Source: Pseudomonadota bacterium (GTDB lineage Bacteria; Pseudomonadota; Gammaproteobacteria; Burkholderiales; Rhodocyclaceae). From it: a stretch of 40,436 nt of DNA. The stretch spans positions 1 through 40,436 of the forward strand of contig JAKOTN010000095.1 of assembly GCA_029776255.1 (NCBI GenBank). Direction: 5' to 3'. The notes below the pieces were generated by a model, which saw only the letters and a list, made by a program, of their open reading frames with translations, made no database searches and had not been told where the DNA came from. The translations under genes were made by a program, and so were the position numbers. The stretch's first letter is position 1. Each line of letters begins with the position of its first letter. This document shows positions 1 through 40,436 of the stretch, piece after piece.

Positions 1-122
1 ATCGCGCCCAGAATCCCATCGACCACCACCCGCAGCTTCCTCAGCGGATGACTTGCCGGAATCCGCTCTTCCAGCGTCCGGTAGCTGAACATCGCAGGCT
101 GCGTCGTGTCGGGCCTTCTCAT
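1..122 (-). CDS. Transposase N-terminus, IS1182/IS5-like (partial, runs off window start)
   Basis: About 40 residues are visible, starting at ATG 120-122 and running off the left edge. The start reads MRRPDTTQPAMFSYRTLEER and continues with IPASHPLRKLR. An aromatic-Ser-Tyr-x-x-Leu-Glu-x-Arg segment followed by a PA-x-HPLR motif is typical of the N-terminal domain (DUF772 type) of DDE transposases of the IS1182 and IS5-like groups. The DDE catalytic core lies outside the window. The fragment is upstream of, and divergent from, the tyrosine transposase at 226. Group assignment is from memory of the family pattern and could be IS5 rather than IS1182. Confidence 0.7.
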   Translation of the reverse strand, partial: MRRPDTTQPAMFSYRTLEERIPASHPLRKLRVVVDGILGA

Positions 123-197
123 CTTTTTTCCATCTCGTTCAGGCAAGGTTCGAATTATCTCATCGGCGTAGCTGGGGCGGGGGTTTTGAGCAGCCTG
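1..197 (-). mobile_element. End of a DDE-type insertion sequence
   Basis: The transposase fragment at 1-122 is preceded on its own strand by about 75 noncoding bases. These end in GTTTTGAGCAGCCTG (183-197), which resembles the terminal repeat style of IS1182/IS5-like elements. The boundary near 197 is supported independently: the terminal repeat of the neighbouring tyrosine transposase unit begins at 198 and is missing its outer half, as expected if the insertion sequence landed inside it. The exact end could be off by several bases because only one end is in view. Confidence 0.5.
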
Positions 198-209
198 TTA
201 ATCATTTCC
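198..209 (+). repeat. Truncated left terminal repeat of the RAYT unit
   Basis: TTAATCATTTCC here is the exact inverse complement of GGAAATGATTAA at 1062-1073, so the tyrosine transposase gene is bracketed by a 12-base perfect inverted repeat. On the right the repeat continues outward into AAATGCAAGACCTGACCCC. On the left that outer part is absent and is replaced by insertion-sequence-like sequence ending at about 197. This looks like a truncated copy of the right repeat. Confidence 0.6.
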
Positions 210-225
210 AGGCGATGATGCAGCC

Positions 226-1069
226 ATGTCTAGACCTTTGCGCATTGAGCTTGCAGATGGTTTGTATCATGTCACTTCTCGTGGGGACCGGCGAGAGGAC
301 ATTTATTTCTCGGACGCTGATCGCGAGCAATGGTTGAAGATACTTGGCGAGGTTTGCCAGCGCTTCAATTGGCGGTGCCATGCCTGGTGTCAGATGAGCA
401 ACCATTATCACTTGGTGGTCGAGACGCCCGAGGCCAATCCGGCGAAAGGCATGCGCCAGTTGAACGGGGTTCATACCCAATACATCAACCGATCACACCG
501 CCGTGAGCCGTGTCGGCCATGTTTTTCAGGGGCGCTACAAGGCGATTTTGGTTGAGCGCGATGCGTATCTCCGGGAGTTGGCGCGTTATGTCGTACTCAA
601 TCCTGTGCGGGCTGGCATGGTATCGCTCCCGGGAGAATGGCCTTGGAGTTCGTGGGTCGCGATGATGGAGCAAAGCCCAGTACCGGAATGGCTCGAAACC
701 CGATGGCTGTTGCAGCAGTTTTCCCAAGACGGGCGGTCCGCACAGCGCGCTTATGAAGATTTCGTGCGCGCCGGTATTGGCCTGCGGCGTGTCCTGGAGC
801 AATTGAATGGGCAAATTTACTCGGGCAGTCAGGCATTTATCGAGGAAGCAAAAGCCGGCAACGCGCGTGAAGGTAACGAGATCCCCCGTATGCAACGCCG
901 CCCAATCGCGAAGCCTTTGGCCCATTATTCGGAGAAACACGCCGACCGTGATGCGGCCGTGTGTGCCGCATTCTTGACCGGCGATTACACCCAAGCACAA
1001 ATCGCCGAACATTTCGGCGTCCATTACTCAACAATCAGTCGTATTGTCAGGTTCGGAAAACGGAAATGA
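226..1069 (+). pseudogene. REP-associated tyrosine transposase (RAYT, Y1/HUH family), frameshifted
   Basis: Two overlapping reading frames (226-555 and 503-1069) together make one IS200-like REP-associated tyrosine transposase of about 280 residues. The first frame begins MSRPLRIELADGLYHVTSRG and carries the HUH metal-binding motif in SNHYHLVVETP. The second continues with RVGHVFQGRYKAILVERD, then RYVVLNPVRAGMV with the expected catalytic tyrosine, and ends in a helix-turn-helix segment (YTQAQIAEHFGVHYSTISR). The family has these parts in one frame, so a single-base frame change lies near 500-512, inside the segment linking YINRSH to VGHVFQG. These enzymes normally mobilise or maintain REP-type palindromes. 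The break suggests an inactive copy, although a sequencing indel or programmed frameshift cannot be excluded. The stop codon lies inside the right terminal repeat. Confidence 0.85.
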
Positions 1070-1091
1070 TTAAATGCAAGACCTGACCCCG
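1062..1091 (+). repeat. Right terminal repeat of the RAYT unit
   Basis: The sequence comprises GGAAATGATTAA (1062-1073), overlapping AAATGCAAGACCTGACCCC (1072-1090). The first part is the inverse complement of 198-209. The second part matches a motif I recall as recurring next to RAYT genes in many proteobacteria. It overlaps the transposase stop codon and probably represents the recognition end of the element. Confidence 0.65.
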
Positions 1092-1399
1092 GGATTATCT
1101 TCTCGTTCCACGCCTCTTTTCTTGCGATCAGGGTTCGCGGAGGCGTGCGTACGCAACACAACTTAGCCGTCAAGGCCGTCCAGACTCCGCGCGCGCTGAA
1201 GCGCGACAAGACCATCCGGGTCAGACTTCGGAAATCCGCTTCCCTCACCTCGCGCGGTTGAATGAATCGGTGCCGCCCGGCAACTCGACGGCACTTCCCA
1301 CGTGCGAATGATCAATTGCCGCACCGGACCCGGGAATTGCCACCCGCGTTCGCCGACCGCTTTTCTCGAACAGCCCGATCAATCCGGTAAAATCCGCCG
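1092..1399. other. Intergenic stretch without a recognisable gene
   Basis: Roughly 310 bases between the RAYT unit and the YeeE/YedE pair. Short open frames exist on both strands but none has a recognisable domain, a convincing ribosome binding site or a start. A TAAAAT hexamer just before the 1400 start could be a -10 element, but no good -35 partner was seen. The stretch may hold decayed mobile-element sequence. Confidence 0.4.
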
Positions 1400-1834
1400 A
1401 TGACCATCGATTGGACGCATTTCACGCCCGCAAGCGCCTTGTTCGGAGGGGGGCTGATCGGCTTGGCAACGGCCCTACTGCTGTTTTTCAAGGGACGAAT
1501 CGCCGGCATTAGCGGCATCGTCGGCGGCGTGCTGGCATCGGTGAATCAAGGCGAGGCGAAGTGGCGCCTGGCTTTCATTCTCGGTCTGGTGCTGGCGCCG
1601 GTCGCTTACCGCCTGTTCGATATCTTGCCGGAAAGCCGAATCGACGCCGACTGGATCACTCTCGTCATTGCCGGGCTGCTGACCGGGTACGGCTCGCGTC
1701 TCGGCTCGGGCTGCACCAGCGGCCACGGCGTCTGCGGCATTTCCCGCCTCTCGCTCCGTTCGCTTGTTGCCACGCTGAGCTTCATGAGCACGGGTTTCGT
1801 CACGGTGTATGTCGTTCGCCATCTGGTGACTTGA
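1400..1834 (+). CDS. YeeE/YedE family sulfur-transport permease half, PmpA-like
   Basis: A 144-residue integral membrane protein with about four hydrophobic segments. It has the family signature GSGCTSGHGVCGISRLS around residues 103-117, with cysteines near 105 and 112. YeeE/YedE (DUF395) proteins import reduced sulfur compounds such as thiosulfate, using conserved membrane cysteines. The single-chain forms are about twice this length. Here the N-terminal half is a separate gene followed 11 bases later by the second half, the PmpA-PmpB arrangement, so the two products probably form one transporter in the inner membrane. The ribosome binding site before ATG 1400 is weak. No ArsR regulator or sulfurtransferase is adjacent. 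Confidence 0.85.
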   Translation: MTIDWTHFTPASALFGGGLIGLATALLLFFKGRIAGISGIVGGVLASVNQGEAKWRLAFILGLVLAPVAYRLFDILPESRIDADWITLVIAGLLTGYGSRLGSGCTSGHGVCGISRLSLRSLVATLSFMSTGFVTVYVVRHLVT

Positions 1835-1845
1835 GGAGCCCCCCA

Positions 1846-2259
1846 ATGAGCACCGCGATCTCGTTCCTGGTTGGCATCGTGTTTGGCATCGGCATCATCG
1901 TCGGTGGAATGAGCAACCCGGCCAAGGTGCTTGCCTTCCTGGATATTGGCGGTCAGTGGGACCCGTCCTTGGCGCTGGTGATGGCCGGCGCCATCGCGGT
2001 AGGCGTCGCCGCCTTCCGGCTGGCAAGAGGCAGACACAGCAGCCTGCTCGGGGAACCCATGCAAATCCCGGACAAAACCGCCATCGACACCCGCTTGCTC
2101 CTGGGAAGCGCCCTTTTCGGTGTCGGTTGGGGACTGGCCGGGATTTGTCCAGGACCCGCGCTAATCTTGCTCGGCAGCGCGTCGTTGAAAGGCTTGATTT
2201 TCGTTATCGCCATGCTGGCTGGCATGGGACTGTTTCATCTGTTCAAGAAAAGCGCATAA
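1846..2259 (+). CDS. YeeE/YedE family sulfur-transport permease half, PmpB-like
   Basis: A 137-residue membrane protein beginning MSTAISFLVGIVFGIGIIVG. It carries the matching half-motif GVGWGLAGICPGPAL with a cysteine near residue 101, corresponding to the C-terminal half of full-length YeeE/YedE transporters. The start at ATG 1846 is chosen because it is preceded by GAGGAG (1832-1837) and lies 11 bases after the upstream stop, which implies co-transcription and translation coupling. The longer open frame upstream in this phase overlaps the first gene and has no family similarity. Substrate identity (thiosulfate or another reduced sulfur compound) is inferred from the family only. Confidence 0.85.
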   Translation: MSTAISFLVGIVFGIGIIVGGMSNPAKVLAFLDIGGQWDPSLALVMAGAIAVGVAAFRLARGRHSSLLGEPMQIPDKTAIDTRLLLGSALFGVGWGLAGICPGPALILLGSASLKGLIFVIAMLAGMGLFHLFKKSA

Positions 2260-2319
2260 GCATTCCTCGCGCCGGGGAATGGCGTTGATCGGCGGAAAAC
2301 AAATCGCCCTCCCGACAAA

Positions 2320-3891
2320 TCAATCGGCGGCCATTCGGCGTTCGTTCTCGCGCCGCGCCAGCGCGGTGCGTTCGGCGCCGATCAATTGCGCCATTGTCTT
2401 TTGCGGTTGCTCGATGACCTCGTCGCCGTTGTGGAAAAGCCGTATCACCCGCAGGGGCCCGTCTTCGGAGACCAGCGCGGCCACGTCGTCTGGAACGACC
2501 GTTACCCGCCCGAGCATGCGCGAGGTTGGCCATTTCATGTCGCCATACACCAGGTAAACCAGCTTGGAACAGAATACCCGGTGGGTCGTTTCGGCGTCGA
2601 AATTGAAATCGTACGCCTTGCCGACTTGACGCAGGGCCTGCAACACCGCCTCCGCCGCCTGTGGCGTGCTCAATCCGGTGTGGCGAATCACGGCCAGATC
2701 GTCGATGTTCAGGAAGTGCGCCATGGTGTTCATTTGCACGCCGGAGCGCAGGGCCTCGACGACGCCGCGACCGCTCCGGATCGCCGCCTGGTGTGGGCGG
2801 ACCACCGGATGATCCCAAATGCCCAGCGCGCGCAACTCCGCTTCGCCGCCGACCCAGATCGCGGCATGCCCCCAGTACCCCGGGATGAATTTGTCGGTCA
2901 GCCGGAAAGGCGTTTTCTCGAGCAAGATATCGCCGGCCTTGAGCGTTTCCGCCAGCCGCTGCGCAACCTCCGGCCGCCCATACAGCTTGCCGTGCCGCGT
3001 TTCGACCAGACCGACGACATTGCCGAACAGCAGGCTGGAAAGATTGGTGCTTTCGTTTTTCAGGGTGAACAACATATCGACGGTCTGCGTGCTGAAAAAC
3101 CCCAGGCTTTGGCCGACGTCGCGCAAGGGCTGAAAACGCCGCACCATTTGCAGTGACGGACTTTGTTCGATCGAATCCAGCAGATACGCGTACCGTTCGA
3201 AAGGCTCCGGCTGAAAGCTTCTGGCATGCTTGTCGACCCAATCGATGGCTCGCAGCGTCCGGCGCCGATTATCCACCGAGGCGAAGTTCACCGCCATTTC
3301 GTCGAGAATGCCCGCCGGAAGATCGAAACCGCGATCGCTGCGGTTCAGGTGACGCCGGAACTCGTGGTCCCGACGAAACGGTGCGATCGCGGAAAGATAA
3401 TTGTCGTAAAGAATCAATGCCGCCGAGAGCGACATGACGATGCCGGTGGCGCGAATGCCCGCCTCCCTGTCGTCGCCCGCATGGTTTTTCTCAAGCCAGC
3501 ATTCATGCGCCTCGGCGACTTTCAGGAGGGCAAGACGCTGCGCCAAAAGCTGGGACGCCCCTTCGTTGAGCTGCTTGAGATCGCTCCCAGAAAGCGGCAG
3601 GCCGCGGCCGGTCTTGGCCTTCAGCGCCTGGTACAGGCCGATGACGCTGGCGCGCATGCCAAGCGCCTCCTCGGCAAGCCGAAGATAATCGTCGATTTCG
3701 GCTTCCATGGCCTCCCGTCTGGCGAGCGACGCGTCCTGCGCATGGGCCTCGCGCGTGTGCGCCTCGCAGTAGGTGTTCGTCAACGGCGCATTTTGCCCAA
3801 CGCGCGATGGCTCACCATCGGCCAAAGTCGTCGCCAGATCGGCGCAGCCCGCCATCGACACCGCGAACACCACGGCCAGCAAGACACGCAT
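2320..3891 (-). CDS. Lipoprotein with permuted papain-like (YiiX/YebB, C92) hydrolase domain
   Basis: A 523-residue protein with a lipoprotein signal peptide ending in the lipobox SMAGC (Cys16), so it is probably anchored to a membrane facing the periplasm. Residues about 320-470 form a YiiX/YebB-type circularly permuted NlpC/P60 papain-like domain. This contains GDILLEKTPF, then GYWGHAAIWVG with the putative catalytic His342, then HRVFCSKLVYLVYGD with putative catalytic Cys441. Members of this fold hydrolyse amide or ester bonds in peptidoglycan or lipid-linked substrates; the substrate here is unknown. The N-terminal 300 residues are mainly helical and not recognised, making the protein much longer than the roughly 200-residue YiiX. 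It is transcribed alone, opposite to the permease pair. Confidence 0.75.
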   Translation of the reverse strand: MRVLLAVVFAVSMAGCADLATTLADGEPSRVGQNAPLTNTYCEAHTREAHAQDASLARREAMEAEIDDYLRLAEEALGMRASVIGLYQALKAKTGRGLPLSGSDLKQLNEGASQLLAQRLALLKVAEAHECWLEKNHAGDDREAGIRATGIVMSLSAALILYDNYLSAIAPFRRDHEFRRHLNRSDRGFDLPAGILDEMAVNFASVDNRRRTLRAIDWVDKHARSFQPEPFERYAYLLDSIEQSPSLQMVRRFQPLRDVGQSLGFFSTQTVDMLFTLKNESTNLSSLLFGNVVGLVETRHGKLYGRPEVAQRLAETLKAGDILLEKTPFRLTDKFIPGYWGHAAIWVGGEAELRALGIWDHPVVRPHQAAIRSGRGVVEALRSGVQMNTMAHFLNIDDLAVIRHTGLSTPQAAEAVLQALRQVGKAYDFNFDAETTHRVFCSKLVYLVYGDMKWPTSRMLGRVTVVPDDVAALVSEDGPLRVIRLFHNGDEVIEQPQKTMAQLIGAERTALARRENERRMAAD

Positions 3892-4004
3892 CGTCCTTTT
3901 CCTCCGGTTAAATTGAACGCAAGAACCGCCAGGGCCGAAAACGGCTCACCGCGCGCCGTTCGCTGCTGGCGACGCCGACGCGCGAGCCAGCGAGCAACGG
4001 CGAC

Positions 4005-5156
4005 TCAGGAGGCGGACTCCGGGCCGATTCGCGACACCGCGTCCAGCGCGTCGGCCAGACGCAGCACCGTACGGTCGGGATTGTGGAGTTTTTCCAGTCC
4101 GAACAAACCGATGCGGAACGTACGAAAGTCAACCGGCTCGTTGCATTGCAAGGGAACGCCGGCGGCGATCTGCACGCCGATGGCGGCGAATTTCTTGCCG
4201 GACTGAATGTCCGGGTCGTCGGTGTAGCTCACCACCACCCCAGGCGCCTGGAAACCGTCGGCGGCGACGCTCCTGAAACCGCGGCTGTGCAACAAGGCGC
4301 GGACGCGCACGCCGAGTTCCTGCTGCTCCTTGCGCACGCGCTCGAAACCATAATTCTCGGTCTCGCGCATGGTGTCGCGCAAAGCGGCCAGGGCGTCGGT
4401 CGGCATGGTCGCGTGATAGGCATGGCCGCCGTTCTCGAAAGCCTCCATGATTTGCAGCCATTTTTTGAGGTCGCAGGCGAAACTGCTGCTCATGGTGTCG
4501 TCGATGCGGGCGCGGGCACGCGCGCCGAGCACGACCAGCGCACAGCACGGCGAGCCGGTCCAGCCCTTTTGCGGCGCGCTGATCAGCACATCGACATCGT
4601 TGGCGACCATATCCACCCAAATCGCTCCGGAAGCGACGCAGTCGAGCACGAAGAGGCCATCGACCGCGCGTACCGCTTGACCAATTGCTTGTAGATAATC
4701 GTTCGGCAGGATCATGCCGGAGGCGGTTTCGACATGCGGTGCGAAAACGACGGCCGGTTTCTCGGCGTGAATGCGCGCCACCACCTCCTCGATTGGCGGC
4801 GGCGCGAACGGCGCTGGTGCCTCGTCGCCGACCGGACTGGCCGCCATGACGATGCTTTCCGAGGCGATCCGCCCCATTTCGAGAATCTGCGTCCAGCGGA
4901 AACTGAACCAGCCGCTACGGATGACCAAGCACTTCTTGTCGACGGCGAACTGTCGCGCGACCGCTTCCATGCCGAAGGTGCCGCTTCCCGGCACGACAAT
5001 CGCCGCCGTCCCGTTATAAACGGTTTTCAGGATGCGCGAGATATCCTTCATCACGCCTTGAAAGCGCCTGGACATGTGGTTCAAGGCGCGGTCGGTATAA
5101 ACGACCGAGTATTCGAGCAGGCCGTCCGGATCGGGTTGGGGTAGCAGTGCGGGCAC
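4005..5156 (-). CDS. Class V aminotransferase (alanine/serine-glyoxylate aminotransferase-like)
   Basis: A 383-residue PLP enzyme when started at GTG 5154-5156. That start has GGAG seven bases upstream on the coding strand and gives the usual family length. A longer open frame extends to 5348 but its extra 64 residues look unrelated. Fold-type I class V features are visible: NGTAAIVVPGSGTFGMEA near residue 50, an aspartate in FVLDCVASGA that would contact the PLP ring nitrogen, and SAPQKGWTGSP with the Schiff-base lysine. The family moves an amino group between alanine, serine or a related donor and glyoxylate or pyruvate. The exact substrate pair cannot be read from sequence. No pathway partner is adjacent. 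Confidence 0.75.
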   Translation of the reverse strand: MPALLPQPDPDGLLEYSVVYTDRALNHMSRRFQGVMKDISRILKTVYNGTAAIVVPGSGTFGMEAVARQFAVDKKCLVIRSGWFSFRWTQILEMGRIASESIVMAASPVGDEAPAPFAPPPIEEVVARIHAEKPAVVFAPHVETASGMILPNDYLQAIGQAVRAVDGLFVLDCVASGAIWVDMVANDVDVLISAPQKGWTGSPCCALVVLGARARARIDDTMSSSFACDLKKWLQIMEAFENGGHAYHATMPTDALAALRDTMRETENYGFERVRKEQQELGVRVRALLHSRGFRSVAADGFQAPGVVVSYTDDPDIQSGKKFAAIGVQIAAGVPLQCNEPVDFRTFRIGLFGLEKLHNPDRTVLRLADALDAVSRIGPESAS

Positions 5157-5666
5157 GTTTGGTCTCCAAATCGTCGATTCAAGGCGACGAACAGCGTCGC
5201 CGCCAGACGGGCAGAATAGCGCCAAGTCCGGGTTCCGCGCTAGTCGTGGAGCGAGAACTTGAACCGGCGCGTCAACGGCGACAACAGTCGCCTTTTTTGC
5301 GGCGACATCGCCCGGCGTTTTCGCCGCGATTCGGCGCGGCGTTCGCACGGCGGCTCGATGTCGCTGCCCGGCGCACCCACGGCGAAGCTACCGGGCGGTA
5401 CGGGATAACGTGCCAGCCAGCCACACGCGTCTGGTTTTTCGCTCGACCCGGCTGGGCGCCAGTCGGCCGGAGAAACTATTTATTCCTTCTAAATCATAAT
5501 ATAGCGTACAATTAGCATGCGTTTTCCCGCGCTTGCCATAACATGGATCGATGGGTACGCCGTGACGATCGCGGCCCTGCCGAACCTTGCCGGGAGAAGT
5601 CCGGCAACACATTTCGCCGCTTGCCGAGCATCTGTTTTCATCACCTTGCTGGAATGAACAACCGCC
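5157..5666. other. Divergent intergenic region with an AT-rich promoter-like patch
   Basis: About 510 bases separate the aminotransferase (minus) from the chemoreceptor (plus). No credible gene is seen. The only striking element is an AT-rich block at 5478-5515 in otherwise GC-rich sequence, containing CATAAT and TACAAT hexamers that could serve as -10 elements reading rightward toward the chemoreceptor. A matching -35 is not obvious, and no clear sigma-28 flagellar-class promoter was recognised. Confidence 0.35.
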
Positions 5667-7286
5667 ATGCAGAACCTCAAGATCAAGCACTTGTTGCTTT
5701 TGGCCACTCTGGCCATCGGTTTGGTATGCCTCACCCTGGTAACGGGAAATCTCATCATCTGGCGCAGTAACACGGCCCTCGGCGCCGCCGCCGAGCAAGC
5801 CTCGCAAGTCGAGCTCGCCATCCGGACATTCAAGGACGCCCGTTTTCATGTCGTGCAGATCCAGCAGTTCCTGACCGATGCGTCGGCGGTCGGCGAAGCC
5901 GATTTTCGTGAAGCGATGGAGGAACGCGATGCGGCGCTCGCCGACCTGGAGCGCCTCGGCAAACAACTCGCCGAAAAAAAGGACGCGATCGAAAGCATGA
6001 AACAAGCCGTGAAACGCCTTTACGACACTGGCGAAACCATGGCGCGCGCTTACATCGACAAGGGACGCGACGCCGGCAACGCGATCATGAAAGGTCGCAA
6101 CGGTTTCGACGATTCCGCAAAGGCGCTGACCGAGCAACTCGATAAACTGGCCGGCGATCTGCGCACCCTGGCCGACAGCAGCAACAGCGCGCAGCACGAA
6201 ACACGCGACTGGATGTTCCACTCGAGCATGGTGTCTGGCACCCTGGCGCTGCTGGTGGTTTTGGTCTCCTATATTTTCCTGGGCAAGGTGCTGATGAGCC
6301 TCCTGGGTGGCGAACCTTCCTACGCCGGGGCGATGGTGGCGCGGATAGCTTCCGGCGATCTGACGGAGCCGCTGCGAATCAGGGCGGGCGACCAACAAAG
6401 TCTGTTGGCCAATATCAACGTGATGCAACAAGAGTTGCGCGAGTCGGTACAAGCCATCCGAAACGTGTCGCGACAAGTTCTTCAAGCGGCCGGCAGTCTG
6501 CATCGGGATGCCGGCAGCGTCTTGCTCAGCGCGCAAACCCAGAGCAATACCGCGGCGTCGATGTCGGCATCGGTCGAACAAGTCGCCACCAGCATTACCC
6601 AGATCGCCGATTTCGCGCGGAAGGTGAGCACGCATACCGGCGAGGCGGCCACTTTGGCCGACCATAGCGGCGCGGAGGTTCACGCCGTAGGGGCGGAAAT
6701 CGCGCACGTGGCCGATTCGGTGAAGCAAGCAAGCACGGTCATCGGCGCGCTCGGCGAAGAATCGCGCCGCATCACCGCCATTGTCCGAACGATTCATGAA
6801 ATCGCGGCGCAGACCAACCTGCTGGCGCTCAACGCCGCCATCGAGGCCGCGCGCGCCGGTGAGCAAGGACGGGGATTCGCGGTCGTCGCCGACGAAGTCC
6901 GCAAGCTGGCGGAACGCACGACGCGTTCGACGCTGGAAATATCGGAAATGATCGAGGCGATCAGCACTCGCTCGGCAGAAGCCGTACTCGGCATGGAAGA
7001 CAGCCTGAACGCGGTTGCCAAGGGCGTTTCCCAAGCCGACAAAGCCTGTACGGTAATGTCGACGGCCAGGGAAAATCTGAGTCAGGTTTCGGAAGAGATC
7101 CAGGAAATCAGCAACACAGTGGCCGAACAACGCGTGGCCAGCACCACCATCGCCGACAGTGTCGAGAAAGTGGCGGAAATGGCCGAAACCAATCGCCAAG
7201 CCCTCTCCGCGATCGTCAGCAACGCCGAGACTGTCGAGAACCTGTCCAAGGCCCTCGAGCAAGCGGTAAGCAAATTCCGCCTTTAG
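5667..7286 (+). CDS. Methyl-accepting chemotaxis protein
   Basis: A 539-residue transmembrane chemoreceptor. A first membrane helix (about residues 8-31) is followed by a periplasmic sensor of about 155 mostly helical residues. A second membrane helix (about 188-212) leads to a HAMP-like linker (about 213-265), then a long coiled-coil signalling domain. The hairpin tip, which docks CheA/CheW, is intact: [19 protein letters not shown] followed by [20 protein letters not shown] (about residues 377-413). There is no C-terminal pentapeptide tether for CheR/CheB. The sensor ligand is unknown; the helical-bundle sensor type often binds small organic acids or amino acids. A cheR lies 1.4 kb downstream, but no other che genes are present. 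Confidence 0.93.
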
Positions 7287-7475
7287 GACGACACCACAAG
7301 ACGTCGGCGGGCGCCCAGACGACCGATACGGATATTTCGCCTGCTGGCACGCGCGGCGGCACTAGTCGCCGGCGTCCGAAGCCGGGCGAACTCGGTAGAA
7401 TGGCGCTCTGCGCCGCGATTCCCGTTTCGGGTAAGCGTCTTATCCAAATAGAAACCAACAGATTAGGAACTCGAT

Positions 7476-8420
7476 ATGGCCGGAGCGAGCCTGCTTGCGC
7501 TGATCGACGATATCGCCACCGTTCTCGACGACATCGCTTTATTGACCAAGGTGGCCGCCAAGAAGACCGCCGGCGTTCTTGGCGACGACCTGGCCCTGAA
7601 CGCGCAACAAGTCGCTGGCGTGCGCGCCGAACGCGAGTTGCCGGTGGTCTGGGCGGTTGCCGTCGGTTCGCTCAAGAACAAACTGATTTTGGTACCGGCC
7701 GCGCTGCTGATCAGCAGCGTACTGCCCGCGGCGATCACCCCGCTGCTGATGCTCGGTGGTCTTTATCTTTGTTTCGAGGGCGTTGAAAAACTGGCGCACA
7801 AGTGGCTGCATCCCGCCGAGGTCGACGAGCAACACGCCGTGCAACTCGCCGCCTTGGCCGACGACACGGTCGACATGGCGGCACTCGAAGCGGACAAGAT
7901 CAAGGGCGCGATCCGCACCGATTTTGTCCTTTCGGCGGAAATCGTCGTCATCGCTCTCGGCACTGTCGCCGATACCCCCTTCACCACACAGGTGGCGGTG
8001 CTCTCGGGCATCGGATTGCTGATGACCGTCGGCGTTTATGGCATCGTCGCCGGCATCGTCAAGCTGGACGATTTCGGCTTGTATCTGCTGAAGAAACCGG
8101 GCACGCCAGCCCGGAGGCTCGGACGCGGTCTGCTGCTCGCCGCACCCCGATTGATGAGAGCATTGACGGTGATTGGCACCGCGGCGATGTTTCTGGTCGG
8201 CGGCGGAATTCTCAGCCACGGCGTGCCACTCGTACACCACGCCATCGCGGATTTCGCCACCGTGGTCGGTGACATCCCGGCCATTGGCCGTTTTCTTGCC
8301 GCGTTGACCCCGAGCGCTCTGGACATGTCATTCGGTATTCTGGCCGGGGCGGTGGCGCTAAGCGGCATGCGAGCCCTCGCCGCACTGCGGTCGGCACTTG
8401 GAAATCGAGCGAAACGCTAG
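7476..8420 (+). CDS. DUF808 (YedI-like) inner-membrane protein
   Basis: A 314-residue protein starting MAGASLLALIDDIATVLDDI. It is followed by AALTKVAA-type and KKTAGVLGDDLALNAQQVAG-like sequence, the characteristic opening of the DUF808/YedI family. Several hydrophobic segments lie between residues about 65 and 305 (for example LILVPAALLISSVLPAAITP), and GLYLCFEGVEKLAHK is another recognisable family stretch. Function is not established for this family; it is an inner-membrane protein in enterobacteria. AGGAA sits just upstream of ATG 7476. It stands alone between the chemoreceptor and cheR, with 190 and 267 base gaps, so it is probably an independent unit. Confidence 0.88.
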   Translation: MAGASLLALIDDIATVLDDIALLTKVAAKKTAGVLGDDLALNAQQVAGVRAERELPVVWAVAVGSLKNKLILVPAALLISSVLPAAITPLLMLGGLYLCFEGVEKLAHKWLHPAEVDEQHAVQLAALADDTVDMAALEADKIKGAIRTDFVLSAEIVVIALGTVADTPFTTQVAVLSGIGLLMTVGVYGIVAGIVKLDDFGLYLLKKPGTPARRLGRGLLLAAPRLMRALTVIGTAAMFLVGGGILSHGVPLVHHAIADFATVVGDIPAIGRFLAALTPSALDMSFGILAGAVALSGMRALAALRSALGNRAKR

Positions 8421-8687
8421 CCGTTTCGATGGTTGGCCTGAAATTTCGCGACAACAGCCGTTTTTTTGTCGGCCTCGGCCCACGACTCTTGCCCGGAGTC
8501 ATACAACCGACAAGAAATGGCTGTCTCGACAAATATGTCGCAAAAGCCCGCTTGCATCGCCCGTCACCATGACCCACTATTAGGGCTATCGGTTGCAGGC
8601 CGCCGGTATAAAGCGAATAAAAATCATGGCCTCCCATTCCTCAGCCAATACGCACGGCGGAAAATTGACTACCGATTGAGCGCACCG

Positions 8688-9497
8688 ATGGACCAACCCG
8701 TGATTACCGATCAAGAATTTGCCCTTTTTCAGCGGCTGATCTACAAGATCGCCGGCATCGATCTGGCCAGCAGCAAGAAAGTTCTTCTCGTCGGCCGCTT
8801 GCAGCGGCGCCTCCGGGAACACCAATTCGACAGTTTCAGCCAGTATTACCGGCTGGTGTCCAGCGGCCAGAATCCGAAAGAGTTGCAAACCATGGTCGAT
8901 CTGCTGACGACCAACGAAACCTATTTTTTTCGCGAGCCGCGACATTTCGACTATCTCCGCGACGAAATTCTGGCAAATCGCTCACGCAACACCCCTTTCC
9001 GAATCTGGAGCGCGGCCAGTTCAAGTGGCGAAGAAGCTTACACCATGGCCATGGTCCTCGCGGAAGCGATGCCCGGCGGCAGGTGGGAAGTCTTCGGTTC
9101 CGATATCAGCACGCAAGTACTCGCCAAGGCGCGCGCCGGCCAGTATTCGATGGATCGCACACAGGGCATTCCGAGCAACCTGATGCGCAAACACTGCCTT
9201 AAAGGCGTGCGCGCCAACGAAGGAACATTCCTTGTTTCGCAAGACTTGCGTGACCGAGTCAGTTTCGGGCAGGTCAACTTGACCCAGCCAATCACCGCCG
9301 ATATCGGCATGTTCAACGTAATATTTCTTCGTAATGTAATGATTTATTTCGACACTGAAACCAAACGCAAGGTGGTCGGCAACCTTCTTCCGCGCTTGCA
9401 GCCTGAGGGTTATTTCATCGTTGGGCATTCCGAGTCACTTAACGGCATCACCAATCAGTTGGTGTCGGTCCAGCCGACGATTTACCGAAAACCGTAG
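8688..9497 (+). CDS. cheR: CheR-type protein-glutamate methyltransferase
   Basis: A 269-residue SAM-dependent methyltransferase, the normal CheR length when started at ATG 8688; an open frame continues upstream but with non-family sequence. The N-terminal helical domain is followed by TTNETYFFREPRHF (about 74-87). Next come the SAM-binding motif WSAASSSGEEAYTMAMVLAE (about 107-126), FGSDIST for cofactor ribose contact, and RNVMIYFD (215-222). CheR methylates glutamates of chemoreceptors to adapt the signal, and the chemoreceptor at 5667 is an obvious candidate substrate. The usual CSTGEEPYS motif is altered to SSSGEEAYT, a mild deviation. No cheA, cheW or cheB neighbours are present, so this is an orphan copy. 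Confidence 0.9.
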   Translation: MDQPVITDQEFALFQRLIYKIAGIDLASSKKVLLVGRLQRRLREHQFDSFSQYYRLVSSGQNPKELQTMVDLLTTNETYFFREPRHFDYLRDEILANRSRNTPFRIWSAASSSGEEAYTMAMVLAEAMPGGRWEVFGSDISTQVLAKARAGQYSMDRTQGIPSNLMRKHCLKGVRANEGTFLVSQDLRDRVSFGQVNLTQPITADIGMFNVIFLRNVMIYFDTETKRKVVGNLLPRLQPEGYFIVGHSESLNGITNQLVSVQPTIYRKP

Positions 9498-9629
9498 GGC
9501 GAAGTCGCTGGAACGTCAATCAATCCCTCGCTATTCCCGCTGTTTTCCGCCGAAATGGCGAAGCGTTCGTGGCGCACGCACCCGCTCTTGCCTTGTTGAA
9601 CAAGAGCGAATCACGGAGAGGGAGTCCAC

Positions 9630-11609
9630 ATGTCCATTAAAACGCGGCTCATGTCGAGCGTTTGCGTGGTTGTGCTGTTGGGCGCTTACAGCAGTGTTGA
9701 GGAAATACCACCGGTAGCCCGCTCCAACGCCGTTGGTTGCCCTCCCGTATGACCAGGCGGTGCGCAAGGTGGCGCGGGAATTGCTGGCCAACGCCAATCT
9801 GACGACCGACAAAAAGTACGGCATGATCTCGACCCACTGATCGATGGAAACAGTGGCGTACAGACGGAAGCAACCGTGGCCATGGTGCAATCGATAGTGC
9901 GACTGGTCAAGGAAAACTACCGGCAGGTCGACGTCGAACCGTTCACCAGCGAGTACGTCTCAACCTTGCCGCTGCTGATGATTGGAACCCTTACACCGAT
10001 CAATCTGCAAGGCGTGGCCGACGGCGAACGGGATGCCTATCGCATCTGCTTTGCCCTCGCCGACTTCAAAACCGGCATATTCGTCGCCAAGGGTCTGGCA
10101 CGTTCGCTGTCCGCAGATGTCGATCCGACCCCGCTGGCGTTCTTCCGTGAGATGCCGGTTTGGTCCAAGGACACGGCGGTGGATGGTCATGTCAAAACTT
10201 GCCAAGGCACGAAAGCCGGCGACCTGATCAATCCAGCTTATATCGACGCGGTCCTGGCGGCGTCGACCGTTAGCGAAGCCTTGGCGGCCTACAAGGAAAA
10301 ACGCCATGTCGACGCGCTAGCGCTCTACCAGTCGGTGCTGAAAAATCCGGCGGGCACCCAGGCACGGGTATTGGCCGGCATTTATCTGGCCAATCAAAAA
10401 CTCGGTCGCAAGCCGGCGGCCATGCAGGCATTCGGGCGTCTGGTGGATATGGGTCTGGCCACCGACCGGCTTGCTGTCCGCTTCAGTTTCAAACCGGGCG
10501 CGACCGCCTTCGGCCTGGATCAGCCGCCCTACTCGCAATGGCTTGCGGAGATTGGCCGACAAGCGTCAAGGCTGAATTCATGCGTGGAAGTGGCCGGGCA
10601 CACGCCGCGCGGCCCGTCGGAGCAAATGGATGAACGTTTGTCTCTACAGCGCGCGGAGTTCATCCGCCAGAAGATTGCCGCCAGCAACCTGTTATACAGT
10701 GACAATACCGCGCGTTGGTATCGAACACAGGACGGCGGCGAACAACTCGCCCTTTTCCCGCATGCCGACAGTCGCCGCTGGGTATTGTGGACACCCGAGG
10801 GCTATTTCGCCGCCAGCCCTGGCGGTGAAAATCTCGTCGGCTGGCGAATCGATCACGGTTCGGAACAAGCGGCTGATTTCTTTCCGGTGTCGCGCTTCCG
10901 CGCGGATTCTTACGTACCGGAAACAATAAGCGGGATCACCGGCCAGGGCGCCATGCAAAAGGCGCCTGTCGCCACCGCTCGTCCGCCGGCAGGCCAAGCG
11001 ATACGGGAGCGCCTGCCGCCAACCGTGCGCATCGTCTCGCCAGATACGGCGAGCCTGACACCGGGTAACGACAAGACACTGCAACTGTGGGTGGCGGTGC
11101 GATCACCGACGGATGCGCCGGTCACGAAGCTAAAAGCGCGGATTAACGGTCAACCGGTAGCGCTACCGGCACTTTCGTCCCTGCGCGGTTCGCGCGCAGC
11201 GGGACAGAACGAAGCCGTCTATGAGGTGCCGGTCGTCCTGCCGGCGATTGATGCCCAGATTTTGTTGTTTGCCGAAAACCGGTACGGCCTATCACCCGAA
11301 GCGGTATTGACCGTCAAGCGCCCAGCGAAGGCCCCCGACAACGCCACAGGCGATGGCACCACGACCGGTCGCCAGTACGCTCAGGAATCGTCGGACTGGG
11401 GCAACGGCGCATTCACCAAAGCCATTCTCGAGGGTCTGCGCGGTCAAGCCGACTACAACAAATCGGGCCGCATCACCCATGAAATGCTTGACCTTTACGT
11501 CTCGGAGCGGGTGAAGGGCTTGACCGAAGGCGCGCAGTCGCCAGTAACCATCGTACCCGGCGGCGTCCCCGATTTCGCACTGGTGCTCGGCAAGCGCCAG
11601 GGTTCCTGA
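9630..11609 (+). pseudogene. Decayed OmpA-like/caspase-family (C14) protein, frameshifted and lacking the catalytic core
   Basis: A start with AGGGAG upstream (ATG 9630) encodes a signal-peptide-like leader but hits a stop at 9750. The natural continuation (VALPYDQAVRKVARELLANA) lies in the next frame and stops at 9838. From about 9831 the original frame resumes and stays open to 11609. That part shows a Pal-like OmpA segment (VEVAGHTPRGPSEQ then LSLQRAEFI), the WTPEGYFAASPGGENLVGW motif typical of caspase-family multidomain proteins, and an Ig-like stretch. It ends in TGRQYAQESSDWGNGAFTKA plus DLYVSERVK, which is the very C-terminal end of a caspase domain. The intervening part of the caspase fold, with catalytic His and Cys, is absent: the Ig-like end at about 11320 runs straight into the tail at about 11365. 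Two frame changes plus this deletion make a non-functional protease very likely. The two frame changes compensate, so sequencing indels could explain them, but not the missing core. Confidence 0.75.
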
Positions 11610-11681
11610 CACCGTGACAAGGCTGCCGGGCGTGATCACACTCCTGTACTCACATCCGCGGCATTGTCTGTGACGACCTCC

Positions 11682-12023
11682 ATGAGCGCGGGTAACGATG
11701 AATTCGAGTGCTGCTCTTGTGGCGCATGCTGCGCAAGCTTTCGGGTTTCGTTTTATTGGGCGGAGCTTGATACCCGCGAGTTGCCGGAGACAGCAATCGA
11801 GCAACTGACGCCTTGGCACGCCTGCATGGCAGGAACGAATTCTTCTTCGCCCCGCTGCACGGCCCTGCAAGGCGTCGTCGGCAGACGCGTCTACTGCACC
11901 CTTTATCGCCACCGACCTTCGCCATGTCGCGAGGTACAAGCTGGCGATACGCAATGCGTAAAAGCACGCCTGAATTGCAATCTGACGGCGCCAACCGACC
12001 TCGCCGTCAACGCGGGCGAATAA
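11682..12023 (+). CDS. YkgJ-like cysteine-cluster protein
   Basis: A small protein of 113 residues from ATG 11682 (a TTG 18 bases earlier is possible; neither start has a strong ribosome binding site). It opens with the cysteine pattern CCSCGACC near residue 10 and has further cysteines in PWHACMAG, CTAL, VYCTLYRHRPSPCREV and CVKARLNC. This arrangement is that of the YkgJ/CxxCxxxCC zinc- or iron-chelating domain family, including the typical C-x-x-Y-x-x-RP-x-x-C segment. The metal and function are unknown. It follows the decayed caspase gene by 72 bases on the same strand. Confidence 0.75.
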   Translation: MSAGNDEFECCSCGACCASFRVSFYWAELDTRELPETAIEQLTPWHACMAGTNSSSPRCTALQGVVGRRVYCTLYRHRPSPCREVQAGDTQCVKARLNCNLTAPTDLAVNAGE

Positions 12024-12125
12024 CCCTCACCTAGTTCGCGCGATCAAGTTGGCGACTGGATTTTCCGTTCATCGAACGCAGAGGTTCATCCAAGGTCACG
12101 GCCGTGTCGTCGCGTTGTAAAGGCG

Positions 12126-12171
12126 AAAAAAAGAGCGTCCTCGGCGAAACATCGCAACTGCCGCGCAGTTG
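12126..12171 (-). terminator. Possible terminator of the phaEC operon
   Basis: CAACTGC and GCAGTTG form a perfect 7-base stem with loop CGC at 12155-12171. On the minus strand this is followed after about 22 bases by a run of seven T (12126-12132). The distance between stem and T-run is longer than in a classic intrinsic terminator, so this is a weak call. It lies about 65 bases beyond the phaC stop. Confidence 0.35.
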
Positions 12172-12235
12172 GAAATTTCGCGTCGAACGCCCTTCCTTGC
12201 CCTCGCGCCCTATCGGACGCCAGGCTCAATCAAAC

Positions 12236-13342
12236 TCAAGCGCCGCGTTCGCGCAACCAGCCACCGACTTTCGGCGCCAGCACTTTTTGCGCCAAGCCAC
12301 CGGTATAGATTCCGATATGACCGGTGGCGATCGCAAACTCGGAATAGTCCTTGCTGCCAACAAGCTTGCCAAGCGCGACAGTGCACGGCGGCGGCACGAT
12401 ATGGTCTTTTTCCGCGAAAACGTTGAGGATCGGGATGGTGAGTTCCTTGATATCGACTTTATGCTCACCCACCTCAAGCGTCCGCTTGGCCAATTTATTG
12501 CCTTTCAGGAAGTCGCGGATAAACTCCTTGAACGTCTGACCTGCCGCATCCGGACCGCCAAACAGCCATTTTTCCATGCGCAGGAAGTTGATCAACGCCG
12601 GGCGGTCATCCAGGATATCGATCACATCGGCGTACTTGCCGAAATTCAAGATAAACGGCGACGCCATCAGGAAGGAGACATTCAGCACATCCACCGGGAC
12701 GTTGCCATGCACGGCAACCATCTTGTCGGTATCCGCGTCGGCGCCCATGGTGAACATCAAGCCCTCGTGCGGCTTATGATTCGCCTTGTAGGCCTCGAAA
12801 TCGATCGGCGTGACGGTCAGCACCAAGTGGCTGATCTTGTCCTGGTGAAGTGTCGAATAGGTTGTCGAAATGGTGCCGCCCTGGCAAATACCCAGCAAGG
12901 CGATTTTGTCTACGCCATGACGCTGCCGAATGAAGTCGACGGTGTCGTCAAGATAGCCGTTGATGTAATCGTCGATGCTGCGGTATTTGTCGACTTGACG
13001 GGGGTAACCCCAGTTGTTGAGATAAACGTCGATACCTTCGTTCAAGAGGTTACGCACCAACGAACGATCCGGTTGCAGATCGGCCACCTGATAACCGTTG
13101 ATCAACGGCGGCACGATCAGCAGCGGCGTTTTCATGATCTTCGCCTGCTCGACGAGCGGATGATAGTGGTAAACCTCAATGCCATCTTGCGCGAAGACGG
13201 TGTCTTTCGGCGTGCTGCCGATATCGATGTCTTCATCGGTCAATTTATTGAGAACGTCGACACCCTTGGCGAGTTTCGCGTTCAGGGCGGCTGCTTCGGC
13301 CGCAAGATCGGCGGGAAGAATTTGAATGGGGAAATTAATCAT
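12236..13342 (-). CDS. phaC: Class III PHA synthase, catalytic subunit PhaC
   Basis: A 368-residue alpha/beta hydrolase-fold polymerase that joins (R)-3-hydroxyacyl-CoA units into polyester at the granule surface, as a complex with PhaE. The size is typical of class III PhaC. The lipase-like box GICQGG carries nucleophile Cys153; Asp313 in EKDHIVPP and His342 in GHIGIY complete the triad with spacing close to that of Allochromatium PhaC (C149/D302/H331, from memory). The ATG at 13340-13342 is preferred over an in-frame GTG three codons earlier because AGGAG sits 10 bases before the ATG but touches the GTG. It is the last gene of a six-gene minus-strand operon, 61 bases after phaE. Confidence 0.95.
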   Translation of the reverse strand: MINFPIQILPADLAAEAAALNAKLAKGVDVLNKLTDEDIDIGSTPKDTVFAQDGIEVYHYHPLVEQAKIMKTPLLIVPPLINGYQVADLQPDRSLVRNLLNEGIDVYLNNWGYPRQVDKYRSIDDYINGYLDDTVDFIRQRHGVDKIALLGICQGGTISTTYSTLHQDKISHLVLTVTPIDFEAYKANHKPHEGLMFTMGADADTDKMVAVHGNVPVDVLNVSFLMASPFILNFGKYADVIDILDDRPALINFLRMEKWLFGGPDAAGQTFKEFIRDFLKGNKLAKRTLEVGEHKVDIKELTIPILNVFAEKDHIVPPPCTVALGKLVGSKDYSEFAIATGHIGIYTGGLAQKVLAPKVGGWLRERGA

Positions 13343-13403
13343 GGGTAGCACGCTCCTATAGGTCCATTAGCTGATAAGCCCGATACAACTGTCAGGCTCC
13401 GGC

Positions 13404-14483
13404 TCACTCGCTCTTGGCGCGAGGCGCCTTACGGGGGGCAACCGTACCGCTGGCTTTTACTCCAGCACCTTGGGTCGATGGCAGCAATTCCTTCCGGAGG
13501 GCGCGGACCTCTTTTTTCAGATCGTGAATGACTTTGTAGGCCTCGTCCACCTCGGTGCGCGTCGGCATGTCCAGGCCGCGGAAAATATCTTCGACCACAA
13601 CCCGCTGCGCCAGTTTGTATTGCTGTTGGGCTTGGGTGAACTCGTTTTGTTTATCGAGAAACTCTTTTGAATTGAAGGTAACCAACAAGGAGGCATCGGC
13701 CGTACGGTACCAGAGACGCATCAGATCGCGCACGGAGGTGATTTTTTCGCCCTTGGCGGAAAGTTTGCCCAGCGCTTCGACCGTGGCTTCCACCGCCTTG
13801 GCCAAAGCTTCGGCGAACGCCGTGTGGAACTGGAGGCTGCTCTTGCGCAGATCGACGGAAGCATCGACCAGACGCATCATCTGGGCATTTTTCTCACGCG
13901 ACAAGCCAAAATGCGGAATTTGACCAATCGAACCGAATGCGCTGGCATCCCCTTCCATGGCCAGCAGGCGGCTAAGGCCCGCGGTACCGCCAAGCATGCT
14001 CTCGCCGACATTGCCGGCGGATGCCGCTTGCGCCAGGAAAGAGAGCCACGGCCCCATGGCGTTCGGCAAATCCTTGGACATCGTACCGGCCAGGTCGCCC
14101 AGGTGGGAACCCATGCCCAGGCTGCGCTGCAGCATGGCGGTCGATTCCTTGGCCCACTGATCGGCAAAACTCTTTAAATCGGGACGCCAGTCCTTGTTCG
14201 CTTCCAGGTTCGGGGCAACGACTTTCATCGACCTGAAAAAGAAGTCCATCACGCGGTTCATCGCGCTCTGGCTACCGGAAATGCGATCCATCAGTGCGCG
14301 TGCCGCTTCGTTGCTACCCTTGCTGGCAGCTTCAAAGCCCTTTTTAGCCACTTCGACGGGACCGCCGGTGCCTCCGGGCAGGTTTTGCAACAGCGCGGAC
14401 CAGTCGCCCCACATGCGTTTTTGCATATCGGCCCAGGCATTGACGACGCCGCTCAGTTGCTCGTTCGGGTTATTGTTTTCCAC
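13404..14483 (-). CDS. phaE: Class III PHA synthase subunit PhaE
   Basis: A 359-residue partner subunit required for activity of class III PhaC. It starts at a GTG (14481-14483) preceded by AAAGGAG nine bases upstream. Family features are an N-terminal aromatic segment (NAWADMQKRMWGDWSALLQN), a mostly helical body, and a C-terminal helix region (KVIHDLKKEVRALRKELLP). The C-terminal tail is basic and low complexity (KASGTVAPRKAPRAKSE), resembling nucleoid- or granule-binding tails. It lies directly upstream of phaC, which confirms the assignment. Its leader (14484-14621) contains two perfect 9-base hairpins. Confidence 0.93.
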   Translation of the reverse strand: MENNNPNEQLSGVVNAWADMQKRMWGDWSALLQNLPGGTGGPVEVAKKGFEAASKGSNEAARALMDRISGSQSAMNRVMDFFFRSMKVVAPNLEANKDWRPDLKSFADQWAKESTAMLQRSLGMGSHLGDLAGTMSKDLPNAMGPWLSFLAQAASAGNVGESMLGGTAGLSRLLAMEGDASAFGSIGQIPHFGLSREKNAQMMRLVDASVDLRKSSLQFHTAFAEALAKAVEATVEALGKLSAKGEKITSVRDLMRLWYRTADASLLVTFNSKEFLDKQNEFTQAQQQYKLAQRVVVEDIFRGLDMPTRTEVDEAYKVIHDLKKEVRALRKELLPSTQGAGVKASGTVAPRKAPRAKSE

Positions 14484-14513
14484 TCCTTTGATCTCCTTTC
14501 AGTATGTCGGACA

Positions 14514-14534
14514 CGCCTACCGCCTCGGTAGGCG
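14514..14534. other. Perfect hairpin in phaE leader (proximal)
   Basis: CGCCTACCG and CGGTAGGCG pair perfectly over nine bases around loop CCT. The structure lies about 30 bases upstream of the phaE GTG, immediately before its ribosome binding site. There is no T-run on the phaE strand, so it is more likely an RNA processing, stability or translation-control element than a terminator. Confidence 0.5.
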
Positions 14535-14574
14535 GATGCCCATCGGTAGACTGAGTGCACTCTACAACCAAACT

Positions 14575-14596
14575 GCGGCCGTCTGACGACGGCCGC
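14575..14596. other. Perfect hairpin in phaE leader (distal)
   Basis: GCGGCCGTC and GACGGCCGC pair perfectly over nine bases around loop TGAC, just past the stop of the upstream hydratase gene. On the minus strand it is followed by AGTTTGGTTGT, too poor in T for a strong terminator but possibly an attenuator. It could separate expression of the precursor-supply genes from phaEC. Confidence 0.5.
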
Positions 14597-14621
14597 GATC
14601 CTGCAGATAGCTGACAATGAA

Positions 14622-15041
14622 TCAAGCCAGAACCACTACTGCATCCGCCTTGTGCTTCGCCTCACCCTGCTCGTTGGCGCAGGTCAATTCGAGGCGAACA
14701 CATTTTTCTCCGTCTTGCTCGATTTTTTCGACGATTTTGCCGGTACAGACCATCCGCTCACCAACCCAGGTGATGGCCGTAAAGCGCACACCGAAACTGC
14801 GGATCGCTTCCTGGGGAACCCACTGGGTCAGCAAACGACCGAGATACGCCATGCCCAGCATGCCGTGGGCAAAAACGTCCGGCATCCCTTTCGAGCGAAC
14901 GTAATCTTGATCGAGGTGCAAGGGATGATGATCACCCGAACCCGTGGCATATAGCGCGAGGGTCAGGCGAGACACCGGCTCCGTGGTCAACGACGGAATC
15001 TCGTCGCCGACGTTAAGTGCATCAAAACTCGGTAGTGTCAT
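14622..15041 (-). CDS. MaoC-like (R)-specific hydratase/dehydratase, catalytic subunit
   Basis: A 139-residue hot-dog-fold protein. The motif YATGSGDHHPLHLD (residues 31-44) matches the hydratase-2 signature, with Asp37 and His42 in the spacing of the PhaJ catalytic dyad; the usual Asn is replaced by His39. Such enzymes reversibly hydrate trans-2-enoyl-CoA to (R)-3-hydroxyacyl-CoA, the monomer used by PhaC. ATG 15039-15041 is chosen over the adjacent GTG because AGGGG lies seven bases upstream. It follows 10 bases behind a second half-size hydratase gene lacking the dyad, suggesting a HadAB-like heterodimer. A thioester dehydratase role in another pathway remains possible. Confidence 0.82.
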   Translation of the reverse strand: MTLPSFDALNVGDEIPSLTTEPVSRLTLALYATGSGDHHPLHLDQDYVRSKGMPDVFAHGMLGMAYLGRLLTQWVPQEAIRSFGVRFTAITWVGERMVCTGKIVEKIEQDGEKCVRLELTCANEQGEAKHKADAVVVLA

Positions 15042-15051
15042 CACTAGTCCC

Positions 15052-15492
15052 CTATGCCCGAATGACCATCACGCTACGCAGGTCGCCAACCACTTCGCCC
15101 TGCCGGCGTACTTTGACTTCCTTGACGACGAACTGCAATGCGCCGTTCTTCTTGTCGTAGATGTCGGTGATTTCGCCATCGAAATCCAGTTTGTCACCGG
15201 AATAGATGGGCTTGTAGTAGTTAAAGGACTGCTCGCCGTGCAGCATCTTGCCGAGGTCGCACTCCATGGTTTCGAGATAATCGAAAGGATGCTCCTTGTC
15301 CATGTCCATGCAGAAAAAGAATGTGGGCGGTGCCAGCACGCCCGGCAACCCGGCCTTGTGGGCCGCTTCCTCGTCAAAATAGATCGGGTTGGTTTCTCCC
15401 GTCGCCTTGGCGAACCATTTCAATTGCCACGCCGTCAGGTTGACGGAATGCGGCGGCACTTTCATGCCGATGTGTTTCTTGTCAATCAACAT
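15052..15492 (-). CDS. FAS1-like/MaoC N-terminal-type dehydratase, non-catalytic partner subunit
   Basis: A 146-residue hot-dog protein of the MaoC N-terminal/FAS1-like dehydratase type. Recognisable stretches are FAKATGETNPIYFDEEAA, LPGVLAPPTFFF and GEQSFNYYKPIYSGDKL. Where catalytic hydratases have G-D-x-N-P-x-H, this protein has G-E-T-N-P-I-Y, so the Asp/His dyad is missing. In HadA/HadC-type pairs such a subunit shapes the acyl tunnel while the partner catalyses. It sits between thiolase and the catalytic subunit with 57 and 10 base gaps. Together the two genes plausibly encode one (R)-enoyl-CoA hydratase that feeds PHA synthesis. Confidence 0.8.
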   Translation of the reverse strand: MLIDKKHIGMKVPPHSVNLTAWQLKWFAKATGETNPIYFDEEAAHKAGLPGVLAPPTFFFCMDMDKEHPFDYLETMECDLGKMLHGEQSFNYYKPIYSGDKLDFDGEITDIYDKKNGALQFVVKEVKVRRQGEVVGDLRSVMVIRA

Positions 15493-15549
15493 CCGATTAC
15501 TCCTTGCCCGCCCCGGGCCACGGGGCGGGTTATCTCGTTGGCGACTTGA

Positions 15550-16731
15550 TCAGAGAACTTCCAGAGCGATCGCGGTTGCTTCACCACCGCCGGCACACAA
15601 GCCGGCGACGCCGCGCTTGAGACCGCGCGCCTTGAGGGCATAAAGCAGCGTCACCAGAATGCGCGAACCGGTGGCACCGATCGGATGCCCCATGCCACAA
15701 GCACCGCCATTCACATTGACCTTGTCGTGCGGCAGGTTGAGATCGCGCATCGACGCCATGGTAACCGCGGCGAAAGCTTCATTGACCTCCCAAAGATCGA
15801 CATCGGTGGTTTCCCAACCGACTTTTTTCAGCAACTTCTGAAAGGCGAACACCGGCGCGGTCGTAAACCAGGCGGGTTCGGCGGCATAGGTGGAATGTCC
15901 CACGATTCGGGCCAAAGGCTTGATTCCCGCCTTGACGGCATCGGATTCGCGCATCAGGACAAAAGCGGCGGCACCATCGGAAATCGACGACGAATTGGCC
16001 GGGGTTACCGCGCCATCCTTCTTGAAGGCCGGCTTCAGTTTCGAGATCTTGGAAACATCGCACTTCATCGGCGTTTCATCAGCCGCGATCGTTTCCTGCC
16101 CCTTGCGGGTGGTTACGGTTACCGGCGCGATTTCGGCATTAAAAGCACCTTCGGCAACGGAGCGCTGCGCGCGCGTCACCGACTCGGTAGCGAAAGCGTC
16201 CATTTCCTCGCGCGAGAAGTTGTATTTTTCGACGCACAACTCGGCGAAAGCGCCCATCAGCTTGCCCTGTTCGTAGGCATCTTCCAGACCATCGAGGAAC
16301 ATGTGATCGAACACCTGCCCGTTACCAAGCCGATAACCGGTCCGTGCGTTGGTCAGAACATAAGGCGCATTGGTCATGGATTCCATGCCGCCGGCAACGG
16401 CGATATTGATCGAACCGGCCAGTAGTTCGTCGTGCGCGATCATGACCGTTTTCTGCGCCGAACTACACATTTTGGTCAGGGTGGTGCACGGCACCGATTT
16501 CGGCAATCCAGCGCCGAGAACGGCCTGCCGCGCCGGCGCCTGCCGCAAGCCTGCCATCAGGCAGCATCCCATCAGGGCTTCGTCGATATCGTCGACATTG
16601 ACACCCGCCTGCTCGACCGCCGCCTTGATCGCGGTCGCGCCGAGTTGTGGCGCCGTCAGCCCAGCGAACTGTCCCTGGAAGGAACCCACTGGCGTGCGCT
16701 TGGCGCCTACGATGACTACTGATTCACTCAT
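15550..16731 (-). CDS. phaA: Acetyl-CoA C-acetyltransferase (beta-ketothiolase)
   Basis: A 393-residue thiolase that condenses two acetyl-CoA (or acetyl- with propionyl-CoA) to a 3-ketoacyl-CoA, the first step to PHB. Length and residue numbering match biosynthetic thiolases: acyl-accepting Cys89 in TKMCSSAQK, His349 in GMGHPIGATGS, and Cys379 in GLCAGGGEATA. The active-site surroundings deviate from the usual N-K-V-C-G-S-G-x-K and G-G-A-I-A-L-G-H-P-I-G, hinting at a different substrate preference such as longer or branched acyl groups. AGGAG precedes the ATG. It lies in the operon between the SDR dehydrogenase and the hydratase pair. The symbol phaA is given from context; a beta-oxidation thiolase is the alternative. 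Confidence 0.85.
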   Translation of the reverse strand: MSESVVIVGAKRTPVGSFQGQFAGLTAPQLGATAIKAAVEQAGVNVDDIDEALMGCCLMAGLRQAPARQAVLGAGLPKSVPCTTLTKMCSSAQKTVMIAHDELLAGSINIAVAGGMESMTNAPYVLTNARTGYRLGNGQVFDHMFLDGLEDAYEQGKLMGAFAELCVEKYNFSREEMDAFATESVTRAQRSVAEGAFNAEIAPVTVTTRKGQETIAADETPMKCDVSKISKLKPAFKKDGAVTPANSSSISDGAAAFVLMRESDAVKAGIKPLARIVGHSTYAAEPAWFTTAPVFAFQKLLKKVGWETTDVDLWEVNEAFAAVTMASMRDLNLPHDKVNVNGGACGMGHPIGATGSRILVTLLYALKARGLKRGVAGLCAGGGEATAIALEVL

Positions 16732-16791
16732 ACGACACTCCTAATAATGCAATGGCTATTGCCAAATTGAAGTTTTACGCTCGCCGGCACC

Positions 16792-17559
16792 TTATTTGGC
16801 GGCCATCCGGATCGAACCGTCGAGGCGGATGACTTCGCCGTTGAGGTACGAGTTTTCGCAGATGTGCCTGACCAGCGCCGCATATTCGGCTGGACGACCG
16901 AGACGCGAAGGGAACGGCACCATTTTGCCCAGCGAATCCTGCGCGGCTTGCGGCAGGCCTTTGAGCATCGGCGTTTCGAAGATGCCGGGGGCAATGGTCA
17001 CCACGCGGATTCCCAGCGCCGCCAGTTCGCGTGCGACAGGCAAAGTCAAACCGACAACCCCGGCCTTCGACGACGCATAGGCGGCTTGACCGATTTGTCC
17101 ATCGTACGCCGCCACCGAAGCGGTGTTGACGACCACGCCACGTTCGCCGGCGTCGTTGGGTTCATTCTTGTTCATCGCCTCTGCCGCCAGGCGAATCATG
17201 TTGAAAGTACCGACCAGATTGATGCTTACGACCCGCGCGAAGGTTCCCAAGTCATGCGGACCGTCGCGGCCGAGGACCTTCTTGGGCGGCGCCACGCCGG
17301 CGCAGTTGACCAAGCCGTGCAGCGCACCGAATTCTTTCACCGCCAGCTCGATGGCGGCACGCGCGCTCGCCTCATCCGTCACATCGGTTTTGGCAAAGCG
17401 GGCGTTTGGCCCGAGTTGCGCCGCCTGGGCCTCGCCGGCAACCGCATCGACATCGACAATGACCACTTTGCCGCCACCATCGACCACGGCACTTGCCGTC
17501 GCCGCGCCAAGCCCCGATCCCGCGCCCGTTACAACAAACACACTGCCATTGATTTGCAT
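16792..17559 (-). CDS. SDR 3-hydroxyacyl-CoA dehydrogenase (HSD10/type II-like)
   Basis: A 255-residue classical short-chain dehydrogenase. It has the cofactor motif TGAGSGLG (11-18), VDVD after beta-2 (an Asp that favours NAD(H)), NCAG (85-88), catalytic Ser148, Tyr161 and Lys165 (YASSK), and SPGIFETPM-like PGIFETPML. The chain resembles 17-beta-HSD10/2-methyl-3-hydroxybutyryl-CoA dehydrogenases, which act on (S)-3-hydroxyacyl-CoA, more than PhaB/FabG reductases. ATG 17557-17559 has GGGGG five bases upstream; the longer frame begins at a TTG. It is the first gene of the minus-strand PHA operon. Stereochemistry is inferred from family resemblance and is the key uncertainty. Confidence 0.82.
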
Positions 17560-18234
17560 TTTAACCCCCAAAAAAATATCGCGGCATCACGCGATGACGC
17601 GCTACTGACCCGTGCCAACGGTGATCGTTAAAACAGGCGTCGTCACAGGAAAATCGAACTAAGCTGGTAACAGGAGGACGGCTCGCGGCGACACGAGAAT
17701 GGGTTCCGGAAATACAACCAAACAGGAAAAGCCAATTGGGAAACGAGCAGCCGGAAACCACGAAACCCCGTTACACCTGCCGCACCCTGCGTGCCGGAAC
17801 ATGGCGACAGGCAACCTCGGCATTGTCGAATGCGGAGCGCTACCGAGTCAAGCGCCTGACACGCTTGCCTGCGCGAACCCGCGTTGTCGCCCCTGACCGG
17901 CACGCTGGTTTGACGGTCCGAGGAAAAACACCACGGTGAATACCGGTCATTGAAAAAACCGTCGGCCATCTGATGAAAAATCGCTGGGAATACTCGGTCA
18001 CGATTGCACGACCTCTTTCGGTGAAAACGCTCGCACCAACACGACAGAGGATATGGATCCCACGTTCAATCAGGCGTCACAAGTCCACAGGCCGCTGAAA
18101 AAAAAGAAAAATAGTCCTTCAAACGTTGATTTGGATCAGGCCGAACAACTGTTTTCCAGCCTATATTTAATTGCATGAATGGCCTTGAGCGCCCTCGGGC
18201 AAAAATAGGCCGAAGTCCCGACAGGAGAATAGTC
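17560..18234. other. Divergent PHA-locus control region
   Basis: About 670 bases separate the minus-strand operon from the plus-strand class I phaC, so promoters for both must lie here. No credible gene was recognised among the short open frames. ATCGCG and CGCGAT form a 6-base inverted repeat at about 17578-17595, just upstream of the SDR start, and could be an operator. An AT-rich stretch near 18105-18178 (TTGATT then TATATTTAATT) is a promoter candidate for phaC, but the -35/-10 spacing is not standard. AGGAGA at 18222-18227 is the phaC ribosome binding site. Confidence 0.4.
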
Positions 18235-20235
18235 ATGGTTGAAAAGGCAACACCCCCCAGTATCGTGACCGACGAACAACCGGCAACCGGCGGCGCGGCA
18301 AAGACGCGCGCCAAACCCACCACACCTCGCCGTCGAAAACCAGCCGCCACGACGAGCGCTCCCGAATCGATGGCCGCCACCGTGGCCGTGGTCGCGACAA
18401 CACCTGTCGCCCCCGTGCCAGCCGCAGCCATTCCCCAACAACCGGCGCCCCGCAAAGACGCGCCGCCGCGTGGCGAATTCTCCCGCCGCCTGGGCGACCG
18501 AGCGCAACTTGATTCGGATGCACTGGAACAAATCGACCGCATGACCAACGTGGCCTTGGGCAAACTTAGCGGCGGTCTGTCGCCCGCTTCGCTGGCCATG
18601 GCCTATCTGGACTGGATGGTTCACTTGTCGGCATCGCCGGGCAAACAGTTCCAACTGGCCGCCAAGGCGACCCGCAAAGCGCTACGGCTCGGGAGTTATG
18701 CGTTGACCTCCGCCATCACCGGCAATGCCGAACCGACGATCAAGCCGCTTCCCGGAGATCATCGCTTCGACCATCCAGGCTGGCAACGCTTCCCTTACAA
18801 CGTGATCTATCAAGGCTTTTTACTGAATCAACAATGGTGGCACGCCGCCACCACCGGCATCCGTGGCGTCGGCAAACACAGTGAAGCCGCCGTTTCGTTC
18901 ATGGCCCGTCAGATTCTCGACATGAACGCTCCGTGCAATGTCCCTTTACTTAACCCGGAGATCGTCGACGCCACCGTTGCCGAACGGGGCGCCAACCTGG
19001 CGCGCGGCGCCAAACATTTCGGCGAGGACATTCGCCGCTCCTTGCGCGATGAGAAGCCCGCCGGCATGGAGGCATTCCGCGTCGGTGAAAACCTGGCCGC
19101 CACACCCGGCAAGGTGGTGTTCCGCAATCATCTGATCGAACTGATCCAATACGCGCCAACCACGGCGACCGTTCAGCGGGAGCCGGTGCTGATGCAATCG
19201 GCGTGGATGATGAAGTACTACATCCTCGATTTGTCACAACATAACTCGCTGGTCAAATATCTGGTCGATCGCGGTCATACGGTATTCATGGTTTCCTGGC
19301 TCAACCCGGGGCCGGAACACCGCAATCTCGGAATGGAGGATTACCGCAAACACGGCACGCTGGCGGCAATCGACGCCGTCTCCGACATTCTGCCGGGACG
19401 CAAGATCCACACCGTCGGTTACTGCCTTGGCGGCATCTTGCTGACCATCGTCGCCGCGGCCATGGCCCGCGACGGCGACGAGCGTCTGGCCAGCGTGACC
19501 TTGTTTACCACGATGACCGATTTCACCGAAGTCGGCGAAATCAACGTCTTCATGGACGCCAGCGAGGTGACCTTGCTCGAAGACATGATGTGGGAAAAAG
19601 GCTACCTGGGACACAAGCAAGTCTCGGGCGGTTTTCAGTTGCTCAAGTCAGCGGACCTGATCTGGTCGAAGATGGTTCGCGAGTATTACCTCGGCCATCG
19701 TGAACCGATGTTCGATTTGATGGCCTGGAACGCCGACGGCACTCGCATGCCCTATCGGCAGCATTCGGAAGTTCTGCGCCGGCTGTACGTGGACAACGAA
19801 CTGTTCGAAGGCAAGTACATGGTCGATGGTCGCGCCATTTTGATCAGCAACATCCACGCACCGATCTTTTCGGTGGCGGCCGCGGCGGACCATGTCGCCC
19901 CTTGGCGCTCGGTATACAAACTGCATCTGCAAAGCGACGCGACCGAATTGACTTTCGTGCTGACCAGTGGCGGGCATAACGTTGGCATCGTCAATGAACC
20001 GGGACGGCCGCGCCGCTCTTACCAACTCAGCGTCTGCAAAATCGGCGAGCGTTGCCTGGATGCGGCCACCTGGAAAGAACAAACGCCTACTTACGAGGGA
20101 TCGTGGTGGCCGACGTGGCAACAATGGCTGGAAAAACACTCCTCGGGCACGGGGCCGGCACCCGCAATGGGCGCTCCAGACAAAGGCTATGCGCCGCTTT
20201 GCGACGCGCCGGGAACCTACGTCCTGCAACAATAG
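18235..20235 (+). CDS. phaC: Class I-type PHA synthase with Ala/Pro/Lys-rich N-terminal extension
   Basis: A 666-residue synthase beginning at ATG 18235 with AGGAGA seven bases upstream. Residues about 15-80 are low complexity and rich in Ala, Pro, Thr, Lys and Arg. The PhaC N-terminal domain follows (HPGWQRFPYNVIYQGFLLNQ near 181-200), then the alpha/beta core. The nucleophile box GYCLGG has Cys397, Asp552 is in AADHVAPW and His581 in GGHNVGIVNEPG, matching class I spacing. It polymerises short (R)-3-hydroxyacyl-CoA without a PhaE partner. It is divergent from the class III operon and not followed by phaA/phaB. It ends 160 bases before the convergent ligase gene. Confidence 0.93.
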   Translation: MVEKATPPSIVTDEQPATGGAAKTRAKPTTPRRRKPAATTSAPESMAATVAVVATTPVAPVPAAAIPQQPAPRKDAPPRGEFSRRLGDRAQLDSDALEQIDRMTNVALGKLSGGLSPASLAMAYLDWMVHLSASPGKQFQLAAKATRKALRLGSYALTSAITGNAEPTIKPLPGDHRFDHPGWQRFPYNVIYQGFLLNQQWWHAATTGIRGVGKHSEAAVSFMARQILDMNAPCNVPLLNPEIVDATVAERGANLARGAKHFGEDIRRSLRDEKPAGMEAFRVGENLAATPGKVVFRNHLIELIQYAPTTATVQREPVLMQSAWMMKYYILDLSQHNSLVKYLVDRGHTVFMVSWLNPGPEHRNLGMEDYRKHGTLAAIDAVSDILPGRKIHTVGYCLGGILLTIVAAAMARDGDERLASVTLFTTMTDFTEVGEINVFMDASEVTLLEDMMWEKGYLGHKQVSGGFQLLKSADLIWSKMVREYYLGHREPMFDLMAWNADGTRMPYRQHSEVLRRLYVDNELFEGKYMVDGRAILISNIHAPIFSVAAAADHVAPWRSVYKLHLQSDATELTFVLTSGGHNVGIVNEPGRPRRSYQLSVCKIGERCLDAATWKEQTPTYEGSWWPTWQQWLEKHSSGTGPAPAMGAPDKGYAPLCDAPGTYVLQQ

Positions 20236-20395
20236 AACTGAAATCCACGCGGCCCGTGGCATGAACAACCGTCACGTCGCCGCGAAGCCAACACGGCGCC
20301 ACCGATTTGGCAACCGGTAAGCGCGACCCACTGAACCCGGGCCGCGCTTTGTGGCGGAAACCGCTCCGCGGATTGTAGATTGAGGGTCGCGTTTG

Positions 20396-21934
20396 CTAAC
20401 GCGAGCCGCCGCGCGCCGCCTCGTAAGCGGCGCGCATGCTGCGCTTGAGCGTTTTTCCCGCCGCATTGCGCGGAAAATCGTCCAGGATCAACACCTCGTG
20501 CAAACGTTGATAACGGGCGTCTACCCGCGCGTTGATCCACGCCTTTAACGCCTCCGCGTCAACGGTGGACTGGCTGTGGAGAAGCACGGCGGCTACCGGC
20601 GTTTCGCCCCATTTTTCATGTTCGACGCCAAACACGGCCACTTCGAGGATGTCGGGATGACGCGCGGCGATTTCTTCAATATCGCGCGGATAAATTTTGA
20701 CTCCGCCGCTGTCGATCATGTCCTTCTTGCGGTCGACCAGATACAAATAGCCTTCGTCATCCACGTAACCCAGATCGCCGGTAAACAACCAACCGTCACG
20801 GAGAGCCTGGGCGGTCAAGTCGGGGCGTCCATGGTAACCGGACATCAGCGACGGTCCCCGACCGACGATTTCGCCGACCTGCCCGATCGCGACCTCGGCA
20901 CCGTCGTCGCCAACGATGCGCATCTCGTAAAAATAGGGCGGCGAACCGACCGAACCCGCCTTGCGCAAGGATTGCGTCTTGTCGAGGATGGTCCAGAAGC
21001 CTTCGGTCAAGCCGTAGAGTTCGTAAAACCGATTCGGCAACAAGCGGTTGAGCCGATCCTTGTGTTCCTGAAGCAGCGGCGCGCCCAGCGACAGGATCAT
21101 TTCCAGCGAGGACAGCTTCTCGGGCGAGAAATTCGGCGCGTTGAGCACGGCGATGATCTGGGCCGGCACCATCATGGTGTGCGTCACCCGCTCGCGGGCG
21201 ATGATCTCTATCGCCTCCATGGCGTCGAACTGGCGTTGCAAGACATAGCGCGCGCCAAGGTAAAAACAGGGCATCATGGTCACGAAAGCCCCATTGAAGA
21301 CGATGGCGCCGGTATGCAGAACCACCGATTCGGGGTGCATTCGCCAAGCCGACGCAAACAACGTGCAGTACATGGCGCGCACGAAGTGGCTGTGCATGAT
21401 TCCTTTCGGCAAGCCGGTCGTGCCGCTGGTATACATAATGTTGAACAGATCGTCGGACCGGCAGGGAGCAAAATCGGGCAGCCTGTCAGGAAAGGTGTCG
21501 AGCAACGCACGATAGTCGACATACCCCGCCGACGCGCCGTCGACGATCAGCACACGATCGGCCGCGAGTTCCGGCAGTTCCGCGCGCACCTCGTCGATCA
21601 CCGTCGCCATCGACCGCTGACTGACCAGGCAGCACGCGCCGGAATCGCGCAGCAAACTGGCCAGACCCGAAGCCATCAGCAGCGGACTCAAAGGCACCAA
21701 AACCGCACCAATCGCTGGAATCGCCCAATAAACCTCCAGCAATTCCCGGCAATTGCTCAACACCGTTGCCACCCGATCGCCTTTGCCGACACCCAGACCT
21801 TGCAACATGCGCGCGCAACGCGCGATGCGTGCCTCGAATTGACGCCATGTCAGTCGGTCGTTCTCGAAAACGACGGCCACCTGATCCGGCCGAAACTTCG
21901 CGTGCTGCCGCACGACATTTGTCAGCTGTAGCAT
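20396..21934 (-). CDS. AMP-dependent acyl-CoA synthetase/ligase
   Basis: A 512-residue ANL-superfamily enzyme that activates a carboxylic acid with ATP and CoA. The P-loop motif YTSGTTGLPKGIMHSH (near 165-180), YGLTEGF, GWLFTGDLGYVDDEGYLYL and DRKKDMIDSGGVKIYP are in order, and the C-terminal lysine segment NAAGKTLKRSMR is present, so it is complete. The ATG at 21932-21934, with GGAGG ten bases upstream, matches the family start (MLQLTNVVRQHAKFRPDQVA); the open frame further upstream is unrelated. Acid specificity cannot be read; a medium-chain or cyclic/aromatic acid is possible. It could convert scavenged acids, or acids released by the depolymerase, to CoA thioesters for this locus. Confidence 0.9.
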   Translation of the reverse strand: MLQLTNVVRQHAKFRPDQVAVVFENDRLTWRQFEARIARCARMLQGLGVGKGDRVATVLSNCRELLEVYWAIPAIGAVLVPLSPLLMASGLASLLRDSGACCLVSQRSMATVIDEVRAELPELAADRVLIVDGASAGYVDYRALLDTFPDRLPDFAPCRSDDLFNIMYTSGTTGLPKGIMHSHFVRAMYCTLFASAWRMHPESVVLHTGAIVFNGAFVTMMPCFYLGARYVLQRQFDAMEAIEIIARERVTHTMMVPAQIIAVLNAPNFSPEKLSSLEMILSLGAPLLQEHKDRLNRLLPNRFYELYGLTEGFWTILDKTQSLRKAGSVGSPPYFYEMRIVGDDGAEVAIGQVGEIVGRGPSLMSGYHGRPDLTAQALRDGWLFTGDLGYVDDEGYLYLVDRKKDMIDSGGVKIYPRDIEEIAARHPDILEVAVFGVEHEKWGETPVAAVLLHSQSTVDAEALKAWINARVDARYQRLHEVLILDDFPRNAAGKTLKRSMRAAYEAARGGSR

Positions 21935-22746
21935 TTCCCTCTCGCCTCCTGTCCACTCTCGTTCGTAGTCGCCGCGACCGCCAATCGACCGCACTCTTTT
22001 GCATTCTCGCATTGTTCTTGATCGACAAATGGCGTCGTCAGCACCACCCGCCAGCACCCGCTGCACAGCCGTTGACACTACCGCACCGCAACAAAAGGTC
22101 AAGAGGCCGTAGCGGCGGGCATGTCCAAACGCCTTTAGATCCGTTCCGGAAAACTCGTTCGGCTGGCGCCCGGAATTGCCCCAACCACCGGCGGCAAACC
22201 GTAATCCTGGCTCACGCCGGCACTTGCGGAAAAAGTCGCGCGTGAAATATCCACCAGAGTGAACAAAATCGGCGCAGAAGAGTAGAATGCATTGTGCGGT
22301 GCGGAATGATGTGCTTCGCGCGGTTCGCGTGCGGTCTGATCGCTGTCCATTCCACTCCTGGCAACACTGGCAAAGACGTTCCGCGGAATCGCAAAATCCT
22401 GGAGCCGAACCCACTGCCCGGCGACCACGGGCCACGTATGAACAAACATGAATTCTGGCGCTCAGTCGCACTCTCGATCGTAACCCGCCCGGTGGCGGAG
22501 ACCGCCTCACACGCCGGGTTTCGTAGTGAGCGACCGGCCTGCCAAACCCATCGAAAAACCGACTTCCCGATACCGCTGGAAGGTGTCCACCGTCGAAGTG
22601 CTTGACTGGCAACAAATGGATCTGTTTCGCATCATTGTCCGCGACGAAATCACGAAAATGCGCTTTTCGACGAGGCCAAGAAAATCGTGGATCACTCCTT
22701 ACGGGCTGGTCCGTTTTAACTCTCGTTAATTGTTGGAGGTTGGAAG
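21935..22746. other. Long divergent intergenic region upstream of the third PhaC-like gene
   Basis: About 810 bases with only short open frames lacking recognisable domains. GGCGG and CCGCC form a small hairpin near 22494-22506. The ribosome binding site GGAGG (22735-22739) serves the 22747 start. Promoters for both the ligase (minus) and the synthase-like gene (plus) must be here, but no hexamer pair with good spacing was found. The size leaves room for a small RNA or leader, for which there is no direct evidence. Confidence 0.35.
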
Positions 22747-24213
22747 ATGTTTGCCCTGCTAAGAGAAATGCCGGACTTCACCACGAGCTGGTGGAGGTAC
22801 ACCCTGGCGATGATGCGCGCCTCGAATCGCGAAGTAAGCGAGTTCAACGACAACCTCTTCATCGCCGCGCACATCGCCATGACCGCGGCGCGCGACAACC
22901 CCTTGAGCCTGATGGAAACCCTGGAAGTGGTCGAACACAACGTCGGCATGGCGCGCAAGGGCATGGCCGGGATGCAGGAAAAAGTGGCCGACTATGCTTT
23001 TGACCAGATCGAAGAAGCCACCCGCGCTTTCCTGAATACCATCATGAAGTCGGATGGTGAAAAGCTTGGCGGCTACATGCGCCGCGAAGCGGAAATCATG
23101 GAGTCGGTTTCCAATTTCAACGAACAGATCGAAGCCATCGCCGACGAATTCGGTTTCCATTTCGGCACACCCAATTACAAACTGGTGCACGAAACCGACA
23201 GTTTCCAGCTGTATCAGGTGCTGCCACTGAAGAAAGGCGTCGAAGTCCGCACCGATCTCAAGCCGGTCATGCTCGTACCGCCGTACATGCTGGGTGTTCA
23301 CATCCTGTCCTTCCTGCCCTACGAAAACAAGAGCTACAGCCACTCGTTCGCCAACGAAGGCATTCCGACCTATGTCCGTGTCGTCAAGGACATCATGACC
23401 GTCGAAAAAGTCCAGACGATGACGCCGGAGCAGGATTGCGACCAGACCTACGAACTGCTCGCCAAGATCAAGGAACTGAATGGCGGCAAGAAAGTCACGC
23501 TGAACGGCACCTGTCAGGGCGGTTACATCTCCCTGATGAACATTCTGTCGGGCAAGCTGCAAGATGTCTGCGATGCACTGATCACCAACGTCACGCCGGT
23601 CGACGGCACGTGTAGCGCGGCCATCAGCGGCATGCCGACCATGCACCACGACTTCATCACCACCACCCTGCCCAGCGGCAACAAGGTCGCCAACGGCTAC
23701 CTGCTCAGCCTCGGCATGCGCTTTGTCGCCATCGACCGCGAAACCCCGCTGGTCAAGGTGCTCGACCAAGCGTCGCTGCATCGCGCCACCGACCTCAACC
23801 CCGGCAAGACCCCGGCGGCGCTGTTCCGCTGGTTGCTGAAGGAACGCGTGCATCTGCCGCTCGCCATCGCCAACATGAGTTCGCACACCTTCCAGGATCC
23901 GATCGGCGAAGACGGCGCCCTTCCGGTCAAGCTGTTCGACAAGCCGTTGAACATCAAGAGCTTGATCGACATGAAAGTGCCTTGGTACCAGAACTATGCG
24001 ATCAAGGACGACCTTGTCACCCCGCTCTGCGCCACCGCCGGCAACAAATTCCTCGGCGACTGGGAAGGTTTGGAATCCGTGGCCTTCTTCGGCGGTCACG
24101 TGGCCATTCTGACCAGCCCCTACGGCAAGAAGGCGCCGGTCAACGGATCGTTCACCGATGCCAACGGCAAACCAAGCCGTGGCCCGGTGAAGTTCCAGAT
24201 GGACATTTCCTGA
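22747..24213 (+). CDS. Divergent PhaC-type alpha/beta hydrolase (third synthase-like protein)
   Basis: A 488-residue protein with GGAGG upstream of ATG 22747. The N-terminal 130 residues are helical and unlike the PhaC N-terminal domain (MFALLREMPDFTTSWWRYTL, then methionine- and glutamate-rich helices). The core has a synthase-like nucleophile elbow NGTCQGGY with Cys256, and then DALITNVTPVD as in class III PhaC (LVLTVTPID). Asp421/422 is in IKDDLVTP and His451 in GGHVAILTSPYG, with spacing close to that of PhaC triads. It could be a synthase of a new class, a thioesterase-like or depolymerising relative, or a partner of the other synthases. It is followed by a hairpin terminator and the crotonase gene. 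Confidence 0.75.
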   Translation: MFALLREMPDFTTSWWRYTLAMMRASNREVSEFNDNLFIAAHIAMTAARDNPLSLMETLEVVEHNVGMARKGMAGMQEKVADYAFDQIEEATRAFLNTIMKSDGEKLGGYMRREAEIMESVSNFNEQIEAIADEFGFHFGTPNYKLVHETDSFQLYQVLPLKKGVEVRTDLKPVMLVPPYMLGVHILSFLPYENKSYSHSFANEGIPTYVRVVKDIMTVEKVQTMTPEQDCDQTYELLAKIKELNGGKKVTLNGTCQGGYISLMNILSGKLQDVCDALITNVTPVDGTCSAAISGMPTMHHDFITTTLPSGNKVANGYLLSLGMRFVAIDRETPLVKVLDQASLHRATDLNPGKTPAALFRWLLKERVHLPLAIANMSSHTFQDPIGEDGALPVKLFDKPLNIKSLIDMKVPWYQNYAIKDDLVTPLCATAGNKFLGDWEGLESVAFFGGHVAILTSPYGKKAPVNGSFTDANGKPSRGPVKFQMDIS

Positions 24214-24270
24214 GCGCCTGAGACAAAGGGGTAACGCCAGGGAGCGCCTCATGGCGATCAACTGATGATT

Positions 24271-24308
24271 CGCCGGCCGGACGCCATCGTCCGGACCGGC
24301 GATATTTT
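24271..24308 (+). terminator. Hairpin terminator after the third PhaC-like gene
   Basis: CGCCGGCCGGACG (24271-24283), loop CCAT, then CGTCCGGACCGGCG (24288-24301) form a long GC stem with one bulged A, followed by ATATTTT. This is a good candidate intrinsic terminator for 22747-24213, separating it from the downstream crotonase. Confidence 0.6.
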
Positions 24309-24463
24309 CATCGGCGGATAGCGGACGCCGCGCTAGAAGCCCCGGCGTGATCGACGCCCCAAAAGTGCGCGACATCTGGGCGCCGCGGCTCCAGTTTTCA
24401 GTCTTTTTCCGAAACCTTCTTTCAAGCCCTGTTTCCCATTCATTCAATCCGGAGATTCACCTG

Positions 24464-25240
24464 ATGAGCTACAACAACATCAATGCTGAAGTACAAGGTA
24501 AAGTCGGTCTGATCACCCTCAACCGTCCAAAACAGCTGAATGCACTCAACGATGACCTGATGGACGAACTCGGCCAGGCGCTGGCCGCTTTCGAGGCCGA
24601 CGAAAACATCGGCGCAATCGTCATCACCGGCTCAGACAAGGCTTTCGCCGCTGGTGCCGACATCACGGTCATGCAGTCGCTGACCTATATGGACGCCTAC
24701 AAGGGCGACTTCATCACCCGCAACTGGGACAAGCTCAAGAGTTGCCGCAAGCCGGTCATCGCGGCGGTTGCCGGCTACGCCCTGGGTGGTGGCTGCGAAC
24801 TGGCGATGATGTGCGACATCATCATCGCTGCCGACAACGCCCAGTTTGGTCAACCCGAAGTCCGCCTGGGCGTCCTCCCCGGCGCGGGCGGCACGCAACG
24901 CCTGCCACGCGCCATTTCCAAGGCCAAAGCGATGGAGATGTGTCTGGCATCCAGAAATATCGATGCTCAGGAAGCCGAACGCGCCGGACTGGTTTCGCGT
25001 ATCGTACCCGCCGACAAACTGCTTGAAGAAGCACTTTCGACCGCCAAGAAGATCGCCAGCTTCTCGCTGCCGGTGGTCATGATGATCAAGGAGTGCATCA
25101 ACCGCGCTTACGAAAGCTCACTGGCCGAAGGCCTGCTGTTCGAGCGCCGCACTTTCCACTCGGTCTTCGCGCTCGACGACCAGAAAGAAGGCATGGCCGC
25201 TTTCGTCGAGAAGCGCAAACCGTCTTTCAACAACCGCTAA
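24464..25240 (+). CDS. Enoyl-CoA hydratase (crotonase)
   Basis: A 258-residue crotonase-fold enzyme that hydrates trans-2-enoyl-CoA to (S)-3-hydroxyacyl-CoA and runs in reverse. The oxyanion-hole segments AAGADI (62-67) and GYALGGG (105-110) are present, as are both catalytic glutamates: Glu112 in [10 protein letters not shown] and Glu132 in [19 protein letters not shown]. Length is that of short-chain hydratases. ATG 24464 has CGGAG nine bases upstream; the longer frame is not family-like. In this locus it could connect (S)-3-hydroxyacyl-CoA from the SDR with crotonyl-CoA for the (R)-hydratase pair. A conventional beta-oxidation role is also possible. Confidence 0.92.
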
Positions 25241-25258
25241 TCGCAACCGGTAGTGAAA

Positions 25259-25292
25259 TTGCATGCCGCGCCGTCGTCGGTGCGGCATGCAA
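25259..25292. terminator. Bidirectional hairpin between crotonase and depolymerase
   Basis: TTGCATGCCGCGCCG (25259-25273) pairs with CGGTGCGGCATGCAA (25278-25292) around loop TCGT, giving a 15-base stem with one G-T pair. It sits between the convergent ends of the crotonase and the depolymerase. On the minus strand it is followed by TTTC; on the plus strand there is no T-run. It probably acts as a shared terminator. Confidence 0.65.
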
Positions 25293-25315
25293 GCGGGTGC
25301 ATTGGACCGCTGGTT

Positions 25316-27868
25316 TCAGCAATGAGCCAGATCGACGGCGTTTTGAATCGCGATCTGGTCCACCCACGCCTTGGCGACCACGGTGTTATAGGTATTCGCG
25401 TAGGCAGCGACTTCAAGTGTCAGGGTCACGGTGCGATTGGCGAACCGCGACAAATCGATCGACGCCTGCCTTAACCACTCATTCTCCTGATGCGCCATGC
25501 CAATGGCCGTCACCTCGTCGACAATGACGCCGTCGATGAATACCCGAAAACTCGCACTGGTGTAGTCGTTGGCCGACGCGCGGAGATCCAGCCGTCGCAC
25601 ATAGGACAGTTCGGGCCGCGCTCCGAGCCTGATCTGGCGCGAGATGGCGCCCACCCGTGCGCCGATGGCGCCTCCATCACCGGAGACGACAGAACCGTGA
25701 AGCATCGGACCGCCTTGAAAGGCGCGCGGATCGTCACGCAACACCTCCCAGCCGTTCCCTTCCCAACCCGCCGTTTGCAAAACCATCTCCGCATTGCCGG
25801 CGGCCTGCCGCGAAACGTCTTTCAGCACCCCGGCCGCCTCCAGAGCCGTCGAAATGATTCCCGGCACATCGATCCCCATCGGAGCATTACCGCCGGACCG
25901 GCGAGCGGTGCTGCCGCTCTTGAGCAAACCGGCCGCTTCCAGCGATGCCGAAATGATTCCGTGCACATCCAGGCCAAATGATCGGCCGGTCGCGGAGCGG
26001 GGAGTCCGCTCATCGACGGCATCGGGCGGCGCGTCCGTTCCCGCTGGCTTCTCCTGGCATTCTTGTGAACGACCGTCCTGCTTCATACCCGCCGAGCGAT
26101 GACTCGACGCTTCCGGCGCAGAGTGTTCCGTCGCCGACCCGTCACGCGCTGGAGACGCCGCCAACAGCCCCCAAAAATCGGCAATCCGATGGGTAGACGA
26201 AATTCCTACCGCGTTGAAGAAAGGCGCCGCCGTGCCACACTGATGCGGACCCGCCCCCGGATCGAGCGCCGCGCCGTGCGCCATGCCGGTAATCGTATAA
26301 CTCTCGATCAATTCCTCGCCATCCGCGCCTTGCCATACCCTTCGCGGATAACCGTCAACGGACATTTGAATCGTCGGTTCGACGCCGAGACCATGAACAT
26401 CCGTCCATTGCTTGATGATTTCCTCGGCGTTGATCGGGTTTACCGTCGTGTCCGCGTCACCGTGCCAGACCGAAAGTCGTGGCCACGGCCCCTGATGCCT
26501 TGAGGCCGTCCGCACCAGACTCCCCCATTCGCCTGGCGAACGGCCGCGCCCCTGAAAAATGCTCACCAACCCTTCCTGCAAGCCGCTCGCCGTTCGATAA
26601 GGCACCCCGGCAATCACCGCCCCGCCGGCGAAAAGCTCGGGATACGTGGCCAACATCACCCCAGTCATCGCCCCGCCCGACGAGGTGCCGGTGACATACA
26701 CTTTCTCGGCATCGATAGCGTATTCCCGTAACAAGTAGTCAACCATCTGCCTGATTGACAGCGCCTCTCCTTTTTCGCGTTCGTTATCTTCCGGGCGAAA
26801 CCAGTTGAAGCAGCGCAAAGGATTGTTACTCCATTGCTGCTGCGGAAACAACAGCGCGAAACCGTAGCGATCGGCGAGGGTCGACCAGCCGCTGCCTTTG
26901 TTGTACGAAGCGGCGCTCTGGGTACACCCGTGCAATACCACCACCAGCGGCGCTTTCGCCGGCAACGCTGTTGGCAGATAAGTCATCATCCGCAACTCCC
27001 CCGGATTGGTGCCGAAAGCGGTGACCTCCGCCAAGCGATTTTCTTGCGCTTCTACTTTCTCCGACCACGCTTGCACGGCAGTCAGCGACGACAACACTTT
27101 CTCCCAACGACTTCCGTGCGGCGTCTTCGCGGCGAGTTTCGCCATCGCGGCGATGTTGGCCATTTTGTCACTTAATTTATTCAGCATTGAAATCCTCCCG
27201 TCGTCGGACAAGGTGGTAAGTAGGCCGATCTCGACCAATTTTCGGACCGGCAGAAAAACCGTGTGAAAGAGGCCAGGATCGGCATTCCCATCGCGCCGCG
27301 GATCAAGCCATGTCGGTGGAAGGGCGTCCGGCGCCAGGCCGAAAGTATGACTGACAAGGGCGCGACGCCCCTGCCAAAAACGACTGAACTGCACTGCGGC
27401 GACGGGACATCCCCGATTCACCCACACGCCGAAGACCTCGCTGGTCAACAGCGCGCGTGTGTCCTCGGCGCGAGCCAGATCCAGCAAGCCAGCCAGGGCA
27501 TCGCCAAAGCGCATGCCGTCAAGTCGGATCGCCGACGCGATAGGTGGCCCATCAACCGCCTCGGCTGCTCGCGGCCCGAACAGTACACGCGGCGAATGGT
27601 CGTCACACGCCAGATCGCTTGCCCGCAAATCGGCATAGCAGCGAATGGCTTCCAATGTCTGCGATTGTTGTGGCGCCGCCATGGCCCCGATCAGCAGATC
27701 GGCCGCATAGCGCGGGGTCGTCGGCGGTGAGCCGCGACCGCGAGGCCCCGGCGCCACCAAACCGCCAGTGACCATCAAGGTCACACGAAAACGCAGATCA
27801 CGACGCGACTCGCCGAGGATGTCCGCCAGTCGCTCGCTGAATTCATAACGTGCCAGTCCGTTTGCCAT
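25316..27868 (-). CDS. PHB depolymerase family esterase joined in frame to an unrelated N-terminal domain
   Basis: The open frame encodes 850 residues in two distinct parts. Residues 1-227 are an unrecognised domain with winged-helix-like character and no signal peptide. From Met228 (ATG 27185-27187) begins a complete 623-residue PHB depolymerase (LpqC/esterase PHB type). It has VVLHGCTQSAASY for the oxyanion hole, nucleophile Ser in GTSSGGAM, Asp in WHGDADTTVNP and His in GMAHGAALDPG. After the catalytic domain come a linker, two copies of a 20-residue repeat, and a beta-rich C-terminal domain that could bind polymer. GGGAGG six bases before Met228 is a better ribosome binding site than anything before the 850-residue start, so the depolymerase is probably also, or only, made from the internal ATG. 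It cleaves PHA esters, presumably inside the cell. Confidence 0.85.
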   Translation of the reverse strand: MANGLARYEFSERLADILGESRRDLRFRVTLMVTGGLVAPGPRGRGSPPTTPRYAADLLIGAMAAPQQSQTLEAIRCYADLRASDLACDDHSPRVLFGPRAAEAVDGPPIASAIRLDGMRFGDALAGLLDLARAEDTRALLTSEVFGVWVNRGCPVAAVQFSRFWQGRRALVSHTFGLAPDALPPTWLDPRRDGNADPGLFHTVFLPVRKLVEIGLLTTLSDDGRISMLNKLSDKMANIAAMAKLAAKTPHGSRWEKVLSSLTAVQAWSEKVEAQENRLAEVTAFGTNPGELRMMTYLPTALPAKAPLVVVLHGCTQSAASYNKGSGWSTLADRYGFALLFPQQQWSNNPLRCFNWFRPEDNEREKGEALSIRQMVDYLLREYAIDAEKVYVTGTSSGGAMTGVMLATYPELFAGGAVIAGVPYRTASGLQEGLVSIFQGRGRSPGEWGSLVRTASRHQGPWPRLSVWHGDADTTVNPINAEEIIKQWTDVHGLGVEPTIQMSVDGYPRRVWQGADGEELIESYTITGMAHGAALDPGAGPHQCGTAAPFFNAVGISSTHRIADFWGLLAASPARDGSATEHSAPEASSHRSAGMKQDGRSQECQEKPAGTDAPPDAVDERTPRSATGRSFGLDVHGIISASLEAAGLLKSGSTARRSGGNAPMGIDVPGIISTALEAAGVLKDVSRQAAGNAEMVLQTAGWEGNGWEVLRDDPRAFQGGPMLHGSVVSGDGGAIGARVGAISRQIRLGARPELSYVRRLDLRASANDYTSASFRVFIDGVIVDEVTAIGMAHQENEWLRQASIDLSRFANRTVTLTLEVAAYANTYNTVVAKAWVDQIAIQNAVDLAHC
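27194..27199 (-). promoter_or_regulatory. Internal ribosome binding site for the depolymerase domain
   Basis: On the minus strand GGGAGG lies six bases before ATG 27185-27187, inside the 850-codon open frame. It precedes MLNKLSDKMANIAAMAK, which looks like a natural protein N-terminus. It decides between a fusion protein and an independent 623-residue depolymerase. Confidence 0.6.
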
Positions 27869-28192
27869 AGCGCAACGATAGCACGCCAGCGGCCCATATG
27901 CACCTATTTATTTAGTAACTGCAAAGAAATAAATTTCATCGAGCAGCGAGATATTTGGCCGCCAACTCGTTTGCGTCAGCAACGCACACCGAAAACGCTT
28001 TTTAAAAGCCTTTAAATCATTTTGATATGAAATCGCCGACACGCAAAGCCGCAGCACCGCCTCCGTCTGGCCTCGTATCGGTGGCTCACTCGGAATCAAG
28101 CGCAATTGGGGAAATGCACCCAAACGGAGAAATACGACTGCGGCCTCACGGGCCCGCGGCAGAAAAGGCGAACGGACGAAAGCGAAGAGCGG
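27869..28192. other. Intergenic, AT-rich in its left half
   Basis: About 320 bases between the GTPase stop and the depolymerase open frame, both on the minus strand. The stretch 27900-28030 is AT-rich and is probably the depolymerase promoter region. On the minus strand TTGCAG is followed 18 bases later by CATATG, a weak pair. No gene was recognised. Confidence 0.35.
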
Positions 28193-30148
28193 TCAGGCGA
28201 CCTTGCGTAATTCGCCACCGCGAACGGCACGTTGCAAGACATCGCGAACGTTCTCGTCGATTTCGCTCAGGGCCTTGATTTGCGACAGGAGCTTGCTCTC
28301 GACGTACACCAGTTCCTCGATCCGCTCTTCCAGCGTATCGGTCGCCTGATGGATTCGTTTAATGCTCTCCAGTCGCCGTTGCAGATGAATTTGATGCTCG
28401 CGAATCTGAATTTCCATCGGCGCCATGATCGCTTTCAACCACGACTCGGCATCGCGGTTGGCATGCTCGAAGGTCTTGCGCACCTGCACCGCGACCTCTT
28501 CGAAAAAACGCTGTGTAAGCTGGTTTTTTTCGTGCGTCAACAATTGAAATGTGGTGTTGACGTGCGTCCGGCACCATTGATCGAGACGATCGATTTCCTT
28601 CTCGTAGCGCATCAACGAAAAAGCCGTTGGCGTTCCGAGCTTGAGGCCGTGTTCGACGGAAAACTTCTTGTATATCGCGCTCATCATCGCCAGGATCTCC
28701 CCGATTTCACTTTCGGAATTGGCAAGACGATTGCGCGAGGCATTGAAAAACTGCGTCATCGCGGAGGAAAGCGTTTTTGAAAACGTCGCGTGCAGCATGG
28801 CTTCGCGCGTCGAAGTACTCAAGAGGCGGAGCGAATCAAGCCCTAGATGGGCAAAAAGCTTGTTGGTGAGCTGCGCGAAGACGCTGCGCACCGCATAGTA
28901 ACGCTGCAAACCGGCCTCGAATTCCTCCTTCTCGTGGCGCACCTTGCCCATCATGTACTCGACGACGCCTTTATTCTTGCCGCGCAACTCGCCAAGCTCG
29001 GCCATTTGCTCACGCAGCCCGGAGAGACGCGACTCCAGCAAGCCGTGTGTATGTCGGCAACAATCCTTGAATTCATTGTCGATGTTGTCGCGGACGATTT
29101 CCTGCTTGGCCGGAATGAGATCCTCGGAGAGCGCGAACTCCAAATCGGACAAGCGACTGCGTAGCAGCAGTTCCTCGTCGGCGTTGATCTTGGCAACCAG
29201 CGCTTTTTGCGCCGACACCGGGTAAATCTGTGCCGCCGGCAAATCCAGTGTTTGCGCGCAATCATTGACCTGCTTGGCAATCTCGGACTCGATTTCAGCG
29301 GCCGACTTGAGTTCGTCCCACAAACTGTCGATCTTGTTCAGAACGACGATTCGCCCTTTTTTGCGGCCATTCGGCGCGCCGATATGTTCGCGCCAAACCG
29401 TCAAATCGGACTGGGTAACCCCGGTATCCGCCGCCAGAATGAACAGGACGGCATGCGCATTGGGCAGCAGCGACAGCGTCAGTTCCGGCTCCGTGCCAAT
29501 GGCGTTCAAACCAGGCGTATCGAGAATCACCAGTCCCTGCTGTAGCAAGGGATGCGGAAAATTGATTACCGCATGCCGCCAGCGAGGAATCTCGACGGTA
29601 CCGTCATCGCCGATCTTGAAGGCCGCCGTTTCGTCGTTAACCAGCGGAAAACCCAGCTTTTCCGCCGTGGCGCTGTCCACCCGCCTCACGTCGCTGACGT
29701 GACGAAACGCGTCCTGCATTGCCTCCGCCGAAGCGGTGTTGAGTGGCACCGTGGTCCACTCTTCCGGGAAACGCTTGTATTCACCGATGCCGGCATTCGA
29801 TTGCCGTGTCTCGATCGGCAGCAATTCAATCGACGGCGCCTTGTTTTGATCGAACATCAACTCCGTCGGACACATCGTTGTCCGGCCGGCGGTGGAAGGA
29901 AGGATCCGGTGGCCGTAATCGGCGAAAAATACCGCGTTGATCAGTTCCGACTTGCCGCGAGAAAACTCGGCGACAAAGGCGACGTGCAAGCGATCCTCGC
30001 GCAACTTTTCGAGCATTTGAGCAACGCGGCGGTCGATCTGCGCATCCGCCAGTTCGTTTTCGGTCAGCCAGCGACCAAAGCTGTCGAGCAACGACGAGAG
30101 TTCACTGCGCCACTCGCTGTAAGCGGCAAAATGTTGAGCAAGCGTCAT
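28193..30148 (-). CDS. Bacterial dynamin-like GTPase
   Basis: A 651-residue dynamin-family GTPase. The G1 loop is in VAEFSRGKSELINA (about 58-71), a threonine switch in STAGRTTMCPTEL, G3 is DTPGLN (210-215) and G4 NKID (271-274). The remaining 350 residues are long helices with coiled-coil character (for example ELGELRGKNKGVVEYMMGKV and LEERIEELVYVESKLLSQIK), as expected for the stalk of bacterial dynamins that remodel or protect membranes. No second dynamin gene is adjacent, unlike paired systems, so it may act as a homo-oligomer. It appears monocistronic; the gap to the preceding mutM is 113 bases. The cellular role is unknown. Confidence 0.88.
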   Translation of the reverse strand: MTLAQHFAAYSEWRSELSSLLDSFGRWLTENELADAQIDRRVAQMLEKLREDRLHVAFVAEFSRGKSELINAVFFADYGHRILPSTAGRTTMCPTELMFDQNKAPSIELLPIETRQSNAGIGEYKRFPEEWTTVPLNTASAEAMQDAFRHVSDVRRVDSATAEKLGFPLVNDETAAFKIGDDGTVEIPRWRHAVINFPHPLLQQGLVILDTPGLNAIGTEPELTLSLLPNAHAVLFILAADTGVTQSDLTVWREHIGAPNGRKKGRIVVLNKIDSLWDELKSAAEIESEIAKQVNDCAQTLDLPAAQIYPVSAQKALVAKINADEELLLRSRLSDLEFALSEDLIPAKQEIVRDNIDNEFKDCCRHTHGLLESRLSGLREQMAELGELRGKNKGVVEYMMGKVRHEKEEFEAGLQRYYAVRSVFAQLTNKLFAHLGLDSLRLLSTSTREAMLHATFSKTLSSAMTQFFNASRNRLANSESEIGEILAMMSAIYKKFSVEHGLKLGTPTAFSLMRYEKEIDRLDQWCRTHVNTTFQLLTHEKNQLTQRFFEEVAVQVRKTFEHANRDAESWLKAIMAPMEIQIREHQIHLQRRLESIKRIHQATDTLEERIEELVYVESKLLSQIKALSEIDENVRDVLQRAVRGGELRKVA

Positions 30149-30261
30149 GGGGCTTTCCGGCGCACGATGTAGAACTTTACTTTAGCACAATGGATAGGGC
30201 CGTCAGTGACATAGCCCACGAATACCGCGGTTTGGCGACGGTCGCGCCTGGCGGCGAAACC

Positions 30262-31089
30262 TCAGCACTGACAGTTCGAACAATAAAAAGTCGATCGTCC
30301 CGCTTGCCGTACAACTTGCACGGCGTTCGCACAAGACGGGCATGGCTGGCCCGCACGGCCATACACCGCGCAAGACAGTTGATAGCAACCGGCACCGCCA
30401 TCGCTGTGCACGTAATCGCGAACACTACTGCCCCCGGCGGCGATCGACGCCCGCAGTGTCGAGCAAATCGCCAAGGCCAGGCGCCGGTAGTGCTCGAGAT
30501 CGATTTGATCGGCCCGACGCAGGGGCGAGATTCCCGCCAGAAAAAGGCTTTCCGCAGCGTAGATATTGCCGATGCCAACCACTAGTCGATTGTCCATCAA
30601 GACCGGTTTCACCGGCATCCGGCGGCGGCGAGTCGCGGCGTGCAGCCAGTCGCCACTGAAGTCGTCCGACAGCGGTTCCACACCCAAGGTCGCCAAGGCG
30701 GGGTGGCAATCGACAACGGGGCCATCCTGCCATAGAACGTCCCCAAAACGGCGGGGGTCGCGCAGACGCAGAACCGTTTCGGGGAAAACCAGGTCGAAAT
30801 GATCGTGTTTTTGCGCCGGTGTCGCCGGTGGCACCAGACGTAAACTGCCTGACATGCCGAGATGAATGAGCAACCAACCGCCACCGCGCGCCGCCGCGCA
30901 ATCGAAAACGAGATATTTGCCCCGACGCGAAATAGCCTCGACCGTCAAGCCGCTCAACCGGTGATCAAGGCCGACAGGAATCTCGTGTCGCAGTTTCGAT
31001 GTGCGCACCACGGCACCGACGATACGCCGCCCGGTCAGGTAAGTGAGTAACCCCTGGCGACTCACTTCAACTTCGGGGAGTTCTGGCAT
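30262..31089 (-). CDS. mutM: Formamidopyrimidine-DNA glycosylase
   Basis: A 275-residue base-excision repair enzyme that removes 8-oxoguanine and formamidopyrimidines and nicks the strand. The N-terminus PELPEVEV supplies the catalytic proline and glutamate, RRGKYLVFD carries the lysine contacting the lesion, and HLGMSGSLR and NIYAAESLF follow in normal order. The C-terminal zinc finger (CPSC then YCSNC) is intact. Length is standard. It is divergent from the TPR-lolB-ispE block, with start codons about 95 bases apart, an arrangement I recall in related betaproteobacteria. Confidence 0.97.
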   Translation of the reverse strand: MPELPEVEVSRQGLLTYLTGRRIVGAVVRTSKLRHEIPVGLDHRLSGLTVEAISRRGKYLVFDCAAARGGGWLLIHLGMSGSLRLVPPATPAQKHDHFDLVFPETVLRLRDPRRFGDVLWQDGPVVDCHPALATLGVEPLSDDFSGDWLHAATRRRRMPVKPVLMDNRLVVGIGNIYAAESLFLAGISPLRRADQIDLEHYRRLALAICSTLRASIAAGGSSVRDYVHSDGGAGCYQLSCAVYGRAGQPCPSCANAVQVVRQAGRSTFYCSNCQC

Positions 31090-31184
31090 TGCCGCTATCG
31101 TGAAAAGTCCATAACATGCGCGGCAAGGATTATGGCGTAAAGCTCAGCGCCGGATATCTCCCCTGTGCAGCACCCAAGGAAACC

Positions 31185-32927
31185 ATGAAACCGTTCAAGC
31201 TCTTCCTCCTCGGCCTGGCGCTGACACTGGCGCACTCCTCGTTCGCCGCCGAGGATAAAAATACCGTCAAGCCAAACACACGCGACATCGGGCAACCCGC
31301 GATGGAGACAAGAACGGCGCGCCAGGACGGGAAGAATCGACCGGAACTCAACGCGCAACTGGTCTACCAGATCTTGATCGCGGAAGTTGCCTTGCAGCGC
31401 GGCCGTGGCGACTTCGCCACTCAAGCCTACACCGATCTGGCGATGCGCACCCGCGACACGGCCCTCATCGCTCGCGCGGTCGAGGTCGCCGGTTACACGC
31501 GCCGCTACGAGCGCGTGCTTGAACTCACTCGCCTGTGGCTGGAGATCGATCCGGATTCGAAACGAGCGCAGCAGGTATTGGCCAGCGTGATGGTGATGAC
31601 CAACCAGTTCGACGGTCTGGCGCCGCATTTGATCCGCATGCTTGAGGCGGACAAGGAGGCGCTGCCCGGCAACCTGCTGAGTCTGAATCGCATGTTCGCC
31701 CGTAGCCCGGATCGGCAAGCGGTCCTACAGTTGATGAACAAGGTCTGCGCTCCCTTTTCCAACCTCGCGGAAGCGCATTACGCCGTCGCCGTCGCCGCGG
31801 CCGCCGCCCAAGAGAGCGGACAAGCACTCGCCGAAACGCGCAAGGCACTGCAACTCAAACCGGACTGGGAAGCCGCCGCCTTGCTCGAGGCCCAAATCTT
31901 CGCCCAATCCTCGGCCTCGGCGGCAATCGACGTGCTTCAGGGTTTCCTGACACGCCATCCCAAGGCCCGCGAAATCCAGTTGCATCTGGCACGAGCGCTG
32001 GTTGCCGAAAAACGGTATCCCGAAGCCAAACGCCACTTCCAGGAGTTGCTGGCAGCCTACCCGAACAACCCGGACATCGTTTTTCCGGTCGCCATTCTCG
32101 CCTTGCAACAGAACGACCGCCCCTTGGCCGAGGCTCAACTCAAGCATCTGGTCACACTGGACATCGCCGACAAAAACCCCCCGTATTTTTATCTGGGCCA
32201 ACTGTTCGAAGAGGACAAACGCGACGACGCCGCCGTCGATGCCTACCGGCAGGTTATTCCTGGAGAACACTATCTGCAAGCGCAGCTACGCAGCGCCAAC
32301 ATCGTCGCCAACACCGGCAAGCTAGACCTCGCTCGCTCGCAACTGCGCGCGGCGGCCGCAGCCAGTCCGGCGCAACGCACTCAATTCACGATCGGTGAAG
32401 CGACTCTGCTACGTGAAGCAAAACAAGTCGAAGCCGCTTTCGACCTGCTTGACAAAGCCTTGCGCCAGGAACCGGAGCAGCCCGACCTGCTCTATGAATC
32501 CGCGCTGCTGGCCGAGAAACTGGGGCGGATGACGGTGACGGAGACGCGGCTGCGCAAGTTGATGACGCTGCAACCGGACAACGCTCAAGCCTACAACGCA
32601 CTGGGCTATTCCTATGCCGAACGGAACATGCGCCTACCGGAAGCGCGACGCTTCATTGAAAAAGCGCTACAGCTCGCCCCCAACGACCCGTTCATTCTCG
32701 ATAGCATGGGTTGGGTCCTCTATCGGCAAGGCGATCTCGAAGGTGCTTTGTCGCATCTCGAACGCGCGCACGCGCAACGTCCGGACCCGGAAATCGCTGC
32801 CCACATCGGCGAGATTCTGTGGAAACTTGGGCGCAAGGATGACGCCCGGCGCACTTTCCAAGACGCATTGAAAAGAAATCCCGGCAACGATGTGCTGACA
32901 GACGCCGCAAAAAAATTCGCCGACTGA
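31185..32927 (+). CDS. Periplasmic tetratricopeptide-repeat protein
   Basis: A 580-residue protein starting at ATG 31185 with AAGGA five bases upstream. The N-terminus MKPFKLFLLGLALTLAHSSF with AAE after it is a Sec signal peptide. The rest is a series of TPR-type helix pairs; the clearest lie in the last third (AYNALGYSYAERNMRLPEAR, then DPFILDSMGWVLYRQGDLEG). It is co-directional with lolB and ispE, 34 bases ahead of lolB, so a role in envelope or outer-membrane biogenesis as a scaffold is plausible. No enzymatic motif is seen. Confidence 0.85.
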   Translation: MKPFKLFLLGLALTLAHSSFAAEDKNTVKPNTRDIGQPAMETRTARQDGKNRPELNAQLVYQILIAEVALQRGRGDFATQAYTDLAMRTRDTALIARAVEVAGYTRRYERVLELTRLWLEIDPDSKRAQQVLASVMVMTNQFDGLAPHLIRMLEADKEALPGNLLSLNRMFARSPDRQAVLQLMNKVCAPFSNLAEAHYAVAVAAAAAQESGQALAETRKALQLKPDWEAAALLEAQIFAQSSASAAIDVLQGFLTRHPKAREIQLHLARALVAEKRYPEAKRHFQELLAAYPNNPDIVFPVAILALQQNDRPLAEAQLKHLVTLDIADKNPPYFYLGQLFEEDKRDDAAVDAYRQVIPGEHYLQAQLRSANIVANTGKLDLARSQLRAAAAASPAQRTQFTIGEATLLREAKQVEAAFDLLDKALRQEPEQPDLLYESALLAEKLGRMTVTETRLRKLMTLQPDNAQAYNALGYSYAERNMRLPEARRFIEKALQLAPNDPFILDSMGWVLYRQGDLEGALSHLERAHAQRPDPEIAAHIGEILWKLGRKDDARRTFQDALKRNPGNDVLTDAAKKFAD

Positions 32928-32961
32928 ACATGCCGCCCCGCAAGTTTCTGGCCATTCCATT

Positions 32962-33567
32962 TTGACGCGCAGCGCTCTTTCATCGACGCTTTGCCTGCTT
33001 GGCGCGCTCGTTCTAGGCGCCTGCGGCACCACGGGAACGACCGGCCTCGCGGTTCCGTCGGCGAACGCGCGCGCTGACACCGCCGCCGGCTTCGTACTGA
33101 GCGGACGCTTTTCCCTCGGTCAAGATGGGAAAAACCATGTCGGTCGCCTGCAATGGCGGCACACCGCCACGCGCGACGAATTCCTGCTCTCTTCGCCGCT
33201 CGGCCAAGGCATGGCTGAAATCGTCAGCGACACCGACGGCGCCCGAATGACCAGCGCGGACGGCCAGACCCGCGCCGCCGCCACCGCGGACGAGTTACTG
33301 CAATCGCTGCTCGGCGATACCGTGCCGCTCGACAAATTGATCGACTGGCTGCGCGGCCGGAACACAAACGACGGCCACCTCGCGCTAGACGCCGCCGGTC
33401 GCCCCCTACTTTTACGGCAGCGGGAATGGCAAATCGAATACGCCTACGACACGGACGACGCCAATGCCCTTCCCGGCCGACTGTTCATCGACCGCGCCGA
33501 CGGACTCCAACTTCGTCTGCGCATAGAACACTGGGAAACGCTGCCAAACAGCGACCAGATCAAATGA
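32962..33567 (+). CDS. lolB: Outer-membrane lipoprotein insertion factor LolB
   Basis: A 201-residue lipoprotein with signal peptide and lipobox LGAC (Cys20). The mature part shows the LolB pattern: FVLSGRFSLGQDGK, LQWRHTATRDEFLLSSPLGQ, LLQSLLGDTVPLDKLIDWLRG, and WQIEYAYD. It receives lipoproteins from LolA and inserts them into the inner leaflet of the outer membrane. No in-frame ATG or GTG exists between the upstream stop and the signal peptide, so translation must start at TTG 32962 (or an ATT one codon earlier), a weak start that may limit expression. The stop overlaps the ispE start by four bases. Confidence 0.9.
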   Translation: MTRSALSSTLCLLGALVLGACGTTGTTGLAVPSANARADTAAGFVLSGRFSLGQDGKNHVGRLQWRHTATRDEFLLSSPLGQGMAEIVSDTDGARMTSADGQTRAAATADELLQSLLGDTVPLDKLIDWLRGRNTNDGHLALDAAGRPLLLRQREWQIEYAYDTDDANALPGRLFIDRADGLQLRLRIEHWETLPNSDQIK

Positions 33568-34436
33568 ACACCGCGGTCCAAGGCGATGCACGCACCTGGG
33601 GCTGGGAAAGCGCCTATCCGGCGCCAGCCAAGCTCAACCTCTTCCTTCATGTCATCGGTCGCCGGCCCGACGGCTACCACCTGCTGCAAACGCTGTTTCG
33701 TTTCCTGGATCACGGCGACACCTTGCGTTTTTCGCCCCGTTCCGACGGAGCGGTGCGCCTGCTCACGCCGCTGCCAGGCGTAGCGCCGGAAAGCGACCTC
33801 ACGGTACGCGCCGCGCGATGCTTGCAAGAGCGAGCCGCCCACCGCGTCGGCGTCGACATTTACCTGGAAAAAAAACTGCCGCTGGGCGGTGGCCTTGGCG
33901 GCGGCAGTTCCGACGCGGCGACGGTATTGCTGGCGCTGAACCACCTTTGGCACCTCGAACTGCCCCGCCCCGAGTTACAGGAGATCGCCCTGACACTCGG
34001 CGCCGACGTGCCGGTTTTCGTTTTCGGCCGCAACGCATTCGCCGAGGGTATTGGCGAAACACTGCACGCCGTCGACTTGCCAAGCACCTGGTATTTGGTC
34101 CTCGAACCGCCGCTCCAGGTGCCTACCGCGACCATTTTCGGCGCCCCGGAACTCAAACGCGACAGCCTTCCGATCTCGGTGCGGCAATGGCGCCCCGGTT
34201 TCGGTGGCAACGACCTCGAAGCCGTGGCGGTGAGTCGTTTTCCAATGATCGCGGCGCATCTGGCCTGCCTGAAAACCAGCGCTCCCGCGCGGATGAGCGG
34301 CTCCGGCGCGTGCGTCTTCGCCGAATTCCCACAGCGCGAACAGGCCGACGAGGCCCTACGGCAACTTCCGCGAGGCATGCGCGGCTGGATCGCGGCGGGT
34401 TTAAGCGAACATCCGCTGCTGGCGCTGGCATCCTGA
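33564..34436 (+). CDS. ispE: 4-diphosphocytidyl-2-C-methyl-D-erythritol kinase
   Basis: A 290-residue GHMP kinase of the non-mevalonate isoprenoid pathway; it phosphorylates CDP-ME at the 2-hydroxyl. PAPAKLNLFLHVIGRRPDGY near the N-terminus, the ATP-binding loop PLGGGLGGGSSDAAT, GADVPVFVFGRNAFAEG, and RMSGSGACVFAEF near the C-terminus are all in place. ATG 33564 overlaps the lolB stop in ATGA, indicating translational coupling. The ispE-tRNA-Gln-prs-rplY-pth-ychF order downstream is the one typical of betaproteobacteria. Confidence 0.96.
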   Translation: MNTAVQGDARTWGWESAYPAPAKLNLFLHVIGRRPDGYHLLQTLFRFLDHGDTLRFSPRSDGAVRLLTPLPGVAPESDLTVRAARCLQERAAHRVGVDIYLEKKLPLGGGLGGGSSDAATVLLALNHLWHLELPRPELQEIALTLGADVPVFVFGRNAFAEGIGETLHAVDLPSTWYLVLEPPLQVPTATIFGAPELKRDSLPISVRQWRPGFGGNDLEAVAVSRFPMIAAHLACLKTSAPARMSGSGACVFAEFPQREQADEALRQLPRGMRGWIAAGLSEHPLLALAS

Positions 34437-34466
34437 CGACGCACGGCGCCACGCGAAACAGCGTGC

Positions 34467-34488
34467 GCCGATGACACCGATCGGCTTT
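34467..34488 (+). terminator. Probable terminator after ispE
   Basis: GCCGAT (34467-34472), loop of seven, then ATCGGC (34480-34485) is followed by TTT and, after a short gap, a longer T-run before the tRNA promoter. It would separate the lolB-ispE transcript from the tRNA-Gln unit. Confidence 0.5.
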
Positions 34489-34519
34489 CGTTAACCTTTT
34501 TTTCCTGTGGAATCCCCGC

Positions 34520-34525
34520 TATAAT
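34520..34525 (+). promoter_or_regulatory. -10 element of the tRNA-Gln promoter
   Basis: A perfect TATAAT lies 40 bases upstream of the tRNA, followed by CGCG-rich sequence of the kind seen at strong stable-RNA promoters (discriminator region). The -35 region is a T-run rather than TTGACA. It probably drives the tRNA and perhaps prs. Confidence 0.65.
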
Positions 34526-34564
34526 TCGCGCCTCGTTCGCCATCCAGGCGATGCGAGCGACCGC

Positions 34565-34641
34565 TGGGGAGTCGCCAAGTTGGTTAAGGCACCGGATTTT
34601 GATTCCGGCATTCGAAGGTTCGAATCCTTCTTCCCCAGCCA
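34565..34641 (+). tRNA. tRNA-Gln (anticodon TTG)
   Basis: A complete cloverleaf is visible. The acceptor stem TGGGGAG pairs with TTCCCCA, followed by discriminator G and an encoded CCA. The D-arm is GCCAAGTTGGTTAAGGC. The anticodon stem CCGGA/TCCGG encloses loop TTTTGAT with anticodon TTG (34599-34601), and the T-arm is GAAGG-TTCGAAT-CCTTC. It reads CAA (and by wobble CAG) codons. It precedes prs by 95 bases, a conserved betaproteobacterial arrangement. Confidence 0.97.
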
Positions 34642-34736
34642 TTTTTTCTGTCAAAGCGGGCGGGTCCCATTACCTGCCCGTCTTGCTTTATACGACGCCG
34701 TTCGGAGATTCGTCAGGCGTCACGGGAAGCGCGAAC

Positions 34737-35687
34737 ATGGCCTACGACAGCCTGATGGTATTCACCGGCAATGCCAACCCCTCCTTGGCCGCCGAAGTCG
34801 TCAAACGCCTCAATATCTCTCTCGGTCGCGCCAATGTCGGCCGTTTCTCGGACGGCGAGATCAGCGTTGAAATTCAGGAACATGTGCGCGGAATGGATGT
34901 GTTCATCCTGCAATCGACCTGCGCGCCGACCAACGAAAACCTGATGGAACTGCTGGTCATGGTCGACGCGCTCAAACGTGCGTCCGCCGCCCGCATCACC
35001 GCCGCCATCCCCTATTTCGGCTATGCCCGCCAGGATCGCCGCGTCCGTTCGGCGCGGGTGCCGATCGCCGCCAAGCTGGTCGCCGATCTGCTGACCGCCG
35101 CCGGCGTGCACCGGGTGCTGACCATGGATTTGCATACCGAGCAGATCCAGGGTTTCTTCAACATCCCGGTCGACAACATCTATTCGCTGCCCATCATGCT
35201 CGGCGATGTCTGGAAACGGAATTTCGAAAATCTGATGGTCGTTTCGCCGGACGTCGGCGGCGTCGTCCGCGCACGCGCGCTGGCCAAGCGTCTCGAATGC
35301 GACCTGGCGATCATCGACAAACGGCGTCCGAAAGCCAATGTCTCGGAAGTGATGAACATCATCGGCGAGGTCGAAGGGCGAACCTGCGTGATCATGGACG
35401 ACCTGGTCGATACCGCCGGCACGCTGTGCAAGGCGGCAACGGCTCTCAAGCAACACGGCGCCAAACAGGTATTGTCCTACTGCGTACACCCGGTGCTCTC
35501 CGGTAAAGCCGTCGAACGGATCAACGCCTCCGATCTCGACGAACTGGTGGTCACCGACACCATTCCGCTACGCGAGGACGCGCAAAATTCACCGCGTATC
35601 CGTCAGTTGTCGGTTGCCGAAGTGTTGGCGGAAACGATACGCCGCATCAGCAACGAAGATTCCGTGTCATCGCTGTTCATCGAATAA
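34737..35687 (+). CDS. prs: Ribose-phosphate pyrophosphokinase
   Basis: A 316-residue PRPP synthase that makes 5-phosphoribosyl diphosphate from ribose-5-phosphate and ATP for nucleotide, histidine and tryptophan synthesis. [26 protein letters not shown] (ATP-binding flexible loop), [18 protein letters not shown] and the PRPP loop [13 protein letters not shown] are intact. ATG 34737 has GGGAAG about eight bases upstream; the longer frame overlaps the tRNA and is not coding. It is followed by a hairpin and rplY. Confidence 0.97.
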
Positions 35688-35731
35688 GGCCGCGCACCGC
35701 AACGTCCGCCTCTTTCATCCATTTTTCAACC

Positions 35732-35756
35732 CCCCGCCTGGTCGCGGGCGGGGTTT
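35732..35756 (+). terminator. Hairpin between prs and rplY
   Basis: CCCCGCC (35732-35738) and GGCGGGG (35747-35753) form a GC stem followed by TTTG. The short T-run suggests partial termination, or a leader structure in front of rplY, whose start is 26 bases further on. Confidence 0.5.
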
Positions 35757-35778
35757 GCATCACATCGGGAGTTTATCC

Positions 35779-36390
35779 ATGAAGTTTCAGATCGAAGCCA
35801 ACAAGCGCACCTTGCAGGGGTCCGGAGCGAGCCGCCGCCTGCGTCGCGCCAATCGCGTGCCCGCCATCGTCTACGGTGGCGCCGCCGCACCTGAACTGAT
35901 CGACATCGATCACAACGAAATTCTGCTCAATCTGCGCAAGGAGGCGTTCCATTCCTCCGTCCTGACCCTGAAGATTGACGGCGTCGCGCAGAGTGTCGTC
36001 CTACGCGATTCGCAATCGCATCCGTGGAAGCCATTGGTGTTGCATTGCGACTTCCAGCGTGTTGACGCCACGCACGCCATTCACCAGAGAATTCCGCTGC
36101 ACTTCGTTAACGACGAACTCGCCCCGGGCGTCAAGATCGGCGGCGGCAGCGTCGCGCACATCATCAACGACATCGAAGTCACCTGCCTGCCACAGGATCT
36201 GCCGGCTTACATCGAGGTCGACCTGCAAAATCTCGAGGCCGGCCACTCGATCCACGTTTCCGAACTCGTCTTTCCGGCGGGTGTCTCGCCGGTCGTGCAT
36301 GGCGACGACCAAGTGGTGGTCACGATCATGGTCAAGCGCGCCGACGCCGACGAAGACGCCGCCGCGGAAGGCGCAACGCCAGCCGCCTGA
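35779..36390 (+). CDS. rplY: 50S ribosomal protein L25/general stress protein Ctc
   Basis: A 203-residue protein of the long, two-domain L25 (Ctc/TL5) type that binds 5S rRNA. The N-terminal domain has GASRRLRRANRVPAIVYGG; the C-terminal beta domain includes DFQRVDATHAIHQRIPLHF and ends with an acidic/alanine tail. GGGAG precedes ATG 35779. It lies between prs and pth as in most betaproteobacteria. A strong terminator follows. Confidence 0.96.
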   Translation: MKFQIEANKRTLQGSGASRRLRRANRVPAIVYGGAAAPELIDIDHNEILLNLRKEAFHSSVLTLKIDGVAQSVVLRDSQSHPWKPLVLHCDFQRVDATHAIHQRIPLHFVNDELAPGVKIGGGSVAHIINDIEVTCLPQDLPAYIEVDLQNLEAGHSIHVSELVFPAGVSPVVHGDDQVVVTIMVKRADADEDAAAEGATPAA

Positions 36391-36408
36391 GCTTGAACAC
36401 CAAGGCCA

Positions 36409-36447
36409 GCCGCCGCTCGGCACCCCGTGCCCGCGGCGGCTTGTTTT
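36409..36447 (+). terminator. Intrinsic terminator after rplY
   Basis: GCCGCCGC (36409-36416) pairs with GCGGCGGC (36433-36440), and an inner GGCAC/GTGCC pair extends the stem. The stem is followed directly by TTGTTTTTT. This is the clearest rho-independent terminator in the window, 22 bases before the pth start. Confidence 0.85.
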
Positions 36448-36468
36448 TTCCGCCCATCCACAAAAGCC

Positions 36469-37038
36469 ATGTCGTCACCTCGCCTGATCGTCGGCCTCGG
36501 CAACCCCGGCAGTGAATACGAAGACAACCGGCACAACGTCGGGTTCTGGTTCGTCGACCGGTTGGCGCGTCGCCTGCAAACCCCGCTCGCGCCGCAAGGG
36601 AAATTTTTCGGGCGCGTTGCCCGGCATGGCGACCTTTGGCTGTTGCAGCCGACGACCTACATGAACCTCTCCGGTCAGGCGGTTGCCGCCCTCGCCCGCT
36701 TTTACAAGATCGGCGCCGACGAGACTCTGGTCGTTCACGACGACCTCGACCTGCCACCGGGCGGCATCCGCCTCAAGACCGGCGGCGGCAACGGTGGCCA
36801 CAACGGCCTGAAAGACATCCAGGCGCGTCTGGGAACCGCCGATTTCTGGCGACTGCGCCTGGGAATCGGCCATCCCGGCGAGCGCCACGAAGTCGTCAAC
36901 CATGTCCTCAAGGCGCCGCGCCGCGAAGAACAGGCGCTGATCGACCAAGCCCTCGACCGATGCCTGCAAGCCTGGCCCTTGCTCGCCGCCGGCGATTACA
37001 CCGGCGCGCAGCGGCAACTGCACGTCAAATCCGTTTGA
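36469..37038 (+). CDS. pth: Peptidyl-tRNA hydrolase
   Basis: A 189-residue esterase that frees tRNA from peptidyl-tRNA dropped by ribosomes. It has [19 protein letters not shown] with the catalytic His (about residue 21), [21 protein letters not shown] with the conserved Asp, and [16 protein letters not shown] 36469 matches the family start. It lies 16 bases before ychF, a near-universal pairing. Confidence 0.97.
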
Positions 37039-37054
37039 TCATAGGAATCCGAGC

Positions 37055-38146
<1,092 letters not shown>

Positions 38147-38211
38147 TTCGAGCAAGCCATTTCAGGCGATTGCATCTGCTTACAGGCGCATCACTGAAAA
38201 CGACTCAACGA

Positions 38212-38232
38212 CCCGTATATACGGGGCTTTAT
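38212..38232 (+). terminator. Palindromic terminator after ychF
   Basis: CCCGTATATACGGG (38212-38225) is a perfect 14-base palindrome followed by GCTTTAT. As RNA it folds as CCCGT-ATAT-ACGGG. It could end the pth-ychF transcript, but its GTATATAC core also resembles sites upstream of the integrase, so a regulatory or recombination role is an alternative. Confidence 0.45.
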
Positions 38233-38242
38233 CATTTCAGCC

Positions 38243-38256
38243 CGTTGCATGCAACG
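38243..38256. repeat. Perfect palindrome upstream of the integrase
   Basis: CGTTGCATGCAACG is a perfect 14-base palindrome 17 bases after the ychF terminator palindrome. It is not followed by T residues. It could be an operator or part of an attachment region for the adjacent integrase. Confidence 0.4.
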
Positions 38257-38302
38257 ACACTTGATAGCGCTGCGCAAGTGAATACAGACGTGTATATGGA
38301 TC

Positions 38303-38330
38303 TTGCGCCAGACCGATGAAGGTGTATACG
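38303..38330 (+). promoter_or_regulatory. Candidate integrase promoter
   Basis: TTGCGC (38303-38308) and TATACG (38325-38330) are separated by 16 bases and lie 34 bases before the integrase ATG. The -10 overlaps GTGTATAC, one of three GTATA-containing sites in this region, so binding at that site could control the promoter. Confidence 0.45.
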
Positions 38331-38364
38331 ATTAAGCCCTGAGGACGAACAGGAGAGCTTCACG

Positions 38365-39552
38365 ATGCTGACAGATGCCCAGTGCCGAGCCGCCAAGCCT
38401 AGAGAAGGCATCTACCGCCTCAATGACTACAAGGGGCTGTACCTAGAAATCAAACCCAACGGCATCAAGGCTTGGCGCTATCGCTTCAAGCTCAATGACA
38501 AGGCCTCGTGGTTCGCGCTTGGCGACTACCCTAGCGTGACGCTCGGTGAGGCCAGAGAGAAGTGCGAGGCGGCGCGGAAGCTGGTCAGGGAGGGCATCAA
38601 TCCCGTCCAGAATCGCCAGATCGAACGCATCAAGCGCGAGCAAGACTCAGCGAACACATTCGAGGCCATCGCCAAAGAGTGGCTGGCCCTGAAAGACTGG
38701 GAGGAAGTGACCAAGAAGCGGAGACTCGACATGCTGGAGCGCGTGGTCTTCCCGTCGATTGGCAAGCTGCCGGTACGCCAGATCACTCCGGTCCACGTCC
38801 TCGACATTCTCAACAAGACGGTCAAACGCGGCGCACCGACGATAGCGGCAGAAGCCAAGCGCACCATGTCTGGCGTGTTTGAGCATGCGGTCGCCACCCT
38901 GCGGGCCGACACTGACCCCGTTTGGCCTGTTCGCAAAGCGTTGCCACCCAACAAGACCCAACACAAGCGCGCCCTCAGCGCGGAAGAAGTCGGCCGGCTA
39001 CTGAACGACTTTGATGGACACGGCGGCAACTTCCAAACGATCAAGGCCTTCCAGCTGATGTGGCTTACGCTGAGCCGCCCGAATGAATCCGTCCAAGCCG
39101 AGTGGGTCGAATTCGACCTAGAGAAAGCGCTCTGGACCATTCCAGCACGTCGCATGAAGGCGCGGCGAGAGCACGTCGTTCCGCTACCGACTCAGGCGGT
39201 CGAACTCCTCAAGGCCATGCATCCAATCACGGGGCACACGAAGTTCGTTTTCCCGAACCGCGATGACCGCCAGCGCCCAATGGCCGACGCAGCCCTGCGG
39301 CAGGCGCTCAAGAAGCTCGGCTGGGCAACCAAGTACAGCCCGCATGGCACGCGCACGACGGGCAGCACCCGGCTCAATGAACTGGGTTATCGACCCGATG
39401 CCATTGAAGCCCAGCTTGCACATGCGGAGCCGAACAGTGTTCGGCGCACATACAACCACGCTACCTACCTGGACGAGCGGCGAGTCATGATGCAAGACTG
39501 GGCAGATAAGCTGGACGGGTGGAAGACCCACGCACGGAACGATGCCAACTAG
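38365..39552 (+). CDS. P4-type tyrosine recombinase (integrase)
   Basis: A 395-residue integrase with an N-terminal DUF4102 arm-binding domain (MLTDAQCRAAKPREGIYRLN), a core-binding SAM-like domain, and the tyrosine recombinase catalytic domain. Catalytic residues visible are Arg in LTLSRPNES, the His-x-x-Arg pair in SPHGTRTTGST, His in LAHAEPNSV and the nucleophile Tyr in RRTYNHATY. AGGAGA precedes ATG 38365. It sits just downstream of ychF with no tRNA at the junction and points into the Qat gene region, so it probably marks the left end of a genomic island. Codon choice looks less GC-biased than in the core genes, consistent with transfer (visual impression only). Confidence 0.93.
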   Translation: MLTDAQCRAAKPREGIYRLNDYKGLYLEIKPNGIKAWRYRFKLNDKASWFALGDYPSVTLGEAREKCEAARKLVREGINPVQNRQIERIKREQDSANTFEAIAKEWLALKDWEEVTKKRRLDMLERVVFPSIGKLPVRQITPVHVLDILNKTVKRGAPTIAAEAKRTMSGVFEHAVATLRADTDPVWPVRKALPPNKTQHKRALSAEEVGRLLNDFDGHGGNFQTIKAFQLMWLTLSRPNESVQAEWVEFDLEKALWTIPARRMKARREHVVPLPTQAVELLKAMHPITGHTKFVFPNRDDRQRPMADAALRQALKKLGWATKYSPHGTRTTGSTRLNELGYRPDAIEAQLAHAEPNSVRRTYNHATYLDERRVMMQDWADKLDGWKTHARNDAN

Positions 39553-39555
39553 CGC

Positions 39556-40236
39556 TCAGCGCTGCTTCATGATCGCCAGGAGACGGTGAGAGTTTTCGCT
39601 CAGCAGAGTTGCCGCTTCCTGGGGGGAGACACCCCATGCTTGTCCAAGGTGCCAGGCGGTGAGGTCAGCGCTCCAGGGCGGAACTGGCTTGTCATCGATC
39701 CGTGCAAATGGGCCGTCACTTTCGGGAACAACAAAGTGCCGCGGTAGCTTTGCCGCCAAAGCCCGGCCACTACTCGATGCAAATGCGGCTGGCCCGATGC
39801 TGAACCAGCAGCCTCGCTCTTCCGCAGCTCGCAGCTCCTTTACCGTCCCTGTGAACCAGTGCATTACTGCGGTCCCAAATCCGGCATGTCGATCCAAAAT
39901 AGCCAATACATCATTCACAGCTTGGCGTGAATGAATGCTGAGCACACGACCGCCCAGTGCCGAGCTACGTTCAATGATGGCCTCAAATAGGCCGCGCTGA
40001 ACATCGTAGCTCTTGCTATACCGAGACGAGCCATCAAGGCCGACTTCGCCAATGGCTGCGGCATCGCCCATTTGCGTCAACAGAAGGTCAAGCTCGCCAG
40101 CACGCTCGTGCGCAATCTCTGGATGAAGTCCTGGGGTGACAAGTACATTCGCTGCGCCCGTGAGTACACGCGCAGTCGCAACAAAGGCCTTTGGGCTGGT
40201 AGTCACCAGCCATGTGAATTCATTCTTCTGCGCAGC
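39556..40236 (-). pseudogene. qatD: QatD-like TatD-family nuclease of the Qat anti-phage system, 5' end removed by an insertion sequence
   Basis: About 225 codons of a TatD-fold metal-dependent nuclease remain. Stretches such as VTTSPKAF, VTPGLHPEIAHERAGEL, GEVGLDGSSRYS, RVLSIHSRQAV, VMHWFTGTVKELRAAEERGC and VPESDGPFA fit QatD better than housekeeping TatD/YcfH. Metal ligands HPE, GEVGLDG, HSR, HWF and ESDGP are kept. The reading frame continues upstream of GTG 40206 (NEFTWL precedes VTTSP), but the expected start with the first metal-binding H-x-H motif is missing: at about 40237 the sequence becomes an IS3-type left end. QatD works with QatA, QatB and QatC. qatD is normally last in the operon, so the other genes would lie to the right, beyond the insertion. 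The product is probably inactive. Confidence 0.72.
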
Positions 40237-40436
40237 TGAGCTTCCCCCGAAATTTCGTCTGCCAAGGGTGACCTAAAATTGTCGTCACTTTTGGAAGGCA
40301 GGAAATGAAGATACCGAAGCAGGCATACACGACCGAGTTCAAGGAACTGGCGGTCAAGCGCGTCAAGGACGGGCAAAGCGTAGGCATGGTTTGCAGGGAA
40401 CTCGGGCTGAGCGACCAGACCTTGCGCAACTGGATC
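40237..40436 (+). mobile_element. Left end of an IS3-family insertion sequence (partial)
   Basis: Starting at TGAGCTTCCCCC, the sequence interrupts the qatD reading frame and leads into an orfA 68 bases later. A TG-starting end with a C-rich terminal repeat is usual in the IS3 family. The right end is beyond the window, so the exact boundary and any target duplication cannot be confirmed. Confidence 0.7.
40305..40436 (+). CDS. IS3-family transposase OrfA (partial, runs off window end)
   Basis: Forty-four residues are visible from ATG 40305 (GGCAGGAA upstream). The product begins MKIPKQAYTTEFKELAVKRV and contains SVGMVCRELGLSDQTLRNWI. This is the HTH_Tnp_1 helix-turn-helix of IS3-family OrfA proteins, which bind the terminal repeats and are normally joined to OrfB by programmed frameshifting. 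The rest of the element is outside the window. Confidence 0.88.
   Translation, partial: MKIPKQAYTTEFKELAVKRVKDGQSVGMVCRELGLSDQTLRNWI

Follow-up and report, generated by a model that had tools for sequence, protein, structure and literature searches.

Accumulibacter drives the removal of phosphorus from sewage through a feast-famine cycle of PHA. PHA synthases include the class III PhaE-PhaC pair (TIGR01836, PF09712) and the class I enzymes (TIGR01838, PF07167), the latter with a low-oxygen plasmid clade, and the Cys-type intracellular PHB depolymerase PhaZ (TIGR01849) is a Cys-Asp-His hydrolase that also has the PhaC fold. Several PhaC paralogs that differ in expression within one genome are described in the available excerpts of reports on Haloferax mediterranei (PMC12863089) and Bradyrhizobium diazoefficiens (PMC10888616). 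Here, we analysed a stretch of 40,436 nucleotides (the window) from Candidatus Accumulibacter, a phosphate-removing sewage-works bacterium, in which storage-polyester genes for synthesis and use are clustered. In contrast to those multi-PhaC genomes, one of the three PhaC-fold proteins encoded here, termed HYD, lies outside the PhaC models and sits with a ligase, a crotonase and a depolymerase. Two PHA synthases are thus joined at this locus by a third, undescribed synthase-like enzyme.

Gene content and layout of the locus

All genes named in a first-pass annotation of the window were recovered at their positions using Pfam and NCBIfam models, with PhaE, PhaC-I and the hydratases partly below the NCBIfam cut-offs and HYD without a Pfam match (Table 1). 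We infer the enzymatic roles used as names from these matches. None among the 25 best matches listed for the SDR reached its NCBIfam cut-off, and inspection of the depolymerase by eye, without a predictor, revealed no secretion signal. Two minus-strand frames without a family match (22759-24447 and 17643-17969) were rejected as genes, and a longer TTG-started frame of the ligase, extending to 22615, was judged not to be real.

Table 1. Features of the PHA locus, with positions in the window
Feature	Position	Strand	Evidence
Class III PHA synthase subunit PhaC	12236..13351	-	TIGR01836 385.0 (cut-off 365.3)
PhaE subunit	13404..14483	-	PF09712 137.7 (cut-off 25.7); NCBIfam TIGR01834 107.7, below cut-off 154.95
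MaoC/HadB-like (R)-hydratase subunit	14622..15044	-	PF01575; HadB-like but below NCBIfam cut-off
FAS1-DH/HadA-like hydratase subunit	15052..15492	-	PF13452; HadA-like but below NCBIfam cut-off
Thiolase	15550..16731	-	PF00108, PF02803; TIGR01930 400.3 (cut-off 240.55)
SDR, FabG-like 3-oxoacyl reductase	16792..17571	-	PF00106, PF13561
FNR-type box before PhaC-I	18126..18139	+	One mismatch to the FNR consensus
PhaC-I, class I-type PHA synthase	18235..20235	+	PF07167 169.5 (cut-off 23.7); TIGR01838 493.2, below cut-off 622.65
AMP-forming acyl-CoA ligase	20396..21934	-	PF00501, PF13193; start set by GAGAGG + ATG
HYD, divergent PhaC-fold protein, helical N-terminus	22747..24213	+	Triad; profile match to class III PhaC (prob 98.3)
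Crotonase-type enoyl-CoA hydratase	24464..25240	+	PRK05862 467.9 (cut-off 396); match begins at ORF residue 40
PHB depolymerase (PhaZ), type 1, with long N- and C-terminal parts of no assigned family	25316..27868	-	NF050058 322.5 (cut-off 150)

The locus is composed of two modules rather than one unit. Module A comprises PhaC, PhaE, the MaoC and HadA hydratase subunits, thiolase and SDR, together with the divergent PhaC-I, and module B comprises the ligase, HYD with the crotonase, and PhaZ. The locus had been described as self-contained, which is at odds with a fourth PhaC (583-aa frame) on contig C133 of the same genome, bringing its PhaC-fold genes to four, and with the finding that all three genes lay within 30 kb of each other in only 14 of 28 genomes of the genus. 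The accompanying view that a single class in a short operon is the usual state of a genome did not hold for the family as to number, since 137 of 150 sampled family genomes gave two to four PhaC_N matches.

The Cys-Asp-His triad in PhaC spacing that had been read in all three proteins was borne out: C156-D316-H345 in class III PhaC (spacing 160/29), C417-D572-H601 in PhaC-I (155/29, numbered from the ORF at 18175) and C256-D421-H451 in HYD (165/30). These residues were invariant in 40/40 PhaC and 9/9 HYD alignment rows, and in the profile alignment the HYD triad coincided with that of class III PhaC. The PhaE-PhaC pair (12236-14483) reached the cut-offs of the class III PhaC model and the Pfam PhaE model. 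PhaC-I carries PhaC_N and PHBC_N domains as class I synthases do but scored under the NCBIfam class I cut-off; its ORF spans 18175-20235 (+), and AGGAGA, six bases upstream of the ATG at 18235, favours this originally annotated start. The ATG of HYD is preceded at seven bases by GGAGG, and its dN/dS was 0.055-0.087 (four pairs), with selection as strong as on the synthases; HYD is thus a real gene.

Family placement and fold of HYD

HYD fails the PhaC family tests PF07167, TIGR01836 and TIGR01838. There was no Pfam match to HYD at E 0.001, PF07167 did not match any of 10 HYD members even at E 10, and the TIGR01836 score was 40.3 bits (cut-off 365.3). HYD nevertheless shares its catalytic domain with class III PhaC by profile, with nucleophile elbow and triad intact, but adds ~138 helical residues and, of the 29 residues that are near-universal in PhaC, has no more than 14, the 15 lost including W-x-x-P and the C-terminal W. 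The place of HYD differed between two trees: with midpoint rooting it fell outside class I plus III in one, and the other put it with class III at 80/6; its branch was 4.5 long. A PhaE-like nature of the N-terminus was considered and rejected (profile prob 0.5). No solved structure matched HYD by sequence, the only hits being phage portal proteins at E ~1. Profiles of HYD and of class III PhaC, searched against viral contigs, gave nothing useful, and a search of plasmids with HYD gave no match.

We consider it improbable that HYD serves as a third PHA synthase of divergent type, whose helical N-terminus replaces PhaE and whose monomers may differ. Its intact catalytic centre and the profile match would suit such an enzyme, as would its place with phaE-phaC in another lineage (L028) and its structure model, whose top 14 fold matches in the PDB are all PHA synthases. 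These fold matches are, however, partly circular, the alignment behind that model (pLDDT 57.7) having contained PhaC rows; a model from 10 close HYD rows reached pLDDT 38.9. The TIGR01836 score far below cut-off, the 15 lost residues and the lack of a PhaE-like stretch also speak against a polymerase. HYD would more likely trim or recycle polymer than build it. A Cys-type PhaZ would share with HYD a triad hydrolase of the PhaC fold, but TIGR01849 did not match HYD at E values up to 0.001.

Conservation, neighbours and relatives

Among 28 Accumulibacter genomes, PhaC-I was present in all 28 (some copies broken), class III PhaC in 26 and full-length HYD in 26. Class III PhaC more than 80% identical to that of the window was restricted to the genus (4 of 150 sampled family genomes). 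Full-length HYD was found in 0/397 phylum genomes and 0/368 class genomes sampled, but some Chromatiales-type MAGs carry HYD as well, in one case after phaE-phaC-thiolase. The first-pass view of a PHA region with three PhaC-fold proteins was upheld in that the region is conserved, under purifying selection and not strain-specific, rather than confined to this strain with signs of decay. HYD, typical of the genus and very rare elsewhere, is a candidate component of the PHA cycle.

Among judgeable loci, HYD had the ligase as neighbour in 25/25, the crotonase in 26/26 and the depolymerase in 20/23; L013, L016 (only 0.8 kb readable there) and L039 lacked a depolymerase next to the crotonase. Nearness of HYD to PhaC-I changed 6 times on a tree of 24 labelled loci, where shuffling gave 8.0 changes on average and as few as observed in 49 of 500 cases, and was not clearly clustered, and in the complete genome G125 the two genes were 433 kb apart. 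One three-synthase unit was not supported, given the failed family tests, the steady company of ligase, crotonase and depolymerase, and the changing link to PhaC-I.

In the tree, all three genes join gammaproteobacterial relatives, the nearest among those sampled: PhaC-I joined G919/G920 (100/99), class III PhaC joined L028 (96/99) and HYD joined a G920 copy (99/96). All three appear to share gene stock with Chromatiales-type gammaproteobacteria. PhaC-I also grouped with PhaCs of Paracoccus, Methylocella, Sphingomonas, Bosea, Azospirillum and Bradyrhizobium plasmids (100/100), and a plasmid PhaC of B. septentrionale lay inside its clade. In contrast to this low-oxygen plasmid clade, PhaC-I of Accumulibacter (except G168) adjoins the class III operon, not fabI. 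The seven Rhodocyclaceae class I proteins used (L065-L071, six in the tree) were gathered by similarity to class III and are not a fair sample; rows CI_L109 and CI_L110 were chosen by a longest-ORF rule and both grouped with class I, and CI_L112 (wrong frame) was left out.

The surroundings of HYD in these relatives bear on whether it acts on some ester or thioester that has nothing to do with PHA, its closeness to PHA genes being a historical accident, which we hold to be unlikely. The loose clustering of the three genes within the genus and the indistinct HYD-PhaC-I nearness would fit such a substrate, as would L027, with nif genes on one side of HYD, and L093 and L094, where no PHA genes except an SDR were seen around it. 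However, separate lineages place HYD near PHA genes, namely the window type and L028, where HYD lies behind a phaE-phaC-thiolase-DUF35-type-SDR array; in the lineage of this array PhaC-I adjoins a PHB depolymerase gene. The HYD carriers G919 and G920 both also hold the PhaC-I type, and the ABC1-kinase gene ahead of HYD in L027 shares 60% identity with its counterpart after PhaC-I in L097.

Predicted roles and the FNR-type box before PhaC-I

The explanation we tentatively put first, with confidence somewhat short of even, is a PHA locus of two modules, in which two synthases would serve different conditions and HYD is a predicted Cys-dependent PHA-chain hydrolase or acyltransferase. Thiolase, SDR and the two-part (R)-hydratase would supply 3-hydroxyacyl-CoA to PhaE-PhaC, and PhaC-I would be a second synthase, or a partner modulating synthesis, under an FNR-type regulator whose identity we infer. 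On the return path, module B, polymer would be cut by PhaZ, the ligase would re-charge the freed hydroxyacids with CoA and the crotonase would feed beta-oxidation. The HYD triad would act on PHA chains or oligomers, either hydrolysing them or transferring acyl groups to CoA, and not as a third polymerase. In favour of this explanation, ligase, crotonase and depolymerase are the steady neighbours of HYD, whereas the three-gene cluster occurs in only half of the genus genomes; the retention of a class-III-like catalytic domain and triad with so few near-universal residues is a further point in favour. The strong selection on HYD, the L028 array with PhaC-I next to a depolymerase gene in that lineage, the box before PhaC-I and the tree placements also count for it, as does the anaerobic upregulation of phaC and of a ligase named FadD13 in two strains, according to the available text of one study (PMC8407102).

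Several observations count against this two-module explanation. The HYD triad also fits a synthase, its L028 neighbours are synthesis genes, it lacks a match to the Cys-type depolymerase, and three loci have no depolymerase next to the crotonase. If the anaerobically induced FadD13 of PMC8407102 were the ligase of the locus, module B would be active during synthesis, which would speak against a role in mobilisation. Oxygen exposure left phaC unchanged in the excerpted results of another study (PMC6446978), which also counts against the explanation. Four Accumulibacter papers, in the portions available, use 'phaC' without distinguishing copies, and 'phaC' transcript counts may pool different enzymes. 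A broader proposal is possible but doubtful: that HYD represents a new PhaC-fold class of Cys-dependent PHA-chain hydrolase/acyltransferase with its own helical granule-binding part, acquired from Chromatiales-type bacteria along with PhaC genes of class III and of the low-oxygen type (a direction of transfer that is conjectural) and contributing to the feast-famine polymer cycle of Accumulibacter.

By analogy with Bradyrhizobium, HYD and PhaC-I might mainly be modulators that pair with PhaC to tune it, and we rate the chance of this as low. In B. diazoefficiens, phaC2 is a FixK2 target and, in the accessible part of the report, its product is proposed to lower PhaC1 activity via heterodimers (PMC10888616). 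This precedent, were phaC2 to belong to the PhaC-I clade, and the B. septentrionale plasmid protein in that clade would support modulation, but the invariant triads and low dN/dS suggest catalysis.

The division of labour raised in the first-pass annotation is plausible, since of the three PhaC-fold genes at the locus only PhaC-I has a conserved FNR-type box; candidates before HYD, the SDR or the ligase did not recur at a constant place and were rejected. Over the whole window, a loose FNR pattern gave 19 matches against 10.9 expected, and 3 of 100 shuffles were as high, which leaves the cross-genome footprint as the basis of the case. Of 18 distinct Accumulibacter loci, 17 had the box before PhaC-I (in L042 at 433 bases), with conservation of 98% compared to 46-52% around it (16 loci, all with the box). 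Loci that nearly duplicated another had been combined manually, L002 with that of the window and L040 with L021. It was absent in L097 and L098 (only 125 bases readable in the latter). Among seven alphaproteobacterial plasmid loci, the box was absent in L105, weaker in L107 and L103, present with one mismatch in L106 and L108 (at 453 bases in L108), and exact in L102 and L104.

Gene content and genomic setting of the locus

The window is part of Candidatus Accumulibacter and belongs to a genome of 171 contigs (3.79 Mb) that carries a further PhaC on contig C133. Scanning the genome collection with HYD, the divergent PhaC-fold protein, found 25 loci, namely 22 from Accumulibacter (85–92% identity), one from a Pseudomonadota MAG (89%) and two from gammaproteobacterial MAGs outside Accumulibacter (70% and 65%). 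Domain and family searches bore out the gene content that the first-pass annotation had claimed. Genomes with several PhaC are already known (PMC12863089, PMC10888616) and are usual in the window's family, where 137 of 150 sampled genomes had 2–4 PhaC_N matches. Published accounts of HYD or of the locus as a unit were not found by a search from which subscription papers were mostly out of reach. Outside its catalytic domain the depolymerase gave no Pfam match; this long form also occurs in relatives (65–74% identity).

Features of the PHA locus and the adjoining gene
Feature	Coordinates	Strand	Remarks
Class III PhaC	12236-13351	-	
PhaE	13404-14483	-	
PhaC-I, class I-type PhaC	18235-20235	+	start chosen by ribosome-binding site
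AMP-forming acyl-CoA ligase	20396-21934		gene shorter than its ORF
HYD	22747-24213	+	triad Cys256-Asp421-His451
Crotonase	24464-25240		start at 24464
Type 1 PHB depolymerase (PhaZ)	25316-27868		850 aa; catalytic domain at about 285-566 only
Dynamin-like GTPase	28193-30148		PF00350; adjoins the locus

Family assignment of the three PhaC-fold proteins

The class III PhaC scored above its family cut-off, its partner PhaE met the Pfam cut-off and missed that of NCBIfam, and PhaC-I contained PhaC_N and PHBC_N and scored 493 bits vs the 623 required by NCBIfam class I. HYD had no Pfam match on domain search and scored 40 bits against the class III model (365 required). In profile comparisons, HYD residues 139–462 matched class III PhaC residues 44–356 (probability 98.3, E 2.3e-14) with coinciding triads, the match to the class I profile was weaker (probability 55.9), and none was obtained to PhaE (probability 0.5). 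On the midpoint-rooted tree, HYD fell outside class I plus class III, and its branch measured 4.5 changes per column; an earlier tree, containing one bad row, had placed it with class III at weak support (80/6). When a HYD structure model built from 35 rows (pLDDT 57.7) was compared with the PDB, PHA synthases took all of the 14 top places, with E from 2.6e-10 to 6.2e-7, and other hydrolases followed from E 4.1e-6; these synthase matches are partly circular, because PhaC rows were present in the model's alignment. In an alignment of 40 PhaC and 9 HYD rows, HYD kept 14 of 29 near-universal PhaC residues, including the Cys, Asp, His and elbow glycines, and lost 15. Its gene company, the triad and these lost residues together suggest that HYD is a hydrolase or acyltransferase; it could instead polymerise. 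The dN/dS values were 0.055–0.087 for HYD (4 pairs), 0.087–0.092 for class III PhaC (2 pairs) and 0.092–0.218 for PhaC-I (3 pairs).

Conservation within and beyond Accumulibacter

Among 28 genomes of the genus, class III PhaC (counted at >80% identity) was present in 26, being missing from G162 (72% complete) and G168, and PhaC-I (whole, cut or broken) was present in all 28. Full-length HYD was found in 26/28; G157 had a weak match only and G168 had none. Class III PhaC and PhaC-I lay on the same contig ≤15 kb apart in 24/28 (G155 via a broken copy). The three PhaC-fold genes shared a contig and spanned no more than 30 kb in 14/28 genomes, and no more than 15 kb in 10/28. HYD was 433 kb distant in the complete genome G125, and in several of the remaining HYD genomes it lay on a separate contig, which alone is no proof of distance. 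The sequence read around HYD at six loci (L033–L036, L038, L041) gave no PhaC-I match.

At 26 distinct loci (L004–L026, the window, L031 and L039), HYD was accompanied by the divergent ligase in 25 of 25 judgeable cases, by the crotonase in 26/26 (3 of them cut by contig ends) and by a nearby depolymerase in 20/23, the exceptions being L013, L016 (which offers 0.8 kb) and L039. On the HYD gene tree, the presence of PhaC-I within the 10 kb fetched switched 6 times across 24 labelled loci; shuffled labels gave a mean of 8.0 changes, and 49 of 500 shuffles were as low as 6. The steady group is therefore ligase-HYD-crotonase, with the depolymerase mostly included, and HYD's place next to PhaC-I is not firmly held. 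Separately, PhaC-I was split in two pieces or stop-bearing in 4 genus genomes (G155:C7, G161:C3, G162:C240, G164:C283), reflecting decay or assembly error, and second copies occurred at G154:C129 and G159:C75 (73% and 71% identity).

Full-length HYD was found in 0/397 other genomes sampled across the phylum and 0/368 sampled across the class, where the short matches (18.8–23.4 bits) were class III-type PhaC. It occurred in 4/150 sampled genomes of the family, all Accumulibacter, and in 4/210 of the order of the Chromatiaceae MAG G920, which has two copies. Class III PhaC >80% identical to that of the window was likewise seen in 4/150 family genomes, all Accumulibacter; other family copies reached 42–43% (G024, G140) or 28% (G100, G137), and that of locus L028 in G920 reached 59%. 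PhaC-I was 60–62% identical to PhaC of G919 (which holds locus L027) and G920, and 53–56% identical to plasmid proteins (best 15 of 220 records). The tree grouped PhaC-I with G919/G920 (support 100/99), class III PhaC with L028 (96/99) and HYD with the second G920 copy (99/96). These relationships support a gene stock common to Accumulibacter and its gammaproteobacterial relatives; any transfer may have run in either direction. Class III genes are considered more mobile between taxa than those of classes I and II (PMC8312272).

Gene neighbours differed among these lineages. L028 carries on a single strand phaE, phaC, thiolase, a DUF35-type protein, an SDR (the last two assigned by eye) and then HYD, with PhaR and phasin genes ~7 kb further along; SDR genes also lie upstream of HYD in L093–L095. 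In L097, also of G920, PhaC-I is flanked by a PHB depolymerase gene (46% identical to the window's in the matched part) and, on its other side, by an ABC1-kinase gene. Some plasmid relatives of PhaC-I adjoin FabI, enoyl-CoA hydratase/phosphate acetyltransferase or acetate kinase, some universal stress proteins (one with a Crp/Fnr gene) and one a thiolase. G168, which lacks class III PhaC and HYD, has a FabI-like gene at a distance of 0.7 kb from its PhaC-I. The ABC1-kinase directly before HYD (L027:283-1773) is 60% identical to that directly after PhaC-I (L097:6494-8041). The gammaproteobacterial MAGs also repeatedly have genes for a CoA-transferase and an alpha/beta-hydrolase in the vicinity of their PHA genes (L028:229-2374, L097:11818-13131, L098:1387-2283; 55% and 58% identity between loci).

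An FNR-type box and the proposed working of the locus

The motif TTGA(C/T)NTG(G/A)ATCAG, which fits an FNR-type site, was found upstream of PhaC-I at 17/18 distinct Accumulibacter loci, including L042; L100, from G168, had no such box before PhaC-I. Across the 16 box-bearing loci other than L042 the box was 98% conserved, vs 46% for the 40 bases before it and 52% for the 70 bases after, and 2/7 plasmid relatives had the exact box. An FNR site upstream of phaC has already been reported in several Accumulibacter genomes by a study in which no reaction of phaC to oxygen was observed (PMC6446978).

In module A (PhaC-PhaE-MaoC-HadA-thiolase-SDR plus the divergent PhaC-I), thiolase and SDR would supply (R)-3-hydroxyacyl-CoA, a HadAB-type hydratase would connect it with enoyl-CoA, and PhaEC would polymerise; PhaC-I could be a second synthase or a modulator, linked to low oxygen. 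A modulator role has been proposed for a PhaC paralog in Bradyrhizobium, phaC2, a FixK2 target (PMC10888616). Module B would work in reverse: with PhaZ, HYD, the ligase and the crotonase it would convert polymer back into CoA thioesters and feed beta-oxidation. Two strains were reported to share increased anaerobic expression of genes named phaC and FadD13, the latter a ligase (PMC8407102). Should this FadD13 correspond to the ligase of module B, the finding would count against a purely mobilising module B.
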